From Streptomyces broussonetiae (GTDB taxonomy: Bacteria > Actinomycetota > Actinomycetes > Streptomycetales > Streptomycetaceae), in NCBI RefSeq assembly GCF_009796285.1, contig NZ_CP047020.1:1674001-1738000 (forward strand): 64,000 nucleotides of DNA, given 5' to 3'. The position numbers were made by a program, and so were the translations under genes. The notes under the pieces were generated by a model. It was given only the letters and a program-made list of their open reading frames with translations, did no database searches and had not been told where the DNA came from. Shown here one piece after another: positions 1 to 64,000 of the stretch. The number at the start of each line of letters is the position of its first letter. Positions within the stretch are counted from its first letter, which is position 1.

Positions 1-1
1 C

Positions 2-712
2 AGCCTCGGGTTCGTGCAGGCGGTGGCGCGGGCTGCGGAAGCACAGCTCGCCCTGCTCGGGCCGACGCTGAGCAGCGGGGACACCGCGCTGCTCAGCGCG
101 CTGGGACGGGACGAGGCCGAACTCGTCCTGGACGGCCGCCGGACCCGGCTCAGCCGGCGGCACAGCGAGATCGTCCTCCTGCTGGCCCGGCATCCGGAGG
201 GGTTGAGCGGTGACGCACTGCTGTGCGCGCTGTACGCGGACGAGTCGGTGACCCCGGTGACCCTGCGGGCCGAACTTGCCCGGCTGCGCAAGCTGTTGGG
301 GCCGGGCGCGCTCGCCTCGCGACCGTACCGGCTCATGGCCGCGGTCGAGTCGGACGTCGCCGTGGTGGAGCGGCGGCTGGGGGCGGGGGCGCTCACGGCG
401 GCGGCGGAAGCGTACACCGGGCCGCTGCTGCCCGGTTCGCAGGCGCCGGCGATCGTACGGCTGCGGGACCGGCTCGCCGACGGGCTGCGCACGGCGCTGA
501 TCGCGCACCGCGACCCGGACCTGTTGGCGGACTGGGCCCACGCGCCCTGGGGCGAGGACGACGTGACGGTGTGGCGGGCGCTCGCCGTGGTGCGACCCAC
601 GGCCCCGGTCCGGGCCCGGCTCGCCGCGCTGGAGACCGAGCTGACTGCTTCGACGGTCCGGGCACCGGGGCGGACGTGCGGCGCAACCTATCTGCAACGT
701 CCGCCCACCTAG
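2..712 (+). CDS. GAF-type transcriptional regulator, C-terminal part (5' end outside window)
   Basis: The frame is open from the first bases and ends at a TAG at 712, so this is the last ~236 residues of a longer protein. The visible part has a winged-helix/HTH-like stretch (around the RLSRRHSEIVLLLARHPEG and LRAELARLRKLLG segments) followed by an Ala/Leu-rich tail. In Streptomyces such C-termini belong to GAF-domain regulators that sit directly upstream of an aldehyde dehydrogenase, and that is the gene order here (58-bp gap). The role is therefore inferred as control of the downstream dehydrogenase. The GAF domain itself lies outside the window, so the family call rests on the tail and on synteny. 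Confidence 0.7.
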   Translation, partial: SLGFVQAVARAAEAQLALLGPTLSSGDTALLSALGRDEAELVLDGRRTRLSRRHSEIVLLLARHPEGLSGDALLCALYADESVTPVTLRAELARLRKLLGPGALASRPYRLMAAVESDVAVVERRLGAGALTAAAEAYTGPLLPGSQAPAIVRLRDRLADGLRTALIAHRDPDLLADWAHAPWGEDDVTVWRALAVVRPTAPVRARLAALETELTASTVRAPGRTCGATYLQRPPT

Positions 713-769
713 CCTCGCGCCCGACAGCTGCCCAACGGCGGGCAGCGCTGCACCGGGAGGCAGACCAGG

Positions 770-2293
770 ATGACTCGTTACGCGGCGCCGGGCACCGAAG
801 GTGCGATCGTCTCCTACCAGGCGCGTTACGACCACTTCATCGGCGGGGAGTACGTGCCGCCGGTGCGCGGGCAGTACTTCGAGAATCCGTCGCCGGTCAA
901 CGGGCAGCCGTTCACCGAGATCGCGCGCGGCACCGCGGAGGACGTCGAGCGGGCGCTGGACGCGGCGCACGAGGCCGCGCCGGCGTGGGGCCGTACGTCG
1001 GTGGCGGAGCGCAGCGACATCCTGCTGAAGATCGCGGACCGGATGGCGGCTCATCTGGAGCCGCTGGCGGTGGCCGAGAGCTGGGAGAACGGCAAGCCGG
1101 TGCGGGAAACGCTGGCAGCCGACATTCCGCTGGCGATCGACCACTTCCGGTACTTCGCGGGGGCGATCCGGGCGCAGGAGGGGTCGCTCGGCGAGATCGA
1201 CGACGACACGGTGGCGTACCACTTCCACGAGCCGCTCGGGGTCGTCGCGCAGATCATCCCGTGGAACTTCCCGATCCTGATGGCGACCTGGAAGCTGGCG
1301 CCGGCGCTCGCCGCGGGCAACGCGGTCGTCCTCAAGCCCGCCGAGCAGACCCCGGCGTCCATCCACTACTGGGTCGGCCTGATCGCGGATCTGCTGCCGC
1401 CGGGTGTACTGAACATCGTCAACGGCTTCGGGGTGGAGGCGGGCAAGCCGCTGGCATCGAGCCCGCGGGTGGCGAAGGTGGCGTTCACCGGAGAGACCAC
1501 GACCGGGCGGCTGATCATGCAGTACGCCTCCGAGAACATCAAGCCCGTCACCCTCGAACTCGGTGGGAAGTCCCCGAACATCTTCTTCGACGACGTGTGG
1601 GCGCACGACGACGACTTCCGGGACAAGGCACTCGAGGGCTTCACGATGTTCGCGCTCAACCAGGGCGAGGTCTGCACCTGCCCGTCCCGGGCGCTGATCC
1701 AGCGTGGCCACTACGCGGACTTCCTCGAGGCGGCGGTTGCCCGCACCCGGCAGATCAAGCCGGGGCACCCCCTCGACACCGACACGATGATCGGCGCCCA
1801 GGCTTCCAACGACCAGTTGGAGAAGATCCTCTCCTACCTGGACATCGGCCGGCAGGAGGGCGCGAAGGTCCTGACGGGTGGTGAGCGTATCGAGCACGAC
1901 GGCGAACTCAAGGGCGGTTACTACGTCCAGCCGACCATCTTCGAGGGCGACAACCGCATGCGGATCTTCCAGGAGGAGATCTTCGGCCCGGTCGTCTCGG
2001 TCGCGTCCTTCGACGACTTCGACGACGCAGTCAAGATCGCGAACGACACGCTGTACGGGCTCGGCGCGGGCGTGTGGACCCGGGATGCCAACACCGCCTA
2101 CCGTGCGGGCCGCGCGATCCAGGCGGGACGGGTGTGGACCAACTGCTACCACGCCTATCCGGCGCATGCCGCGTTCGGCGGCTACAAGCAGTCCGGGATC
2201 GGTCGCGAGACGCACAAGATGATGCTGGAGCACTACCAGCAGACGAAGAACATCTTTTGTAGCTACTCACCCAAGAAACTTGGATTCTTCTAG
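770..2293 (+). CDS. NAD-dependent aldehyde dehydrogenase (ExaC/AcoD-like)
   Basis: 507-residue ALDH superfamily enzyme, the usual length, predicted to oxidise short-chain aldehydes to acids with NAD+ in the cytosol. Visible motifs are the cofactor-loop IIPWNFP, the catalytic-Glu segment LELGGKSPN, the catalytic Cys in [12 protein letters not shown] and the [11 protein letters not shown] loop near the C-terminus. ATG 770 follows a GGGAGG-like site. The regulator gene lies just upstream. The last 14 codons ([14 protein letters not shown]) are odd: they use AT-rich codons such as ttt, tgt and aaa, unlike the rest of the gene. A second copy of this 3' end with normal high-GC codons lies at 58078-58136. 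The C-terminus was therefore probably replaced when the neighbouring island arrived; the enzyme is likely still functional. Confidence 0.93.
2235..2293 (+). repeat. Left copy of duplicated ALDH 3' end (candidate island boundary)
   Basis: 59 bp running to the ALDH stop. It starts with 17 bp (accagcagacgaagaac) identical to 58078-58094, then diverges at the nucleotide level while still encoding nearly the same C-terminus as 58095-58136. Upstream of the 17 bp the two loci are unrelated. This is the pattern left when an element recombines into the 3' end of a gene and supplies a substitute tail. No integrase gene was recognised nearby. Confidence 0.7.
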
Positions 2294-2627
2294 GGTGCTT
2301 GAAGTCGGCGCTGAGCTGGGAATTCCCCACCGGAGCCCATTTACCTCCACCTCATCACGCGCGGCCCATTTGTAGTAATTGCCCGATTCGTCACGCTGGC
2401 GCCGACTTCCTGAGCCGCCCTTCTGGACCAGTCACGGACCAAACAGCGGGCCACCTGGAGGCGGCAAGCCAATCGCCAGAGGCAGGGCATCGAACAATGC
2501 ACGGTTCGGTGCGAGCCACCCGTCCCCGGCAGCGACGGCGGTAGGGATCTGCCCGATCCCACCGGGGACGGCCAGGCCGGAAAGACCGGCTACAGCGCCA
2601 CGATGACCATTTACTGACTGCGGCTCG
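2294..2627. other. Non-coding stretch right of the ALDH gene
   Basis: 334 bp with no credible coding frame. Its first ~110 bases are visibly richer in A and T than the flanks, continuing the composition of the last ALDH codons. It probably represents island end sequence. No terminator hairpin was found directly after the ALDH stop; the likely original terminator lies at 58149-58187. Confidence 0.5.
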
Positions 2628-3770
2628 TCAGGGTGAACTCGCTCGAAGTCCCTGATGGGCTGGCAGTGCTGGCTGTATCTGGTGGTGTGTGAGATATGGG
2701 GATGGGGGCGGGCTGTCTGCTGCGGGACGGCGGCGCCGGGAGACGGTACGGAATCAGGCGGCCGAGCTGTTCGAGCAGAAGATCAAGCCGCTGGAGGTGG
2801 CACGGCGCCTGCGGGTGAGCCCGAAGTCGGCCTATCTATGGCATCAGCTATGGCGGGACGGCGGTGTTCGGGCTCTGGCCTCCCGTGGCCCGAGCGGATC
2901 GCGGTGCCGGCTGTCCCCGCGCTGCCTGGAGAAGCTGGCCGCGTACCTGGAGGAGGGGCCGGCTGCGCACGGCTGGGACCAAGACCAGGTGTGGACCGGT
3001 GCGCGGGTGGCGACGCTGATCGGCAGGAAGTTCCACGTCTCCTACAGCGTCTCGGGGGCCACCCGGCTGATGCGCCGGCTCGGGTTCACCCCGCAGGTTC
3101 CTGCTCGCAGAGCCGCGGAACGCGACGAGCAGGCCATCGCCGTGTGGAAGGAGGCGACGTGGGGGGAGGTAAAAGCGCCCGGGCGGCCTGTGACGGCTTC
3201 ATCTGCTTCGAGGACGAAGCCGGGTTCACCCGCAGGCCGCCGAAGGGCCGCACCTGGGGCAGGCGGGGCATCACCCCGGTCGTGAGAGTGTCCGGCCGCC
3301 GTTCGGGGAGGGTCTCCGTCGCCGGGCCGATCGCGACGCGTCCGGGCTCGAGGACCCGGCTGTGCAACCGGCTGCGGCTGCACACCGGACGCAAGGGCGA
3401 GCGCTGCAGCCTGTCCGAGGACGACTACATCCGTCTGATCGACGGGATGCACCAGCTGGTCAAGGCACCGATCGTGCTCGTATGGGACCGGTTGAACACC
3501 CACGTCTCCCACACCATGCGCGAGCTGATCGAGGCACGGGAGTGGCTGACGGTGTTCATCCTGCCCTCCTATGCACCCGAACTGAACGCGGTCGAGTACC
3601 TGTGGGCCCACGTCAAACGCAGTCTCGCCAACCTCGCGAGCGTGGCTCTCGACCGGCTCGAGGCCCTCGTCCGCAACCGACTCAAACGCCTCCAGTACCG
3701 CCCGGATCTCCTCGACGGTTTCGTTGCCGGGACCGGACTCTCCCTCGACCTCCCACCACCATCACCCTGA
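2628..3770 (+). mobile_element. IS630-family insertion sequence, damaged
   Basis: Contains a two-frame IS630-type transposase. A short inverted repeat, TCAGGGTGA at 2628-2636 and TCACCCTGA at 3762-3770, brackets it and may be the core of the terminal repeats, with the transposase stop codon inside the right one. The TA target duplication expected for IS630 is not visible, so the exact ends are tentative. Confidence 0.6.
2689..3770 (+). pseudogene. IS630 transposase, interrupted by a -1 frameshift
   Basis: GTG 2689 begins the N-terminal HTH half (LFEQKIKPLEVARRLRVSPK and following), which runs in frame 1 to about 3185. The DDE half continues in the -1 frame, with FEDEAGF (first Asp), LVWDRLNTHVS (second Asp) and YAPELNAVEYLWAHVK (Glu) all present. 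The switch lies within about 3160-3195, near a run of six G at 3161-3166. Some IS630 members use programmed frameshifting, but this run does not form a clean X-XXY-YYZ heptamer in the upstream frame. A mutation or base-calling error is the simpler explanation. Confidence 0.8.
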
Positions 3771-4182
3771 AGCGCCGAAATCAGTATCCGTCCCCCGGAC
3801 ACGTAGCGCAGAGACGTCACCCATCAGGTGAACCGCACAGCCCCTACACAAGGGCGCCGCCTCCCGATGACCTCGGACCCGCAGGGTCACAGCAGACGAC
3901 GCACACGCTTTGCACCCCCAACACCTCTGTCCATGGCGGCGGCGGTAGCCCCCGGCTTCCGGTACGTCGTCGACGTCAACCTCCGGAACCCGCAGCCGAG
4001 CCTGCCTGTGGCCGAACCCAAGTGGGTCACCGTCACGGACATGGACCTGGTCACATACCGGATGCCGTTGGTGATCTCCACTCGAGCCCCCGCTCACCCA
4101 CAGCAAGTGACTGCCTGTCATCCCCTGAGGTGGGTCACAAAATTCCAACTCGGCGATGACCCGCTGCGTGGCGTGCAGCGTG
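3771..4182. other. Stretch without a recognisable gene
   Basis: About 410 bp between the IS630 and the P-type ATPase remnant. Several frames stay open on both strands, including a minus-strand frame with two CxxC-like pairs (CKAC, CRGC) ending at 3762, but none has a convincing start, ribosome binding site or family motif. It is probably decayed sequence. Confidence 0.4.
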
Positions 4183-4994
4183 TTACCCGCGCCGCAGGCA
4201 GCAGGCAGCGCGCCGACGGGTCGAGCGGTACGACGCGTGCCGGGCCAGTTCGCGTCCGACCATGGCGGCGAACGCCTCCCGGCCGTAGCGGGCGGCCCTG
4301 GGTACGGTGGCGAGCAGCGCGTCCGCCGCCCGCCTGGGACTGCCCCTGAGCGCGAGGACCGCGACGGCGGTGAGCGGGGCGGATGGCGCCAGCCGTCTCT
4401 CCCATTGCTCCACGGGCCCGGGTGGCCGGGTCCTGGCGCGCAGGTGCCGCGCCGGCCGTGTGCGCGGTACGCACTCCGGGCCCGAGCACAGGTCCCTCTC
4501 GCGCCGCTCCCACACCCGCCGCCGGGCGCGGACCTCGCCGAGCAGCAGCAGCCGGTGCGCCGCGTCGACGGCGGGCATGCCGATGCCGGCGCAGAGCCCG
4601 TTGACGGTGGCACCGGCCAGCGACAGCAGCAGATCGGTCCGTACGGGGCCGACACGCCGCATCAGCGGTCGGCGCAGCTCCCGCTCGAGCTCCAGCGCGG
4701 CGACCGCCGCGGGCACCGCGCGTGGCAGCAGCCGCAAGACCCGCTGGACGACCCCGGCGGCGACCGCCGCGCAGTCGACCAGCAACTCGGCCGCCACGGC
4801 CGCAACGGGAGCGTCGTCGCCCGGAGTGACGGCTGGGCCCAGGCGAACTCCTCGTCCTGCACCCCTTGGGCTTCTTCCACGGCCCTGACCATGTCCAGGA
4901 GCCGGTCGAGGCCGACCCTGCGTTCGTCGAACGAGAGCAGGACCTGGCCGGTGACCGCGTTGACCTCGGCCCATCGCACCCCGTTCAGCCCCCG
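4183..4994 (-). pseudogene. Remnant of cation-translocating P-type ATPase (CtpI-like), N-terminal region
   Basis: Reading the minus strand, an HMA-like start (RWAEVNAVTGQVLLSFDERR near 4979-4920) continues after a frameshift at about 4825 into the Ala/Leu-rich segment typical of actinobacterial CtpI-type pumps (ERELRRPLMRRVGPVRTDLL, then ERWERRLAP-like and GREAFAAMVGRELAR). Another frameshift follows at about 4235. All catalytic domains (the DKTG phosphorylation loop and ATP-binding domain) are missing. The 5' end is cut at about 4994, where an unrelated plus-strand fragment begins. It cannot make a functional pump. The family call rests on resemblance of the N-terminal half. Confidence 0.6.
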
Positions 4995-4999
4995 CAGGC

Positions 5000-5263
5000 G
5001 CGCTGTTCGACCTGGCCGTCGCCGAGGACACCACCCCGATGGCCGACCTGGTCACCTGGCGGTCCCAGTTCGGCCCTCCGGTCACCGTCCGCCCCGACAC
5101 CGCCCTCGGCGAGGCCGCCGACCAGCTGGTCGACTCCCGCGCCACCTCACTTCTGGTGGTGGACGACTCCGACCGGCCCGTCGGCCGGATCCTCGCCGAC
5201 GGCCTGCTCGACTACCTGCTGCCCGAGCGCGGGCGCCTGCACTTCCGGAGGTTCCTGCGGTGA
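5000..5263 (+). pseudogene. C-terminal CBS-domain fragment of an MgtE-like protein
   Basis: In-frame coding resemblance starts near 5000 (ALFDLAVAEDTTPMADLVTW) and ends at TGA 5263. It corresponds to the second CBS repeat of an MgtE N-domain/CBS protein (ATSLLVVDDSDRPVGRILAD is diagnostic). The N-terminal MgtE part and first CBS repeat are gone, cut at the junction with the ATPase remnant. The stop overlaps the GTG start of the Nramp-like gene, a translational-coupling arrangement. An MgtE/CBS sensor coupled to an Nramp-related transporter points to magnesium as the ancestral substrate. Confidence 0.7.
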
Positions 5264-6549
5264 CCCGCGATCTGGACACCACAACGGCCGCACCCGCCGC
5301 ACCCGCCACGCGGCGGCGGGGCCTGGGCCGTCTCACCGTGGTCGCCGCGATCGCCGGTCCGGGCCTGGTCGCCGCGAACGCCGGCAACGACGCCGCCGGC
5401 ATCGCCACCTACGCCTCCGCCGGGTCTCAATACACCTACGGCACGCTGTTCTTCACGGTGCTGCTCGCCATCGCCCTGGTCATGGTCCAGGAGATGGCCG
5501 TCCGGCTCGGTGCCCACACCGGCAAGGGCCTGGGCGCACTGATCCGCGAGCAGTTCAGCCTGCGCCTGACCGGCCTGGCGGTGTTCTGCCTGCTGCTGGC
5601 CAACACGGGCCTGGTCGTCAGCGAGTTCGCGGGCATCGGCGCCGCCTTCGAACTGCTCGGTGTGCCCAAGTGGGCAGTGATCCCGCCAGCGGCGATCCTG
5701 CTGTGGTCGCTAGTACTGTTCGGCTCCTACCGATGGGCCGAACGCATCTTCCTCATCATGTCGCCGGCGTTCTTCGCCTACCCGATCGCGATGATCCTCG
5801 GCCACCCGCACTGAGGCGAGGTCGGCAAGCACCTGGTGATCCCGCACATGGAACCCAACAAGGGCTTCATCCTGCTCGCGGTCGCCCTGATCGGCACGAC
5901 CGTCAGCCCGTACATGCAGTTCTACGCCGCCGCAGGTGTCGTAGACCGCGGCGCGAAGCCCGAGGACTAGCGGCTGATCAAGCTGGACGCCGTGATCGGG
6001 GCGGTGTTCGCCTGCATCATCAGCCTGACGATCATCATCGCCACCGTCGCCGCCATTGGCGACACCGGTCCGCTGGACTCCGCCGCCCAGGCCGCCGAAG
6101 CCCTCAAACCGGTCGCCGGCCAGAACGCCGAAATCCTCTTCGCCGTGGGTCTGATCGGCGCCAGCGCCCTGGCCGGCGCAGTCGTACCGCTGTCGGCCAG
6201 TTACGCGGTCGGCGAGGCTGCCGGAGTGGAACGCTCCGTCTCCCGCAGCTTCCGCGACGCCCCACTGTTCCTGGGCCTGTTCACCGCCCAGATCGTGCTC
6301 GGCGCCGCGGTGGCGATGACCCCGGTGAACGTCATCCAGCTCCTGATCGGCACCCAGGTCCTGCAGGGCCTGATCAGCCCCACCGTGCTGGTCTACCTGC
6401 TGGTCCTCACCAACCGCCGTTCCGTGCTCGGTGCGGCGGCCAACGGCCCTCGCTACCGGATCGGCGCCACCATCGTGGTCGTCGGCGTCGCAGGCATATC
6501 CACCATCCTGCTCGTCCAGACCGTCCTCGGCTGGTTCGGTCTCGGCTGA
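5260..6549 (+). pseudogene. Nramp-family divalent metal transporter with two in-frame stops
   Basis: GTG 5260 to TGA 6549 would encode ~429 residues with about 11 membrane helices, but TGA at 5812-5814 and TAG at 5968-5970 interrupt it. Both could arise from TGG Trp codons by single G-to-A changes. The TM1 motif is GPGLVAANAGND rather than the DPGN of manganese/iron Nramps, and TM6 reads TTVSPYMQFY instead of a Met-Pro-His motif. These substitutions fit Nramp-related magnesium transporters (family knowledge), in line with the adjacent MgtE/CBS remnant. The remainder aligns without frameshifts, so inactivation looks recent. Confidence 0.85.
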
Positions 6550-6651
6550 TCCCACCCCGAGGAACCCGCCAAGTCCGGCCGACCGGACCCAGATTGCGGC
6601 TACGGATCGGCCGGGAAAACATTCCGGGGCCGCCGCACAGGGGCCACTCGG

Positions 6652-6840
6652 GGGCTGACCAGGCGCAGACTGGAGCTCGAGGCCGAGTACTGGCGCCTTC
6701 TGGCGGCCGGGGTGGGCAGCGTCGAGGCGTGCAGGCAACTCGGCATCGGGCGCAAGACTGGCTACCGGTGGCGGGCTGAGAACGGTGGCCTGCAACCGGA
6801 CTATCTCCCGGAAGCCTCGCGCTCGGGTCGGTACTTGTCG
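6652..6840 (+). mobile_element. IS30-family transposase N-terminal fragment
   Basis: Encodes LTRRRLELEAEYWRLLAAG, then SVEACRQLGIGRKTGYRWR, the N-terminal HTH of actinobacterial IS30-type transposases. It is cut near 6840, where the 3' part of the minus-strand phosphatase gene begins. No DDE domain or terminal repeats remain. The fragment apparently replaced the end of the phosphatase gene. Confidence 0.7.
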
Positions 6841-8733
6841 CTGCTGCAGCGACGCGGTCGAGGCGTCCAGTGCGTCGCACAAGTCCGCCACTCCCTCATC
6901 CACGTCCCGGTTGCGCGCCTTGACGATTCCGTCGGTGAACAGGGCGAGCACAGTACCCTCAGCGAACTCGAACTCCGCGCTCTCGAAGGGCAGCCCACCG
7001 ATGCCCAGCGGGGGGCCTATCGGCAGGTCGAGCACTTCAGCCTGTCGGGCCCCTGCCCCCCGGCCGGCAGCGACCGGCGGGAGGTGGCCCGCGCTGGCCA
7101 TGGCGCATGTACAGGAGGTGGGGTCGTATACGGCGTAGAGGCAGGTCGCTCCCAGCGCCCTGTCGGTCCCCTCGTCGCCCGGTGTGCGGTGTACGCCGAC
7201 TCGTGTCTGACCCACCAAGTCGTCGAGTCGGGCGAGGAGTTCGTCCGGTGGAAGGTCCAGGGCGGCCAGTGCGCGCACGCTGGTGCGCAACCGGCCCATG
7301 GTGGCTGCGGCGTCCACTCCGTGCCCCACCACGTCGCCGACCACCAGTCCGACCCGGGCGCCCGACAGCGGAATCACGTCGTACCAGTCGCCCCCGACTC
7401 CGAGAGGACCGGCGGCGGGGATGTAGCGGTCCGCGACCTCGATTCCGCTCGACTGGGGTAGCGCTCGCGGGAGGAGGTCACGCTGTAGTTTCAGCGCCGT
7501 GGTGTGCTCGCGGATGTAGCGGCGAGCGTTGTCCAGGCACACCGCGGTGCGCGAGGTCAGTTCTTCGGCGAGGGCGCGATCCTCCTCGGTGAAGGGTGCA
7601 CGGGGCGGCTGCCGCAGGAGGGTGACCGTGCCGAGCGTAGTGCTGCCGAGGAGCAGAGGCAGGGCCAGCAAGCGTTGGTGCGCAGTCGTCGAGCGGATCC
7701 CGATGGCACCGAGCAGTACATCACTATTCGTGATGTCGGAGTTACTCTTCGTGCGCTGTGTCATGAGCCGTAGCCCCGCCGGTGCGCCAGAAGCGTAGGA
7801 CGGGACTTCCTCTCCTCCTAGGACCGACTCCGCGACCTCGATCCGTACGGAGTCGGCGAATTCCGGAACGACGAGCCCCGCGAGTTCCTCCGCCGTCTGC
7901 CTGGCGTCGAGCGTGGTACCGATCCCGCTGGCGCGGCCGAGCAGGGCCAGGCGAGTCTGCGCTTCGTAGCGGTCGGTGACATCGACGGCCGCCTCGCAGA
8001 TGCCTAGGGGGTGGCCCGCCTCGTCCTGCAGACGGAAGTAAGAGCATGAGTAGACCTGGTAGTACTCGGAGGCAGCGGGGGTGGGCCCGCGCCAATGGAC
8101 GTCGAGCACCGGTTCGCCGCTGCTCAACACCTCGTTCAGGACCTCGTCCATGTCGTGGTATCCCGGAGGAGAGAGGATCTTGCCGTGCGGATAGAGCACA
8201 ATGTGGGGCCGTCCGAACCATTCACCGGCGTGCCAGCCCATGGCCTCCTGCACAGCCTCATTGACCCACTTGAGTCGGGTATCGGGGCCGTAGACGCTCA
8301 GCCCCACGGGCGCCTGTGTGAAGAGCCGGGACAACATCGACTGGTCCGTCATCCGCTCCTCGTAGCGGTCGCTTGCCACCGCCATCACGACCCAGGCGGG
8401 CCTCCCCTGGCCCTGCTCCACCGGAAAGATGCGCAAGACCGTCTCCGCCAGCGACCCGTCCGGGCGTCGAACGGTACGGGTCTCGGTCCGGGCGCCCCCG
8501 GATGCCGGTGCCCCCGGTGCCTCGAACCCTTGCAGCGTGTCGGCCCGGGCCCGAACGTCCCGCAGCACCTCGCTCACCGGACGATCGAGCACGTCACGGG
8601 TGTCAGCACCGTAGAGACTGCTGGCTCCAGGACTCCAGCCGGTCACCCTCCCCCGCGCATCCACCACGATCATCGCTGCCGTAGGCGTGTCGAAAGGGCT
8701 ATGATGACCGGTCTCACGTGATGCGCGCATCAT
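6840..8733 (-). pseudogene. PAS-GAF-PP2C (SpoIIE/RsbU-type) phosphatase, 3'-truncated
   Basis: Start ATG 8733 (or 8730) follows GGCAGG. Domains in order are a PAS domain (MIVVDARGRVTGWSPGA), a second PAS domain (LFTQAPVGLSVYGPDTRLKW), a GAF domain (about residues 265-410) and a SpoIIE-type PP2C domain with GVGGDWYDV, VGDVVGHGVDAA, ASAGHLPP and ALFTDGI metal-binding motifs. Such proteins dephosphorylate anti-anti-sigma factors. Coding resemblance stops after DLCDALDA near 6840, against the IS30 fragment, losing roughly the last 30-40 residues including the usual DD(V/I)ALL end. The frame stays open to 5710 but only as antisense of the Nramp gene. Activity is doubtful. Confidence 0.8.
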
Positions 8734-8868
8734 GCACACGACCTGCCAAGTACTGGAACGTCTGGAATCAAGGCTACGCCTGGCTCCCGCGGCGCGTCTT
8801 ACGCCCCAGGTCACCGCCACTGCGATCCCGGGACATCGCGCATCCCCCCGGCTGAGGGAGACAGTGCT

Positions 8869-8993
8869 CCTGTTCGCGAAGTAGTGCGTCACCGCCCCTG
8901 TCGTGCACCCGGCGCACTGTGCCACCTTGCGCAGCGACGCGTTGGCACACCCCTCCTTCACGATCACCCGAAGCCGCCGTCTTCAGTAACTCG
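8869..8993 (-). pseudogene. TetR N-terminal helix-turn-helix fragment
   Basis: On the minus strand VIVKEGCANASLRKVAQCAG then CTTGAVTHYFANR is a TetR DNA-recognition HTH. Resemblance ends abruptly after the HYFANR turn and the ligand-binding domain is absent. The frame runs on into the phosphatase leader. It lies just upstream of the phosphatase start, so a deletion probably joined the two. It does not resemble a known MftR by eye, though it borders the mft locus. Confidence 0.6.
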
Positions 8994-9047
8994 GCTCACT
9001 TCGCCACATGGTCACCGGTCGGAGGCCACGCCGCACGACAGACCCTG

Positions 9048-10607
9048 TCAGGGCAGTTCAGCGCGCATGGCATGCGCTATGACCTCTCCGATGAGTACGG
9101 CTGTCGCCGCTGGGCCGCGCAGTGGGGCCGTGGGCAGGATCGAGGTGTCGGCGACGCGGAGACCGTGCACGCCGTGGACTCTTCCGTACTGGTCGACCAC
9201 CGCATTCGCGGTGTCCGGGCCCATCGGTGCGGTCCCGCATGTGTGGTGAGCGGTGCCGATGTTCCGGTTGATCCATCCGTCCAGTGCGTGATCGCAGTTG
9301 AGCACGTCCGGACCCGGTTGGAGCAGTCCGTGGGAGATTTCGTCGAAGGCCGGTGTGGTAATGAGTTCCGCGGTGGCGCGCACGGCTTCGCGCAGGCGGC
9401 GGCGGTCCTTGGGGCTGGCGAGGTAGCCGTACTCGATACGCGGGGGCGTCGCGGGATCCGCGGACCTCAGGGACAGGCGGCCGGTCCTTCCAGGTGACTG
9501 GACCGAGACAAGGAAGGGCAAAGGCGCGCCGGGCACGGTCGTCGTGCCGCCGACGAGTCCTGCCAGGGGGACCAGCGACTGCAGGATCTCCAGGTCACCC
9601 GGATGGGTTCCGTCCGAGGAGGACAGGTGCAGGCAGCCGCCCAGCCAGGAGCCGTGCGGCGCGCCCAGTTCCCGCCGTGGGGACCACTCCAGGACGAGCT
9701 GAGGGTGGTCGCTGAAGCGGGTGCCGACCGCCGGGGCATCCACGGCGACGGGGATGCCGAGCCGCTCCAGGTCGGCTCGCGGGCCGATGCCGGACAGCTG
9801 GAGCAGTTGCGGAGTGACGAGGGAGCCGGCGCACAGGACGATCTCGCCGCCACAGAAGACGGTCTCTTGCCCGTTTTGGCGTACGGCGACTCCCGTGGCG
9901 CGACCGTTGCGGATGACGATCCTGCTGACGGGGCAGTCGCCGAGCGCGGTGAGATTCGGGCGCCCCAGCGCCGACAGCGCATAGGTGAGGCCGGTGTTGA
10001 GCCGCACACCGTCGACGGCGTTGCACGGGACGGGGCCGAAGCCCGGCGGCGCCTGGTCGTTCTTGTCGGGTTCGAGCGGGTGGCCGAGGTGGTCCGCCGC
10101 GTCGCGGAAGGCAACTGCGGCAGGGTGGGCGAGGGATGCGCGGCGTACCAGCACCGGTCCACAGCCGCCGTGCAGGTCGTCGGCGCCGTGGTCGAGGTCC
10201 GTCTCCAGGGCGCGCAGCCAAGGGAGCATCCGGTCGTACGTCCAGGCCGGGTTGCCCGCTGCCGCCCAGCGGTCGAAGTCTGCGCGCCGGGCGCGGACGA
10301 AATAGCCGCCGTTGACGGTGGTCGAGCCACCGAGGTGGCGCCCGCGGACCACCGTGTAGGGCCGCTCGGGCGTGAGGTGCGCGGCGTACCGCTGGACGGC
10401 CCGGTGGTCCGGCTGGGCTCCGGGAATCAGCCGCGCGTCGAGCAGCTCGAGCGCGAAATCGCGGAGACGGCGCGGAAACGGCCCTGCTTCGACGAGGAGT
10501 ACGGTGCGTCCGGCGTCCTCGCTCAAGCGGGCCGCCAGCGCGGCACCGGAAGCCCCTGCTCCGACCACGATCACATCCGCGGACGTCCGGTCCGTGGTCT
10601 CAGCCAC
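9048..10607 (-). CDS. mftG: Mycofactocin-associated GMC oxidoreductase MftG
   Basis: FAD-dependent glucose-methanol-choline oxidoreductase of ~519 residues. The N-terminal dinucleotide fold is VIVVGAGASGAALAARLSE, followed by GRHLGGSTTVNGGYFVR and the C-terminal HTCGTAPMG segment with the active-site His. GTG 10607 was chosen because it overlaps the end of mftF by a few bases (translational coupling) and precedes the FAD fold directly; an upstream ATG at 10637 is possible. In characterised systems MftG helps re-oxidise reduced mycofactocin and links it to respiration (family knowledge). Its position next to mftF and opposite mftA-E supports the assignment. Confidence 0.88.
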   Translation of the reverse strand: MAETTDRTSADVIVVGAGASGAALAARLSEDAGRTVLLVEAGPFPRRLRDFALELLDARLIPGAQPDHRAVQRYAAHLTPERPYTVVRGRHLGGSTTVNGGYFVRARRADFDRWAAAGNPAWTYDRMLPWLRALETDLDHGADDLHGGCGPVLVRRASLAHPAAVAFRDAADHLGHPLEPDKNDQAPPGFGPVPCNAVDGVRLNTGLTYALSALGRPNLTALGDCPVSRIVIRNGRATGVAVRQNGQETVFCGGEIVLCAGSLVTPQLLQLSGIGPRADLERLGIPVAVDAPAVGTRFSDHPQLVLEWSPRRELGAPHGSWLGGCLHLSSSDGTHPGDLEILQSLVPLAGLVGGTTTVPGAPLPFLVSVQSPGRTGRLSLRSADPATPPRIEYGYLASPKDRRRLREAVRATAELITTPAFDEISHGLLQPGPDVLNCDHALDGWINRNIGTAHHTCGTAPMGPDTANAVVDQYGRVHGVHGLRVADTSILPTAPLRGPAATAVLIGEVIAHAMRAELP

Positions 10608-12036
10608 CAGTACGTCCCGACGGAGGCGTGACGCCATCGGCGGAGAGCCACCACAGTCTCGGACGGAGCGGCTCGGTGGTGCGCTCCCGGATGCAGCCCT
10701 TCCAGACACCGAGGCTGTAGGCCAGGTCGTCGGCGAGGCGGGTGACCGTCCAGGGCAGGACCGGAAGTCCGGGGCGGCTCCGTCGGTGTTCCAGGAGCGG
10801 GGGCAGAAGGGCGGCTGCGGCCAGCGGGAGCCTCAGCCGGGGTACGGCTGCGGCCAGCGGCAGGGCCAGTGGCCACCAGGTGCGCGTCACGGCACGGCCG
10901 AGTTGTTCGCCTGCCAGCAACGTGCCGCCTCCGCTCAGCCGGGCCGCGGTGGCCCACGGTCGATCCGACCAGGCCGCGAGTCTGCGCGCCAGCAGTCCGG
11001 TCGTTCCCGCCGTGACCAGGGCACCTGCGAGCGGCCGTCGTGCCAGGGCGAGTCCCCAGGCGAGCGCGCTCCAGCCGGCCATCGACGTGGCCGGGAGCGT
11101 GCCCGGGTGCCGGGCGGCCAGCGGTGCGGCGGAGGTGCCGTACTGGATGCGCTGGGCCAGCCACTGGTGCGGACGCGTCCGGTGCCGGTGGGCCACGGTG
11201 GCGGAGGGGTCGTAGCGGACGTGGTGACCGTCGGCCGCGAGCCGCCACACCAGGTCAACGTCCTCCCCGACGCGCATCGTCTCGTCGAAGCCCCGGCCCA
11301 CGGCGGTGCGCCGCACCACCAACGCGGCGCTGGGCACATAGGGCACGTGCGAGCCGGGTCGTACGAGTGACTCCCTGGGCCCCATGTCCAAGGCCGAGCG
11401 CGCACATTCGTAGGCCGCGAGGAAGCCACGTCCCGCTCCCTCTGCCACGATGCGCGGCGCCACCGCGGCCACGGCGGGGTCCGCGAAGTGCGGCAGCAAG
11501 GCGTCGGCCCATGCGCGGGTCGGCAGGCAGTCGGAATCCACGAAGGCCACCAATTCGGTGGTGGCGTGGGCGAGTCCGGTGTTCCGCGCGGCCGCCGGGC
11601 CCCCGTTCACAGGGCGACGGACCAGCCTGGCGCCGGCCGCCCGCACGACGTCCGCAACCGCGCCGGGGTCGGCCGAGGCGTCGTCCACGACGATCACCTC
11701 CGGTCCGCCGCTCAGGCCGGCCAGACAGCGGGCGAGGTGCCCGGCCCGGTCCCGGACCGGTACCACGACCGTCACGGACGGGCGCGGTGCCTCGGACGGC
11801 GGTACGGGGTGCATCATGCCTGCCTGGACCAATCGACGGGCCAGCAGTCCGGTCGCTCGCCCTTCCCCGACCGGCTTCCCGTCGAGCCACGCGCTCACGA
11901 CTGGCACGGCGCGCGCCGTCAGCCGCATCAGCCGGTACGGGGAGCCTCCCAACAGGACCCGCCCGTCCCGCAGCAGACGCAGTCCGGGGTCGGGGCGCAG
12001 CCGGAAGACCGCGGGGAGTGGGGGAACGTCGATCAC
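10600..12036 (-). CDS. mftF: Mycofactocin glycosyltransferase MftF
   Basis: 478-residue family-2 glycosyltransferase starting at GTG 12036. The GT-A core shows VTVVVPVRDRAGHL, VIVVDDASAD, NGGPAAARNTGL and the metal-binding DSDCLP. A GEDVDLVWRL segment follows, then a hydrophobic C-terminal part (residues ~330-420) likely associated with the membrane. MftF adds the oligoglucose chain to premycofactocin (known for the family). The gene overlaps mftG and diverges from mftA across a 177-bp gap that contains the mftA promoter box. No copy of that box faces mftF. Confidence 0.9.
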   Translation of the reverse strand: MIDVPPLPAVFRLRPDPGLRLLRDGRVLLGGSPYRLMRLTARAVPVVSAWLDGKPVGEGRATGLLARRLVQAGMMHPVPPSEAPRPSVTVVVPVRDRAGHLARCLAGLSGGPEVIVVDDASADPGAVADVVRAAGARLVRRPVNGGPAAARNTGLAHATTELVAFVDSDCLPTRAWADALLPHFADPAVAAVAPRIVAEGAGRGFLAAYECARSALDMGPRESLVRPGSHVPYVPSAALVVRRTAVGRGFDETMRVGEDVDLVWRLAADGHHVRYDPSATVAHRHRTRPHQWLAQRIQYGTSAAPLAARHPGTLPATSMAGWSALAWGLALARRPLAGALVTAGTTGLLARRLAAWSDRPWATAARLSGGGTLLAGEQLGRAVTRTWWPLALPLAAAVPRLRLPLAAAALLPPLLEHRRSRPGLPVLPWTVTRLADDLAYSLGVWKGCIRERTTEPLRPRLWWLSADGVTPPSGRTGG

Positions 12037-12100
12037 CAGGTGTCCTCGAACATCGAAAGGCCGGGCGACCAGCCTTCACCCGCTCGTCTCGACGCGTCGA

Positions 12101-12163
12101 TCCCCCAGGTGGGCAGCAAGTGCGGCGCACCGACCCGCTCACGGCACCGGGGATACCTACCGT
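12101..12163 (+). promoter_or_regulatory. mftA promoter: activator box plus -10
   Basis: tcccccaggtgggc at 12101-12114, 43 bp, then -10 taccgt at 12158-12163. The start codon of mftA is ~50 bp further. It belongs to the shared promoter class described in the findings and gives co-regulation of mycofactocin synthesis with the catabolic genes. Confidence 0.65.
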
Positions 12164-12213
12164 CACCCTGCGCCGCGACACCGGCCGCGCCGTGGACAAC
12201 GAAGGGAACCTCC

Positions 12214-12333
12214 ATGACCGACAACTCACAGACCTCGACCGCTGACCGTCTCCCCGCCGAGGACGACCAACTGATCGAGGAGGACCTGCTTGTCGAGGAC
12301 GTGTCGATCGACGGCATGTGCGGCGTGTACTGA
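12214..12333 (+). CDS. mftA: Mycofactocin precursor peptide MftA
   Basis: 39-residue peptide starting at ATG 12214 after GAAGGGAACC. The acidic leader (DDQLIEEDLLVEDVS) ends in the invariant core IDGMCGVY. The terminal Val-Tyr is the part converted by MftC into the redox cofactor core (established for the family), with MftB binding the leader. First gene of a tight mftA-B-C-D-E run, 12 bp before mftB. The C-terminal tail makes the call close to certain despite the small size. Confidence 0.97.
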   Translation: MTDNSQTSTADRLPAEDDQLIEEDLLVEDVSIDGMCGVY

Positions 12334-12345
12334 GGCGGGGACACC

Positions 12346-12687
12346 ATGCCCACGCACAGGAACGGGTCCGAGCGGTTCGACCTGGAGGCGGCCTGGGCCG
12401 TGCACCCCCAGGTCGCCGTTCGTCCGGAGCCCTTCGGGGCGCTGCTCTACCACTTCGGCACCCGGCAACTGTCCTTCCTCAAGGACCGCCGGCTGCTCAC
12501 CGTCGTACAGGAACTGGCCCACCGCCCGAGTGCGGCGGAAGCCTGCCGGGTGGCAGGCGTCGACCCCGCCGAGTCGGGGCGCTACCGCGACGCGCTGGCG
12601 CAGCTTGCGAAGTCCCGGATGATCACCGAGCGCACCGGTCCGCCGAGCCGCGGTGACGCTCATCTGCAAGGAGAGGACGCGCGATGA
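12346..12687 (+). CDS. mftB: Mycofactocin peptide chaperone MftB
   Basis: 113-residue RiPP recognition element protein that binds the MftA leader and delivers it to MftC. It contains the expected AVHPQVAVRPEPFGALLYHF and LSFLKDRRLLTVVQEL segments forming the winged-helix RRE fold. Usual size for the family. The stop TGA overlaps the ATG of mftC (ATGA), so the two are translationally coupled. Confidence 0.93.
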   Translation: MPTHRNGSERFDLEAAWAVHPQVAVRPEPFGALLYHFGTRQLSFLKDRRLLTVVQELAHRPSAAEACRVAGVDPAESGRYRDALAQLAKSRMITERTGPPSRGDAHLQGEDAR

Positions 12688-13898
12688 CCGTGCCTTCCGT
12701 AGCACCGCCGAGCCCGGCCCGGACGGGCCGCCTCGTGGACCATTTTCAGCACGGCCTCGAAGCGCCGATCTGTCTGACCTGGGAGCTCACCTACGCCTGC
12801 AACCTGGCCTGCGTGCACTGCCTGTCCAGCTCCGGTCGGCGCGACCCGCGCGAGCTGACCACCGACGAGTGCAAGATGGTCATCGACGAGCTGGAGCGCA
12901 TGCAGGTCTTCTATGTCAACATCGGCGGCGGCGAGCCGACCGTGCGCCCGGACTTCTGGGAACTGGTCGACTACGCCACCGCCCACCAGGTGGGCGTCAA
13001 GTTCTCCACCAACGGCGTCAGGATCACCCCGGACGCCGCGCGGCGGCTGGCTGCCAGTGACTATGTGGACGTCCAGTTGTCCCTGGACGGGGCGACGGCC
13101 GAGGTCAACGACGCCGTACGGGGCGAGGGTTCGTACGCGACGGTGCTGCAGGCCATGGAGAACCTTGCCGCGGCGGGCTTCGCCGGGTTCAAGATCTCGG
13201 TCGTGGCCACCCGCCACAACATCGGGCAACTGGACGCGTTCAAGGCACTCGCCGACCGGTACGGGGCACAGTTGCGGCTGACGCGGCTGCGGCCCTCCGG
13301 CCGGGGCGCCGACGTGTGGGACGAACTGCACCCCGCAGCAGCGCAGCAACGGCAGCTCTACGACTGGTTGGTCGAGCACGGCGACGAGGTGCTCACCGGG
13401 GACTCGTTCTTCCATCTCTCCGCCTACGGCGAGGCGTTGCCCGGGCTGAACCTGTGCGGCGCCGGGCGGGTGGTGTGCCTGATCGACCCGGTCGGTGAGG
13501 TGTACGCCTGCCCGTTCGCCATCCACGACGCCTTCCGCGCCGGAAACGTCCGCGACGAGGGCGGGTTCACCCGGGTATGGCGCTCCTCGTCGCTCTTCCA
13601 GGAGCTGCGGCAGCCTCAGACGGGTGGCGCCTGCACGAAGTGTTCCGCCTTCGACGCCTGCCGTGGTGGGTGCATGGCCGCCAAGTTCTTCACAGGACTA
13701 CCGCTCGACGGCCCCGATCCGGAATGCGTCCAGGGACACGCGGAGGCGGCGCTGGCCGGCGACCGGTCGTCCGCTCCCCGGCCCAGCGAGGACCACTCCC
13801 ACCGGGGGCCGGTGCGCGGGCAGCCCGTCCTTCTCGGCCTGCCGGTTCGGCGGGAGAGCCGGCCCACGCGCATGTGCGACGAAAGTCCTCTGGCCTGA
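12684..13898 (+). CDS. mftC: Mycofactocin radical SAM maturase MftC
   Basis: 404-residue radical SAM/SPASM enzyme. The [4Fe-4S]-SAM motif is CNLACVHC (Cys39, Cys43, Cys46), followed by the GGGEPTVRP segment. The C-terminal SPASM region carries the further cysteines, including those around GEVYACPF and CTKCSAFDACRGGCMA. It performs oxidative decarboxylation of the MftA C-terminal Tyr and then the Val-Tyr crosslink (established for the family). It overlaps mftB by 4 bp and precedes mftD by 37 bp. The last ~45 residues are Pro/Arg-rich and extend beyond the conserved domain. Confidence 0.96.
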   Translation: MTVPSVAPPSPARTGRLVDHFQHGLEAPICLTWELTYACNLACVHCLSSSGRRDPRELTTDECKMVIDELERMQVFYVNIGGGEPTVRPDFWELVDYATAHQVGVKFSTNGVRITPDAARRLAASDYVDVQLSLDGATAEVNDAVRGEGSYATVLQAMENLAAAGFAGFKISVVATRHNIGQLDAFKALADRYGAQLRLTRLRPSGRGADVWDELHPAAAQQRQLYDWLVEHGDEVLTGDSFFHLSAYGEALPGLNLCGAGRVVCLIDPVGEVYACPFAIHDAFRAGNVRDEGGFTRVWRSSSLFQELRQPQTGGACTKCSAFDACRGGCMAAKFFTGLPLDGPDPECVQGHAEAALAGDRSSAPRPSEDHSHRGPVRGQPVLLGLPVRRESRPTRMCDESPLA

Positions 13899-13935
13899 CC
13901 GAAAGGCCGCTCGGTCCACGAAAGAAAGGGGCGTC

Positions 13936-15129
13936 ATGCCCAACGCATGGTTCGAAACCGTCGCCGAGGCGCAGCGTCGAGCAAAGCGACGACTGCCGGC
14001 ATCCGTCTACGGCGCCCTGCTCGCCGGTTCCGAGCGCGGCACGACCTACCAGGACAACATGGCCGCCTTCGCCGAGGCCGGCTTCGCGCCGCACGTCGCG
14101 GATCTGCCGGCCAAGCGTGACCAGGCCACGACCGTCCTGGGCCAGTCGATCTCCCTTCCGGTGATCATCTCCCCGACCGGAGTGCAGGCCGTGCACCCCA
14201 ATGGGGAGGTGGCCGTGGCCCGCGCCGCGGCAGCCCGAGGCACGGCGATGGGACTGAGCTCCTTTGCCAGCAAGCCCGTCGAGGAGGTCGTCGCGGCCAA
14301 TCCGCAGACGTTCTTCCAGATGTACTGGATGGGCGGCAAGGACTCCATGATCGCCCAGGTGGAGCGTGCCCGGGAGGCCGGCGCCAAGGGCCTGATCGTG
14401 ACCCTGGACTGGTCGTTCTCGCACGGCCGGGACTGGGGCAGCCCCCACATCCCCGAGCGCCTCGACCTCAAGGCAATGGCGCGCTTCGCGCCGGAGGGAA
14501 TCACCCACCCGCGCTGGCTGCTCGCGTTCGCCCGGACCCGGCGGCTGCCCGACCTGACCACCCCGAACGTCGCCGCCGTCGGCGAGCAGGCCCCGACGTT
14601 CTTCGGCGCCTACGGCGAATGGATGCAGACACCCCCTCCCACCTGGGACGACGTGCGGTGGATGCGCGAGCAGTGGGGCGGCCCGTTCCTCGTCAAGGGC
14701 ATCATCCGCGTCGACGACGCCAAGCGCGCCGTGGACGCCGGCGCCCAGGCCGTCTCGGTCTCCAACCACGGCGGCAACAACCTTGACAGCACCCCTGCGA
14801 CCATCCGTGCCCTGCCCGCCATCGCCGACGCCGTGGGCGGCCAAATCGAAGTACTCCTCGACGGCGGAGTGCGTCGGGGCAGCGACGTGGTCAAGGCCCT
14901 GGCACTCGGCGCTCGCGCCGTGATGATCGGGCGGGCGTACCTGTGGGGCCTGGCCGCGGGTGGCCAGGCCGGCGTGGAGAACGTGCTCGACATCCTGCGC
15001 GGCGGCATCGACTCCGCGCTCCTCGGACTCGGGCGCTCCTCCATCCACGACCTCACACCCGACGACGTGGTGCTCCCCGACGGCTTCGCCCGCGTCCTCG
15101 GGGCACCGCGCCCGGCCCAGGCCCCCTGA
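13936..15129 (+). CDS. mftD: Mycofactocin biosynthesis FMN dehydrogenase MftD
   Basis: 397-residue FMN-dependent alpha-hydroxy-acid dehydrogenase-fold protein. It shows PVIISPTGVQAVHPNGE, LIVTLDWSFSHGRDWG, the catalytic SNHGGNN segment and the phosphate-binding LLDGGVRRGSDV/ARAVMIGRAYLWG. ATG 13936 follows GAAAGGGG. MftD deaminates the AHDP intermediate to give the redox-active alpha-keto amide (family knowledge). The stop TGA overlaps the ATG of mftE. Confidence 0.95.
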   Translation: MPNAWFETVAEAQRRAKRRLPASVYGALLAGSERGTTYQDNMAAFAEAGFAPHVADLPAKRDQATTVLGQSISLPVIISPTGVQAVHPNGEVAVARAAAARGTAMGLSSFASKPVEEVVAANPQTFFQMYWMGGKDSMIAQVERAREAGAKGLIVTLDWSFSHGRDWGSPHIPERLDLKAMARFAPEGITHPRWLLAFARTRRLPDLTTPNVAAVGEQAPTFFGAYGEWMQTPPPTWDDVRWMREQWGGPFLVKGIIRVDDAKRAVDAGAQAVSVSNHGGNNLDSTPATIRALPAIADAVGGQIEVLLDGGVRRGSDVVKALALGARAVMIGRAYLWGLAAGGQAGVENVLDILRGGIDSALLGLGRSSIHDLTPDDVVLPDGFARVLGAPRPAQAP

Positions 15130-15827
15130 TGACCACGCTGGCCTCCCTGACCTGGACCGACGTAGCAGATCTGGCGGGGCGGGGGACCGTCCTCGCCGTG
15201 CCGGTCGGCGCCACGGAGCAGCACGGGCCGCACCTACCGATGTCCACGGACACCGACATCGCCGTCGCCCTGACCGACCGGCTGGCGGCACAGGCGCCCG
15301 ATGTCGTCGTGGCGCCCGCCGTGGCGTTCGGATCCAGCGGCGAGCACCAGGATTTCCCCGGCACGCTGTCCGTCGGCCAGGAGGCCGTCGAGCTGCTCCT
15401 CGTCGAGCTCGTGAGGTCGGCAACGGTGACATTCCCTCGCGTCGTCCTGGTCTCCGCTCACGGCGGCAACGCACAGCCCGTCACCCGGGCCGTCCGACGA
15501 CTGGGTACCGAGGGGCGGCACGTCCTGGCCTGGGGCCCGCGCTGGGGCGGCGACGCCCACGCGGGCCGCACCGAGACCTCCGTCATGCTGGCGCTGGCCC
15601 CCCACCTGGTACGGATGGAGGCAGCGCGAGCCGGAAACACCGCCCCCGTCCACACACTCCTCCCGCGTCTGCGGGACGCCGGCCTGTCCGCCGTCACCGC
15701 CAACGGCGTGCTCGGCGATCCCGGAGGCGCGAACCCCGACGAGGGCCGGCTGCTCATCCAGCGAGCCGTGGCCGAGCTCGCGGACCTGGTGACCCGGCAT
15801 CGCCGGCACACCGACGCCGCCTCTTGA
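15129..15827 (+). CDS. mftE: Mycofactocin peptidase MftE (creatininase family)
   Basis: 232-residue metal-dependent creatininase-fold peptidase. Metal ligands are visible in VGATEQHGPHLPMSTDTD and the HGGNAQ and AHAGRTETS motifs. It releases the modified C-terminal Val-Tyr dipeptide from processed MftA (known for the family). ATG 15129 overlaps the mftD stop, so mftA-E appear to be one transcription unit, ending in the hairpin at 15854-15896. Confidence 0.94.
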   Translation: MTTLASLTWTDVADLAGRGTVLAVPVGATEQHGPHLPMSTDTDIAVALTDRLAAQAPDVVVAPAVAFGSSGEHQDFPGTLSVGQEAVELLLVELVRSATVTFPRVVLVSAHGGNAQPVTRAVRRLGTEGRHVLAWGPRWGGDAHAGRTETSVMLALAPHLVRMEAARAGNTAPVHTLLPRLRDAGLSAVTANGVLGDPGGANPDEGRLLIQRAVAELADLVTRHRRHTDAAS

Positions 15828-15853
15828 GCAGGCGTTCCGCCTGTCCGGACTTG

Positions 15854-15896
15854 AGCGCAGGCGCTGCCACACAGCCGGTGGGTGAACGCCTGCGCT
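15854..15896. terminator. Hairpin between convergent mftE and LuxR gene
   Basis: Perfect 10-bp inverted repeat agcgcaggcg / cgcctgcgct with a 23-nt loop, located between the mftE stop and the stop of the minus-strand regulator. It probably serves both strands. Confidence 0.55.
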
Positions 15897-15908
15897 GCGA
15901 CTCGAAAC

Positions 15909-16571
15909 TCAGCCGACGAGTCCGAGCTCCTGAGCGCGGCTGGCCGCCTGGGCCCGGTTCCGCACCCCCAGCTTCCGGTACACCGTGGTCGTGTGCTGTT
16001 TCACCGTATGCCGGGACAGATTCAGCACAGCTGCCACTTCCGGGTTACTCAACCCCAGCACCAGATGCTGCAGGACGTCCAGTTCACGCTTCGAAAGCCG
16101 CGCCGCGGCGGGTGCCTCATCCTTCGGGAACACCCGCGCGCCCTCCGCGACACGCTTCACCGCCGCCACGATCGCCGCAGTCGGCATCTGCTTCGACAAG
16201 GACGCCACCGCGCCGTGCGCCGACGCCAGCGCCGCCGACACCCGCCCCTCTCCGGACAGCAGAACAACCTTGACGTGCGGCATCCGGTCCCGAAGGTCCC
16301 GGCACAGGTCCAGCCCCGACCGGCCTCCCAACGACGTACTCACCAACACCAGCTGCGGATGATGACGCCGCGCCACCTGCCAGGCGGCCTCCTGCGAATC
16401 CGCCGCCAGACACGACGCCACCCACGGCTGGCTCAGCAACACCGCACGCAACCCCGCCAGCACCAGCTCGTGCTCCTCCGCCACCAGCACCCGCTGCATC
16501 TGACATCGGTCCTCCAGCACCGGGCGAACCCGACCCGTGGGAGCAACCCGCTCGGCGAGGACAAGTGTCAT
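15909..16571 (-). CDS. LuxR/NarL-type regulator with degenerate receiver domain
   Basis: 220 residues. ATG 16571 was chosen because GGAGG lies 7 nt upstream. Residues ~27-145 form a CheY-like receiver, but the phospho-acceptor Asp is replaced: LVLVSTSLGG has Ser78 where the Asp is expected, and the acidic pair is EE (VAEEHE). The conserved Lys (SLSKQM) remains. The C-terminal NarL/LuxR HTH (LSKRELDVLQHLVLGLSNPE, then TVKQHTTTVYRKLGVRNRAQ) is intact. Such proteins act without phosphorylation (inference). A close paralogue is at 35381. No partner kinase is adjacent. It is a candidate activator for the box-containing promoters of the island. Confidence 0.88.
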   Translation of the reverse strand: MTLVLAERVAPTGRVRPVLEDRCQMQRVLVAEEHELVLAGLRAVLLSQPWVASCLAADSQEAAWQVARRHHPQLVLVSTSLGGRSGLDLCRDLRDRMPHVKVVLLSGEGRVSAALASAHGAVASLSKQMPTAAIVAAVKRVAEGARVFPKDEAPAAARLSKRELDVLQHLVLGLSNPEVAAVLNLSRHTVKQHTTTVYRKLGVRNRAQAASRAQELGLVG

Positions 16572-16786
16572 GACGACACCTCCGACTACTCCTAGAACAT
16601 GCAAGAACGGACCGGCCGGCCAACCGCGGCAGGAGGGCTCGCCAGGCGCATTGACCGGAGAGGCTGAAGAAATTTCACGGATTTCCCGATCCTCCGACAC
16701 GTCCGGCTCTCCCCGTCGTGACCTGCGGTTTCACCGGCGCGATCTGACCTCACAGCTTGACCACCGACCGGCGGACAGACGCCCGG

Positions 16787-16809
16787 GGAACTACCCGTAC
16801 GAGTACCTG
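16787..16809 (-). promoter_or_regulatory. CAGGTA-type direct-repeat box upstream of LuxR gene 1
   Basis: Minus-strand CAGGTA-CTCGTA-CGGGTA-GTTCC. It matches boxes at 19243 and 35278, which also precede regulatory genes. Flanking cccgggga/tccccggg makes this copy part of a larger dyad. It lies 216 bp upstream of the LuxR start and ~90 bp upstream of the divergent STAND regulator, within the 324-bp intergenic region 16572-16895, where I see no gene. Confidence 0.5.
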
Positions 16810-16895
16810 TCCCCGGGCTCCCGGGGGTCTCGGCTCGGGCTGTGTACGGCGGTACGATCGGATCACCGCTCCCGAACTGCGCACGTGGGGACTCG

Positions 16896-19202
16896 ATGCC
16901 TACTCCGAACGCCGTGCCGGCGGAACTCACCAGCTTCGTGGGGCGGCGAAAGGATGTCGCCGCGCTCCGGCAGCTCTTCTCCACGACCCGGCTGGTGACG
17001 CTGACCGGCATCGGCGGGGTCGGCAAGACGCGGCTCGCTCTCCGCGTCGCCGGAGAGATGCAGCGAGCCTTCCCGGACGGTGTCTGTCTGGTGGAACTGG
17101 CGTCGTTGAAAGACCCGGCGCTGCTCCCCCACAGCGTGGTCGACGCTCTCGGGATCAAGGAGCAGTCCCCCCGCTCACCCATGACCGTGCTGCGTGATCA
17201 TCTGGGGCAGCGGCGCATGCTGCTGGTCCTGGACAACTGTGAGCACCTGGTGGACGCGGCCGCGGGCCTGGCAGACCAGGTGCTGCGTGCGGCGCCCGAG
17301 GTGCGGATCCTGGCCACCAGCAGGCAGGCGCTCAGAATCGCCGGGGAGCACATCTACCCCGTCCCACCGCTGCCGACTCCCCCTCCTGATGAGTCCGTCG
17401 AGCCCGGCACGGCGACCCAGTACCCATCGGTCACTCTGTTCGCCGACCGTTCGGCGGCCGTCGTTCCCGGCTTCTCGATCACGCCCGACAACGAAGCGGC
17501 GGTCGTCCGCCTCTGCCGGCGCCTGGAAGGGATCCCGCTGGCCATCGAACTGGCCTCGGTGCGGTTGCGGGTGCTCACCGTCCATGATCTCGCGAGCCGC
17601 TTGGACGACCGGTTCCAGCTCTTGCGGGAGGGCACCCGCAACCTGCCGGAACGGCATCAGACCCTTCAGGCGCTCATCGACTGGAGCTATGACCTGTGCA
17701 CCCCGAACGAGCAGAGGCTGTGGGCGCGGGCGTCCGTCTTCGTCGGTGGGTTCAGCACCGACGCGCTCGAGGCGGTGTGCACCGATGAGGCGCTCCCCCG
17801 GCATGCGGTTCTCGACACCGTCGCCGGCCTCGTCGACAAGTCGATCTTCATTCGCGAGGAGCAGGGAGAGTACGTCCGCTTCCGCATGCTGGAAACCATC
17901 CGTGCGTACGGCCAGGCCCGGCTCTCGGAGTCGGGCCTGGAACCGGCCCTCCGCCGGCGGCACCGCGACCGGTACCGGCAACTCATGGAGGTGGCGGGGG
18001 ACGAGTGGAGCGGCCCGCGGCAGCGGGAGTGGGCGAGCAGGCTTCAGTTGGAGCTCCCGAACCTGCGGCACGCACTGGAATACTGCCTGTCCCAGCCCGG
18101 TGAGGCGCGTACCGGACTGCGCATGGCGGCGGCGCCCTGGCTATGGCTGGCGATGGGGTACCCCACCGAGGCCAGGCTGTGGCTGGGCCGAGCGTTGGCG
18201 CTCGACGCGGAGCCCAGCCGCGAACGGGCCTGGGCGCTTGCCACCGTGGCGTACATCGCCGCATGCCAGGGAGACGAGGCTGCGGCAGCGGAGTCGGCCG
18301 AGGACGCCCGAAAGGTCGCCGTCCACCTGAACGACCCCGCCGCGCTCGCCTATGCCACGCACGTGCGCGGACTGAGCAAGTTTCTCAGCACGGACCTGTC
18401 CGGCGCGATCCCCCTGTTCAACGAGGCCCTCGAGCAGTACGCCGAGACCAAAACACCCGTCCACTATCCGAACAACCTCCGGACGGAGTTGGCAGCGGCC
18501 CTCATCCTCCTGGGCGAACTCGACAAAGCCGCGGAGATCATCGAGGAGTTGTTCCGGCGCTGCACAGCGGCCGGCGATCAGTGGGTGCTGTCATGGGTGC
18601 TGTGGGGGCGCGGATTCCTGCGCTTGATTCACGGCGAGCTCGACGCGGCGGAAGCCGACTTGTGCGAGGCGCTCAGGATCAAGAGGTTCTTCCACGACAC
18701 CCTTGGGATGGCGCTCGCACTCGACGTACTCGCCTGGACCACGGCGGCGAAGGGCAACGCCGAGCGAGCCGCCACGTTGTTCGGCGGGGCGAACCCCCTG
18801 TGGCAGACCCTCGGAGCCCCGCTGTTCGGCTGGACGCTCCTGCTCGCACAGCGAGCCAAGTTCGAGACGATGGCGCGGGACAAGATGGGGGACGCCCAGT
18901 TCGACGCGGCTCTCGAACGTGGCAGTGCCCTGACCACCGAGGAAACGCTCGCCCTCGCCCTGCGAGAGCGCACACAGCCCGCAAGCGATGCGCCACGTCC
19001 TGCTTCGACGCTGACCCGGCGTGAACGAGAGGTGGCCGAACTGGTGGCGCAGGGCCTGTCCAACAAGGACATCGCGGCACAGCTGGTCATTTCGCTGCGG
19101 ACCGCGGAAGGGCATGTCGAGAAGATCCTCACCAAGCTCGGCTTCAACACGCGTACCCAGATCGCGAGCTGGGTCGTGCAGAGACAGTCCGAGCGGACGT
19201 GA
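16896..19202 (+). CDS. STAND ATPase/LuxR transcriptional regulator
   Basis: 768 residues from ATG 16896 (an earlier in-frame codon at 16842 lacks a binding site). N-terminal NB-ARC-type NTPase with Walker A GIGGVGKT, Walker B MLLVLDNCEHL and the GIPLAIELAS motif. A winged-helix region (TLQALIDWSYDLCTPNEQRL) and ~400 residues of TPR-like helices follow. It ends in a LuxR HTH (LTRREREVAELVAQGLSNKD, then RTAEGHVEKILTKLGF). Such signal-transduction ATPases sense ligands or partner proteins and activate transcription. It sits among regulators beside the mft locus. It is a plausible reader of the CAGGTA boxes (inference). Confidence 0.9.
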   Translation: MPTPNAVPAELTSFVGRRKDVAALRQLFSTTRLVTLTGIGGVGKTRLALRVAGEMQRAFPDGVCLVELASLKDPALLPHSVVDALGIKEQSPRSPMTVLRDHLGQRRMLLVLDNCEHLVDAAAGLADQVLRAAPEVRILATSRQALRIAGEHIYPVPPLPTPPPDESVEPGTATQYPSVTLFADRSAAVVPGFSITPDNEAAVVRLCRRLEGIPLAIELASVRLRVLTVHDLASRLDDRFQLLREGTRNLPERHQTLQALIDWSYDLCTPNEQRLWARASVFVGGFSTDALEAVCTDEALPRHAVLDTVAGLVDKSIFIREEQGEYVRFRMLETIRAYGQARLSESGLEPALRRRHRDRYRQLMEVAGDEWSGPRQREWASRLQLELPNLRHALEYCLSQPGEARTGLRMAAAPWLWLAMGYPTEARLWLGRALALDAEPSRERAWALATVAYIAACQGDEAAAAESAEDARKVAVHLNDPAALAYATHVRGLSKFLSTDLSGAIPLFNEALEQYAETKTPVHYPNNLRTELAAALILLGELDKAAEIIEELFRRCTAAGDQWVLSWVLWGRGFLRLIHGELDAAEADLCEALRIKRFFHDTLGMALALDVLAWTTAAKGNAERAATLFGGANPLWQTLGAPLFGWTLLLAQRAKFETMARDKMGDAQFDAALERGSALTTEETLALALRERTQPASDAPRPASTLTRREREVAELVAQGLSNKDIAAQLVISLRTAEGHVEKILTKLGFNTRTQIASWVVQRQSERT

Positions 19203-19242
19203 ACCACCCTCGTGATGAGGGCGGGGCAGACATCGGACGAGG

Positions 19243-19265
19243 CAGGTACCGGAACAGGTAGTTCC
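19243..19265 (+). promoter_or_regulatory. CAGGTA-type direct-repeat box upstream of RsbW-like gene
   Basis: CAGGTA-CCGGAA-CAGGTA-GTTCC, two CAGGTA units 12 bp apart in the same orientation. It lies 65 bp upstream of ATG 19331 and is nearly identical to 35278-35300. Confidence 0.55.
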
Positions 19266-19330
19266 ACGCTCAATGGCGCGATGCCCGACCGGCAGATTGG
19301 AGGCAGTTCCACCCAAGATCACCGGAGACG

Positions 19331-19807
19331 ATGATCATGTACGTCACGCCCCCCCATGACAGTGACCCTGGCGCCATGGCGCCTTCCGGGATCGCAGGCG
19401 CACGCCCGTCCCTCGGACGCGAAGCCCGCCAGTGGGACCTGCCGCACGCCCCGCAGGCCGCGGGCATCGCGCGCCACCTGGCCCTCGACACGCTGAGGGG
19501 CTGGGGAGTCCGGGAAGACCAAGCCCACCAGGTCGTTCTCGCTGTCTCCGAACTGGTCACCAACGCCGTCGAGCATGCCCTGCCCCCGGTCGCCCTGCAG
19601 CTGGTACCGCCCAACGAGCACCAAACGATCCACGTCGCGGTCACGGACGGTGGCCCGGCGAACGACCGCGGTGCGCGAACCGCCGACTGCGAACCCGACG
19701 AGCACGGGCGCGGAAGCGCCATCATCGGCTTTCTCGCCTCCGCCCGCGGTACGCGCATGTGCGGCAGAAGCGCCACCCACTGGGCGGACCTGCCCCTCAC
19801 CGCCTAG
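19331..19807 (+). CDS. RsbW-like histidine-kinase-fold ATPase (anti-sigma factor family)
   Basis: 158 residues with a single HATPase_c domain: N-box AVSELVTNAVEHA and an IHVAVTDGGP segment followed by a GRGSAIIGFLA-type G-box. ATG 19331 follows CGGAG. Small stand-alone ATPases of this kind in Streptomyces act as anti-sigma or serine kinases in partner-switching. No anti-anti-sigma gene is adjacent, although a truncated PP2C phosphatase lies at 6840-8733. The target is unknown. Confidence 0.85.
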   Translation: MIMYVTPPHDSDPGAMAPSGIAGARPSLGREARQWDLPHAPQAAGIARHLALDTLRGWGVREDQAHQVVLAVSELVTNAVEHALPPVALQLVPPNEHQTIHVAVTDGGPANDRGARTADCEPDEHGRGSAIIGFLASARGTRMCGRSATHWADLPLTA

Positions 19808-19822
19808 CCCGTCGGAGGGACA

Positions 19823-19885
19823 TCCCCCACCTGGGCGGGTTTCGGCCAGCCGCACCATGGGGTGGCCTGAAACTCGCCGTACGTT
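19823..19885 (+). promoter_or_regulatory. MFS transporter promoter: activator box plus -10
   Basis: tcccccacctgggc at 19823-19836, 43 bp, -10 tacgtt at 19880-19885. ATG of the transporter is at 19946. Confidence 0.65.
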
Positions 19886-19945
19886 CGCCCGGCTTCGGCT
19901 GGTTCCTCTGACCGCGAAGGCGGCGAACGACCATGGGAGACGGGC

Positions 19946-21391
19946 ATGACTGAATTCACCGAGTCGGTTGACATACCCAGAGCAGATGCAACGAGCGTCA
20001 CGCCGCGGCGTGGCGCACTGATAGCCATTGCGGCGCTCCTGGCCACTGTGACCAATGCGGTCGCCTTCATGCTCCCGCCGCTCCTGCCGCTGATGCAGCA
20101 GCAGTTCGGGCTCGGGGTGGCGGCGTCGGCCTGGATCTTCACCGCGCTCACGTTGGGCGGCGGAGCAGGCTTCGTCCTCCTTCCACGTCTCACCGACGTG
20201 CTCAACGATCGGACGACCTCGCTGTTGTCCGGTGGCTTCCTGGTCGTCGGTGCGCTCGTGCCTGCCATCGGTGATTCCTACCCGGCGCTCCTGGTCGGGT
20301 CCGCACTCCTCGGGTTCGGTGGCGCCGCACAGCTGCTGCCACTGAGCTTCCTGCGCCGGCACCTGACCGGTAGTGCGGTCGCAACGGCTGTCAGCGTGCT
20401 GATCATGGCTACGGGCTCCGGGACGGTCCTCGGGATGGTCGGTGGCGGACTGACGGTCAAGTACTTGTCGCTCGCGAGCTTCTTCTACATTCTGGCCGCG
20501 GCATTCGCGGTGACCACGGTGGCGCTGCTCATCATCGTCCCCTCGTCCCGGCCGGAGTCGTCCGGACGTATCGGCATCCTCGGAACCGTGTGGCTGATCG
20601 CCTGGGTCACGGCTGTGCTGCTCGCCTTGACCCAGGGCCTCACGTGGAGCGGCACGGCGATCCTCGCGGTCCTGGGCGCGGGTGTAGTCGGCGGCGTCGT
20701 GTGGGGACTGGTCCAGCGCAAGTCCCCCACGGCGGTGTTCGACATCCAGCTGCTGAAGAAGCCCCTGGTCACACCGGCATGTTTCGCCGCTGGAATCTTC
20801 GGCGCCATCGATGCCGCGTTCCTGCTGCTGGTGACCTACTACACCCAGACTCCCGCTGGGGTCGGATACGGACTGGGTGTCGACGCTCTGGGCACCGGCC
20901 TGCTCATGCTGCCGTTCGCGCTGATGATGTTCGTCGGTGGCAAGGCCGCCGAAAGGGCAGTCCAGAAGGGCCGTCCGGCCACCGTCCTCGTCATCGGCAC
21001 CGCGGTCTCCGTCGTGGGGCTCGGCTGGCTCGCCTTCGCCCACGACCAGAGGTGGCAGTACCTCGTCGGTGCCGCCTTCGTCGGCCTCGGCAGCCGAGTG
21101 GGCTACAGCGGCGCCTTCGCCGTGCCGCAGCTGGTCGTCCCCGAGGACAAGGCCGGGATGGCCGCGGGCATGGCGGGCACCACCATGGCCATCGGCTTCG
21201 CGTTCGGATCGGCAGTGGTCACCACGCTGCTCACCTTCGACACCATCCCCAAGATCGGCCTGCCGAAGGAGTACCTCTACACGGTTGGCTACGAGGTCAC
21301 CGTCGGGCTCTCGCTGCTGGTCCTGGTCGTCACGCTCATCTCGCGGCTGCGCCGCGGCGGCGAGCTCACGGCAAGCTCCGTGGAAGCGTAG
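19946..21391 (+). CDS. MFS transporter (DHA2-like, ~14 helices)
   Basis: 481 residues with about 14 hydrophobic helices, starting at ATG 19946 after GGGAGACGG. The order (FMLPPLLPLMQQQFGLGVAA near helix 1, GGAGFVLLPRLTDVLNDRTT between helices 2 and 3, FGGAAQLLPLSFLRR) is typical of proton-driven major facilitator exporters and uptake carriers. It has its own island-type promoter and ends at the strong hairpin 21419-21483. Co-regulation with the catabolic genes suggests uptake of the substrate or export of a toxic intermediate; the direction cannot be told from sequence. Confidence 0.88.
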   Translation: MTEFTESVDIPRADATSVTPRRGALIAIAALLATVTNAVAFMLPPLLPLMQQQFGLGVAASAWIFTALTLGGGAGFVLLPRLTDVLNDRTTSLLSGGFLVVGALVPAIGDSYPALLVGSALLGFGGAAQLLPLSFLRRHLTGSAVATAVSVLIMATGSGTVLGMVGGGLTVKYLSLASFFYILAAAFAVTTVALLIIVPSSRPESSGRIGILGTVWLIAWVTAVLLALTQGLTWSGTAILAVLGAGVVGGVVWGLVQRKSPTAVFDIQLLKKPLVTPACFAAGIFGAIDAAFLLLVTYYTQTPAGVGYGLGVDALGTGLLMLPFALMMFVGGKAAERAVQKGRPATVLVIGTAVSVVGLGWLAFAHDQRWQYLVGAAFVGLGSRVGYSGAFAVPQLVVPEDKAGMAAGMAGTTMAIGFAFGSAVVTTLLTFDTIPKIGLPKEYLYTVGYEVTVGLSLLVLVVTLISRLRRGGELTASSVEA

Positions 21392-21418
21392 CGAGCCGGC
21401 CTGGCGGGAGCTCGTGCA

Positions 21419-21483
21419 CCACACGCCGCGCGTTCGGAGTCAGCCGGCCGCAGTCTGGTCCGCTCCGAACGCGCGGCGTGTGG
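21419..21483. terminator. Perfect 21-bp inverted repeat after MFS gene
   Basis: Arms 21419-21439 and 21463-21483 are exactly complementary (ccacacgccgcgcgttcgga...), with a 23-nt loop. It starts 27 bp after the MFS stop. It is likely a strong terminator isolating the next promoter, whose box begins at 21504. Confidence 0.7.
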
Positions 21484-21503
21484 CCGTCCGGCCGCGGTGC
21501 ACA

Positions 21504-21565
21504 CCCCCCACTCGGGCAAGGTCTTCGCCCGGCCGCACCCAACAGCCCCATATGCCACCTACGTT
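21504..21565 (+). promoter_or_regulatory. Thioesterase promoter: activator box plus -10
   Basis: ccccccactcgggc at 21504-21517, 42 bp, -10 tacgtt at 21560-21565. The gene starts at 21592, so the leader is only about 20 nt. Confidence 0.6.
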
Positions 21566-21591
21566 GCGCGAAATGCCAATGGAGGTGGAGC

Positions 21592-22056
21592 GTGCCTGTA
21601 CCCGGCAATGCAGCAAAGCGTCACATCATCGCAGTCAACGGCTCTGACGTGTGGCGGAGCGAATTCCGCCTGCGATTCGGCGATTTCGACGGCCTCGGCC
21701 ATCTCACGGCGTCGGTCTACCTCGCCTTTTTCGAGGAGACCCGCTCGGCCTGGATGACCGGAACGCTCGGCGTCGCGTATCCGACCTATGTGGTGGCGAC
21801 CCAGCACATCGAGTACCTGCACGAGGTCACGCCCGACGATGGAGCCGTGAGCGTCGAACTGGCCCTGCGTGAGGTGCGGACCTCCAGCTTCCGTGTGGTG
21901 GAGCACTTGACGACGGCAGGCTACCTCTGTGCTCGTTCGACAGCGACGCTCGCGATGTGGGACATGGAGCGCCGCCAGTCTCGGCCGATCACCCCGGACG
22001 AGCGCGCCGTGTTCGAGGCATACCTGGCAGAGCCGACGCACCCGATGACGCCCTGA
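21592..22056 (+). CDS. Acyl-CoA thioesterase, 4HBT hotdog family
   Basis: 154 residues from GTG 21592, which follows GGAGGTGGAGC. Hotdog-fold motif RLRFGDFDGLGHLTASVYLA (Asp near the start of the helix) and a strand segment ATQHIEYLHEV fit 4-hydroxybenzoyl-CoA-type thioesterases. It would hydrolyse an acyl-CoA formed by the adjacent beta-oxidation enzymes. It is monocistronic, or transcribed into the thiolase operon 135 bp downstream, which has its own promoter. A decayed relative appears on the minus strand near 40.1-40.3 kb. Confidence 0.8.
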   Translation: MPVPGNAAKRHIIAVNGSDVWRSEFRLRFGDFDGLGHLTASVYLAFFEETRSAWMTGTLGVAYPTYVVATQHIEYLHEVTPDDGAVSVELALREVRTSSFRVVEHLTTAGYLCARSTATLAMWDMERRQSRPITPDERAVFEAYLAEPTHPMTP

Positions 22057-22088
22057 CGTGCTGCGCAACGCACCGACTCACCCCGCCA

Positions 22089-22149
22089 TCCCCCAGCCGG
22101 GCAAGGTTCCGAGCGCCCTCGCTCATGTCATCAGCTCCCGTCGTACGTT
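22089..22149 (+). promoter_or_regulatory. Thiolase operon promoter: activator box plus -10
   Basis: tcccccagccgggc at 22089-22102, 41 bp, -10 tacgtt at 22144-22149. Predicted start of transcription is near 22156, just before the palindrome at 22161. Confidence 0.65.
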
Positions 22150-22160
22150 CGCCGCACCAC

Positions 22161-22175
22161 AAGCAAGCGCTTAGT
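22161..22175. promoter_or_regulatory. Candidate TetR-type operator at thiolase start site
   Basis: aagcaagcgcttagt, a partial palindrome centred on aagcgctt, just downstream of the predicted transcription start. The reverse strand ACTAAGCGCTTGCTT resembles the sequence at 31350-31366 upstream of an acyl-CoA dehydrogenase. The position would suit a repressor. Confidence 0.45.
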
Positions 22176-22191
22176 CAATCAGGGAGTGCCC

Positions 22192-23409
22192 ATGCCCGAG
22201 GCCGTCATCGTCGCCACAGCCCGCTCGCCGATCGGCCGGGCCGGCAAGGGGTCGCTCCGGGAGATGCGTCCCGACGATCTGACCGTGCAGATGGTGCGGG
22301 CGGCACTGGCCAAGGTGCCGCAGCTCGACCCCACCGAGATCGACGACCTGGTACTGGGGTGCGGCCAGCCCGGTGGCGAGTCCGGTTTCAACATGGCCCG
22401 GATCGTCGCGGTGCTGGCCGGTCTGGACTCGGTGCCCGGAACCACGGTCAACCGCTACTGCTCGTCCAGCCTGCAGAGCACTCGGATGGCGATGCACGCG
22501 ATCAAGGCCGGTGAGGGCGACGTCTTCATATCCGCCGGGGTCGAGACGGTCAGCCGGTTCTTCAAGGGCAACGCCGACGGTCTGCCGGACACCGAGAACC
22601 CGGTCTTCGCCGAGGCGCAGGCGCGCACGGAGAAGCTCGCCTCCGGTGGAGGAACCTGGGTCGATCCGCGCACCGAGGGCGCTCTGCCCGACGTCTACAT
22701 CGCGATGGGGCAGACCGCGGAGAACGTCGCCCAGTCCACGGGGGTGACGCGCGAGGACCAGGACGCCTTCGCGGTGCGTTCGCAGAATCTGGCGGAGCAG
22801 GCCATCGCCGACGGCTTCTGGGCGCGTGACATCACGCCGGTGACCCTGCCCGACGGCAGTCAGATCGTCCGGGACGACGGCCCGCGTCCCGGCGTCACTC
22901 TGGAGGCGGTCTCCGCGCTCGAGCCGGTCTTCCGCCCTGACGGCACCGTCACCGCGGGCAACTGCTGCTCTCTCAACGACGGCGCCGCGGCACTCGTGAT
23001 CATGTCCGACACCAAGGCGAAGCAGCTCGGCATCACGCCGCTGGCCCGCATCGTCAGTACGGGGGTCACCGGTCTGTCCCCGGAGATCATGGGCCTCGGG
23101 CCGGTGGAGGCGTCGAAGCAGGCCCTGCGCCGGGCCGGTCTCACCATCGACGACATCGACCTAGTCGAGATCAACGAGGCGTTCGCCGCCCAGGTGATTC
23201 CGTCGGCCCGGGAGCTGGGCATCGACTTCGACCGGCTCAACGTCAACGGCGGCGCGATCGCCGTGGGCCACCCTTTCGGCATGACCGGCGCCCGCATCAC
23301 CAGCACCCTGATCAACTCCCTGCAGTACCACGACAAGCAGTTCGGCCTGGAGACCATGTGCGTCGGCGGCGGTCAGGGCATGGCCATGGTGCTGGAGCGG
23401 TTGTCGTGA
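22192..23409 (+). CDS. Acetyl-CoA acyltransferase (thiolase)
   Basis: 405 residues from ATG 22192 after AGGGAG. All thiolase catalytic elements are present: acyl-binding Cys in NRYCSSSLQS, GGAIAVGHPFGMTGAR with the active-site His, and the proton-exchanging Cys in MCVGGGQGMA. It cleaves 3-ketoacyl-CoA with CoA to acetyl-CoA and a shortened acyl-CoA, the last step of beta-oxidation. First gene of the run thiolase, truncated SDR, SDR, MaoC, APH-like, acyl-CoA dehydrogenase. Confidence 0.95.
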   Translation: MPEAVIVATARSPIGRAGKGSLREMRPDDLTVQMVRAALAKVPQLDPTEIDDLVLGCGQPGGESGFNMARIVAVLAGLDSVPGTTVNRYCSSSLQSTRMAMHAIKAGEGDVFISAGVETVSRFFKGNADGLPDTENPVFAEAQARTEKLASGGGTWVDPRTEGALPDVYIAMGQTAENVAQSTGVTREDQDAFAVRSQNLAEQAIADGFWARDITPVTLPDGSQIVRDDGPRPGVTLEAVSALEPVFRPDGTVTAGNCCSLNDGAAALVIMSDTKAKQLGITPLARIVSTGVTGLSPEIMGLGPVEASKQALRRAGLTIDDIDLVEINEAFAAQVIPSARELGIDFDRLNVNGGAIAVGHPFGMTGARITSTLINSLQYHDKQFGLETMCVGGGQGMAMVLERLS

Positions 23410-23416
23410 TCAGGCG

Positions 23417-23968
23417 CTTCGAAGGCAGGTCGTCACGCGTGCACTCGACTCGTTCGGCAGCGCCGACCTGCTCGTCAACAACACCGGAATCAACCCGGTG
23501 TACGGCCCGCTCATGACGCTGGATCTCGACGTCGCCCGCAAGATCGTCGAGGTCAACTGCCTCGCCGCGCTGTCGTGGACCCAGCAGATGTACCGGGCGT
23601 GGATGTCCGCGCACGGCGGCGCCGTCGTCAACGTCTCCTCGGTCGCCGCCGTCCGCCCCGCGCCCGGCATCGGCCTGTACGGCGCCAGCAAGGCGATGCT
23701 CACCCACCTCACCGAAGAACTCGCTGTCGAACTGGGCCCGGACATCCGGGTCAACGCGGTGGCCCCGGCCGTAGTCAAGACCAAGTTCGCCACCGCGCTC
23801 TACGACGGCCGTGAGGACGAGGCCGCCGCGGCCTACCCGCTCAAGCGGCTCGGTGTCCCGGAGGACATCGGCGGCACGGTGGCCTTCCTGCTCTCCGACG
23901 ACGCCGCCTGGATCACCGGCCAGGTCCTGGTCGTCGACGGCGGTGTGACCCTCACCGGCGCCGGCTGA
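23417..23968 (+). pseudogene. Short-chain dehydrogenase lacking its N-terminal NAD-binding part
   Basis: Coding resemblance begins 8 bp after the thiolase stop at ALRRQVVTRALDSFGSADLL and runs to TGA 23968. The catalytic Asn region (NNTG), Ser (VNVSSVAAV) and Tyr-x-x-x-Lys (YGASK) are intact, as is the end GQVLVVDGG. The first ~85 residues, with the TGxxxGIG nucleotide-binding loop, are missing. The first available ATG is 23498. A deletion between thiolase and SDR apparently removed the start. The protein should be non-functional as a dehydrogenase, and the intact SDR next door could compensate. Confidence 0.8.
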
Positions 23969-24002
23969 TGGCGCCCACCCTTCTTCCCACAGGAGCGAAC
24001 TG

Positions 24003-24758
24003 ATGACCACCACCCGTACCGCCATCGTCACCGGCGCGGCCCGAGGCATCGGGGCCGACGTCGCCCAACGGCTGGCCGCCGACGGCCTCGCCGTGGCGGT
24101 CGTCGACCTCGACGAGAGCGCCTGCAAGCCGGTCGTCGAGCGGATCGAGGCCGCCGGAGGCCGGGCGCTGGCGGTCGGCGTCGACGTGAGCGACGAGCCG
24201 GGCGTACAGACCGCCGTGCAGCGGATCGCCGAGGAACTGGGCGATCCGACCGTGCTCGTCAACAACGCCGGCATCATCCGGGACAACCTGCTGTTCAAGA
24301 TGACCGCCACCGACTGGGACGCGGTGATGAACGTGCACCTGCGCGGATCGTTCCTGATGTCCCGCGGGGTGCAGAGTTACATGACGAAGGCCGGCTGGGG
24401 CCGCATCGTGAACCTCTCCAGCACGTCGGCGCTCGGCAACAAGGGCCAGGCCAACTACGCCGCGGCCAAGGCCGGGCTGCAGGGTTTCACCAAGACGCTC
24501 GCGCTGGAGCTGGGGAAGTTCGGCGTGACCGCCAACGCGATCGCACCCGGATTCATCGAGACGGAGATGACCGCCGCCACCGCGCAGCGGATGGGCATGT
24601 CCTTCGACGACTTCAGGAAGGCCGTGACGGCGCAGATCCCGGTGGCGCGCAGCGGTCTGCCGAAGGATATCGCGCACGCCGTGTCGTTCTTCGTCAGCGA
24701 GGACGCAGGATACGTCTCCGGCCAGGTGCTCTACGTCGCCGGAGGGCCGCAGGCGTGA
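24003..24758 (+). CDS. SDR-family 3-hydroxyacyl-CoA/ACP dehydrogenase (FabG-like)
   Basis: 251 residues, classical SDR. NAD(P) loop VTGAARGIG, NNAG, catalytic Ser in NLSSTSALG, YAAAK, and the VSGQVLYVAGG terminus. ATG 24003 follows ACAGGAG. The Asp after the second strand (VVDLDE) suggests NAD+ preference. In this operon it most likely oxidises 3-hydroxyacyl-CoA made by the adjacent MaoC hydratase. It overlaps the MaoC GTG by 4 bp. Confidence 0.92.
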   Translation: MTTTRTAIVTGAARGIGADVAQRLAADGLAVAVVDLDESACKPVVERIEAAGGRALAVGVDVSDEPGVQTAVQRIAEELGDPTVLVNNAGIIRDNLLFKMTATDWDAVMNVHLRGSFLMSRGVQSYMTKAGWGRIVNLSSTSALGNKGQANYAAAKAGLQGFTKTLALELGKFGVTANAIAPGFIETEMTAATAQRMGMSFDDFRKAVTAQIPVARSGLPKDIAHAVSFFVSEDAGYVSGQVLYVAGGPQA

Positions 24759-25204
24759 AGGTCTTCCGGGGCTTCGAAGAACTGCGGAACGCCGTCGGCA
24801 CCCACCTCGGGTACTCGGACTGGCACACCGTCACCCAGCAGCAGATCGACACCTTCGCCGACGCCACCGGCGACCACCAGTGGATCCACGTGGACGTGGA
24901 GAAGGCGGCGGCCGGACCCTTCGCCGGCACCATCGCGCACGGCTATCTGACGCTGTCGCTGGTGCCGATGCTGGTCTGGCAGGTCTACCGGGTCGAGGGG
25001 GTGTCGATGGGCGTCAACTACGGCGCGAACAAGGTCCGCTTCCCGTCTCCCGTGCCGGTCGACTCCAAGGTGCGCGCCGGCGTCGAGCTCCTGTCGGTGG
25101 AACCTGGCGGCGGTGGGTACCGCGTCACGACCCGGGTCACCATCGAGCGCCAGGGCGCGGGCAAGCCCGCCTGCGTGGCCGAGACGGTGAGCGTGGTGGC
25201 CTGA
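24755..25204 (+). CDS. MaoC-family enoyl-CoA hydratase
   Basis: 149-residue single hotdog domain with the hydratase motif FADATGDHQWIHVD (catalytic Asp and His) and GTIAHGYLTLSL. It would hydrate trans-2-enoyl-CoA to (R)-3-hydroxyacyl-CoA, between the acyl-CoA dehydrogenase and the SDR. GTG 24755 overlaps the SDR stop and its own stop overlaps the next ATG, both signs of coupled translation. Confidence 0.92.
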   Translation: MKVFRGFEELRNAVGTHLGYSDWHTVTQQQIDTFADATGDHQWIHVDVEKAAAGPFAGTIAHGYLTLSLVPMLVWQVYRVEGVSMGVNYGANKVRFPSPVPVDSKVRAGVELLSVEPGGGGYRVTTRVTIERQGAGKPACVAETVSVVA

Positions 25205-26238
25205 TGCCGACGACACAGCACAGCCTGCCGGGCCTGAATCTGGTCCGGCTCGGCCCGTGGTTGACCGAGCAGGTGGCGGGGGCGGGGCAGAACCTCACCG
25301 CCCGGCTGCTCGCCGGCGGCAGGTCCAATCTCACCTACGAGGTCACGGACGGGGTCTCGACGTGGATCGTCCGCCGGCCTCCGCTGGGCCACGTCCTCGC
25401 GACCGCCCACGACATGGCCCGCGAGTACCGGGTGATGTCGGCCCTGCAGGACACCGCGGTGCCGGTCCCCAGGACCTACGCCCTGTGCTCCGACGACGGG
25501 GTGCTGGGCGCCCCGTTCTACGTGATGGAGCGGGTCGCCGGAACGCCGTACCGGAACGCCGTCGAGCTGGAACGGCTCGGCCCGGAGCGCACCCGGGTGA
25601 TCTCGGCAGGGCTGGTCGACACCCTGGCCATGCTGCACGCAGTCGACCCCGTCGCGGTCGGGCTGGACGGCTTCGGCCGCCCGGAGGGGTTCCTCCCCCG
25701 TCAAGTCCGTCGCTGGAAGGCGCAGTTGGACGCCTCGTACTGTCGCGACCTGCCCGCCGCGGACGAGCTGTACGACCGGCTCGCCGCCGACGTGCCCCCA
25801 CGGTCCGCACCCGGCATCGTGCACGGCGACTACCGGCTCGACAACGTGCTGACGGACGACCAGGACCGGCCTGCCGCGGTCATCGACTGGGAGATGGCCA
25901 CCCTGGGCGATCCGCTGACCGATCTGGCGTTGCTGGTGCTCTACCAACGGGTGGGCACGCTGCTCGGCGGGAGCGCGGTGGCCCCGGACGCCGCGTCGGC
26001 GCCGGGGTTCCTCGCCGAGAGCGAGATCGTCGAGCGGTACGCCGCGCGCAGCGAGCGTGATCTGTCCCGTTTCGGGTTCTACCTCGCACTGGCGGCGTTC
26101 AAGCTGGCCGCGGTCGCCGAGGGCATCCACTACCGCCATCTGCGCGGCCAGACCGTCGGCTCCGGCTTCGAGCACGTCGGCGCGGCGGTGCAGCCCGTGC
26201 TCGACACCGGGCTCGGCGCACTGAAGGAGTACCGCTGA
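25204..26238 (+). CDS. Aminoglycoside-phosphotransferase-fold protein (ACAD10/11 N-domain-like kinase)
   Basis: 344 residues from ATG 25204. Kinase-like fold with GGRSNLTYEV, the catalytic loop GIVHGDYRLDNVL and the metal-binding DWEMATLGDPLTD. In vertebrate ACAD10/11 an equivalent domain is fused to an acyl-CoA dehydrogenase and phosphorylates 4-hydroxyacyl-CoA so that it can be dehydrated (established for that family). Here the kinase gene directly overlaps an acyl-CoA dehydrogenase gene (TGATG), so the pair may handle hydroxyacyl-CoAs in the same way. Antibiotic resistance is unlikely given the operon. Confidence 0.88.
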   Translation: MPTTQHSLPGLNLVRLGPWLTEQVAGAGQNLTARLLAGGRSNLTYEVTDGVSTWIVRRPPLGHVLATAHDMAREYRVMSALQDTAVPVPRTYALCSDDGVLGAPFYVMERVAGTPYRNAVELERLGPERTRVISAGLVDTLAMLHAVDPVAVGLDGFGRPEGFLPRQVRRWKAQLDASYCRDLPAADELYDRLAADVPPRSAPGIVHGDYRLDNVLTDDQDRPAAVIDWEMATLGDPLTDLALLVLYQRVGTLLGGSAVAPDAASAPGFLAESEIVERYAARSERDLSRFGFYLALAAFKLAAVAEGIHYRHLRGQTVGSGFEHVGAAVQPVLDTGLGALKEYR

Positions 26239-27461
26239 TGGACTTCGCCCTCGACGCCAGGACCGAGGAGCTGCGGGCGGACCTGCTCGACTTCATGGCG
26301 AGCCACGTCCACCCGGCTGAGCCGCTGTTCGCCGAGCAGCTGGGACGGCTCGCGAACCGCTGGGCGTGGGACTCAGTGCCAGTCCTCGCCGAACTGCGGG
26401 CCGAGGCCCGCCGCCGCGGCCTGTGGAACCTGTTCCTGCCCGGCGAGCACGGCGCGGGACTGACCAACCTGCAGTACGCGCCGCTCGCCGAGATCACCGG
26501 CCGCAGCATGCACCTCGCCCCTGCCGCCCTGAACTGTGCCGCACCAGACACCGGGAACATGGAGGTGCTGGCGATGTTCGGCACCGAGGCACAGCGCAAG
26601 GAGTGGCTGGAGCCGCTGCTGAGCGGCGAGATCCGCTCGTCGTTCGCGATGACCGAGCCCGACGTGGCCTCCTCGGACGCCACCAACATCTCCACCCGGA
26701 TCGAACGCGACGGTGACGGTTACGTCCTCAACGGCCGCAAGTGGTGGATCACCGGCGCGATGAACCCCAACGCGCGGGTCTTCATCGTGATGGGCAAGAC
26801 CGACCCGGAAGCCGACCGGCACCGGCAGCAGTCGATGATCCTCGTGCCACGTGACACCCCGGGACTCGAGATCAAGCGGGGCATGGAGGTGTTCGGTTAC
26901 GACGACCACGAACACGGCGGCCATGCCGAACTGTCCCTCACCGGCGTCCGGGTCCCCGCGGCGAACCTGATCGGCGGCGAGGGCGACGGCTTCGCGATCG
27001 CGCAGGCCAGACTGGGGCCGGGCCGTATCCACCACTGCATGCGCTCCATCGGCGTCGCCGAGCGGGCCGTCGAGCTGATGTGCGCCCGTGCCGAGCAGCG
27101 GGTCGCGTTCGGCAGGCCGCTGGCCGACCAGGGCGTCGTCCGGGACTGGATCGCCGAGTCCCGGGTGCGCATCGAGCAGCTGCGCCTGCTCGTGCTCAAG
27201 GCTGCCTGGCTGATGGACACCGTCGGCAACAAGGGCGCGCACACCGAGATCCAGGCCATCAAGATCGCCACCCCCGCAACCGTGCAGTGGATCCTGGACA
27301 AGGCCATCCAGGTGCACGGCGCCGGCGGACTGTCCCAGGACTTCCCGCTGGCCGGCGCCTACGCGGCGATCCGCACCCTGCGCTTCGCCGACGGGCCGGA
27401 CGAGGTGCACAAGAACGCCCTCGCCCGAGCCGAACTGCGGCGCCGGAGGCACGTGCGATGA
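26238..27461 (+). CDS. Acyl-CoA dehydrogenase (ACAD10/11-like partner)
   Basis: 407 residues from ATG 26238, overlapping the kinase stop. FAD-binding SSFAMTEPDVASSDATNI and KWWITGAMNPNARV, then IQVHGAGGLSQDFPLA, and the end ADGPDEVHKNALARAEL are typical of ACAD10/11-like enzymes, where an Asp-Glu near the C-terminus supplies the active site. Together with the preceding APH-like gene it forms the split counterpart of mammalian ACAD10/11. It is the last clear gene of the thiolase operon. Confidence 0.92.
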   Translation: MDFALDARTEELRADLLDFMASHVHPAEPLFAEQLGRLANRWAWDSVPVLAELRAEARRRGLWNLFLPGEHGAGLTNLQYAPLAEITGRSMHLAPAALNCAAPDTGNMEVLAMFGTEAQRKEWLEPLLSGEIRSSFAMTEPDVASSDATNISTRIERDGDGYVLNGRKWWITGAMNPNARVFIVMGKTDPEADRHRQQSMILVPRDTPGLEIKRGMEVFGYDDHEHGGHAELSLTGVRVPAANLIGGEGDGFAIAQARLGPGRIHHCMRSIGVAERAVELMCARAEQRVAFGRPLADQGVVRDWIAESRVRIEQLRLLVLKAAWLMDTVGNKGAHTEIQAIKIATPATVQWILDKAIQVHGAGGLSQDFPLAGAYAAIRTLRFADGPDEVHKNALARAELRRRRHVR

Positions 27462-27554
27462 CCGTCTGCGAGCCGTAACCCGATCACCCACCTCTCTGCG
27501 CCGGGACGATGCGCGCGGCGCAGTCGCCCACCATCATTTCGGCCGGAGGTCTCC

Positions 27555-27854
27555 GTGCACCCTCAGCTCATCCCGTCTCCCCCGGACCTCGATGCTGTGC
27601 AACGGCGAAGCGAGGAGATCCGTCGCATTGCCGCGCGCCGTACCCAGCGTGTGTTTGTCATCGTCAACGCGGTTCCCCTCGCCGCCAGCACCATGGTGTT
27701 CCCCTTCACGGACATCCCCGCGGTGCCGGTGCTCGGGCACCTCACCCTCGGCGTGGTCTGGGGCATCCTGCAGTGCGGCCTCTTCATGGCCACCGCCTGG
27801 TGGTACGAGGCTCGGTCCACCCGTCTGTGCGACTCCCTGGCGGTGGAGGGGTGA
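27555..27854 (+). CDS. DUF485 membrane protein
   Basis: 99 residues from GTG 27555 with GGAGG 5-10 nt upstream. Two hydrophobic helices (VFVIVNAVPLAASTMVFPF and LGHLTLGVVWGILQCGLFMA) separated by a short polar loop, as in DUF485 proteins that accompany solute:sodium symporters of the acetate/pyruvate permease type. Its TGA overlaps the GTG of the symporter, giving coupled synthesis. No copy of the island activator box was found upstream. Confidence 0.85.
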   Translation: MHPQLIPSPPDLDAVQRRSEEIRRIAARRTQRVFVIVNAVPLAASTMVFPFTDIPAVPVLGHLTLGVVWGILQCGLFMATAWWYEARSTRLCDSLAVEG

Positions 27855-29437
27855 CCCTGTACGCCTTGAGCGCCCGCCTGGTCGACCCGATCGGTTCCGA
27901 CGCCAAGGTCCCCGTGATCATCGCCTTCCTGATCTTCGTCGGGGCGTCACTGCTATGGCTGTTCACGCTCGTCACGGCGCAGGAGGACAACCCGGACAGG
28001 CTTCACGTCGCCGACCGGTCCCTCTCCCCGGTCTTCAACGGCTTCGCCATGGCGGGCGAGCAGATCTCCGTTGTCATCCTGCTGGCGATTCCCGGTGCCA
28101 TCGCCCTGTTCGGCTACGACGGGTTCACCGCCGCGATCGACGGTCTGCTCACCCTCGGCGTGATGCTGCTCCTCGCGCAGAGAATCCGCGACAGCCGCCG
28201 GTACACGCTCGGCGACCTCTTCGCCCTGCGCGCGACCGGGCCGCTCCCCCGCGCCATGGCAACCCTCGTGACGCTGATCATCGCAGTTCCCCTCCTCCTG
28301 CTCCAGCTGCGCGCGGTCGGCATCGTGGCATCGCTCCTGCTCGGTCTGTCGACCGACGGCGCCCAGGTGGTGTGCACCGTGTTGATGGGCTGCCTCGTCG
28401 CATGCTTCGCCGGCGTAGCCGATCTGCGGGGCACCGGTTTCATGCAGGTCGTCAAGGTGCCCCTCACCCTGGTGACCCTTGCCGTGGTCACCTTGCTGGC
28501 GCTGGGGAAGTTCCACTGGGACGCCGGGAGCCTGCTCTCGGCCGCGGTGGGCAGGAGCTCGGCGCCCGACGCGTACCTCAGCCCTGGGCTGTGGCCGTAC
28601 ACGACGAGTCTCGGCCCGCTCAACATGCTCGCCGACCACGTGGTCGTGATTCTCGGCGCGTCCGTCACGCCTCACCTGATCCTGCGCATCAGCGCGTCCC
28701 GCTCCGGGCGCTCCGCGCGACGGTCCATGAGCATCGCTGCAGGGCTGGTCGGAACTTTCACCCTTCTGCTGATCACGACGGGATTCGCGTCGGCCGCCGT
28801 GGTGGGCAGTGGTGACATCGGCTCGGTCGACGCCGACGGCCAGTCGTCCCCGATCCTGCTGGCTTCACGGGTCCTGCCCGCCGGATCGGCGCCGCGCGTG
28901 GTGCTCATCACCGCCGTGGCGTGTGTCGCCTTCCTCGCCACGCTGACGACCGTGAGCAGCGTGACCTTCGCCGCCGCGGTCTCCTTCGCGCACGATGTGT
29001 TCTCACGGACCAACCGGCGCCGCACCGACGTCGCAGAAGTACGGGTCCTACGGCTGGCCCTCGTGGCCCTGTGCACGGTCGTCCTGTCGCTGTCCGCCGC
29101 CACGCACCGGTATCCGATCGATTTCCTGTTCGACTTCTCCATGAGTGTCGCGGCGTCGTGCGTCTTTCCCGTCCTGATCTACTCCTTCTTCTGGAGCAGG
29201 TTCAACCGCAGGGGACTGCTGTGGGCCGTCCACGGGGGCCTGCTGATCTGCACCGTGCTCATGGCCTTCTCGCCCTCCGTCTCGGGGACCGCGTACGCAC
29301 TGTGCCCGAACGCGCGTTTCGACTGGTATCCGTTCCAGACGCCGGGCCTGGTCTCGGTGCCGGCGGCTTTCCTCCTGGGGTGGCTTGGCAGCGTCATGCC
29401 GTGGAAGGCGACAGGGAGCCGGAAGCCGAGGCGATAG
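27851..29437 (+). CDS. Sodium:solute symporter (ActP/MctC-like)
   Basis: 528 residues from GTG 27851 with ~13 hydrophobic helices. Features of the SSS family include RRYTLGDLFALRATG (after helix 2), LRGTGFMQVVKVPLTL and the VTPHLILRISAS region. With the upstream DUF485 protein this is the usual two-gene monocarboxylate permease arrangement. It may import short organic acids or the pathway substrate. Convergent with the next gene across a bidirectional hairpin. Confidence 0.88.
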   Translation: MTLYALSARLVDPIGSDAKVPVIIAFLIFVGASLLWLFTLVTAQEDNPDRLHVADRSLSPVFNGFAMAGEQISVVILLAIPGAIALFGYDGFTAAIDGLLTLGVMLLLAQRIRDSRRYTLGDLFALRATGPLPRAMATLVTLIIAVPLLLLQLRAVGIVASLLLGLSTDGAQVVCTVLMGCLVACFAGVADLRGTGFMQVVKVPLTLVTLAVVTLLALGKFHWDAGSLLSAAVGRSSAPDAYLSPGLWPYTTSLGPLNMLADHVVVILGASVTPHLILRISASRSGRSARRSMSIAAGLVGTFTLLLITTGFASAAVVGSGDIGSVDADGQSSPILLASRVLPAGSAPRVVLITAVACVAFLATLTTVSSVTFAAAVSFAHDVFSRTNRRRTDVAEVRVLRLALVALCTVVLSLSAATHRYPIDFLFDFSMSVAASCVFPVLIYSFFWSRFNRRGLLWAVHGGLLICTVLMAFSPSVSGTAYALCPNARFDWYPFQTPGLVSVPAAFLLGWLGSVMPWKATGSRKPRR

Positions 29438-29448
29438 GGAGCCGAAAA

Positions 29449-29487
29449 GGGGCGCGGGAACCGCGACGTCCGCGATTCCCGCGCCCC
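29449..29487. terminator. Bidirectional hairpin
   Basis: ggggcgcgggaa / ttcccgcgcccc, a 12-bp perfect stem with a 15-nt loop that itself can pair. It lies between the convergent symporter and acyl-CoA dehydrogenase genes. Confidence 0.75.
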
Positions 29488-29502
29488 CGGCGGCCCCGTG
29501 GA

Positions 29503-31299
29503 TCAGAACCACTCGGGCCGGCAGTCCGTCGTCGTACGGTCCAGGCTGTCCAGAAGGTCGAACTGGGCTGCCGTACGCGGGAGTTCCCACCGAAAGAAAT
29601 ACCGGGCCGCCTGCCGCTTGCCCTCACGGAAGTCGTCCGTGTCGTCCCCCAGCACCAGGAACTGCTCCAGCCAGATCCAGGCCAGCACCACATGACCGAC
29701 GGCTTCCAGGTAGACGGAGGCGTTGGCCAGCGCGGTCGCGGGGTCTGCCGTCGACCACAGGGTGGCGGTGGTCCGCTCGACGCCGGCCGCGGCCTCCTCC
29801 AACCAGGCCGCCAGTTCGGCCGCTTCGCCGCCGGCCGCCGTCGCCCGGGCCGTGGTGGCCGTGAGGGTCTCGAGAAGCAGCCTCAGCCCTTCACCGCCGT
29901 TCATGACGACCTTGCGGCCGAGCAGGTCCAGTCCGTGGATGCCGTGGGTGCCCTCGTGAATGGGGTTGAGCCGGTTGTCCCGGTAGAACTGCTCGACGTT
30001 GTACTCCCGGGTGTAGCCATAACCGCCGTGCACCTGGATGGCGAGGTCGTTGGCCGCCAGGCACCACTGCGACGGCCAGCTCTTGGCGATGGGCGTCAGG
30101 ACGTCCAGCAGCAGCCGGGCGCGGGCGCGCTCGGACTCCTGCTCGGCGGTGTGCTCCTCGTCGAGGAGACGGCTGCAGTACAGGACGAGGGCGAGCGCAC
30201 CCTCCGCGTAGCTCTTCTGGGCCAGCAGCATCCGCCGTACGTCGGCGTGCTCGATGATGGGGACCTGTGGGGCGTCGGCGTTCTTGCCCGTCAGCGGGCG
30301 CCCCTGGGGACGGGTGCGTGCGTAGTCGAGGGCGTGCAGATAGCCGGTGTAGCCGAGCGCCGCCGCACCCTGACCGACGCCGATGCGAGCCTCGTTCATC
30401 ATGTGGAACATGTAGGTGAGCCCCTGGTGGGCCTCGCCCACCAGGTATCCCACGGCGCCGGGGGCTCCGGCCGGGGTGTACCGGCCCTCGCCGAAGTTGA
30501 GCAGGGTGTTGGTGGTGCCCCGGTAGCCCATCTTGTGGTTGAGGCCGGCCAGCACCACGTCGTTGCGCTCTCCCAGGGTGCCGTCCGGCCCGACGAGGAA
30601 CTTGGGCACGATGAAGAGGGAGATGCCCTTGACGCCCGCCGGGCCGCCGGGGATCTTGGCCAGCACCAGGTGGACGATGTTCTCGCTCAGGTCGTGGTCG
30701 CCACCGGAGATCCACATCTTGGTGCCGGAGATCCTGTAGGTGCCGTCACCCTGCGGCACCGCCCGGGTGGTGATGTCGGCCAGCGAGGATCCCGCCTGGG
30801 GTTCGGAGAGGCACATGGTGCCGAAGAAGCGGCCCTCGACCATGGGGCGCACGTAGGTGTCGATCTGCTCCTTGCTGCCGTGCGCCTGGAGCAGGTTGGC
30901 ATTGCCGATCGTGAGGAAGGGGTACGCGGCGGTGCCGACGTTCGCGGCCTGGAACCAGGCCATGCAAGCGTTCGCGACCACGTGGGGAAGCTGCTGTCCG
31001 CCGACGTCGTAGTCCATGGCGGCGCCGGTCAGTCCGGCCTCGGCGAACACCCGCAGGGCCTCCTTGACCTCCGGGATGATGTGCACCCGCTCGCCGTCGA
31101 AGCGGGGCTCCACGGCGTCGTTCTTCTTGTTGTGCGGTTCGAAGTGCCGGGTGGCGAGGGCCTCGCTCAGCTCCAGAACCGCGTCGAACGTGTCCCGGTC
31201 GTGGTCGGCGTAGCGGGGGCGGCGGGTCAGCGCTGTGACGTCCAGCCAGTCGTGGAGCAGGAAATCGAGGTCGCGCCGGGAGAGCAGCAGAGAATCCAT
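29503..31299 (-). CDS. Acyl-CoA dehydrogenase with C-terminal extension (FadE5-like)
   Basis: 598 residues, ~200 longer than classical acyl-CoA dehydrogenases and similar in build to the long-chain FadE5-type enzymes. FAD motifs are GTMCLSEPQAGSSLADI and TKMWISGGDHDLSE. The segment IQVHGGYGYTREYNVEQFYR with NPIHEGTHGIHGLDLLGRK carries the expected catalytic Glu position, followed by the C-terminal helical extension. It oxidises acyl-CoA to enoyl-CoA. Monocistronic; the partial palindrome at 31350-31366, 50 bp upstream of the start, may be its operator. Confidence 0.92.
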   Translation of the reverse strand: MDSLLLSRRDLDFLLHDWLDVTALTRRPRYADHDRDTFDAVLELSEALATRHFEPHNKKNDAVEPRFDGERVHIIPEVKEALRVFAEAGLTGAAMDYDVGGQQLPHVVANACMAWFQAANVGTAAYPFLTIGNANLLQAHGSKEQIDTYVRPMVEGRFFGTMCLSEPQAGSSLADITTRAVPQGDGTYRISGTKMWISGGDHDLSENIVHLVLAKIPGGPAGVKGISLFIVPKFLVGPDGTLGERNDVVLAGLNHKMGYRGTTNTLLNFGEGRYTPAGAPGAVGYLVGEAHQGLTYMFHMMNEARIGVGQGAAALGYTGYLHALDYARTRPQGRPLTGKNADAPQVPIIEHADVRRMLLAQKSYAEGALALVLYCSRLLDEEHTAEQESERARARLLLDVLTPIAKSWPSQWCLAANDLAIQVHGGYGYTREYNVEQFYRDNRLNPIHEGTHGIHGLDLLGRKVVMNGGEGLRLLLETLTATTARATAAGGEAAELAAWLEEAAAGVERTTATLWSTADPATALANASVYLEAVGHVVLAWIWLEQFLVLGDDTDDFREGKRQAARYFFRWELPRTAAQFDLLDSLDRTTTDCRPEWF

Positions 31300-31349
31300 G
31301 GTCAGGCATCCGATCGGGAGGGCGGGGGAAACGGCCGGCGAGCCGGGAT

Positions 31350-31366
31350 ACTAAGCGGTCGCTCAG
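31350..31366. promoter_or_regulatory. Candidate TetR-type operator upstream of FadE5-like gene
   Basis: actaagcggtcgctcag, an imperfect palindrome (CTAAGCG-n2-CGCTCAG). It resembles the reverse strand of 22161-22175 at the thiolase promoter, so a common fatty-acid-type repressor is possible. Confidence 0.45.
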
Positions 31367-31463
31367 GTCGGGTCAACGCGAGCGCCGCACGGCGGCTCCG
31401 GCAAGCGCCGTGACCGCCGGCGTCCGCAAGAGGGGTGGACCTGCCGACGGTCACGCGCGGGAG

Positions 31464-32252
31464 TCACTGCGCGCTGTAGCCACCGTCGACGACGAGCACC
31501 TGCCCCGTCATGAAGTCCGAGGCGGCCGAAGCCAGGAAGACCGCCGGGCCCGCGTACTCCTCCGGCTGGGACCAGCGACCCTGCGGCGTCGTCTTCCTGA
31601 CATACGCCGCCAGCGCCTCGTTCCCCTTGAGATCACCCAGCATCGCCGTCTCGACGTACCCCGGTGCGATCGCGTTCACCTGGACGTTCTTGCGCGCCCA
31701 TTCGAGGGCGACGGCCTTGGTGAGACCGACCAGGCCGTGCTTGGCGGCGATGTAGGCGCTGTTGTCGCGGATGCCGACGAGGCCGAGCACCGACGCGATG
31801 TTGATGACCTTGCCGCCACCGTCCTTGAGCAACGGGGACGCAGCCCGGATCATCACCCAGCAGGACTGCAGGTTCAGCTCCTGGACCCGCTGGAAAACCG
31901 CGAGGTCGGTGTCCTCGATCGACGAATCGTGGTCGTCCGCGGCGTTGTTGACGAGGATGTCGATGCCGCCGAGCCGTTCGGCGGCAACGGCGACCGCCGC
32001 CTCCACGGCATGCGGGGAACGAAGGTCGGTGGCATGGACGTCAAGGCTTCCGGGGGCGCCCTCGGCGAGCGCCGCCGTCTCCTTGAGACCGTCCTCGGAG
32101 CGGGCCATGCCGATGACGTGCGCGCCCCGCTGCGCGAAGGCGATCGCGATCGCCCGGCCGATGCCGCGGCTGGCGCCGGTGACGACGGCGCGTCGCCCGG
32201 TGAGATCGAAGATGTCGGCGGATCCGTCTGCAGAAGTCTTGGTCGAGTTCAT
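31464..32252 (-). CDS. SDR-family oxidoreductase
   Basis: 262 residues from ATG 32252. Classical SDR with VTGASRGIG, NNAA, the Ser in NIASVLGLVG, YIAAK and TGQVLVVDGGYS. Predicted to interconvert a hydroxyl and a keto group with NAD(P). There is no ribosome binding site upstream; instead the predicted -10 (CATGCT, 32264-32259) ends exactly 6 bp before the ATG, so the mRNA is probably leaderless. Its C-terminus resembles the small SDR scrap at 40440-40527. Confidence 0.9.
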   Translation of the reverse strand: MNSTKTSADGSADIFDLTGRRAVVTGASRGIGRAIAIAFAQRGAHVIGMARSEDGLKETAALAEGAPGSLDVHATDLRSPHAVEAAVAVAAERLGGIDILVNNAADDHDSSIEDTDLAVFQRVQELNLQSCWVMIRAASPLLKDGGGKVINIASVLGLVGIRDNSAYIAAKHGLVGLTKAVALEWARKNVQVNAIAPGYVETAMLGDLKGNEALAAYVRKTTPQGRWSQPEEYAGPAVFLASAASDFMTGQVLVVDGGYSAQ

Positions 32253-32258
32253 GGCCGG

Positions 32259-32320
32259 AGCATGCAAGCAGGAGGGCGAGACAGCCCGGGTGCGGGCCCA
32301 TGACCTGCCCAGTTGGGTGA
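32259..32320 (-). promoter_or_regulatory. SDR promoter: activator box plus -10 (leaderless)
   Basis: Minus strand tcacccaactgggc at 32320-32307, 42 bp, -10 catgct at 32264-32259, then 6 bp to ATG 32252. Confidence 0.6.
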
Positions 32321-32349
32321 TGCCGGGGCAGGAGCACTCAGCCTGCGTC

Positions 32350-32411
32350 TCCCCCGGCCGGGCATCGTTTCCGGGTCCGTGACCGCGCGGGCACGCCGCG
32401 CGAGGCAATGT
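32350..32411 (+). promoter_or_regulatory. Orphan plus-strand copy of the activator-type promoter
   Basis: tcccccggccgggc at 32350-32363, 42 bp, -10-like caatgt at 32406-32411. No plus-strand gene follows; the adjacent gene (32479-33636) is on the minus strand. Either its gene was lost or it drives antisense RNA that meets the hairpin at 32425. Confidence 0.4.
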
Positions 32412-32424
32412 CCTGCAAAAGAAG

Positions 32425-32463
32425 GGGCGGGCCGGCCGAGGAGATCGACCAGCCCGCCTTCCG
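32425..32463. terminator. Hairpin after acyl-CoA dehydrogenase
   Basis: ggcgggc / gcccgcc with additional aagg/cctt pairing around a ~19-nt loop, directly downstream of the minus-strand stop at 32479. Moderate quality. Confidence 0.45.
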
Positions 32464-32478
32464 GCATGGAGCGCGGCC

Positions 32479-33636
32479 TCAGAGGCCCATGCCCTTCGCG
32501 ATGATCATCTTCATCACCTCGGACGTGCCGCCGTAGATGCGGTTGACCCGGCTGTCGGCGTACAGGCGGGCGACCGGGTACTCGTTGATGTAGCCGTAGC
32601 CGCCATGCAGTTGCAGGCAGCGGTCGATGACCCGGTCCGCCACCTCCGTACAGAACAGCTTGACGCTCGCGGCCTCGGCCGGCGTCAGCTCACCCGCGTC
32701 AAGGGCCTCCAGCGCACGGTCGGTGACGGCCTCGGCCGCGTCCACCTCGGCCTGGCAGGCCGCCAGCTCGAACCTGGTGTTCTGGAAGTGGGCCACCGGC
32801 TTGCCGAAGACGGTGCGCTGCGCGACGTACTCCCGCGCGAAGCGCACTGCCGCGGCGGCCTGCGCGTAAGCGCTGTGGGCGATGCCCCAGCGCTCGGACG
32901 ACAGGTTCCTGCCGAGGTAGGAGAAGCCCTGGTTCTCCTCACCCAGGAGATCCTCGGCCGGCACCTTGACGTCGACGAACGCCAGCTCGGCGGTGTCGGA
33001 GGTCCTCAGACCGAGCTTGTCCAGCTTGCGGCCGATGGAGTACCCCTCGGACTTGGTGTCGACCGCGAACAGCGAGAGACCGAAGCGACGGTCGTCCTCG
33101 CGCGGCGGGGCCGTGCGAGCGCAGACGATGACACGGTCGGCGAGGACGCCACCGGTGATGAAGGTCTTGGCGCCGTTGAGGAAGTAGTGCGTGCCGTCCT
33201 CGGAGCGCTTGGCCGTGGTCTTCACGCCGGCGACGTCCGAGCCGGTATCCGGCTCGGTCATGGCGAGCGCCCACATCTCCTCGCCGGTGACGAACTTCGG
33301 CAGGTACCGCTTCTTCTGCTCGTCCGTGGCCAGCATCGTGATGTACGGCAGCGAGAGCAGCACGTGCGCACCGGTGCAGCCGAACAGAACGCCCGCACGG
33401 GCGGTCTCCTCGGTGAGCACGGCTTCGAACTTGTGCGTGTCCAGGCCCGCGCCGCCGAATTCCTCGGGCACGCTGATGCCGAAGATGCCCAGCTCACCCA
33501 GTTGGTGATAGAAGTCCCGGGGCACCTGGCCGGCCGCGTACCACTCGTCGTAGACGGGGAGCACCTCGGCCTCGATGAAGGAACGAAGGGTCTGGCGGAA
33601 GGACTCGTGGTCCTCGTCGAACACGGTGCGGTGCAT
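32479..33636 (-). CDS. Acyl-CoA dehydrogenase
   Basis: 385 residues, classical length. Visible are WALAMTEPDTGSDVAG (FAD contact), AKTFITGGVLADR, FQNTRFELAACQAEVDAAEA, LQLHGGYGYINEYPVARLYA and the catalytic-Glu segment YGGTSEVMKMIIAKGMG at the C-terminus. ATG 33636 follows GAAGGAAAG. It oxidises a medium- or branched-chain acyl-CoA. Its promoter (33777-33838) is of the island type and it diverges from the alcohol dehydrogenase gene. Confidence 0.94.
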   Translation of the reverse strand: MHRTVFDEDHESFRQTLRSFIEAEVLPVYDEWYAAGQVPRDFYHQLGELGIFGISVPEEFGGAGLDTHKFEAVLTEETARAGVLFGCTGAHVLLSLPYITMLATDEQKKRYLPKFVTGEEMWALAMTEPDTGSDVAGVKTTAKRSEDGTHYFLNGAKTFITGGVLADRVIVCARTAPPREDDRRFGLSLFAVDTKSEGYSIGRKLDKLGLRTSDTAELAFVDVKVPAEDLLGEENQGFSYLGRNLSSERWGIAHSAYAQAAAAVRFAREYVAQRTVFGKPVAHFQNTRFELAACQAEVDAAEAVTDRALEALDAGELTPAEAASVKLFCTEVADRVIDRCLQLHGGYGYINEYPVARLYADSRVNRIYGGTSEVMKMIIAKGMGL

Positions 33637-33776
33637 GGGTCTTTCCTTCGACAGAGGGGTCGGGCGGCACGGCCGGCCGCCCTGCGTACGTCAGTTGCAA
33701 CTCATCCCGCCGCGGTCCACCCCGAGCGCCCCCACTTCCAGCTCGGGCGGCCGTCGCGGGCCCCGCGCACGGAGGC

Positions 33777-33838
33777 AGCCAAGCGTCACTCCCCAGGCGC
33801 GCCGATCCTCGCCGCCCGATCCGCACCCGGTTGGGGGA
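33777..33838 (-). promoter_or_regulatory. Acyl-CoA dehydrogenase promoter: activator box plus -10
   Basis: Minus strand tcccccaaccgggt at 33838-33825, 42 bp, -10-like ttggct at 33782-33777. It diverges from the box at 33907. Confidence 0.55.
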
Positions 33839-33906
33839 CTGGGCCGGTCATCCGCCCCGGGGGCCGCCGAGCGAGCGGCTGCCGCCCCGGCCGGGGCGGC
33901 AGCCAG

Positions 33907-33969
33907 TCCCCCAAGTGGGCGGTGTTCCCGGCCGAAGCGGTCGCGGCCGTCCCGCCCGCTGCTTACTTC
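33907..33969 (+). promoter_or_regulatory. Alcohol dehydrogenase promoter: activator box plus -10
   Basis: tcccccaagtgggc at 33907-33920, 43 bp, -10-like tacttc at 33964-33969. ATG is at 34062. Confidence 0.6.
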
Positions 33970-34061
33970 AGGGGCTTCATTCGCCCTGCATGATCCACCG
34001 GACCTGGGTCTTCCGGAGGAGGGCGACACATCGGATCGCGTCCCGACCAAGGGAGACACCC

Positions 34062-35174
34062 ATGAAGACCAGAGCCGCCGTCCTGACCGGCCTCAACCAG
34101 CCGTTCGAGATCCTCGAGCTCGACCTGGACGGGCCGCGTGAGGGTGAGGTCCTGATCCGCTTCGTCGCGGCCGGCCTGTGCCACTCCGATCTCCACCTGC
34201 CGAGCGGCGACCTCCCGTCCCGCCTGCCCATCGTCGCCGGCCATGAGGGAGCCGGAGTCATCGAGGAGGTCGGCCCCGGCGTCACCAAGGTCAAGCCCGG
34301 CGTCCACGTCGTGTGCAGCTTCATCCCCAGCTGCGGGATCTGCCGCTACTGCTCCACGGGCCGGCAGAACCTGTGCGACCTCGGCGAGTTCCTGCTGGAT
34401 GGCCAGATGCTCGACGGCACCTTCCGCTTCCACCACGAGGGCACGGACGTCGGCGGCATGTGCTCGCTCGGCACGTTCTCGCAGTACGCGACGGTGTCCC
34501 AGTACTCGGTGGTCAAGATCGACGAGTCGATCCCGCTGGAGAAGGCCGTCCTCGTCGGCTGCGGCGTCCCGTCCGGATGGGGTACCGCCGTCAACACCGG
34601 TAACGTGCGCGCCGGCGACACCACCGTCATTTTTGGCGCCGGTGGCCTCGGGATGAACACCGTGCAGGCCGCCGTGCACGCCGGCGCGAAGAACGTGGTG
34701 GTGGTCGACCCGCAGGAGTTCAAGCGCGAGACCGCCCTGAAGTTCGGCGCCACGCACGCCTTCGCCGACGCCGCGCCGGCGCTCGAAGCGATCGCCGAGA
34801 TGACCCGGGGGCAGATGGCCGACCAGGCCCTGATCCTCGTCGGCACCGTCGACGAGACGGTGGTGCAGTCCGCCTTCTCGGCCATCGGCAAGGGCGGCGT
34901 CGTCGTCGTGACCGGTCTGGCGAACATGGAGCACCTCACAGTGCACGTCTCGGGCGCGGAACTGACGCTGTGGGAGAAGACCATCAAGGGGTCGCTCTTC
35001 GGCAGCTCAAACCCTCAGTACGACATCGTCAAGCTGCTCGGCCTCTACCAGGCCGGCCGGCTCAGGCTCGACGAGCTCATCACCAGGCAGTACCGGCTCG
35101 AAGAGATCAACGAGGGGTACCAGGATCTGGTCGAGGGCAGGAACATCCGAGGCGTACTCATCCACGAACACTGA
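34062..35174 (+). CDS. Zinc-dependent alcohol dehydrogenase, probably NDMA-dependent/mycofactocin-linked type
   Basis: 370 residues, medium-chain dehydrogenase. Catalytic zinc ligands Cys40 (GLCHSDLH) and His61-Glu62 (GHEGAG). Structural zinc cysteines 91, 94, 97 and 105. NAD loop GAGGLGMN. ATG 34062 follows GGGAG. The overall build fits the NDMA-dependent alcohol dehydrogenases, which hold NAD permanently and use mycofactocin as external electron acceptor (family knowledge). The mft locus in the same island, sharing the promoter box, supports this. Subfamily assignment is by recognition only. Confidence 0.85.
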   Translation: MKTRAAVLTGLNQPFEILELDLDGPREGEVLIRFVAAGLCHSDLHLPSGDLPSRLPIVAGHEGAGVIEEVGPGVTKVKPGVHVVCSFIPSCGICRYCSTGRQNLCDLGEFLLDGQMLDGTFRFHHEGTDVGGMCSLGTFSQYATVSQYSVVKIDESIPLEKAVLVGCGVPSGWGTAVNTGNVRAGDTTVIFGAGGLGMNTVQAAVHAGAKNVVVVDPQEFKRETALKFGATHAFADAAPALEAIAEMTRGQMADQALILVGTVDETVVQSAFSAIGKGGVVVVTGLANMEHLTVHVSGAELTLWEKTIKGSLFGSSNPQYDIVKLLGLYQAGRLRLDELITRQYRLEEINEGYQDLVEGRNIRGVLIHEH

Positions 35175-35193
35175 GGCGCTGCCTCTCACAGTC

Positions 35194-35229
35194 CGGCGCG
35201 GCGCGGCCACACACGGTCGTACCGCGCCG
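35194..35229 (+). terminator. Rho-independent-like terminator after alcohol dehydrogenase
   Basis: cggcgcgg ... ccgcgccg stem followed by tttccttt, 20 bp after the stop codon. One of the few hairpins here with a U-rich tail. Confidence 0.65.
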
Positions 35230-35277
35230 TTTCCTTTCCCCCCTCACAGCACCCAGAGGTGACCCCGCTCACACAAA

Positions 35278-35300
35278 CAGGTACCGGTGCAGGTAGTTCC
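35278..35300 (+). promoter_or_regulatory. CAGGTA-type direct-repeat box upstream of LuxR gene 2
   Basis: CAGGTA-CCGGTG-CAGGTA-GTTCC, two base differences from 19243-19265. It lies 80 bp upstream of ATG 35381. Confidence 0.55.
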
Positions 35301-35380
35301 CCGGGTGCCCCCGGAGCGGTCGGCCAGCAGTCTCAGAGGCGCAAACGCATGTGAAACAGAGCCGCCCTCCAGGAGGAACG

Positions 35381-36055
35381 ATGGGTGAAGTTCTCCCGCA
35401 GATCCGCCCACGGTGTGACGTCAGCGCTGTGCTTGTCGGACCCGCCCCCGAGGACCGATGTCGGCTGCAGCGGGTCCTCTGCGTGGACGAGAACGAGCTG
35501 GTGCAGGCCGGATTGCGCGCGATTCTGTCGGATGAGGCATGGGTGGCGTCGTGCCTGGTGGCGGCCTCGGCCAAGATGGCGTGGCATGTGGCCCAGCGGC
35601 ATCATCCGCAACTGGTCCTCGTGAGTGCCTCGCTCGGTGGCAAGTCGGGGCTGGAGCTGTGCCGGACGTTCAAGGAGCACATGTCGCACGTCCGGGTTGT
35701 GATGATGTCGGGCGAGGGGCGCCTGTCCGCATCCATGGCTCTCCAGCACGGAGCGGTTGCCTCCCTTTCGAAGCACATGCCGCGAGCGATCATCGCGGCC
35801 GCGCTGCGGCGCGTTGCCGAGGGGGCCCGGGTCTTCCCGATCGACGTGAAGCCGTCGGCTGTTCAGTTGTCCCCGCGCGAGCTGGACATCCTGCAGCACG
35901 TGGCCGCAGGGCTCAGCAATCCCGAGGTCGCGGCGTCGTTGAACCTCTCCCGGCACACCGTCAAGCAGCACACGAGCGCTGTCTACCGCAAGCTCGGAGT
36001 GCGCAACCGGGCCCAGGCGGCCAGCCGTGCCCAGGAACTCGGGCTCCTCGTCTGA
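35381..36055 (+). CDS. LuxR/NarL-type regulator with degenerate receiver domain, paralogue 2
   Basis: 224 residues; ATG 35381 has a strong AGGAGG upstream. Same architecture as 15909-16571 and highly similar throughout: receiver with Ser82 in place of the phospho-acceptor Asp (LVLVSASLGG), acidic pair DE in CVDENE, conserved Lys in SLSKHM. Intact NarL HTH LSPRELDILQHVAAGLSNPE with TVKQHTSAVYRKLGVRNRAQ. The near-identical recognition helices imply both proteins bind the same sites. Candidate activator of the TCCCCCR promoters (inference). Confidence 0.88.
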   Translation: MGEVLPQIRPRCDVSAVLVGPAPEDRCRLQRVLCVDENELVQAGLRAILSDEAWVASCLVAASAKMAWHVAQRHHPQLVLVSASLGGKSGLELCRTFKEHMSHVRVVMMSGEGRLSASMALQHGAVASLSKHMPRAIIAAALRRVAEGARVFPIDVKPSAVQLSPRELDILQHVAAGLSNPEVAASLNLSRHTVKQHTSAVYRKLGVRNRAQAASRAQELGLLV

Positions 36056-36144
36056 GCCCGGCACCCATGCCGCGCCTGACTGCACGCCGGACAGCTTCGC
36101 GCCTGCCATGGGCACCGCGCACCCCGATATCTGGGGGGGTGCAG

Positions 36145-36325
36145 CCGATCGGAGAAGTAGTGGTGGACGGAGGCAGCCGGGATGCCCGACCGCTCACCGA
36201 TCGCCCTCAGGGTGGCGGACTCGTACCCCTGCTCGCCGAGCAGCGCCTCGGCGGTTTCGAGAATGAGCCGCCTGCGCTCCACCCCACGACGCTGTACCGC
36301 CGGGCGAATGGATACCTGAGCTGAC
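36145..36325 (-). pseudogene. TetR N-terminal helix-turn-helix fragment
   Basis: Minus strand ERRRLILETAEALLGEQGYE then SATLRAIGERSGIPAASVHH and YFSDR is a TetR HTH, cut right after the HYFSDR turn. The ligand-binding domain is missing and no clear start codon is present. It lies between the LuxR gene and the ALDH promoter. The 8.9-kb TetR scrap ends at the equivalent residue. Confidence 0.6.
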
Positions 36326-36344
36326 GGAGTCCCGCCCTCGGACC

Positions 36345-36406
36345 TCCCCCGACTAGGGGGTCCTTGCGAGTACCGGCGCCCCGTGCCGCGCCGGGTCGCC
36401 CAAGGT
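36345..36406 (+). promoter_or_regulatory. Aldehyde dehydrogenase promoter: activator box variant plus -10
   Basis: tcccccgactaggg at 36345-36358, 42 bp, -10 caaggt at 36401-36406. It predicts a ~30-nt leader to GTG 36445, which supports that start. Confidence 0.5.
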
Positions 36407-36444
36407 GGACGCGCAGCGCTCAGCGATCGAGAAAGAAGGATGTC

Positions 36445-37818
36445 GTGAGTACCTACGCGGTTGTCGACCCCACCACCGGGGAGACCGTCAAGGAGTACGC
36501 CGCATTGTCGGACGACGAGCTGGCAGCGAAGCTCGACCGTGCCGGCGCGGCGTATCGCACGTGGGGCCGTACCTCGTCGGCTGCGGAGCGCGCGACGCTG
36601 TTGCGCAACGCCGCGGCGCTGTTCGTGGAGCGTCGAGCGGTGCTGGCGACCATCATCAGCCGCGAGATGGGCAAGCCGACCAACCAGGGTGTTCTGGAGG
36701 TCGACTTCGCAGCCGCCATCTTCGAGTACTACGCGGACCATGCCGAGGAGTTCCTGGCCGACGAGCCGGTCCCGCTGGCGTGGGGCGAGGGCACCGCGGT
36801 GATCCGGCGCCAGCCCCTCGGGATCCTGCTGGGCGTCATGCCGTGGAACTACCCCTATTACCAGGTCGCGCGTTTCGCCGCGCCCAACCTGATGGCCGGG
36901 AACACCATTCTGCTCAAGCACGCCTCCCAGTGCCCTGAGTCCGCGGCGGCCATCGAGCAACTGCTGCTGGACGCCGACTTCCCCACCGGCGCCTACGAGA
37001 ACGTCTACGCCACCTATGCCCAGATCGACGCCGTCATCGCCGACCCCCGGGTCGCCGGTGTCTCGGTCACGGGGTCGGAAAAGGCCGGTGCGATGGTCGC
37101 GGCAACCGCCGGACGTCACCTCAAGAAGGCAGTCCTCGAGCTCGGCGGCTCGGACCCGTTCATCCTGCTGAGCACCGATGACCTCGACGCGGCCGTGGAG
37201 GCCGCGCTGGGTGCCCGCTTCTACGACAACGCCGGTCAGGCGTGCAACGGCGCGAAGCGGTACATCGTCATCGAAGAGCTCTACGACGCCTTCCTGGAGA
37301 AGGTGGTCTCGACGCTGGCCGAGCTCAAGCCGGGCGCTCCGGCCGCCGAGAACACCGTGCTCGGACCGGTCTCCTCGGTCGGCGCCGCGGAGGGGCTCGA
37401 GAAGCTGCTGAACCGCGCGATCGAGGGCGGAGCCAGGGTCGCGCTGGGCGGCACGCGCGACGGGAGCTTCTTCGATCCGACCGTCCTGGTCGACATCGAC
37501 CCCGGTAACCAGGCGGCCAAGGAGGAGTTCTTCGGGCCGTTCGCACACGTGTACCGCGTGAGTTCGGAGGAGGAGGCGATCGCGGTCGCGAACGACACGC
37601 CGTTCGGTCTCGGCTCGTACGTGTTCACCACCGACCCCGAGCAGGCGCAGCGCGTCGCCGACCGGATCGAGGCCGGCATGGTGTACGTCAACGTCGTCGG
37701 TGCCGAGGAGCCCGGCCTCCCGTTCGGTGGCGTCAAGCTGTCCGGCTTCGGTCGCGAGCTCGGTCGGTTCGGCGCCGAGGAGTTCGTCAACCGCAAGCTG
37801 ATCCGGGTCGGCGCCTGA
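36445..37818 (+). CDS. Aldehyde dehydrogenase (succinate-semialdehyde dehydrogenase-like)
   Basis: 457 residues from GTG 36445 (AGAAGGA upstream). ALDH motifs are VMPWNYPYYQVARF, LKHASQCPESA, LELGGSDPFIL (catalytic Glu), the catalytic Cys in NAGQACNGAKR and LPFGGVKLSGFGRELG. The compact length and the NAGQACNGAKR form resemble semialdehyde dehydrogenases. In the pathway it would oxidise the aldehyde made by the alcohol dehydrogenase or amine oxidase to an acid, which the acyl-CoA synthetase can then activate (inference). It ends at a strong hairpin. Confidence 0.92.
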   Translation: MSTYAVVDPTTGETVKEYAALSDDELAAKLDRAGAAYRTWGRTSSAAERATLLRNAAALFVERRAVLATIISREMGKPTNQGVLEVDFAAAIFEYYADHAEEFLADEPVPLAWGEGTAVIRRQPLGILLGVMPWNYPYYQVARFAAPNLMAGNTILLKHASQCPESAAAIEQLLLDADFPTGAYENVYATYAQIDAVIADPRVAGVSVTGSEKAGAMVAATAGRHLKKAVLELGGSDPFILLSTDDLDAAVEAALGARFYDNAGQACNGAKRYIVIEELYDAFLEKVVSTLAELKPGAPAAENTVLGPVSSVGAAEGLEKLLNRAIEGGARVALGGTRDGSFFDPTVLVDIDPGNQAAKEEFFGPFAHVYRVSSEEEAIAVANDTPFGLGSYVFTTDPEQAQRVADRIEAGMVYVNVVGAEEPGLPFGGVKLSGFGRELGRFGAEEFVNRKLIRVGA

Positions 37819-37837
37819 CGATCCATCGACGCGTCAG

Positions 37838-37869
37838 AGTGGCTCGCGCACCTCGGTGCGCGAGCCACT
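37838..37869. terminator. Strong hairpin after ALDH
   Basis: Perfect 15-bp stem agtggctcgcgcacc / ggtgcgcgagccact with a minimal loop, 20 bp after the ALDH stop. Confidence 0.75.
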
Positions 37870-38008
37870 GGTGTTCCTGCAGCAACGACCCCAGAGATGT
37901 CTGCCGGACGACTGCATCCGCGCCATCGCTCTCCACCGCAGCTGCGCATGTGCGGCGAACTGGCTGATGGCCACCCCTGCGCGACGACGCCCCATCTGAT
38001 GGCTTCCT

Positions 38009-38054
38009 GCCTGCCTCCGGCACAGGGCGACGGGGCGCGGTGCCGGAGGCAGGC
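38009..38054. terminator. Strong hairpin after P450 gene 1
   Basis: Perfect 15-bp stem gcctgcctccggcac / gtgccggaggcaggc with a 16-nt loop, 7 bp beyond the minus-strand P450 stop. Confidence 0.75.
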
Positions 38055-38060
38055 GACCGA

Positions 38061-39299
38061 TCACCCGGCGCGGCGGCCCAGCTTCACCGGCAGCGCCTTG
38101 ACCTGGTTGATGAAGAACGACTCGGCGTGCGGCGCCTCGCCGACGATCTCCATCTCCGGGTAGCGCTTCAGCGTCTCCTCGATCATCAGCCGCAGCTCGA
38201 GCCGGGCCAGCGCGTTGCCGAGGCAGAAGTGACGGCCACCGGCTCCGAATGCCTGGTGCTCCGGGTTGCGGGTCACGTCGAAGCGGTGCGGGTCGTCGTA
38301 CTTGTCCTCGTCCCGGTTGGACGACGGGTACCACATGACGACCTTGTCGTTCTCCTTGATCAGCCGGCCGCCGATCTCGACGTCCCTGGTCGCCGTACGG
38401 CGCATCATCGAGAACGCCGGAAACATTCGCAAAGCCTCCTCGACCAAGCTCGGCACGAGCGACATGTCGTCGAGGACCAGCCGGCGCTGGTCGGGGTTTT
38501 CCATCAGCGCCTTCATCGCGCTCACGTACGTCGCCATCGTGCTGTCGTTGCCGGCACCGATCAGGAGCAGCGTGCCGTACATGATCTCCTCGGTCGAGAG
38601 CGTCTGCCCGTCGATCTCGGCGTGCACGAGGACGCTGATCAGGTCGTCGGTGGGGTTCGCACGGCGGGCGTCGATCATGTGGGTGACCTCCTGCATCAGG
38701 GTCGGCAGGAGCTCGTTGACGTAGGCGTCGATGCCGCCCGGGTTCAGGTCCGGGTCGTCACGGCCCATGTACCGCTTCATGTAGTCGGCCCACTTGACGT
38801 CCTCCTCCTCCGGGATACCGAGGAGGCGGTGGATGACCCGCGCGACGACGGGCTGGGAGACGGCGCTCACCAGGTCGCAGGTCTCCGCGGCGTCGAGGCA
38901 GTCGAGGACCGTGACGACGATCTGGCGGATCCAGTCCTCGTGCCGGCCGATCTGCTCGTTCGTGAAGCCCGCCAGGAAGAGCTGCTTGATCCGGTCGTGC
39001 TTCGGCGGGTCCATGCCGATGAACTCGGCACGCGCGAACTCGATCGGGATCTGCTGGTTGGTGATGTCGATGCCCATGCGCTCCGACGAGAAGGTTCGCC
39101 AGTCGCGGCTGACCCTGGCGATGTCGTCGGCCTTGGTCAGCGACCAGAAACCCTCCTCCTCGGGCAGGACGGGGATGCCGGGTGACCAGTGCACCGGGCA
39201 CTTCGCACGCAGATCGCTGAAGATCCCGTGCGGCGGCCCGTCCTTCCACAGGTCGAAGTCCGCGAGGGTCAGGTCCTCCGGCAGTTCGTCCGCGGTCAT
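38061..39299 (-). CDS. Cytochrome P450 monooxygenase, paralogue 1
   Basis: 412 residues, bacterial class I P450. Heme ligand Cys359 in FGAGGRHFCLG. K-helix ExxR in EEALRMFPAFSMMRR. I-helix GAGNDSTMATY, where Ser-Thr replace the usual Thr-Thr after the acid. ATG 39299 follows GAAGGAGGG. It resembles the P450 at 45665 along its whole length, so they are sister enzymes. Electrons probably come from the ferredoxin and reductase at 40608-41994. Possible reactions are hydroxylation or N-dealkylation of the pathway substrate (inference). Confidence 0.94.
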   Translation of the reverse strand: MTADELPEDLTLADFDLWKDGPPHGIFSDLRAKCPVHWSPGIPVLPEEEGFWSLTKADDIARVSRDWRTFSSERMGIDITNQQIPIEFARAEFIGMDPPKHDRIKQLFLAGFTNEQIGRHEDWIRQIVVTVLDCLDAAETCDLVSAVSQPVVARVIHRLLGIPEEEDVKWADYMKRYMGRDDPDLNPGGIDAYVNELLPTLMQEVTHMIDARRANPTDDLISVLVHAEIDGQTLSTEEIMYGTLLLIGAGNDSTMATYVSAMKALMENPDQRRLVLDDMSLVPSLVEEALRMFPAFSMMRRTATRDVEIGGRLIKENDKVVMWYPSSNRDEDKYDDPHRFDVTRNPEHQAFGAGGRHFCLGNALARLELRLMIEETLKRYPEMEIVGEAPHAESFFINQVKALPVKLGRRAG

Positions 39300-39371
39300 C
39301 GGCCCTCCTTCGTCAGGGGCGGCCCGTTCGCCTGGGTCGCCCGACTGGGTCACTTGTCCCACTGGGCGAGG

Positions 39372-39433
39372 ACGCTAGGACGCCAGGGACGGGCCACGCA
39401 GCGGCGTGAGGCGATCTGCGCCCGCCTGGGGGA
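39372..39433 (-). promoter_or_regulatory. P450-1 promoter: activator box plus -10
   Basis: Minus strand tcccccaggcgggc at 39433-39420, 42 bp, -10 tagcgt at 39377-39372. The box sits between the TetR stop and the P450 start. Confidence 0.65.
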
Positions 39434-39437
39434 TGCG

Positions 39438-40046
39438 TCAGGGGCCGCCGTAGCGCGCCCGGAGATGTGCTGCGAGCATGACCGCGGCCTCCTCGGTGTT
39501 CCGGCGCGTCCGAGCGTCGTCCTGGTGCGAGAGCATCTGCAGGCCGAGCCCGTCCGCCAGGGCGATGACGAGGCGGACGGTCGCGTCGAGCTCCGCGGCC
39601 GTAAGCGCGGGGTCCGCCTGCCGCAGCGTCGCGGTCCACATGTCGATGAAGCTGGCGTACATCTGCACGCCGAGGCCGGTCTCCTGGCGGGCCGCCCACA
39701 GGGCGAGGTCGAACTCGGCACGAGCCTCGTCCAGGTTGCGAAGGCCCCACTCGAGGGTGCGGCTGAGCAGGTCCACCGCGACGTCGGCCACGCTCCGGCC
39801 GCGGCCGTCGATCGACGCGGTGTCCGCACGGTGCGACTCCAGAATCCGGTCGAACACGTCGAGGAGCAGACGCTCCTTGTACCGGAAGCAGTAGTGGAGG
39901 GCGGCCAGTGGCGCCTTGGCCGCCTCGGCGATCCGCCGCGTGCTGGCGCCCTCGACGCCGACCTCGGCGATCACCGCGACCGCCGCGGAGATGAACTGCT
40001 CGCGCCGCTCATCGGCCGGAATGTGTGCCATCTGACTCCTGTTCAT
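39438..40046 (-). CDS. TetR-family regulator
   Basis: 202 residues from ATG 40046 (ATG 40031 is the alternative). N-terminal TetR HTH: REQFISAAVAVIAEVGVEGA then STRRIAEAAKAPLAALHYCF. The C-terminal ligand domain is helical with LARTLEW/LALWAARQE-type segments. Located directly upstream of, and codirectional with, P450-1, which has its own promoter in between. A dyad (tgtcactcggaccgaca, 40071-40087) just upstream may be its operator. It is the only intact TetR gene of the island and thus a candidate for the aagcgctt-type operators. Confidence 0.85.
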   Translation of the reverse strand: MNRSQMAHIPADERREQFISAAVAVIAEVGVEGASTRRIAEAAKAPLAALHYCFRYKERLLLDVFDRILESHRADTASIDGRGRSVADVAVDLLSRTLEWGLRNLDEARAEFDLALWAARQETGLGVQMYASFIDMWTATLRQADPALTAAELDATVRLVIALADGLGLQMLSHQDDARTRRNTEEAAVMLAAHLRARYGGP

Positions 40047-40084
40047 CGCTCGGCCGGCTGGCAACCGGGGTGTCACTCGGACCG

Positions 40085-40270
40085 ACACGATCACCATGAC
40101 CGAAAAGCCCGCTCCGTTCGGCACTGGTGAGCGGGCGAGCACGCCGGCGCTCGCGGTCCCACGCGGCGTAGCCGGTCTCTGCGGTGCTGCACACCCGTCC
40201 GGTGGCCGAGCGCACAAGACCACAATGGCCGCGAAGCTCGCGCGCCAGCACGGCGTACGGCGACGTACAC
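40085..40270 (-). pseudogene. Possible thioesterase C-terminal remnant
   Basis: Minus-strand frame GLVRSATGRVCSTAETGYAA then WDRERRRARPLTSAERSGLF resembles the C-terminal strands and tail of the thioesterase at 21592 (TTAGYLCARSTATLAMWDME, RRQSRPITPDERAVF). The hotdog active-site half is not found. Part of the 40047-40549 stretch, which otherwise holds no gene. Confidence 0.4.
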
Positions 40271-40439
40271 CCACATGGGCCAGTCCTGGCGCCGGACCGT
40301 GGGCTTGCCGAGGTGGGCCGACTGGTTGGAGCGCGCTACGGCCGAAGGTCGCGCACGCGTGGCCGACCGTCGCGGCGCTCCACCGTTGGGGGTCCCCACA
40401 CCGAGGCCCAGAAAGCCCGTCGCCCCCGGCCGTCCGCTC

Positions 40440-40527
40440 CGTGCCGGCATCATCTTCCTCGCGTCCGCCTCGGGCTGCATGACCGGTTTCGGTGCTCATC
40501 GTCGACGGTGGCTACTCCACCCAGTGA
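40440..40527 (+). pseudogene. C-terminal scrap of an SDR gene
   Basis: IIFLASASGCMTG followed, after a one-base shift, by VSVLIVDGGYSTQ and a stop at 40527. This is the conserved SDR end (compare AVFLASAASDFMTG and VLVVDGGYSAQ of the gene at 31464). Too short to function. Confidence 0.55.
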
Positions 40528-40549
40528 CACATCGGTCCGACCGTTCCCG

Positions 40550-40594
40550 ACGAATCGGCCGGTGTGAGCTCGTTGCTCACACCGGCCGATTCGT
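40550..40594. terminator. Perfect 20-bp hairpin
   Basis: acgaatcggccggtgtgagc / gctcacaccggccgattcgt with a 5-nt loop, followed by tt. It begins 14 bp beyond the minus-strand reductase stop and also closes the plus-strand SDR scrap. Confidence 0.85.
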
Positions 40595-40607
40595 TTATGC
40601 GTCCGTG

Positions 40608-41786
40608 TCAGGTGCCGGCCGTGGCGTCGGCCCAGGACACGCCGTTGAGGATGTCCCGCTTGCTCAACGCCAGCTGACGCGGCGCGTTGATGCACAGCGC
40701 GCCTCGGAGCCGGTCCGCGCGGCCGAACAGGGCGACCAGCGACTTGTCGTCCGCCTGGGTGATCTTCACCTGGTCCCGGCCGTCCACGTGACCGACGAAC
40801 TTGACCTTGGCCTCGAACTGGTCCGACCAGAAGTACGGGACGGGCGCGAACGGCTCGTTCTCCCCGAGCAGCGTGCGCGCCGCGTGGGTGCCCTGCTCAA
40901 CGGCGTTGAGCCACTGCTCGACCCGCATCATCTCCCCGAACAGCCGGTTCGGCCAGCGCACGAGGTCGCCTGCCGCGACCACGTCCGGGGCCGTCGTTCT
41001 GAGAGCCTCGTCGCACACCACGCCGTTCGCGAGCTCGATGCCGCTGCCCTCGAGCCAGTCGGTCTCCGGCTGGACCCCGACGCCGGCGACGATGAGATCG
41101 GCGGCCAGGACCGTGCCGTCGGCCAGGTGGACCCTGTTCCCACCGGAGGTGACCTCGACGCGGTCAATGCCGGTGCCGCAGTGGAGGTTCACGCCGTGAC
41201 CGACGTGATGGTCCTGGAACCAGTGGCCGAGCTCCGAGCCGAGGACCCGGGTCAGCGGGACGGGAGCGATCTCCACGACCGAGACGTCCAGGCCCATCTG
41301 CCGGGCAGTCGCGGCGACCTCCAGCCCGATGAAGCCGGCCCCGATGACCACCAGGTGGCGGCCGGGCCGCAGCTGCTCGTGGAGGGTCAGTGAGTCGGCG
41401 AGTGACCTCACTTCATGGACGTCCGGCACGCCGTCGAGCATCTCCAACGGACGGGTCCGGCATCCAGTGGCGACGACGAGGCCGTCGTACGGCACTTCCC
41501 GGCCGCCTTCGAGGAACAGCATCTTGTCGGCGGCGTCGAGCCCGACCGCTGCCGCACCGAGGCAGACCTCCACGGCGTTGTCGTCGTACCAGCCGGGCTC
41601 CTTGATCAGCAGGCTGTGGTGCTCGTAGCCGTCGCGAAGTGCCTCCTTGGACAGCGGAGGCCGGTCGTACGGCAGCAAGTCTTCCGCGCTGACCAGCATG
41701 ATGTTGCCCTCGTGACCCGCGTGCCGGAGCCCGTCGACGGCGTTCACCGCCGCCACCGAGCCGCCGACCACAACAATGCGGTCCAC
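40608..41786 (-). CDS. FAD-dependent ferredoxin reductase
   Basis: 392 residues. Two dinucleotide folds: IVVVGGSVAAVNAVDGLR for FAD and LVVIGAGFIGLEVAATARQM for NAD(P)H. Conserved DRPPLSKE and APDVVAAGDLVRWPN segments, and the C-terminal reductase domain. It delivers electrons from NAD(P)H to the adjacent ferredoxin and thereby to the P450s. Operon with the ferredoxin (4-bp gap); ends at the hairpin 40550-40594. Confidence 0.93.
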   Translation of the reverse strand: MDRIVVVGGSVAAVNAVDGLRHAGHEGNIMLVSAEDLLPYDRPPLSKEALRDGYEHHSLLIKEPGWYDDNAVEVCLGAAAVGLDAADKMLFLEGGREVPYDGLVVATGCRTRPLEMLDGVPDVHEVRSLADSLTLHEQLRPGRHLVVIGAGFIGLEVAATARQMGLDVSVVEIAPVPLTRVLGSELGHWFQDHHVGHGVNLHCGTGIDRVEVTSGGNRVHLADGTVLAADLIVAGVGVQPETDWLEGSGIELANGVVCDEALRTTAPDVVAAGDLVRWPNRLFGEMMRVEQWLNAVEQGTHAARTLLGENEPFAPVPYFWSDQFEAKVKFVGHVDGRDQVKITQADDKSLVALFGRADRLRGALCINAPRQLALSKRDILNGVSWADATAGT

Positions 41787-41790
41787 GGCG

Positions 41791-41994
41791 TCAGCCCTGC
41801 TCGAGCGTGATGACGCCCTCGGGGCACGAACGTACGGCGCGCTCCGCCTCCTCGAGACGGTCGTCCGAGGGGTGCGGCTCGAGGAGAATGGCCTGGCCGG
41901 ACTCGTCGTCGATGTCGAAGAGGTCCGGGCACTCCATCATGCAGCAGGCACAGCCCGTGCATCCGTCGAGGTCGATCCTGAGCGTCAGCGCCAT
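41791..41994 (-). CDS. Single-cluster ferredoxin for P450
   Basis: 67 residues. The cluster motif is CTGCACCMMEC, giving CX2CX2C, plus a distal Cys in RSCPEG. Most P450-partner ferredoxins of this size lack the second Cys and carry [3Fe-4S]; its presence here predicts [4Fe-4S] (inference from motif). It is the natural partner for the reductase downstream and the two island P450s. Confidence 0.93.
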   Translation of the reverse strand: MALTLRIDLDGCTGCACCMMECPDLFDIDDESGQAILLEPHPSDDRLEEAERAVRSCPEGVITLEQG

Positions 41995-42043
41995 GGTGGC
42001 TCTCCTTGCGTTCTGGCCCGTGCGTTCTGCGGGTCTGCCGACA

Positions 42044-42105
42044 AGGCTGGAGCCGTTCGTCGTCGGCCGCCGGGCCGAGCCCCCGAAGAGTGCCCAACCG
42101 GGGGG
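42044..42105 (-). promoter_or_regulatory. Ferredoxin/reductase promoter: activator box plus -10
   Basis: Minus strand ccccccggttgggc at 42105-42092, 42 bp, -10-like cagcct at 42049-42044. Leader to ATG 41994 is about 43 nt. Confidence 0.5.
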
Positions 42106-42348
42106 TCTCGCAGCACGAGCCGCCGACTGGGCGGTCGTCGGCGTGCGAACTGACGGTCCGTTTCGGAACGGACGTGAACCGCACGGCTCTCGGCAACGGG
42201 CCGACCAGACCCGGCGGCGTGGTGGTCCTCGGCCCGCCCATCGACACTCGGCAGCTCACGGTCGACACGTTCGTCCTCGGCGCAAGCCTCACCTGATCAC
42301 CGGCGGCCGCGACCGGCTGGCCCCGGGACAACGACCCCGCGGCCGACC
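42106..42348. other. Intergenic stretch, no gene recognised
   Basis: Between the ferredoxin promoter and the amine oxidase stop. A plus-strand frame ending at 42296 (VRFGTDVNRTALGNGPTRPG) is open but has no recognised family or binding site; it may be decayed coding sequence. Confidence 0.35.
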
Positions 42349-43710
42349 TCACGCCAGGCTCTGCAGCACCTTCCGGGCAGCTCGTCGGCCCGACGCCGCG
42401 GCCACGGCCAATGAGGGATCGCCCAGGTAGTCGCCCGCGAACCAGATCGGACCGAGCGGAGCGCGCAGGGTCTGCTGCGACGCGTCGCGCTTGCCCGGCT
42501 CCCAGTAGGACACCACGCGCGGCTGCCGCTTCACGACCACGCGGTCGATCTGGCCGTCGAGCTCCGGGAACATCCCGATCAGGTCGCGGAGGAACGCGGC
42601 CTCGATCTCCTCGTCGGAGAGTTTGCCCAGCTGGTCGGCGCAGGACCCGCCGGACAGCAACACCAGGGCGCCGCCCGGCTTCCGTGGGCCCTGGGCTCTC
42701 AGCGGTGCCGCGTGGTTGAACACCATCTGGAACGACAGCTCCGGCGTCGAGATGCCGTAGTAGTCGTCCCACCGCTGCGAGCCCTGCTCCTTGGTGAAAA
42801 TCCCGGCCAGGATGTAGCGGCCGTACTTGATGTCGGTCAGCGCCGAATACTGGGCGTCCGGCAGGTCGGGCATGATCGCGAGGGCCCGGTCCGCGGGAGT
42901 GGCGACGACGGCGCGGTTCGCCGTCAGCCGTGCCGGACCGGCCGCGTCGACGTACTCGACGGTCACGCTGTCGTCGGTCCAGGTGATCCGCTGCACCTCG
43001 GTGCCGAGCCGCAGCCGGTCGCCGAGGTCCTCTGCGAGCGCGTCGGTGACGGCCTGGTTGCCTCCGACCGGAAGGGCGAAGTTCGGCACCTTCGCCGCCT
43101 TTTCGAGGGCAGTGCCAATGGAGATGGCGAGCTGCCGCGCCGCGGTCTCCGCGGGGTCGCAGCCGATCCACTGGCCGGACCAGGCGTGGAACAGGGCGAT
43201 CATCTCCGGGGACCGGACCCCCGCCATCAGCGCCTCGACGCCCGACCGGGAGTCCAAGCGAGCCCGGACCGCACGCGCGACCTCGGCGTTGTTCCCTGAG
43301 AGGCGGGCGCATGCGTACTTGATGCGCAGCCCGACCCGCGCCAGCTCCAGTTTGGCCGCGAGTGGCATGCGGGAGCGCAGCAGGAGCAGGGGCGCGCTGT
43401 CGGTGGTCACCATCCGGCCCTTGAGGTACAGCGCCGCCTTCCGGCCGGCGAGCGAACCGCGCTCGATCCGGTAGCGGTCCATGACGTCGAAGAGCGGACC
43501 CCCACCCTCGGTGAACTGGGTGCCGATGTTGAGCCAGTAGTCCCCGTGGCGGACCGACTCGACGCGGCCACCGGCTCTCGTCGCGGCTTCCAGGACCACG
43601 ACGTCAGTCGACTCGGCTGCCAGTGTCGAACTTGCCATGAGGCCGGCGGCACCGGCACCGACGACGACGACCTCGCACTGTTGTTCGCGGATGTTCCCGT
43701 TGCTCTGCAT
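42349..43710 (-). CDS. FAD-dependent amine oxidase (flavin monoamine oxidase family)
   Basis: 453 residues from ATG 43710. FAD fold VVVVGAGAAGLMASSTLAAE with VLEAATRAGGRVES, the substrate-domain segment ALPVGGNQAVTDALAEDLG, NRAVVATPADRALAI, and the C-terminal IWFAGDYLGDPSLAVAAASG. Members oxidise amines to imines/aldehydes with O2, and some act on other substrates. The predicted -10 (CACGAT) ends 6 bp before the ATG and no binding site is visible, so the mRNA is probably leaderless. It diverges from the acyl-CoA synthetase gene. Confidence 0.9.
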   Translation of the reverse strand: MQSNGNIREQQCEVVVVGAGAAGLMASSTLAAESTDVVVLEAATRAGGRVESVRHGDYWLNIGTQFTEGGGPLFDVMDRYRIERGSLAGRKAALYLKGRMVTTDSAPLLLLRSRMPLAAKLELARVGLRIKYACARLSGNNAEVARAVRARLDSRSGVEALMAGVRSPEMIALFHAWSGQWIGCDPAETAARQLAISIGTALEKAAKVPNFALPVGGNQAVTDALAEDLGDRLRLGTEVQRITWTDDSVTVEYVDAAGPARLTANRAVVATPADRALAIMPDLPDAQYSALTDIKYGRYILAGIFTKEQGSQRWDDYYGISTPELSFQMVFNHAAPLRAQGPRKPGGALVLLSGGSCADQLGKLSDEEIEAAFLRDLIGMFPELDGQIDRVVVKRQPRVVSYWEPGKRDASQQTLRAPLGPIWFAGDYLGDPSLAVAAASGRRAARKVLQSLA

Positions 43711-43716
43711 GGGGCG

Positions 43717-43777
43717 ATCGTGCGCGCCGGTCGGCGTCGACGGCTCGTGCACCGCGGCAAGGCGCCCGGTCGGGGGA
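43717..43777 (-). promoter_or_regulatory. Amine oxidase promoter: activator box plus -10 (leaderless)
   Basis: Minus strand tcccccgaccgggc at 43777-43764, 41 bp, -10 cacgat at 43722-43717, then 6 bp to ATG. Confidence 0.65.
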
Positions 43778-43798
43778 TCCCGCCGCCCCCTCCCTCTC

Positions 43799-43860
43799 TC
43801 CCCCAGCCGGGTGCCGCTCGGCAGGCAGCCCGGCCGCCCGGGGGCGTGGGGCGGTTTGCT
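43799..43860 (+). promoter_or_regulatory. Acyl-CoA synthetase promoter: activator box plus -10
   Basis: tcccccagccgggt at 43799-43812, 42 bp, -10-like tttgct at 43855-43860. It diverges from the amine oxidase box 22 bp away. Confidence 0.55.
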
Positions 43861-43966
43861 GCCCTCCGGCCATCGCGCCGCCTGCTGGTACGGGCCCGTC
43901 GCGCTCCGGCCGCCGCACTGCCGATCGAGACCGGGCCACCGGCCCACTGAGGAGGAGCTCTCCGCC

Positions 43967-45529
43967 ATGGGTGACGCCACCGTTTTCGCCGTGCTGAAGG
44001 AGCAGGCCGAGCAAGCACCGGACGCCCCCGTCCTCCTGATCGACGGCAAGGAGTGCTCGCGGGCCGAGCTGTTCGAGTCGGTCCGCGCCCTCGCGGCCGG
44101 CCTGCGGGCGCTCGGTCTCGACCGCGGTGACCGGGGCCTGATCGTCTCGGACAACAGGCTGGAGACCGTGGTCGCATGGCTGGGAGTCGACTCGGCCCGG
44201 ATGATCGACGTCCCGATCAACCCGGAGGCCCGCGGCGCGTTCCTCGAGTACCTCGTCAGCGACTGCGGCCCGCGGGTGATGATCGGGCTCCCGGAGTACC
44301 TGCGTGCGGTGGCCGAGGTCGTTCCCGAGCATCCCGAGTTCGCCGTACTGATCGACCCCGACGGCGGCGACCTGCCGTTCGGGGCGAGCACCCGGCACCT
44401 CACCTTCGACGAGGTCATCGAGTTGGGCCGCGACGGCACGGTGGAGCCGCCGCTCGAGAGCGACGTCGCAACGATGATCTACACCTCCGGCACAACCGGA
44501 CCTTCCAAGGGAGTGCTGCTGCCTCATGCTTACCAGGTCACCTGGGCCCGCCGCGGCTCGTCCGCCCTCGGCATGAAGCCGGGGCAGACCGTGTACACGC
44601 CCGAGCCGCTGTTCCACTCAGACGCCCGGTCGTACGTTCTCGGCGCCCTCCTCACCGGCGGCCGGGTGGCCCTCGGCAAACGATTCAGCGTGAGCCGGTT
44701 CTGGGACGAGGTGCGCGCCGCCGACGCATCGTGCTTCGGTTACCTCGGCACCATGCTGTCGATGCTGTACGCCGCCAGGCCCAGCGATGCCGATCGCGAC
44801 CACCCGGCGGTGATCGGCTCCGGCGGCGGTGTGCCCGCAGCGCTCCAGAGGGACTTCGAGGAGCGCTACGGCGTCAAGCTCATCGAGATGTACGGCATGA
44901 CCGAGGCGCTCTGCATCACGATGAACACGCCGGAGCGAACCCGGCCCGGCTCGGTGGGCGTGCCCACACCGGAGCTCGAGGTGCAGCTGGTCGACGCGGA
45001 GGACAAGCCGGTACCGGTCGGGGAGATCGGTGAGCTCATCGTGCGACCCCGGTCGCCGCACATCATGATGGCCGGCTACTGGAACAAGCCGGAGGCGACC
45101 GTCGCAGCCTGGCGCAACCTGTGGTTCCACACCGGCGACCGGATGCGGGCTGACGAGGACGGCTTCCTCTACTACGTCGGACGGCTCAAGGACTCGATCC
45201 GCCGGAGGGGCGAGAACGTGTCGGCGTGGGAGGTCGAGGGCGCGGCCAACAAGCACGACGACGTGCTTGTCGCTGCCGCCATCGGCGTGCCGTCGGAGCT
45301 CGGCGAGGAGGACGTCGCGATCCTCGTCGTCCCCCGGGAGGGGCGCACGATCGATCCGCCCGCGCTGCGCGACTTCCTGGCCGCCGACCTCCCCAAGCAC
45401 GCCGTTCCCCGCTTCATCGAGGTGGTCGACGACCTCCCGCGGACACCCACCGAGCGGGTCAACAAGGACAAGGTGCGCTCGCGCGGCATCACCGAAGCGG
45501 CGTGGGACGGCGAGGTTCCCCGGGTGTAG
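43967..45529 (+). CDS. AMP-forming acyl-CoA synthetase
   Basis: 520 residues from ATG 43967 (GAGGAGG upstream). Adenylation motifs are MIYTSGTTGPSKGVLLPH (P-loop), EMYGMTEALCITMN, WFHTGDRM, the hinge region RLKDSIRRRGENVSAWEVE, and the catalytic Lys in RVNKDKVRSRGI. It activates a carboxylic acid as acyl-AMP, then acyl-CoA, feeding the acyl-CoA dehydrogenases. The build resembles CaiC-like/ATP-dependent ligases for small or carnitine-type acids, but the specificity cannot be read. Confidence 0.94.
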   Translation: MGDATVFAVLKEQAEQAPDAPVLLIDGKECSRAELFESVRALAAGLRALGLDRGDRGLIVSDNRLETVVAWLGVDSARMIDVPINPEARGAFLEYLVSDCGPRVMIGLPEYLRAVAEVVPEHPEFAVLIDPDGGDLPFGASTRHLTFDEVIELGRDGTVEPPLESDVATMIYTSGTTGPSKGVLLPHAYQVTWARRGSSALGMKPGQTVYTPEPLFHSDARSYVLGALLTGGRVALGKRFSVSRFWDEVRAADASCFGYLGTMLSMLYAARPSDADRDHPAVIGSGGGVPAALQRDFEERYGVKLIEMYGMTEALCITMNTPERTRPGSVGVPTPELEVQLVDAEDKPVPVGEIGELIVRPRSPHIMMAGYWNKPEATVAAWRNLWFHTGDRMRADEDGFLYYVGRLKDSIRRRGENVSAWEVEGAANKHDDVLVAAAIGVPSELGEEDVAILVVPREGRTIDPPALRDFLAADLPKHAVPRFIEVVDDLPRTPTERVNKDKVRSRGITEAAWDGEVPRV

Positions 45530-45563
45530 ACGCCGGAGCCGGACACCCCCACGCGAGCCGTAC

Positions 45564-45624
45564 TCCCCCAACTGGGCCGATCCCGACACCGACCGCGAGG
45601 GGGCCGCGTCGCACGACCTACGTT
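45564..45624 (+). promoter_or_regulatory. P450-2 operon promoter: activator box plus -10
   Basis: tcccccaactgggc at 45564-45577, 41 bp, -10 tacgtt at 45619-45624. P450-2 starts at 45665. Confidence 0.65.
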
Positions 45625-45664
45625 TCGCCGCACCAGCTTTTCGCCAAGTCACACAGGAGGAGCG

Positions 45665-46912
45665 ATGAGTTCGATCAACAACCCCGGTTTCACGGTCGCG
45701 GACATGGCGTTGTGGGTCGACGGCCCGCCGCACGAGGTCTTCGCCGAGATGCGTGGCAAGTGCCCGGTGCACCACTCGGCCGGCATCGTCGGCATGCCCG
45801 AGGCGCCCGGGTTCTGGTCGATCACGAAGGCCGACGACATCGCGAAGATCAGCCGCGACTGGAAGACGTTCTCCTCCCACCGTGAGGGGGCCGTCGACCT
45901 GACCTGGGAGGGCATGCCCGAGGACCTCAAGGAACTGTCCAAGATGGACATGATCAACCTGGACCCGCCGCGGCACGACCGGCTCAAGCAGCTCTTCCTC
46001 GCCGGCTTCACCCAGGAGCGCATCGCGGCCGAGGAGGCCAAGGTCCGTGAGGCCGTCACGAACGTGCTCGACCGCCTCGACGACCAGGAGACCTGCGACC
46101 TAGTCAATGACGTCGCCAAGCCCATCGTCGCCCGCGTCATCCACGGATTCATGGGCATCCCTGCGGAGGACGATGCCCGTTGGATCCACAACATCAGCCG
46201 CTACATCGCCCTCGACGACCCGTACTTCAACCCCGGCGGCCTCGAGGAGTGGCTCACGGTCTTCATCCCCGACCTGATCGAGCAGTGCGTGGCGCTGATC
46301 GAGGACCGCAAGGCCAATCCCGGCGACGACCTCATCAGCATCCTCGTCAACGCGGAGGTCGAGGGTGACCGGCTCACCGACGACGAGATCGTCGCGGGCA
46401 TGCTGCTGCTCTTCGCCGCCGGCAACGACAGCACCATGGCGACGTACACGAGCGCCATGATCGCGCTGATGCAGAATCCCGACGAGCGTCAGAAGGTCCT
46501 CGACGACCCGTCGCTGGTGCCCAGCGCCGTCGAGGAGGCGCTCCGGATGTTCCCCGCGTTCACGTTGATGCGGCGCACGGCGACGAAGGACACCGAGGTC
46601 GGGGGGCAGACGATCAAGGAGGGCGACCAGGTCGTCCTGTTCTACCCGTCGGCGAACCGCGACGAGGACAAGTACGAGGACCCGGACCGCTTCGACGTCA
46701 CCCGCAACCCCGAGCACCAGGCGTTCGGAGCCGGCGGCCGCCACTTCTGCCTCGGCAACGCGCTGGCCCGCCTCGAGCTGCGGCTGATGGTCGGGGAAAC
46801 GCTCAAACGCTACCCGCAGATGGAGATCGCCGGCGACGCGCCGTTCACCGCGTCGTTCTTCGTCAACCAGCGCCAGACGCTTCCGGTCCGACTGGGCCCC
46901 CGCGCGAACTGA
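45665..46912 (+). CDS. Cytochrome P450 monooxygenase, paralogue 2
   Basis: 415 residues from ATG 45665 (AGGAGG upstream). Heme Cys362 in FGAGGRHFCLG. K-helix EEALRMFPAFTLMRR. I-helix AAGNDSTMATY with the same unusual Asp-Ser-Thr as paralogue 1. The long N-terminal match (ADMALWVDGPPHEVFAEMRG versus LADFDLWKDGPPHGIFSDLR) shows recent common ancestry. Cotranscribed with an imine-reductase-like gene 34 bp downstream, which hints that it acts on a nitrogen-containing substrate (inference). Confidence 0.95.
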   Translation: MSSINNPGFTVADMALWVDGPPHEVFAEMRGKCPVHHSAGIVGMPEAPGFWSITKADDIAKISRDWKTFSSHREGAVDLTWEGMPEDLKELSKMDMINLDPPRHDRLKQLFLAGFTQERIAAEEAKVREAVTNVLDRLDDQETCDLVNDVAKPIVARVIHGFMGIPAEDDARWIHNISRYIALDDPYFNPGGLEEWLTVFIPDLIEQCVALIEDRKANPGDDLISILVNAEVEGDRLTDDEIVAGMLLLFAAGNDSTMATYTSAMIALMQNPDERQKVLDDPSLVPSAVEEALRMFPAFTLMRRTATKDTEVGGQTIKEGDQVVLFYPSANRDEDKYEDPDRFDVTRNPEHQAFGAGGRHFCLGNALARLELRLMVGETLKRYPQMEIAGDAPFTASFFVNQRQTLPVRLGPRAN

Positions 46913-46946
46913 CCTGACCCACCACCGCACAGGAAGTGGAGAACCC

Positions 46947-47840
46947 GTGTCAGACACCACCGCAGGAACCAAGACGTACGACGTGGCCGTGGTCGGCTGC
47001 GGACTGCTGGGCTCGGCCCTCGCCCGCAACTTCGCGGCCCAGGGCCTGAAGACCGCCGCCTGGAACCGCACACCGGCCAAGGCCAAGGCGCTCGCGGGAG
47101 ACGGCGTGAGCGCACTCCACGACATCGACGAGGTCGTGCGCTCGTCGAGGCTCGTCGTGGCCGTCACGTCGACGTACGCGACCACCCGCGAGGCCATCGC
47201 GGGTGCCGCCGACTGGACCGGCACCGCCCTGGTCAACGTCGGCACCGGCACGCCCATCGAGGCGGAGGAGATGAAGGCGTGGGCCGAGGAACGCGGTGTT
47301 CCCTACCTCGACGGCGCGGTGCTCTGCTACCCACAGCAGATCGGCACCGAGGGGGGCATGGTCCTCTACTCGGGCTCCCCTGAGATCTGGGCGGAGCACG
47401 AGCGCACTCTGATGGCCCCGGGCCCCTACTCCACGCGCGTCTCCGACGACGTGAAGGCGGCGAGCGTCCTCGACGCCGCGATCATCGCCGGGTTCTACTC
47501 CGCCGCACTGAGCGCTTACGTCGAAGCCTCGACCTACGCGCTCGACCAGGGTGTCGACCCGGAGACCCTGAATGCCATCAGCGAGCTGGCGTTCCAGACC
47601 CTGGCCGCCACCACGAAGGAGGCCGTGGGCGCCATCGTGAGCGACCAGCACACGACCGACGTGGCCACGCTCGGTGTCTACGCCGCGGGGTGTCGCGCCG
47701 CCCTCGGCACCATGCAGTCGGCCGGTCACAAGGCCCGGCTGCTCACGGCCGCCGTGCAGAACCTCGCCGAGGCCGAGAAGGCCGGCCTCGGCGAACTCGG
47801 GTTCTTCGCCTCCACGAAGGTCGCCCGCGCCGACGCCTGA
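46947..47840 (+). CDS. Imine-reductase-like/6-phosphogluconate-dehydrogenase-fold NAD(P)-binding protein
   Basis: 297 residues from GTG 46947 (AGGAAGTGGA upstream). N-terminal Rossmann fold AVVGCGLLGSALARNFAAQG with WNRTPAKAKALA, the latter typical of NADP-dependent beta-hydroxyacid dehydrogenases and imine reductases. DGAVLCYPQQIGTEGGMVLY matches the second conserved block of that group, and the long helical C-terminal domain is all-alpha. It could reduce a cyclic imine formed by the amine oxidase, or oxidise a hydroxy acid. Imine reductase is favoured over GarR-type enzymes by the pattern and the amine context. Confidence 0.8.
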   Translation: MSDTTAGTKTYDVAVVGCGLLGSALARNFAAQGLKTAAWNRTPAKAKALAGDGVSALHDIDEVVRSSRLVVAVTSTYATTREAIAGAADWTGTALVNVGTGTPIEAEEMKAWAEERGVPYLDGAVLCYPQQIGTEGGMVLYSGSPEIWAEHERTLMAPGPYSTRVSDDVKAASVLDAAIIAGFYSAALSAYVEASTYALDQGVDPETLNAISELAFQTLAATTKEAVGAIVSDQHTTDVATLGVYAAGCRAALGTMQSAGHKARLLTAAVQNLAEAEKAGLGELGFFASTKVARADA

Positions 47841-47873
47841 CCCTGCGCGCCGTCGAAGCGCCGGACCCCGGAT

Positions 47874-47903
47874 CGCGGACCCGCCCGACTGGGCGGGTCC
47901 GCG
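47874..47903. terminator. Strong hairpin after imine-reductase-like gene
   Basis: 13-bp stem cgcggacccgccc / gggcgggtccgcg with loop gact, 33 bp after the stop. Confidence 0.8.
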
Positions 47904-48104
47904 CGCAGCCCTCCGCTGCGCGCGCGGTCCGGGGCTCTGTCTTCGGCGCATGGGCAAGACACCGATCCTCGGTGCCGGGGCGACCTGAGCGGGCTGACCG
48001 CCGGCCACCGCCACCGGTCGGCACCGGACACCGAGCGGGTGGCCATCAGCCGCGAGAGCGGACTGCCCGTCCGGCTGCGCGCTTCCCGCCGGCCGAGTCG
48101 GTCC

Positions 48105-48164
48105 TCTGTGTCCCGTGCCCAGATCGCGAGCTGGGTCACCAAGCAGTCGGGCGACAGTCACTGA
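48105..48164 (+). pseudogene. C-terminal scrap of a LuxR-type regulator
   Basis: SSVSRAQIASWVTKQSGDSH and a stop at 48164. It resembles the last residues of the STAND/LuxR protein (TRTQIASWVVQRQSERT at its end). No HTH remains upstream. Probably the tail of a deleted regulator gene. Confidence 0.45.
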
Positions 48165-48168
48165 CCAA

Positions 48169-48230
48169 TCCCCCAGGTGGGCACACTGCCGGGCCTCGGG
48201 ACACCCGCATCGGTCCGCTGCGAGCACGAT
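48169..48230 (+). promoter_or_regulatory. Saccharopine-dehydrogenase-like gene 1 promoter (leaderless)
   Basis: tcccccaggtgggc at 48169-48182 (identical to the mftA box), 42 bp, -10 cacgat at 48225-48230, 6 bp to ATG 48237. Confidence 0.65.
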
Positions 48231-48236
48231 GCGGCC

Positions 48237-49439
48237 ATGACTTCCTCAACTTCTGAACAGAGCGCGCCGAAGAGGGTGCTCGTGACCGGCGGAGCCGGCG
48301 AGATGGGCGCGTATGCCTGCGGCGTGCTCGCCAAGGCCGACGAGATCGCCAAGGTGGTCGTCGCCGATCGCGATGAGGAGAAAGCGACCAAGCTCGCCGC
48401 CGACCTCGGCCCGAAGGCCACCCCGCTGGCCCTCGACATCTCGGACTCAGAGGCGCTGGCGAGAGCGCTGGCCGACGTCGACATCGTGCTCAACTGCGCG
48501 GGCCCGTTCTACCGCTTCGGTCGCGAGGTCCTCAGCGCCGCCATCGCGGCCGGCACCGACTACCTCGACATCTGCGACGACTGGGAGCCCACCCTGGAGA
48601 TGCTCGAGCTGGACGACGCCGCGCGTGCGGCCGGCGTCACGGCCGTGATCGGCATGGGCGCCAGCCCGGGCACCAGCAACCTGCTCGCCGTCCTGGCGAT
48701 GGACGAGTGCGACGCCGTCGACCGGGTCTACACGTCGTGGCGTGCCTCCGCGGCCCATTTCCCCCGACCCACCGCCGACCAGGAGTTCCCTGAGGCGACC
48801 GCTGCCATCGAGCACTGGGTGCACAACTGCACCGAGCCGATCAAGATCTGGCGCGACGGTGGCCTTGTCGACGCGCACGCCCTCGAGGAGCTGACGCTCG
48901 CCTACCCCGGGTGGGGCGAGGACGCGGTCTGGGTGTGCGGCCACCCCGAGCCGCTCACCCTTCCGAGGATCCGGCCCGAGGTACGGGAGTCGCTCAACGT
49001 GATGAGCGCCCGCCGCGGACTCATGAACGGCATCAGCGGCATCGCCAAGCGCGTCCGCGCCGGAGAGCTGAACGTCCGCCAGGCTTCCGACGAGCTCCTG
49101 CGTCAGCCGAACCTCAGCGGCAAGGCCGCCGGCCGGTCGCCGAGCCTGCCCAGCAACATCTTCGCCATCGCGGAGGGCACCAAGGACGGAACCCGCGTCC
49201 GCGTCGGCGCGCAGGCTCTGGTGCAGCCGGAGGGCAACATGGGCGAGATGACCGGGATCCCGCTGGCCGTGGCGACGCTGATGGCGGCCCGCGGCCAGGT
49301 GAGCAAGCCGGGCGTCCACGGACCCGAGGGCGCCATCGACCCGAAGATCTTCTTCAACGACCTGGCGCAGTTCGCCGACGAGCCGCCCGCGCCCGGCGTC
49401 GCGGTGTACGAGGTCGTCACGGACGTCCTCGACAGCTGA
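48237..49439 (+). CDS. Saccharopine dehydrogenase-like oxidoreductase, paralogue 1
   Basis: 400 residues from ATG 48237. N-terminal NADP fold VLVTGGAGEMGAYACGVLAK with VVADRDEEKATKLAADLG, then CAGPFYRFGREVLSAAIAAG and DYLDICDDWEPTLEMLELDD. GMGASPGTSNLLAVLA is typical of this family. The family includes lysine/saccharopine, carboxynorspermidine and other imine-reducing or amine-oxidising enzymes. A paralogue follows at 51067. In this amine-rich cluster it may join or split a C-N bond; the substrate is unknown. No ribosome binding site is visible and a leaderless transcript is predicted. Confidence 0.85.
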   Translation: MTSSTSEQSAPKRVLVTGGAGEMGAYACGVLAKADEIAKVVVADRDEEKATKLAADLGPKATPLALDISDSEALARALADVDIVLNCAGPFYRFGREVLSAAIAAGTDYLDICDDWEPTLEMLELDDAARAAGVTAVIGMGASPGTSNLLAVLAMDECDAVDRVYTSWRASAAHFPRPTADQEFPEATAAIEHWVHNCTEPIKIWRDGGLVDAHALEELTLAYPGWGEDAVWVCGHPEPLTLPRIRPEVRESLNVMSARRGLMNGISGIAKRVRAGELNVRQASDELLRQPNLSGKAAGRSPSLPSNIFAIAEGTKDGTRVRVGAQALVQPEGNMGEMTGIPLAVATLMAARGQVSKPGVHGPEGAIDPKIFFNDLAQFADEPPAPGVAVYEVVTDVLDS

Positions 49440-49631
49440 CGACCCGCCGCGGAGTCGTCGCAACCACACCTGCCTCGCCCAGAAAGTGATCTCAAACATA
49501 GGTCACCTGGGTGGGATCAGGCAGCAGAACCACGCCGGTGGCCACGAGCTGCACCACCGTGACCAGCACTCGCGCGAACGTGCTCGCGCGCACGACAGAA
49601 CTCAGCGGCATGAATCGGAGCGGGTGGCCTC

Positions 49632-50939
49632 GTGGACCAAGCAGGCGGAACTTCCCTCACCTACCTCTCGGGCAGTGGGTGGGTCGACAGGCCGACAACG
49701 CTCGAGTCGGCCCTGACCGGCGACGTGGAGTGCGACGTCGCTGTGATCGGCGGTGGGCTCGGTGGGATGGCGGCCGCGCTACGGCTCGCGGAGCTCGGCC
49801 GGGACGTCGTACTCGTCGAGGCCGACCTCTGTGGCTGGGGAGCCAGCGCCCGCAACGCCGGCTACATCACACCGACCCTCGGCAACGACCCCCGTATCCT
49901 CAACCGCTTCTACGGCGACCGGGTGCGCGCGCTCTACAAGTTCGCCGGTCATGCGGTGGACTTCACCGAGGACCTCATCACCAGGCATGGGATCGACTGC
50001 GGCTACCAGCCGACCGGCAACATCGCGGCCGCGCCGACCGCCGCCGCGTTCCGGCGCATGGTGGCGCACGGCAGGCCGGGCCGCCGATCGGTGGTGGGCG
50101 ACGCCGCACAGCTCGGCATCCCGCCGACCTTCCCGGGCGGTATCCACATCAAGGTCGGCGGCATCCTGAACCCGGGGCAGCTGGCGCTCGGTGTCCGCGA
50201 GGTGGTTCGCACGTCGGCCGTGCGCGTGTTCGAACAGAGTCCGGTCACCGGCGTCGTCGACACCGGTGACTCCGTGCGGATCGAGCTGCCCGGAGGACGG
50301 ATCAGGGCCCGCCAGGCGATCCTGACCACCAACGCCTTCACCAACGAGTTGCCGATCGCGCCGCGCAACCTCAGCACTCCCGTCTGGGTGACGGCGGTCG
50401 AGACCGAGCCGGTCTCCGCCGAGATGCTGGACGCCGCCGGTTGGACGAGTCGCACCCCCATGACGACGAACCATTTCGTGATGCAGAGCTTCCGGCCGAC
50501 GAACCGCGGCACCATCGTCTTCACCACGCGCAGGCTGCAGACGGCCCGTCGGCCGCGGGCGGACCGAATGCCCGACCAGGCGGTGGTCGACGACCTGGTG
50601 CGTGGTTTCCGGGAGCGCTTCCCCACGTTGACCGACGTCGCCCCGGCTCGCGCTTGGGGCGGTTGGATCGGGCTCACACCGTCCAACATGGCGGTCGTAG
50701 GGCAGACAACACCCCGGGTTTACTACTCGATGGCCTGCAACGGGCACGGGCTGCCCCAAGCCCCGTACCTCGGCACCCTGCTCGCAGACCACCTCGTTGA
50801 GAAGGGCATGCACGACGACCTGGCCGCCGTCTGGCGAGAGTCACGACGGTTCGCTCCGGGCATCGTTAACCCGGTGACGCTGCGCCTGGGTTGGCTCGCC
50901 GACCGCCTGGGCGACCGAATCGGCCGCCTCCGCCGATGA
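49632..50939 (+). CDS. FAD-dependent oxidoreductase, DAO/glycine-oxidase type
   Basis: 435 residues from GTG 49632. FAD fold CDVAVIGGGLGGMAAALRLA with VLVEADLCGWGASARNAGYI, where the Arg/Gly-rich turn is typical of DAO-family (PuuB/GlpD-like) amine oxidases. The C-terminus has AWGGWIGLTPSNMAVVGQTT and YYSMACNGHGLPQAP. Family members oxidise secondary or primary amines and amino acids, often after gamma-glutamylation (PuuB). It lies between the two saccharopine-dehydrogenase-like genes and has no copy of the activator box, so it may be read through from 48237 (192-bp gap). Confidence 0.88.
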   Translation: MDQAGGTSLTYLSGSGWVDRPTTLESALTGDVECDVAVIGGGLGGMAAALRLAELGRDVVLVEADLCGWGASARNAGYITPTLGNDPRILNRFYGDRVRALYKFAGHAVDFTEDLITRHGIDCGYQPTGNIAAAPTAAAFRRMVAHGRPGRRSVVGDAAQLGIPPTFPGGIHIKVGGILNPGQLALGVREVVRTSAVRVFEQSPVTGVVDTGDSVRIELPGGRIRARQAILTTNAFTNELPIAPRNLSTPVWVTAVETEPVSAEMLDAAGWTSRTPMTTNHFVMQSFRPTNRGTIVFTTRRLQTARRPRADRMPDQAVVDDLVRGFRERFPTLTDVAPARAWGGWIGLTPSNMAVVGQTTPRVYYSMACNGHGLPQAPYLGTLLADHLVEKGMHDDLAAVWRESRRFAPGIVNPVTLRLGWLADRLGDRIGRLRR

Positions 50940-50946
50940 CGTCGGC

Positions 50947-51008
50947 TCCCCCGGCCGGGCACCGCTTGCAGTCGTTCGGCCCGCGTGCGTCGACGCATGC
51001 AGGAACGT
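50947..51008 (+). promoter_or_regulatory. Saccharopine-dehydrogenase-like gene 2 promoter
   Basis: tcccccggccgggc at 50947-50960, 42 bp, -10-like gaacgt at 51003-51008. ATG is at 51067. Confidence 0.5.
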
Positions 51009-51066
51009 GCCAGGCATCGAAGAGGCCGTGAACCACATGTTGATCCGAAGAGGAGCCTGACCACCC

Positions 51067-52254
51067 ATGTCTGACACCAAGCCGCCCCTGGGCACTGTGA
51101 TCATTGTCGGCGGCGCCGGCGCGATGGGGCGCTGGGCCGTCCGAGGGATCGCCGAACTCGGCACGGCCAAGAAGGTGCTGATCGGCGACATCGACGTGTC
51201 ACGCGCCCAGCAGCTCGCCGACGAGGTCGGCGGTCCATGCGTCCCCGTGCGCCTCGACGCCACGGACCCGGCAGCGCTGCGGCAGGCGTTCGTCGAGTGC
51301 GAGGTCGTCCTCAACACCATGGGCCCGTTCTCGAAGTTCGCCAGGCCCATAGTGGAGGCCGCCATCGACTGCGGCTGCGACTACCTGGACATCGACGACG
51401 ATTGGGAGTCCACGGTCGAGGCGTTCGAGTTCGACGCCCAGGCTCGTGACAAGGGCCTCCGCGTCGTGAAGGGCATCGGCGGCAGCCCGGGCATCTCCAA
51501 CTTGGCGGCAGCACTGGTCGCCCGGCGGCTCGACAAGGTCACCGAGATCTTCACCGGATGGTCGATGCGTGGCGCGGTGCTGGAGGACGAGCCGGCGTAC
51601 CCCTCGACCGGTGGTGCCGGGGCGGCCGTCGAGCACTGGCTGATCCAGATCAGCGGCTCGATCCGCGCCTACCGCGACGGCGCCGAGAAGGACATCGAAC
51701 CCCTCACTCCCGTCGAGCTCCTGTACCCAGGCAAAGGGCAGGTCCGGGCCTATACCGTCGGGCACCCCGAGGCGATCACCCTGCCGCGCTGCTTCCCGAC
51801 CGTCGTCAGCTCGACCAACCTCACGTCCGGTCCGGCGTGGGTCTTCGACCACGCGCGCAGGGTCGCGGCCGACTACGACGCCGGGCGGGTGACCCTTGCC
51901 GAGGGCGCCGGCCGCCTCGAGGACATGCCCGCTCCCCCGGCCGACGCGCCGCGGACTCGCGACCGGTTCGCCCAGGTCTGGGCCATGGCGCGCGGCGAGC
52001 GCGACGGGGAGCCGCTCGCGATCTCGGTCGAGCCGGCGTCGATGCCGCCGGGCAAGATGGGCGGCGGCACCGGCGCGGCGCTGGCGGTGGGACTCGAGCT
52101 GTTGCGCCAGGGCCGCATTACCGAGCCCGGCGTGCACGCCCCGGAGGGCGTAATCGACCCCCACGACTTCTTCTCGGTGTTCCTGGGGTTCGTCGAGCCG
52201 GCCGTCGCGTCGGTGGAGGATCTCCTGATCATCCACGAAGGGCCGGTCGGCTGA
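51067..52254 (+). CDS. Saccharopine dehydrogenase-like oxidoreductase, paralogue 2
   Basis: 395 residues from ATG 51067, collinear with 48237-49439. NADP fold VIIVGGAGAMGRWAVRGIAE with LIGDIDVSRAQQLADEVGG, then TMGPFSKFARPIVEAAIDCG, DYLDIDDDWESTVEAFEFDA and GIGGSPGISNLAAALVA. Similarity to paralogue 1 is clear in the first ~200 residues and at the end (EPGVHAPEGVIDPHDFF versus KPGVHGPEGAIDPKIFF). The pair may act as two subunits or on two stereo- or regio-isomeric intermediates. It ends at a strong hairpin. Confidence 0.85.
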   Translation: MSDTKPPLGTVIIVGGAGAMGRWAVRGIAELGTAKKVLIGDIDVSRAQQLADEVGGPCVPVRLDATDPAALRQAFVECEVVLNTMGPFSKFARPIVEAAIDCGCDYLDIDDDWESTVEAFEFDAQARDKGLRVVKGIGGSPGISNLAAALVARRLDKVTEIFTGWSMRGAVLEDEPAYPSTGGAGAAVEHWLIQISGSIRAYRDGAEKDIEPLTPVELLYPGKGQVRAYTVGHPEAITLPRCFPTVVSSTNLTSGPAWVFDHARRVAADYDAGRVTLAEGAGRLEDMPAPPADAPRTRDRFAQVWAMARGERDGEPLAISVEPASMPPGKMGGGTGAALAVGLELLRQGRITEPGVHAPEGVIDPHDFFSVFLGFVEPAVASVEDLLIIHEGPVG

Positions 52255-52300
52255 TCGACGACCGCGGTGACGCCAGCGCGCGCCGATGTCACCTCGCCGC

Positions 52301-52331
52301 AGAGGCCCACCGCCACCGGCGGTGGGCCTCT
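52301..52331. terminator. Strong hairpin after paralogue 2
   Basis: 14-bp stem agaggcccaccgcc / ggcggtgggcctct with loop acc, 46 bp after the stop. Confidence 0.8.
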
Positions 52332-52400
52332 CCCACGTCGGTCACAGTGGCGAGGAGCGCGGGGACAGCGAGCAGGGCCGCGGCTCCCGAGCCGGGCTGA

Positions 52401-52462
52401 TCCCCCAACCGGGCGCGATGACCCTCGGGAGACCGGCGCGGCACCGTGCGGTTGGCGAACAT
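52401..52462 (+). promoter_or_regulatory. RidA-like gene promoter: activator box plus -10 (leaderless)
   Basis: tcccccaaccgggc at 52401-52414, 42 bp, -10-like gaacat at 52457-52462, 6 bp to ATG 52469. Confidence 0.55.
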
Positions 52463-52468
52463 CTGGGC

Positions 52469-52873
52469 ATGACGATTCAGAAGATCAACCCGGACACGAT
52501 CGCGCCACCGCACGGCCACACGCAGGTGATCGTCGCGACCGGCAGCAAGCACGTCTACATCTCGGGGCAGATAGCCATCGACGTCGACGAGAAGCTGCTC
52601 GGCGAAGGGGACTACGAGACGCAGGGCTACCACACGGTGAAGAACGCCTACGCGGCCATCGCTGCGTCGGGCGCCAATCCGAAGGATGTGGTTCGGATGA
52701 TGGTGTACGTCGTCGATCCGACCCAGGAGAACCTCGAGAAGCTCTACGGCGGGCTGGCCAGGGCCACCTCCGAGGCCGGCGGCAGCACCACCGCCATGAC
52801 CTTGATAGGCGTCGTCGGCCTGTCCACGCCCGGCGCCTTGGTCGAGGCGGACATGACCGCCATCACCGACTGA
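52469..52873 (+). CDS. RidA/YjgF-family protein
   Basis: 134 residues from ATG 52469. RidA core: KHVYISGQIAIDVDEKLLGE, TQGYHTVKNAYAAIAASGAN, DVVRMMVYVVD, and the end LSTPGALVEADMTAI. Canonical RidA hydrolyses reactive enamine/imine intermediates using a conserved Arg. At the matching position here (GGSTTAMTLIGV) I see Thr instead, so it may belong to a non-deaminating Rid subgroup or act on a different C=N compound. It is the last gene of the box regulon. The start is supported by the promoter spacing (no ribosome binding site). Confidence 0.85.
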   Translation: MTIQKINPDTIAPPHGHTQVIVATGSKHVYISGQIAIDVDEKLLGEGDYETQGYHTVKNAYAAIAASGANPKDVVRMMVYVVDPTQENLEKLYGGLARATSEAGGSTTAMTLIGVVGLSTPGALVEADMTAITD

Positions 52874-53136
52874 TGAATGGCAGAGGCCCGGCCGTACGAC
52901 ACCGAAGGTCCCCTGATTCCGGCTCATGCCGAGGGAGGTGTCTGCGGCGGGGTCCTGCCAGTCCTCAGAGACCCTTCGGCCCCCACGGGGACCGCGCTTA
53001 TGAAAGCCAGCCCAGCCGACCCGAGGGCGACCGGATACTGGGCGCGCCTTCTTCACGTAGGCGAGGGAGGGGACAACCACCAGTCGCGTTCTCTACGCGG
53101 CCCCATCCTGACGATGCGCACGCAGCACGTCGTGCC
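52874..53136. other. Non-coding stretch at right end of catabolic region
   Basis: About 260 bp with no convincing gene. It marks the change from the regulon to decayed and mobile sequence. Confidence 0.4.
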
Positions 53137-53460
53137 GCGACCCAGTGGGCGCAGGACGTCCTCGTTGATCCGGACACCGTCATCCTGGCCGTCAGCGCCT
53201 CGGATCGCCCGCGCCAACCACACCCCCGCTCGAACGAGCCACGCCCTACGAGATAGCCCTGACCTCCGCCCATGGCCAAAAGAGCTGGCACCAACTCATC
53301 AATCCGGGCTGGGAGACGAAGTACCTCCAGCACATCCGCCTGGATGGTGTCGGGCCGATTGACCTCGAAGCGGCTCCTGCCTTTCGGGAAGTCAGTGACA
53401 CTCTGGGTCACGTCCGCGGGAGTGGTGTATCGACTGCCACTCGGCGATCTCTTCTTTGAG
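53137..53460 (+). pseudogene. Possible remnant of a DnaQ-like 3'-5' exonuclease
   Basis: ATQWAQDVLVDPDTVILAVS then, in another frame, EIALTSAHGQKSWHQLINPG and AFREVSDTLG follow the order of DEDDh exonucleases (xxVILDTETTGL ... WHxLINPG ... F.E..D.L). The catalytic DxE is lost (VSASD) and frameshifts are present. It is cut by IS256 at about 53421. Confidence 0.4.
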
Positions 53461-54818
53461 GCTATGCGGTGAGTTCCGTCGGGAGGACGGTGTCGTCGGT
53501 TTCTGACTCGATCGGGTGGAGGCGAGCCTTGGCCAGCAGGTCGAGTCCCATGTATCGGCGGCCTTCGGTCCACTCGTCGTTCTGCTCGGCCAGGACCGCG
53601 CCGACCAGGCGGATCAGGGCAGTGCGGTCGGGGAAGATGCCGACGACGTCAGTGCGGCGTCGAATCTCCTTGTTGAGTCGTTCCTGGGGATTGTTCGACC
53701 AGATCTGCCGCCAGATCTCGCGCGGGAACGCAGTGAAGGCCAGCACGTCGCCCTGGGCGGCGTCCAAGTGGGCTGCGGCCTTGGGGAACTTGGCCTCCAG
53801 GGCATCGAGGACATGCCGCATCTGGGCCTGGACGGCGTCGGCGTCGGGCTGTTCGAAGATGGTCCGCAGCAGGGTGGCCACCCAGGGCTGGGCCGACTTG
53901 GGGACCTGGCTCAGCAGTGCGCGGGCGTAGTGGGTGCGGCATCGCTGCCAGCTCGCGCCGGGCAGGGTGGCGCCGATCGCGTTGACCAGGCCCATGTGGG
54001 CGTCGGAGATGACCAGTTGGACGCCGGACAGGCCGCGTGCGATCAGGGAGCGCAGGAAGGCGAGCCAGCCGGCGCCGTCCTCGGCGGTGGCCACGTCCAG
54101 GCCGAGGATCTCGCGGTGGCCGTCGGCGTTGACGCCGACTGCGATCAGCGCGTGGACGTTGATGATGCGGCCGCCCTCGCGGACCTTCTGGGTCAGGGCA
54201 TCGACCCAGACGAAGGCGTAGGGGCCGGCGTCCAGGGGCCGGTTACGGAACGCGGCGACCTGCTCGTCCAGGTGCTTGGCCATCGCGCTGACCTGGGACT
54301 TCGACAGCTGGGTGACGCCCAGGCTCTCGGCGAGCTTTTCCACTCGGCGGGTGGAGACGCCGAGCAGGTAGGCGGTGGCGACCACGCTGATGAGGGCCTG
54401 TTCGGCCCGGCGGCGACGCTCCAGCAGCCAGTGCGGGAAGTAACTGCCCTGACGCAGCTTGGGAACGGCGAGTTCGACGGTGCCCGCACGGGTGTCCCAC
54501 TCGCGAGGGCGATATCCGTTGCGGTGGTTGACTCGCTCGTCGCTGACCTGCCCGTATTCAGCATTGCAGAGGGCATCGGCCTCGGCGGACATGAGCGCGT
54601 CGGCGAACGTCTTGACCATCGCGCGCAGCAGATCGGGACTCGCCGCGGCGAGGTTGTCCTCCGCGAGCGCATGCAGGGGCAGACTGTCCGGTGCGGTCAT
54701 CGTGCTGATCTCCTTCGTGACTCGACATCTCGAAGATCAGCCGGTGGCCGTTCATCTATGCGGGCGTCCCCCCGACGCGGGAGCAAACCCCCGGATCAGG
54801 TCGAACCCGTACACCACT
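53421..54818 (-). mobile_element. IS256-family insertion sequence, apparently intact
   Basis: About 1.4 kb around an uninterrupted transposase. Inverted ends agtggtgta (53421-53429) and tacaccact (54810-54818), with weaker matching inward. No 8-9-bp target duplication is visible, so ends may be slightly off or rearranged. The same end core occurs in the second IS256 at 56121. Confidence 0.75.
53462..54700 (-). CDS. IS256 (mutator-type) transposase
   Basis: 412 residues, full length. Mutator-family pattern: TRAGTVELAVPKLRQGSYFP, first Asp in FVWVDALTQKVRE, second in QLVISDAHMGLVNAI, the CxxH-like WQRCRTHYARALL, and the C-terminal Glu in WSNNPQERLNKEIRRRTDVV. It catalyses copy-out transposition via circular intermediates (family knowledge). 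The reading frame is intact, so the element may still be active. Confidence 0.93.
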   Translation of the reverse strand: MTAPDSLPLHALAEDNLAAASPDLLRAMVKTFADALMSAEADALCNAEYGQVSDERVNHRNGYRPREWDTRAGTVELAVPKLRQGSYFPHWLLERRRRAEQALISVVATAYLLGVSTRRVEKLAESLGVTQLSKSQVSAMAKHLDEQVAAFRNRPLDAGPYAFVWVDALTQKVREGGRIINVHALIAVGVNADGHREILGLDVATAEDGAGWLAFLRSLIARGLSGVQLVISDAHMGLVNAIGATLPGASWQRCRTHYARALLSQVPKSAQPWVATLLRTIFEQPDADAVQAQMRHVLDALEAKFPKAAAHLDAAQGDVLAFTAFPREIWRQIWSNNPQERLNKEIRRRTDVVGIFPDRTALIRLVGAVLAEQNDEWTEGRRYMGLDLLAKARLHPIESETDDTVLPTELTA

Positions 54819-54829
54819 TCTCTCAATGT

Positions 54830-56090
54830 CATGCTCGGTAGTAGTCCCGCGGGTTCGCTCGACCACTTCGTGCCTCGTTGTCGGTGGCCAAGTCCCGTTA
54901 TGCGGCCCGCGGGGCGGCCTTGCGGGCCAGCGGCAGTGGCTTGATAGGAGTGTGAGTTCGTCCGCATTGAGGGGTGCCCGTCGCCCGGCCCGTCCGTTGT
55001 GCGAGCACAGAGGAGGGGATCGATGGTCGTCTTGGGAATTGATGCCCACAAGCGCAACCACACCGCAGTCGCTGCTGATGAGCGAGGCCGTGAGCTTGGG
55101 ACTCACACCACCGGCACCACCAGTTCCGATCACCTGCGTTTACTGGCCTGGGCACGGCGGTTCGGCGAGCACCGTCTGTGGGCGGTGGAAGACTGCCGAC
55201 AACTCTCCCGGCGGCTGGAAGCCGATCTACTGGCAGCCGGGGAACGCATTGTCCGCGTGCCTCCCAAGCTCATGGCCAACTGCCGTAAGGCGGCCCGCAC
55301 ATACGGCAAGTCCGACCCCATCGATGCCTTGGCCGTCGCCCGGGCCGCGCTGCGTGAACCCGACCTACCCACAGCCCAACTGGACGGGCCCAGCAGGGAA
55401 CTGCGCTTGCTGGTCGACTACCGCGAAGACCTGGTCACCGAACGCACGCGCATCATCAACCGGATGCGCTGGCATCTGCACGAACTCGACCCCGGTCTTG
55501 ATCCCCCGGCTCGCAGCCTGACACATTCCCGGCAGGTCGCCGTGGTCGAGGACTTTTTGCGTGATTCCGACGGCATCGTTGCACGGCTGGCCAGGCGACT
55601 GCTGGCTCGCTGCCAGGCACTGACCGACGAGATCCGTGAGCTGGAGAAGGAGATCACCGGCAGGATCGAGACGCTGGCCCCGAACCTGCTGAAGATCCCC
55701 GGCTGCGGCACGCTCACCGCTGCGAAGATCCTGGGCGAGACCGCCGACGTCACGCGCTTCAGGTCCGAGGCCGCCTTCGCCCGACACAACGGCACCGCAC
55801 CCCTGCCCGTGTGGTCGGGCAACCGCGCACGACACCGACTCAGTCGTACCGGAAACCGCCAGCTCAACACAGCCCTGCACCGCATCGCGGTCACCCAGGC
55901 CCATTACCACCCCGACGCCCGCGCTTACCTCCAGCGTCGGCAGAACGCCGGCAACACCACAACCGAAGCCATCCGCGCCCTCAAGCGTCACCTGTCCGAC
56001 GTCGTCTACCGGGCCCTCCGGCGCGACGCCCGAGAATCACACAGCAACGTGATCACTCTCGCAACGGCCGCTTGACATAGGAGTAATTGG
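54830..56090 (+). mobile_element. IS110-family insertion sequence
   Basis: Contains an intact DEDD transposase with ~190 bp of non-coding sequence upstream. Similar short strings, cttgataggagt (54940) and cttgacataggagt (56072), occur near both ends. IS110 elements have no true inverted repeats, so the boundaries are approximate. It lies exactly between two IS256 copies. Confidence 0.65.
55023..56075 (+). CDS. IS110-family DEDD transposase
   Basis: 350 residues from ATG 55023 (GAGGAGGGG upstream). The N-terminal RuvC-like DEDD domain starts GIDAHKRNHTAVAADERGRE and includes KSDPIDALAVARAAL. The C-terminal Transposase_20 domain has LLKIPGCGTLTAAKILGETA, FARHNGTAPLPVWSGN with the conserved Ser, and HRLSRTGNRQLNTALHRIA. 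Members are guided by a bridge RNA encoded in the non-coding end of the element (established for IS110). The frame is uninterrupted. Confidence 0.93.
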   Translation: MVVLGIDAHKRNHTAVAADERGRELGTHTTGTTSSDHLRLLAWARRFGEHRLWAVEDCRQLSRRLEADLLAAGERIVRVPPKLMANCRKAARTYGKSDPIDALAVARAALREPDLPTAQLDGPSRELRLLVDYREDLVTERTRIINRMRWHLHELDPGLDPPARSLTHSRQVAVVEDFLRDSDGIVARLARRLLARCQALTDEIRELEKEITGRIETLAPNLLKIPGCGTLTAAKILGETADVTRFRSEAAFARHNGTAPLPVWSGNRARHRLSRTGNRQLNTALHRIAVTQAHYHPDARAYLQRRQNAGNTTTEAIRALKRHLSDVVYRALRRDARESHSNVITLATAA

Positions 56091-56262
56091 ACGCAACCTT
56101 CATGGATCGCGTCCCATGAAGTGGTGTAGCCGGGCAGGGTCCCGGAACGCGCGGGTGTCTGCTCGGGGCGTGCATCCGCTGGCGTTGCGTGCTCCCTGAA
56201 CAAGGGCAGGCCACCGCGCAAGTCTCCCTGGTGAACGGGCAGTTCGACCGGAGGAGCACGCG

Positions 56263-57543
56263 ATGGCCTTGTCCCAGTCTGAGCTGATGCGGCTGCTCGA
56301 GTCACTACGTCGGGCCGATGGAGTTGAAGCAATCAGGGTGGTGTGCGAGCGCATCCTGCAGGAGCTGATCGAGGCCGAGGTCACGGAGATGATCGGTGCC
56401 GCGCCGCGTGAGCACTCCGCGACGCGCACGACCTGGCGCAATGGACACCGGGACAGGCTGCTGACCACGCAGGCCGGCGACCTCGACCTGAAGATCCCGA
56501 AGGTGCGGAGCGGGTCGTTCTTCCCGTCGCTGCTGGAACGCCGGCGGCGGATCGACCGCGCGTTGTTCGCCGTGGTGATGGAGGCATACGTGCACGGTGT
56601 CTCGACCCGCTCGGTCGACGACCTGGTCAAAGCACTGGGTGCGGACAGCGGGATCTCCAAGTCCGAGGTCTCCCGCATCTGCGGTGAGCTGGACGAGGAA
56701 CTGACCGCGTTCAAGGAGCGGCCGCTGGACCACACCGTCTTCCCCTACGTCTTCCTGGACGCCACCTACTGCAAGGCGAGGGTCAACCACCGGATCGCAT
56801 CGCAGGCCGTGGTCATCGCCACCGGGATCTCCGCCACCGGGCACCGCGAGATCCTCGGGCATGGGGGTCCCCCCGCTTGAGCGGAGCCGAGAGTGGGGGA
56901 GGTCGGCGACAGCGAGTCGAAGCCGTTCTGGACGAAGTTCCTGCGCTCGCTGCGGGCCCGCGGCCTGGAGAACGTCCAGCTGGTCATCTCCGACAGCCAC
57001 AGCGGTCTGGTGGCCGCGATCCGCACCGTTTTCCTCGGCGCGGCCTGGCAACGCTGCCGGGTTCACTTCGTCCGGGACGTGTTCTCGGTGATCGAGAAGG
57101 GCTCCGGGGAGATGGTCGCCGCCACCATCCGCACCATCTTCGCGCAGACCACCGGCGAGCAGGTGCGCACCCAGCTGAACGTGGTCGCCGACATGCTCGG
57201 ACGGCAGTTCCCGCAGGTCAAGACAATGCTGCTGGATGCGGCAACAGACATCACCGCGTTCGCGGACTTCCCGCCGGCGCACTGGAAGAAGATCTGGTCG
57301 ACCAACCCGCTGGAGCGGCTGAACCGGGAGATCAAACGACGGGCCGACGTCGTCCAGGTCTTTCCCAACCCCGCCGCCCTGGACCGGCTCGCCGCCGCGG
57401 TCCTGGCCGAGCTCCACGACGAGTGGCAGGTCTTCGACCGCCGCTACCTCTCCGAAGCCTCCATGGCCGAGCTCTTCACCACCAAGCCAACCGAACCCGA
57501 ACCGCAGATCACCCCACAACCGGAACCGAAACAGCTGCCGTGA
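56263..57543 (+). pseudogene. IS256 transposase disrupted by an inserted short repeat with in-frame TGA
   Basis: From ATG 56263 the mutator-type frame runs through KIPKVRSGSFFPSLLERRRR and FPYVFLDATYCKARVNHRIA to GHREILG, then meets TGA 56878-56880. The same frame resumes with VGDSESKPFWTKFLRSLRAR, QLVISDSHSGLVAAI and WSTNPLERLNREIKRRADVV to the normal stop at 57543. The interruption is a ~41-bp palindromic repeat (56862-56902) inserted where GLDVGDSE would be expected. Length and reading frame are preserved apart from the stop. Confidence 0.88.
56862..56902. repeat. Short palindromic Streptomyces-type repeat inside transposase
   Basis: Begins tgggggtccccccgcttgag and ends ccgagagtgggggagg. 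I recognise this as a small GC-rich repeat common between Streptomyces genes, often with gctcgagcg where this copy has gcttgagcg. The T creates the in-frame TGA. It is likely a mobile MITE-like unit. Confidence 0.6.
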
Positions 57544-57552
57544 CTACACCAC

Positions 57553-58077
57553 CCCGCGGGACATGACCATTCATGCTCCACCCACGCCTGGCCGGGGCGC
57601 GCCATGAGCGGCACGGATCCCTACGAACGATCGGGTGCAATCGCAAAGTAGGTGCACCATGAGAGCGTCACAGCGACACGGACCGCATGAGGCGCCGACT
57701 GCATCGTGCGCGCCAGCGTGGCCGTGAGACGTCGATGCCACACCGGAGCGCTCCGGTGTGGCATCGACGTCTCACGGCCACGCACAAGCCCCGGCGGGAT
57801 AGTTCCCGACTGGGCTTCGCAGTCCGCCCGCTCTCACGCACCCGTCACGAACAGGGCGGACACTCCCGGACCACGAGGCACCGACCTGCAATTTTGTGCC
57901 TGACATGGAGTGGCTGGACGCCTCTGGACGGTCTCTACAACCTGTGCCATGTAGTACCGCGGGAACATCCCCGCTGGCATCACATCGCAAGATCCGGACC
58001 AGGGGCGGACCAACTCGGCTTCGCCGCAGGCGATTCCACCCATTGCCGCAGGTCAGAAGCGGGTGAGACCGTGTACC
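57553..58077. other. Right island margin without genes
   Basis: About 525 bp with no recognisable coding sequence. It contains the 68-bp palindrome at 57716-57783. An open plus-strand frame reaches the ALDH tail at 58136 but shows no family resemblance before 58078. Confidence 0.5.
57716..57783. repeat. 68-bp perfect palindrome
   Basis: Two exactly complementary 34-bp arms meet with no loop (centre ccggagcgctccgg; outer ends gcgtggccgtgag / ctcacggccacgc). Such long spacer-free palindromes are unusual because they are replication-unstable. It lies near the right island boundary. Confidence 0.9.
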
Positions 58078-58136
58078 ACCAGCAGACGAAGAACCTCCTG
58101 GTGTCGTACTCGCCGAAGAAGCTGGGCTTCTTCTAG
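58078..58136 (+). pseudogene. Orphan 3' end of an aldehyde dehydrogenase gene (right island boundary)
   Basis: Encodes [18 protein letters not shown] and stop, matching the end of the ALDH at 770-2293, with 17 identical bases at the start. Codons here are typical high-GC ones (ctc ctg gtg tcg), unlike the 2.3-kb copy. It is followed by a terminator. It most likely is the original chromosomal tail cut off by island insertion. Confidence 0.75.
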
Positions 58137-58148
58137 AGGCCGCGAAAA

Positions 58149-58187
58149 GGGTGTCTGACCAGGGAAGGTGTACCTGGTCAGACGCCC
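58149..58187. terminator. Terminator behind the orphan ALDH tail
   Basis: gtctgaccagg / cctggtcagac with extra outer ggg/ccc pairing and a 9-nt loop, 13 bp after the TAG. Presumably the original ALDH terminator, also serving the convergent hydrolase. Confidence 0.75.
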
Positions 58188-58332
58188 TGCTCGGCACGCG
58201 GCCGGGTGGGTGTCGCCGCGGCAGAGCGCCGATGCTCTTCCGCGGCCGGCCGGGTTGCCCCTGACAGTCCTGTGCCAGGGGCGACCGAGGCCCTTGTGGA
58301 ACTCCCGGCTCGTGTCCGAGTCGTCCCCGCGC

Positions 58333-59304
58333 TCAGGCCGTGTGCAGGGCCGCGTGCAGCGTGCGGGCGGCCATGGTGATGGCGGCCTCGGCAGCGTGGG
58401 TCTCACGCAGCGCGTTGAGCATCACGAAGTCGTGGATGATGCCCTGGAAGCGGACCGCGGTGACGGGCACGCCCGCCTCGCGCAGCTTGTTGGCGTAGGC
58501 CTCGCCCTCGTCGCGCAGCACGTCCGCCTCACCCGTGATGACCAGCGCCGGTGGCAGGTCCTTGAGCTGCTCGGTCGTGGCGCGCAGCGGGGAGGCGGTG
58601 ATCTGGGCGCGCTCGGCCTCGTCGGTCGTGTACTGGTCCCAGAACCACTGCATGCCGTCCCGGCGCAGGAAGTAGCCGGTGGCGAACTGGTGGTACGACG
58701 GGGTGTCGAAGTTCGCGTCCGTGACCGGGTAGAACAGCACCTGCTGGACCAGCGGGACGCCGCCGCGCTCCTTGGCCATGAGCGTCAGCGCGGCCGTCAT
58801 GTTGCCGCCGACCGAGTCGCCGGCCACGGCCAGCCGCGTGCCGTCCAACTCCTTGGCCGCGCCCTGCTCCACGACCCACTGGGCGACGGCGAAGTTCTGC
58901 TCGATGGCGACCGGGTAGCGGGCCTCGGGCGACAGGTCGTACTCGGGGAAGACGACCGCGGCGTTCGCGCCGACGGCGAGTTCGCGCACCAGGCGGTCGT
59001 GCGTGTGGGCGTTGCCGAAGACCCAGCCCGCGCCGTGGATGTAGAGGATCACCGGCAGGGTGCCCTCGGCGCCCGCGGGGCGGACGATGCGAGCCCGGAC
59101 GGTGCCGGTCGGACCGCCGGAGACGGTGATCCACTCCTCGTCGACCGCCGGCTTGTCGATCTCGCCGGACTGCACCTCGTCGACCGCCTTGCGGCCCTCC
59201 GCCGGAGGCAGGTCGAAGAGGTAGGGCGGGTTGGCGGTCGCCTGGGCGAACTCGGCTGCCGCGGGTTCCAGCACCGGGTCGACCGGCGCGAGGGCGTCAG
59301 ACAT
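58333..59304 (-). CDS. Alpha/beta hydrolase (HSL-type esterase/lipase)
   Basis: 323 residues from ATG 59304. Oxyanion motif YIHGAGWVFGN (HG-x-GW), nucleophile in VAGDSVGGNM (GDSxGG), acid in TGEADVLRDEG and His in GIIHDFVML. Hormone-sensitive-lipase family carboxylesterase acting on short acyl esters. It lies outside the island, convergent with the ALDH tail and divergent from the amidohydrolase gene. Confidence 0.93.
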   Translation of the reverse strand: MSDALAPVDPVLEPAAAEFAQATANPPYLFDLPPAEGRKAVDEVQSGEIDKPAVDEEWITVSGGPTGTVRARIVRPAGAEGTLPVILYIHGAGWVFGNAHTHDRLVRELAVGANAAVVFPEYDLSPEARYPVAIEQNFAVAQWVVEQGAAKELDGTRLAVAGDSVGGNMTAALTLMAKERGGVPLVQQVLFYPVTDANFDTPSYHQFATGYFLRRDGMQWFWDQYTTDEAERAQITASPLRATTEQLKDLPPALVITGEADVLRDEGEAYANKLREAGVPVTAVRFQGIIHDFVMLNALRETHAAEAAITMAARTLHAALHTA

Positions 59305-59776
59305 GCGCGTCTCCTGGAATTCGTAGGGTGTGGCGGTCGTTTCCGGGAATGGATCCGGATCGTCGTGCTGGGCACTCCGGCGCCGCTGCACCGCACGGTA
59401 GACGCCCTGCATGCGCGGTGGTTGCCCGCAGGCGCACGTCCGATGTCCCCACAGCGCACGACATCGCGGGCCGGACGGACGGGCGCCGGACCAGCGGTCC
59501 CGTGCCGGGCTTCACCGCCGTTCCCGCCGCCGCGCCGGCCGCGGCTCCCGCCGCCGTTCCCGCCACGGATCCCGTGCGCTGTGGGCAACGTTCCAGTGCG
59601 CTGGCAGGACACACGGGGGCGTCCACCGCGCCTAGCGTGACGGCGCGGCGGTCATGGTTCGCCCATGCATTCGACAGATGCGACAGCGAGCAGCCAACCG
59701 TCACCGCACATTCCGTCCGTCGCGTTCGCACGCGGCGGCCATCGAAGTCGCCCATCCCGGAAGGGGTCCTGCACAC
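59305..59776. other. Divergent intergenic region with GC-rich repetition
   Basis: 472 bp between divergent hydrolase and amidohydrolase genes. 59510-59575 is a low-complexity run of gccgttcccgcc/gcggctcccgcc-type units. No gene is supported; promoters for both genes must lie here. Confidence 0.45.
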
Positions 59777-61660
59777 GTGTCTCCAATGCCGGTCGGCGGA
59801 CTGGTCCCCCAGGCCACCGACGATGCCGCAGAACTCGTCGTCCGCAACGCGAGAATCCACACGGGAGACCCGGACCACCCGCGGGCCGAGGCGCTCGCCG
59901 TCAAGAACGGTGTCATCACCGTCGTCGGTGCCGACAAGGACGTGGCTGCGCAGGTCGGAGCCGCGACGAAGGTGGTGGACGCGCTCGGCCGCCGGATGGT
60001 CCCCGGGCTCAACGACGCGCATCTGCACGTCATCCGCGGCGGGCTCAACTACGTACTGGAACTGCGCTGGGACGGTGTCCGCACGCTGCGCCAGGGCCTG
60101 GCCATGCTGCGGGATCAGGCCGCGCGCACTCCCAAGGGCCAGTGGGTGCGGGTGGTGGGAGGCTGGTCGGCCGAGCAGTTCGCCGAACGACGGCTGCCGA
60201 CCGTCGCGGAACTGAACGCCGCCGCCCCCGACACCCCGGTGTTCGTCCTGCACCTGTACCAGTCCGCGGTCCTGAACCGGGCGGCGGTGAAGGCCGCCGG
60301 GTTCCACAGGGACACGCCCGATCCCCGGGGCGGACAGATCGTCCGCGGCCGGGACGGGGAACCGACGGGCATGCTGCTCGCGGCGCCCGGCGCCCTCATC
60401 CTCTACTCGACCCTGGCCAAGGCGCCGGTTCTGGAGGAGGCGGACCAGAGGGTCTCGACCCGGCACTTCCTGCGCGAACTGAACCGGTTCGGGCTGACTT
60501 CGGCGATCGACGCCGCCGGCGGGTTCCAGAACTTCCCCGACAACTACAGCACCGTCATCGAGCTGGCGAAGGCCGGCCAGTTGTCGCTGCGCATCGCCTA
60601 TCACCTCTTCCCGCAGACCGCGGGCCAGGAGATAGCCGACCTCACCCGCTGGATCGACATGGTCCGTCCCGAGGACGGGGACGCGTGGCTGCGGCTCAAC
60701 GGCGCGGGTGAGAACCTCACCTGGGCGGCGGCGGACTTCGAGAACTTCAACCAGCCGCGTCCGGAACTCGGCGGCTACGAAGGGGAGTTCGAGAAGGCCG
60801 TCCGTCTCCTCATGGAGAACGGCTGGGGATTCAGGCTGCACGCCACCTACGACGAGACCATCCGCCGGGACCTCGCGGTCTTCGAGAAGCTCGCCGCCGA
60901 GGGGCTCTTCCCGGCCGGGAACCGGTGGTTGTTCGACCACGCCGAAACCGTGACACCGGAGAGCCTCGACCGCGTCGCCGCGCTCGGCGGTGCCATGTCC
61001 GTCCAGAACCGGCTGTCGTTCCAGGGCGAGGCGTTCCTGCGCCGCTACGGCCCGGGCAGGGCCGCCGACGCCCCGCCCATCCAGGAGATGCTGCGGCGCG
61101 GGCTGACCGTTGCGGCCGGCACGGACGCCACCCGGGTGTCCACCTACAACCCCTGGGTGGCCCTGCACTGGCTGGTGAGCGGCCGCAGCGTCGGCGACCT
61201 CGTGCTCCGGCCGCCGGCCAACCGGGTCGACCGGGAGACGGCCCTGCGGATGTTCACCCGGGCCGGTGCCGAGCTGACCGGCGAGCAGGACGTCAAGGGC
61301 GTTCTGCGGCCCGGGTGTTACGCGGACCTCGCCGTGCTGTCCGAGGACTACTTCACCGTCCCCGAGCCGGAGATCGCGCACATCGAGTCACTGCTCACGG
61401 TCACCGGCGGCCGGATCGTCTACGCCGCCGGCGAGTACGAGGGCCTCGACGAGGAACTGCCGCCCGTGAGCCCCGACTGGAGCCCGGTCGCGCACTTCGG
61501 CGGCTACCAGGTGCCTGGGCCGCACCTCGCGGGCGTGCGCCAGGCGGAGTCCCTCGGCGAGGCCGTCGCCGAGTCGCAGCAGCACCGCGAGTGGCGCGTG
61601 CGGCGCGGCCTGTTCCCGGACGCCGCCGGCACGCCCTTCGATCCCTGCTTCGCCCTCTAG
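59777..61660 (+). CDS. Metal-dependent amidohydrolase (YtcJ-like)
   Basis: 627 residues from GTG 59777 (GGAAGGGG upstream; ATG 59786 is an alternative). Amidohydrolase superfamily: ELVVRNARIHTGDPDHPRAE, MVPGLNDAHLHVIRGGLNYV with the HxH metal ligands, HATYDETIRRDLAVFEKLAA, FDHAETVTPESLDRV, and the Asp in VAAGTDATRVSTYNPW. YtcJ-like proteins hydrolyse amide or cyclic C-N bonds of unknown substrates. Located downstream of the hydrolase and upstream of an isochorismatase-like gene; possibly cotranscribed with it. Confidence 0.92.
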   Translation: MSPMPVGGLVPQATDDAAELVVRNARIHTGDPDHPRAEALAVKNGVITVVGADKDVAAQVGAATKVVDALGRRMVPGLNDAHLHVIRGGLNYVLELRWDGVRTLRQGLAMLRDQAARTPKGQWVRVVGGWSAEQFAERRLPTVAELNAAAPDTPVFVLHLYQSAVLNRAAVKAAGFHRDTPDPRGGQIVRGRDGEPTGMLLAAPGALILYSTLAKAPVLEEADQRVSTRHFLRELNRFGLTSAIDAAGGFQNFPDNYSTVIELAKAGQLSLRIAYHLFPQTAGQEIADLTRWIDMVRPEDGDAWLRLNGAGENLTWAAADFENFNQPRPELGGYEGEFEKAVRLLMENGWGFRLHATYDETIRRDLAVFEKLAAEGLFPAGNRWLFDHAETVTPESLDRVAALGGAMSVQNRLSFQGEAFLRRYGPGRAADAPPIQEMLRRGLTVAAGTDATRVSTYNPWVALHWLVSGRSVGDLVLRPPANRVDRETALRMFTRAGAELTGEQDVKGVLRPGCYADLAVLSEDYFTVPEPEIAHIESLLTVTGGRIVYAAGEYEGLDEELPPVSPDWSPVAHFGGYQVPGPHLAGVRQAESLGEAVAESQQHREWRVRRGLFPDAAGTPFDPCFAL

Positions 61661-61671
61661 CCCTCCTCCCC

Positions 61672-61698
61672 CTCCTCGCTCTCCTCGCTCTCCTCGCT
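61672..61698. repeat. Three tandem 9-bp repeats
   Basis: ctcctcgct repeated three times exactly, just after the amidohydrolase stop. Confidence 0.8.
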
Positions 61699-61824
61699 CT
61701 CCCGGAAGGGGCCGGGCCACGAGCCGCCCCTGCCGGGAAACCACCCGACGAACCGTCCACCGGGCGGTTTCCCACCCGACGCGGACGCCTGTCCGCGCCG
61801 TTACTGATGGAAAGGCACCCTCAG

Positions 61825-62487
61825 ATGACCGACATCGCCGAGGTCACCGCGTCCCCCAGCCCCGACCTGCTGACGCCCGACAACTGTGCGGTCCTGTTCG
61901 TGGACCACCAGCCGCAGATGTTCTTCGGCACGGGCAGCGGTGACCGCACCGCGATCATCAACTCCACCCTGGGCCTGGCCAAGGCCGCCAAGGTGTTCGA
62001 TGTGCCGGTCGTGCTGAGCACCGTGGCAGCGGAGTCCTTCTCCGGCCCGATCATGCCGCAGCTCGCGGACGTCTTCCCCGACCACAAGATCATCGACCGC
62101 ACCACGATGAACGCCTGGGAGGACGCGGCGTTCGTCGAGGCCGTCAAGGCGACCGGCCGCAGAAAGCTCGTCATAGCCGGTCTGTGGACCGAGGTCTGCG
62201 TCGTCCTGCCCACGCTCTCCGCCCTCGCCCAGGGTTACGAGGTCTACGTGGTCACCGACGCGTCCGGCGGCGTCAGCCCGCAGGCGCACGAGCACGCCGT
62301 GCAGCGCATGATCCAGGCCGGCGCCGTCCCGGTGACCTGGGTGCAGGTCCTGCTGGAGTTCCAGCGTGACTGGGCCCGCACCGAGACGTACGTACCGGTG
62401 ACGGAGGTCGTCAAGGAACACGGCGGTGCCTACGGCCTCGGTCTGGTCTACGCGCAGGCCGTGATCGGCGCCCACGCCGCCGGCTGA
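61825..62487 (+). CDS. Isochorismatase-family cysteine hydrolase (YcaC-like)
   Basis: 220 residues from ATG 61825. Catalytic Asp in AVLFVDHQPQMFFG, Lys region near ATGRRKLVIAGLWTE, nucleophilic Cys in LWTEVCVVLPTLSAL. The fold and QPQMFFGTGSGDRT pattern match YcaC-like hydrolases of unknown substrate. The gene follows the amidohydrolase by 164 bp and precedes the DoxX gene by 48 bp. Confidence 0.92.
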   Translation: MTDIAEVTASPSPDLLTPDNCAVLFVDHQPQMFFGTGSGDRTAIINSTLGLAKAAKVFDVPVVLSTVAAESFSGPIMPQLADVFPDHKIIDRTTMNAWEDAAFVEAVKATGRRKLVIAGLWTEVCVVLPTLSALAQGYEVYVVTDASGGVSPQAHEHAVQRMIQAGAVPVTWVQVLLEFQRDWARTETYVPVTEVVKEHGGAYGLGLVYAQAVIGAHAAG

Positions 62488-62535
62488 TCCCCCGCGTCAG
62501 CGAGACAGGCGAAGGTCAGGAACAGGTAGGAAGAG

Positions 62536-63060
62536 ATGGATGCTGGACTGCTGGTCCTCCGGCTGGTGGCGGGACTCCTCGTCGCCGGCCACGGAGTGCA
62601 GAAGGTGAGCTACCGGCTGGGGGGCCACGGCTTGGCAGGCGGAACCGAGGAGTTCCGTCACGACGGGTTCCGCGGCGGCCGTCTGACGGCGGTCGTGGCG
62701 GGCGCCAGTCAGATCGGTGCCGGCCTGTTCCTGGCCGCCGGGCTGCTGACGCCCCTCGCCGCGATGGCGGCCATGGGCGTGATGACGGTCGCGGGCACCG
62801 TGAAGTGGCCGAAGGGCCTGTGGGTGCAGAACGACGGCTACGAGTACCCGATGGTCCTCGTCGTCGTCTCCGTGGCACTGTCGCTCACCGGGCCCGGCCG
62901 GTGGTCCCTCGACCACGCGCTGGGCATCACCCCGTGGCCGCTGTGGATCGTCCTCGCCGCGATCGTGCTCGGCCCCACCAGCGGGCTGCTGACCCGCCTG
63001 GTGCTGCACCGCGTGCCCACCACGTCGGAAAGGACACCTCATGTGCAGGCTGCTGACTGA
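62536..63060 (+). CDS. DoxX-family membrane protein
   Basis: 174 residues from ATG 62536 (AGGTAGGAAGAG upstream) with four hydrophobic segments. LRLVAGLLVAGHGVQKVSY and QIGAGLFLAAGLLTPLAAMA are characteristic of DoxX proteins. Function in actinomycetes is unclear, with links to redox homeostasis. It overlaps the next gene by 20 bp. Confidence 0.88.
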   Translation: MDAGLLVLRLVAGLLVAGHGVQKVSYRLGGHGLAGGTEEFRHDGFRGGRLTAVVAGASQIGAGLFLAAGLLTPLAAMAAMGVMTVAGTVKWPKGLWVQNDGYEYPMVLVVVSVALSLTGPGRWSLDHALGITPWPLWIVLAAIVLGPTSGLLTRLVLHRVPTTSERTPHVQAAD

Positions 63061-63778
63061 CGCGGCGCACACCCTGGTGCCGCCCAGGGACGACCGCCAC
63101 GGACCGCTGCCGCCCCTGATGCTGACCCTGACCGTGGTCACCGGTCTGGTCGACGCGGTGAGCTATCTGGCCCTCGGGCACGTCTTCGTCGCCAACATGA
63201 CCGGCAACGTGGTGTTCCTCGGATTCGCGCTGGCGGGCGCCCCGAATCTGTCCGCGCTCGCCTCCGTCGTCGCGCTGGCGGTGTTCCTCCTCGGCGCGCT
63301 GGCCGGCGGCAGGCTGGGCAGCCGGTTCGCCGCGCACCGCGGGCATCTGCTGCGGACGGCCACCGCCGCGCAGACGGTCCTGGTCGCCGTCACGGTCGCC
63401 GTCACGGCGGTCACCGGCGACCGGGTCACCACCGGTGTCCAGTACACGCTGATCGTGTGTCTCGGGCTCGGCATGGGCCTGCAGAACGCCGTCGCCCGGC
63501 GTCTCGGCGTACCCGACCTCACCACGACCGTACTGACGCTGACCCTCACGGGGCTGGCCGCGGACTCGATCCCGGCGGGCGGCGCGGCGCCGCGGCCCGG
63601 ACGCCGGATCCTGTCGGTGCTGGCCATGCTGCTCGGCGCGTTCGTCGGCACCGAACTCCTCCTGCACGGCCATCTCGTGCTCACACTCGGCCTCGCCCTG
63701 CTGCTCCTGGCGCTCACCTGCGCGGTGACGCACCGGCTGTCGAGCACCGACGCCGCCTGGATCCGGCCACCGTCCTGA
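63041..63778 (+). CDS. YoaK-family (DUF1275) membrane protein
   Basis: 245 residues with six predicted helices. GLVDAVSYLALGHVFVANMT then GNVVFLGFALAGAP is the DUF1275 signature, and GLGMGLQNAVARRLGVPDLT is the second conserved block. Start ATG 63041 lies inside the DoxX gene, after AAAGGACAC, suggesting coupling. Function unknown. Ends at a terminator. Confidence 0.9.
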   Translation: MCRLLTDAAHTLVPPRDDRHGPLPPLMLTLTVVTGLVDAVSYLALGHVFVANMTGNVVFLGFALAGAPNLSALASVVALAVFLLGALAGGRLGSRFAAHRGHLLRTATAAQTVLVAVTVAVTAVTGDRVTTGVQYTLIVCLGLGMGLQNAVARRLGVPDLTTTVLTLTLTGLAADSIPAGGAAPRPGRRILSVLAMLLGAFVGTELLLHGHLVLTLGLALLLLALTCAVTHRLSSTDAAWIRPPS

Positions 63779-63795
63779 GGAACCGGCGCCCTGAA

Positions 63796-63828
63796 GGCCC
63801 CGGAGCGAAGTCACTGCGCTCCGGGGCC
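63796..63828. terminator. Hairpin after DUF1275 gene
   Basis: ggccccggagcg / cgctccggggcc, 12-bp perfect stem with a 9-nt loop, 17 bp after the stop. Confidence 0.8.
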
Positions 63829-63920
63829 ACATCCTGTGCGCTCCCGGTCAAGAACCCGTCGCCGACGGGCTGTACGGTCACTCCCCTCCCATGCCCGCCA
63901 CACACCCGGTCTGGACAAGC

Positions 63921-64000
63921 ATGAAGAGCACACCGTCGTCACCAGCACCCGCAAAGACCGACTCCCCGTGGGCACCCCTCGCGGCCCGTGTCTTCCGGGC
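63921..64000 (+). CDS. Start of a probable MFS transporter (3' end outside window)
   Basis: ATG 63921 opens a frame (MKSTPSSPAPAKTDSPWAPL, then AARVFR) that stays open to the window edge. A Pro/Ser-rich start followed by PWAPLAARVFR resembles the N-terminus of actinobacterial drug-type MFS transporters, where the first helix begins just after. Only 26 codons are visible. Confidence 0.45.
   Translation, partial: MKSTPSSPAPAKTDSPWAPLAARVFR

Follow-up and report, generated by a model that had tools for sequence, protein, structure and literature searches.

The window analysed here, a stretch of 64,000 nucleotides from Streptomyces broussonetiae (contig NZ_CP047020.1, positions 1,674,001 to 1,738,000), carries a 40-kb catabolic island of this actinobacterium in which a two-part promoter is common to most operons: a 14-base box, TCCCCCRnnYGGGC, followed by a core about 42 bases on. 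On the forward strand, the composite promoter precedes mftA (12101–12163, gene at 12214–12333; exact box, TACCGT at 43 bp), an MFS transporter (19823–19885; exact box, TACGTT at 43 bp), a 4HBT_2 thioesterase (21504–21565; one-mismatch box, TACGTT at 42 bp) and a thiolase (22089–22149; exact box, TACGTT at 41 bp), the last of these also serving, as judged by gene order, two SDRs, an APH-like gene and ACAD-2. It is found again before the NDMA-dependent alcohol dehydrogenase at 34062 and, by gene order, the response regulator RR-2 (33907–33969; exact box, TACTTC at 43 bp), before the ALDH at 36445 (36345–36406; the weakest site, with a two-mismatch box and CAAGGT at 42 bp), the acyl-CoA synthetase at 43967 (43799–43860; one-mismatch box, weak TTTGCT at 42 bp) and P450-2 at 45665 (45564–45624; exact box, TACGTT at 41 bp). 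Two saccharopine-dehydrogenase-like (SaccDH-like) genes and RidA complete this strand: SaccDH-like-1, with a predicted leaderless ATG at 48237 (48169–48230; exact box, CACGAT at 42 bp), SaccDH-like-2 at 51067 (50947–51008; exact box, weak GAACGT at 42 bp) and RidA, with a predicted leaderless ATG at 52469 (52401–52462; exact box, weak GAACAT at 42 bp).

The reverse strand has the promoters of SDR-b (32259–32320, predicted leaderless ATG at 32252; one-mismatch box TCACCCAACTGGGC, CATGCT at 42 bp), ACAD-1 (33777–33838; one-mismatch box, weak TTGGCT at 42 bp), P450-1 at 39299 (39372–39433; exact box, TAGCGT at 42 bp), a ferredoxin followed, by gene order, by its reductase (42044–42105; one-mismatch box, CAGCCT at 42 bp) and an amine oxidase with a predicted leaderless ATG at 43710 (43717–43777; exact box, CACGAT at 41 bp). 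RB17, S. boluensis and the genome G070 all retain the TCACCC variant of the SDR-b box. An earlier note on this DNA had reported the same 14-bp box before sixteen genes or operons, which stands for the ten exact and five one-mismatch boxes; the box at 36345 has two mismatches, and an eleventh exact box at 32350–32411 (+), with CAATGT at 42 bp, was missing from its list. The statement that box orientation follows the genes on both strands was correct, all 16 listed boxes pointing to the start of the named gene 53–188 bp on. The 32350 box points to no gene; in G070, an ALDH follows the site next to the SDR-b promoter.

The box is strongly enriched in the island, as the earlier note had expected. 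Eleven exact copies lie within its 40.4 kb, where 0.083 would be expected (Poisson P about 3e-20), and 20 in the remaining 9.7 Mb; the reversed pattern gives 16 matches in the whole genome, and a 400-kb control taken from this genome contains no exact box. When up to two mismatches are tolerated, the 84 matches in total are at chance level (83.4 in shuffles), so the evidence rests on sites with zero or one mismatch; a chance origin is ruled out for these and accepted for the two-mismatch matches in bulk. A regulon extending across the genome is unsupported, since only 2 of the 19 other exact sites that were read (the twentieth was without a locus) have YANNNT at 41–43 bp, and it is a point against the regulon reading that 4 of these 19, at 18.7–19.4, outscore the best control match. 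NarL/FixJ response regulators typically bind 7-2-7 inverted repeats. The inner CCCR-NN-YGGG of the box, a putative operator, is symmetric and fits a 7-2-7 layout; the outer positions are not symmetric, and arms of incomplete symmetry are a point against, being contrary to what is expected of a homodimer site.

The spacing between box and core shows a peak. TANNNT occurs six times within 0–110 bp after the 16 listed boxes, every time at 41–43 bp, and YANNNT follows 11 of the 16 at this distance, with at most two in any non-overlapping 3-bp window elsewhere; the claimed -10-like hexamer 41–43 bp past the box is thus upheld, and the five -10s singled out as weak or deviating are as described, although TACGTT occurs four times (19823, 21504, 22089 and 45564) and not three. 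S. boluensis and RB17 share the deviating TACTTC of the 33907 site, and both have TTTGCT in place of the TTGGCT of the 33838 site. Across 36 pooled sites, no position of the -35 region exceeds 0.35 bits, and the promoters accordingly have the poor or absent -35 of class I activator-dependent promoters. An ATG lies 53–55 bp past 4 of 16 window boxes, 18 of 65 boxes elsewhere and 1 of 26 control boxes (the 16 window boxes in this count, in the comparison with other loci and in the pooled-site counts being those with at most one mismatch, with 32350 in and 36345 out). This register suggests leaderless targets, and if transcription starts at the ATG the box centre falls at -59.5 to -61.5. A centre near -60.5, from ATG register and spacing, agrees with the position near -61 proposed before, and the fixed operator distance would be that of a class I promoter with respect to the predicted starts.

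Two genes of the island are the proposed source of the activator. RR-1 (15909–16700, reverse strand) is a NarL-type response regulator in which Ser replaces the phospho-acceptor Asp, and RR-2 (35381–36055, forward strand), which lies behind the alcohol dehydrogenase, is a paralogue about 70% identical to RR-1 with the same Ser. Both have the Pfam domains Response_reg and GerE, that is, a receiver plus a GerE helix-turn-helix. Among 13 copies of the family (RR-1, RR-2 and those of 11 of the 13 loci found, L108 and L109 having been dropped as non-orthologues), the phospho-acceptor Asp is lost in all 13, being replaced by Ser in 12 and by Glu in one, and the Ser aligns opposite the Asp of ChrA and DevR. 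The family can be classed from its sequences as atypical, pseudo-receiver response regulators, and without the Asp, RR-1 and RR-2 probably answer to a ligand, to changes in their own level or to some other modification. All 13 copies contain SRHTVKQH unchanged, in part because this peptide served as a search pattern. Orthologues are rare: they occur in 2 of 297 family genomes (37 genomes match at E 1e-20, the other 35 with only 33–42% identity) and in 1 of 394 class genomes. On plasmids, all 1128 record matches are below 60% identity (33.5–35.9% among the matches listed). Among the island proteins scanned, which cover part of the genes, no sensor kinase was found except for a small HATPase_c_2 domain protein at 19331, and the searched open-licence literature yielded no description of the RR-1/RR-2 family.

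The promoter was compared across nine loci, from eight other genomes, that were identified through homologues of the regulator; as the loci were gathered in this way, the implication from regulator to box is better tested than that from box cluster to regulator. In these loci, 27 of 65 boxes have YANNNT at 41–43 bp (18 at 41, 7 at 42 and 2 at 43 bp, with three or fewer at every other position). Because of their closeness to the window, the two RB17 loci (L097 and L102) entered neither the training set nor the 65 boxes; 5 of their 13 boxes have YANNNT at 41–43 bp. A composite model built from 36 sites of the other loci only returned the 16 listed sites and 32350, which was joined to them for ranking, as the top 17 of the window, and 12 of these outscore every match in the 400 kb control. 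The training set includes orthologous promoters, those of G070 among them, so the model is independent of the letters of the window and not of its ancestry. In orthologous promoters, box, -10 and ATG have been kept while the spacer diverged. G070 has homologous genes in a different order, and 12 of its 20 boxes (at most one mismatch) have a -10 or ATG in register; its mftA promoter has a poor -10, a point against.

Exact boxes are concentrated on the contigs that bear the regulator, with 15/30 in A. circi, 8/25 in A. anabasis, 7/13 in S. boluensis, 6/36 in G070/G298 and 3/9 in Aeromicrobium. In the loci L104, L106 and L107, 4/8, 2/8 and 2/4 boxes are in register, and leave-one-locus-out scans placed 5, 5 and 1 sites, respectively, above the best control; several of the above-control sites in L104 and L106 score through the box and are out of register, and L107 has no exact box at the locus or on its contig. 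L103 (Actinomadura) has the regulator and no exact box in 17 kb, its best site scoring 17.1 vs 17.8 for the best control. In the same type of scan, two loci without an RR orthologue gave no site above the best control. Among mftC loci of family genomes, the exact box was found in 0 of 13 without an RR orthologue and in 2 of 2 with one, a test which assumes that mftA lies at most 1.5 kb upstream of mftC; none of the seven one-mismatch boxes in the 13 loci is assigned a position upstream of mftA with both the correct orientation and a -10 at 41–43 bp. The SaccDH-like protein was found, among 394 genomes, in its own genome only.

The best-supported reading of the shared promoter is a common activator acting from about -61, and most of the island is likely to be one regulon under its own RR-1/RR-2 family with predicted class I promoters. 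Because relatives with the same unusual regulator keep the promoter though the genes are shuffled, one activator probably turns the pathway on, and the NarL-type pair that the earlier note had guessed is probably this activator. The operons would carry activator-dependent promoters composed of an operator, (A)TCCCCCR-NN-YGGGCR, at about -60.5 and a -10 of the TAnnnT type, no -35 being visible. RR-1/RR-2 family regulators are predicted to bind the operator, most likely as a dimer, and from this position may recruit RNA polymerase as class I activators, jointly inducing mycofactocin synthesis (mftA-E), the P450 system, dehydrogenases, and acyl-CoA and imine-handling enzymes. Several targets would be leaderless, their start codon sitting at the expected transcription start. 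The earlier proposal that one activator governs mycofactocin synthesis and the whole catabolic set gains from the nine loci in eight further genomes, where box, spacing and leaderless register recur, and overreaches in its 'whole set', since among the top 17 sites of the window there is no own box for mftF-mftG, RR-1, the LuxR-type ATPase regulator at 16914, the HATPase-like gene at 19331, the SSF symporter at 27509 or the TetR gene at 39438. The regulon thus appears wide but incomplete, and the lack of a box at RR-1 is a point against the assignment.

The gene just named, a LuxR-type ATPase regulator with AAA, NB-ARC, TPR and GerE domains (16914–19202, forward strand), is a rival candidate, which could bind the box through its GerE DNA-binding domain as a MalT-like sensor activator while the RR pair does another job. 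Of the 9 RR genomes searched, 6 have it with an identity of at least 60%, two of them in more than one copy. Among the 297 family genomes it occurs in 2, exactly those with the RR, so this survey cannot separate the two. At E 1e-100, however, matches are lacking in G304 and G305 and reach only 39–44% in G303; L104, L106 and L107, which lie in these genomes, nevertheless have in-register boxes and above-control sites. The absence could partly reflect gaps, G303–G305 being drafts (G305 a 2.7-Mb bin), and we regard the LuxR-type protein as an unlikely activator. Appreciably less likely still is that the box binds BldM, a developmental regulator, or a BldM-WhiI-like pair. According to the available text of PMC4125116, BldM and WhiI, orphan and atypical NarL/FixJ response regulators of Streptomyces, are regulon activators thought to be free of phosphorylation control, as is proposed for RR-1/RR-2, and the 16-bp BldM group I operator TCACcCgnncGgGTGA has the same frame and CCC-g-nn-c-GGG core as the island's TCCCCCR-nn-YGGGCR; the SDR-b box even starts with TCACCC. 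The two differ at three arm positions in the 36 pooled sites: base 3, an A in the BldM operator, is C in 33; base 14, a T in that operator, is mostly C (23/36); and at base 16 A is not enriched, so the box departs from the BldM operator as defined. BldM, moreover, occurs in all sequenced streptomycetes (PMC4125116, available text), yet none of the 13 RR-less mftC loci has an exact box, and exact boxes number 5–31 in each of 15 other genomes of the genus, close to the background level here. BldM also keeps its Asp pocket and is a developmental regulator, whereas the island RRs lack the Asp, are rare and lie among catabolic genes.

The island does contain paralogues (the two P450s, the two SaccDH-like genes and several SDRs), and the promoters might have been copied along with the genes, reflecting shared ancestry and no common regulation. 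Most of the 16 boxes, however, precede genes of unrelated families, and no alignable sequence beyond box and -10 is apparent by eye across the promoters. Spacers vary from one promoter to the next and among orthologues, with box, -10 and distance unchanged, as expected from selection, and copying is barely credible as an explanation.

Control by RR-1/RR-2 would add a proposed activator route to mycofactocin synthesis alongside the known MftR repressor. MftR is a TetR-type repressor at the mycofactocin promoter, 5' to mftA, that recognizes the palindrome T-N2-GGCA-N5-TGCC-N2-A and responds to long-chain acyl-CoA (PMC8728441, available text); the island box, in contrast, is a probable activator site and also precedes catabolic genes. 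The open-licence literature yielded no paper on a mycofactocin gene cluster with a response regulator, or with a cytochrome P450 and a saccharopine dehydrogenase. PapR6 and JadR1 are pathway-specific pseudo-receiver regulators, ligand control of PapR6 being proposed by analogy to JadR1 (PMC12632262, available text). They resemble RR-1/RR-2 by description and come from antibiotic pathways (pristinamycin II for PapR6; same source), whereas RR-1/RR-2 lie in a catabolic island. The pseudo-receiver offers a handle toward the signal and hence toward the substrate of the island, and the RR-1/RR-2 family gains a precise, testable operator and promoter geometry. One promoter design before some 16 genes in several genera is also a natural series for measuring an activator at about -60.5, with leaderless and leadered targets. 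More tentatively, the island may be a horizontally moving regulon cassette, in which a rare pseudo-receiver NarL family senses an intermediate of the island pathway and activates class I promoters of uniform design, often leaderless, each of which remains with its gene as islands shuffle among actinobacteria, mycofactocin biosynthesis being drawn in only in some hosts; no mft homologue was found within the flanks of L104–L107, which is the region searched.

DosR/DevR of Mycobacterium has the same NarL-type helix-turn-helix as RR-1/RR-2, and its operator is a 7-2-7 inverted repeat different from the island box. DevR is phosphorylated by DosS (PMC4082495, available text) and has an Asp where the RR-1/RR-2 family has Ser. 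Of the DNA-contacting residues of DevR (same source), Lys182 corresponds to a Lys in the RRs, and Lys179 and Asn183 correspond to His and Gln.

The box TCCCCCRnnYGGGC is concentrated in the ~40-kb catabolic island. Eleven exact copies were found in the window, all within 12101-52414, and 20 in the remainder of the 9.74-Mb genome; the background density predicts 0.083 copies for a 40.4-kb stretch (Poisson P about 3e-20). Twenty control stretches taken from across this genome, 400 kb in total, contain no exact box, and a control pattern, the box read backwards, has 16 matches genome-wide. The sixteen boxes listed in the earlier note were all located, ten as exact matches, five with one mismatch and 36345 with two; the eleventh exact site, 32350 (+), is missing from that list. 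At up to two mismatches the window holds 84 matches against 83.4 expected from shuffles, so such loose matches carry no meaning.

The proposed distance of 41-43 bp between the box and a -10-like hexamer held up well. YANNNT occupies this position after 11 of the 16 boxes (binomial P about 1e-15, using the rate of other windows), and all six TANNNT hexamers in the 110 bp beyond the boxes lie at 41-43 bp. Relatives provided a further 65 boxes with at most one mismatch, chosen regardless of spacing, from nine loci in eight genomes (G070, L099-L101 and L103-L107). YANNNT lies at 41-43 in 27 of these (P about 3e-28), distributed as 18 at position 41, 7 at 42 and 2 at 43, with three or fewer at any other position. 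For RB17, which is closely related to the window, the figure is 5 of 13 boxes, and for one-mismatch boxes in control DNA it is 2 of 26.

A second ruler, in agreement with the -10 spacing, is provided by start codons. In 4/16 window, 18/65 relatives' and 1/26 control cases, the box is followed at 53-55 bp by an ATG that opens a reading frame of 60 codons or more; at other positions along the relatives' boxes any three neighbours hold at most six ATGs. The gap between -10 and ATG is six bases for all four window ATGs (32252, 43710, 48237 and 52469). If transcription starts at the A of the ATG, the box centre would lie at -59.5 to -61.5; the class I position is near -61. The true starts of SaccDH-like-1 and RidA are probably the leaderless ATGs at 48237 and 52469, rather than those chosen by the gene caller. 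Pooling the sites extends the box to (A)TCCCCCR-NN-YGGGCR, and no -35 element was seen in them; sites of the NarL family are called 7-2-7.

A composite matrix trained on 36 sites from those nine loci of the relatives, with the window and RB17 excluded, returned the 16 listed sites and 32350 as its top 17 hits in the window, the eighteenth scoring 11.0. Twelve of the 17 exceed all hits in the 400 kb control; 50947, 42105, 33838 and 33907 are each equalled or exceeded by one control hit, and 36345 by four. Elsewhere in the genome, four of the 19 other exact sites reach 18.7-19.4, the highest control score being 17.9, and isolated high scores therefore arise from the box alone.

The promoters are also recognizable in related islands. 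G070, taken to be Streptacidiphilus pinicola, has homologues of most island genes, including the mycofactocin genes, in a different order, and 12 of its 20 boxes have a -10 or ATG in register. At orthologous promoters (SDR-b, SaccDH-like-1, RidA and others) the spacer has diverged while box, -10 and ATG are retained, and the weak -10s of the ACAD-1 and alcohol dehydrogenase promoters are nearly or fully retained in S. boluensis and RB17. Counting against conservation, the S. pinicola mftA promoter has the box with a poor -10. In the other RR genomes listed, exact boxes gather on the contig carrying the NarL-type regulators (RR), where they make up 15/30 of the genome total in A. circi, 8/25 in A. 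anabasis, 7/13 in S. boluensis, 6/36 in S. pinicola, 3/9 in Aeromicrobium and 0/4 in the uncultured bin; in RB17, 10/33 fall within 54 kb.

The boxed units, as grouped by gene order, cover most but not all of the catabolic set that the earlier note tied to one activator: mftA-E, MFS, thioesterase, the thiolase group, SDR-b followed by the large ACAD, ACAD-1, alcohol dehydrogenase followed by RR-2, ALDH, P450-1, ferredoxin with its reductase, amine oxidase, acyl-CoA synthetase, P450-2 with the 6PGD-like gene, both SaccDH-like genes (DAO behind the first) and RidA. Unboxed are mftF-mftG, RR-1, the LuxR-ATPase, the HATPase-like gene, the symporter and TetR. The enzyme set, with an NDMA-dependent alcohol dehydrogenase, P450s, acyl-CoA enzymes, an amine oxidase and RidA, suggests breakdown of a nitrogen-containing compound. 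Site 32350 combines an exact box with CAATGT in register and has no gene ahead of it in the window; its S. pinicola counterpart beside the SDR-b promoter, at 29954, precedes the ALDH gene, and 32350 may be the remnant of a promoter whose ALDH gene has moved away.

LuxR-type (GerE) domains occur in three island regulators: the paralogous RR-1 (15909-16700, -) and RR-2 (35381-36055, +), and the LuxR-ATPase (16914-19202, +). The last accompanies RR at ≥60% identity in six of the nine RR genomes searched; S. spongiae, Aeromicrobium and the uncultured bacterium yield nothing above 44% at E 1e-100. Boxes in register nevertheless persist at the loci of these three (4/8, 2/8 and 2/4), where 5, 5 and 1 sites outscored the top control hit in leave-one-locus-out scans. 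The best Actinomadura site fell just short (17.1 vs 17.8), and at two loci lacking an RR orthologue the same scan gave no site that beat the controls. As the loci were gathered by RR homology, they test the converse, box clusters without RR, weakly; the other test comes from mftC, with 15 genes above cut-off in 297 family genomes, 13 of them in genomes without an RR orthologue. None of these 13 loci has an exact box, and both RR-bearing ones do. Fifteen other genomes of the genus hold 5-31 exact boxes each (positions partly listed) vs 20 outside the island here; among these, an RR search is on record for G009 alone. Persistence without a close LuxR-ATPase match, together with the boxless RR-less mftC loci, points to the RR family as the likely binder, as judged from sequence.

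RR orthologues are rare. Of 297 family genomes, 37 give a match at E 1e-20; two of these have an orthologue, and the remaining 35 reach 33-42% identity. One of 394 class genomes has an orthologue (E 1e-35), and a scan of 84,980 species genomes gave 13 loci, 11 of them orthologous, in nine genomes. Among 13 copies, namely RR-1, RR-2 and those 11 orthologues, the phospho-acceptor Asp position holds Ser in 12 and Glu in one, the Ser aligning opposite the Asp of ChrA and DevR. DevR contact residues were taken from an excerpt of PMC4082495. According to an excerpt of PMC4125116, TCACcCgnncGgGTGA is the site bound by BldM, a NarL-type regulator of the orphan, atypical kind; this operator shares its frame with the island box and differs in the outer arms, so the box layout is in line with an RR-family protein.

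The two pseudo-receiver paralogues share one island here, and a pair is likewise present in RB17 and in A. circi; A. circi carries three LuxR-ATPase copies at ≥60% identity. Between the LuxR-ATPase and MFS genes lies a small HATPase_c_2 protein (19331-19807, +) with homologues in the S. pinicola and RB17 islands. In the thiolase group an APH-like phosphotransferase (25204-26238, +) adjoins an acyl-CoA dehydrogenase, a pair that presumably resembles ACAD10/11-type 4-hydroxyacid breakdown. Just past the last boxed gene, two transposase genes (53462-54700, -, Mutator family; 55023-56075, +, IS110 family) possibly mark the island edge.
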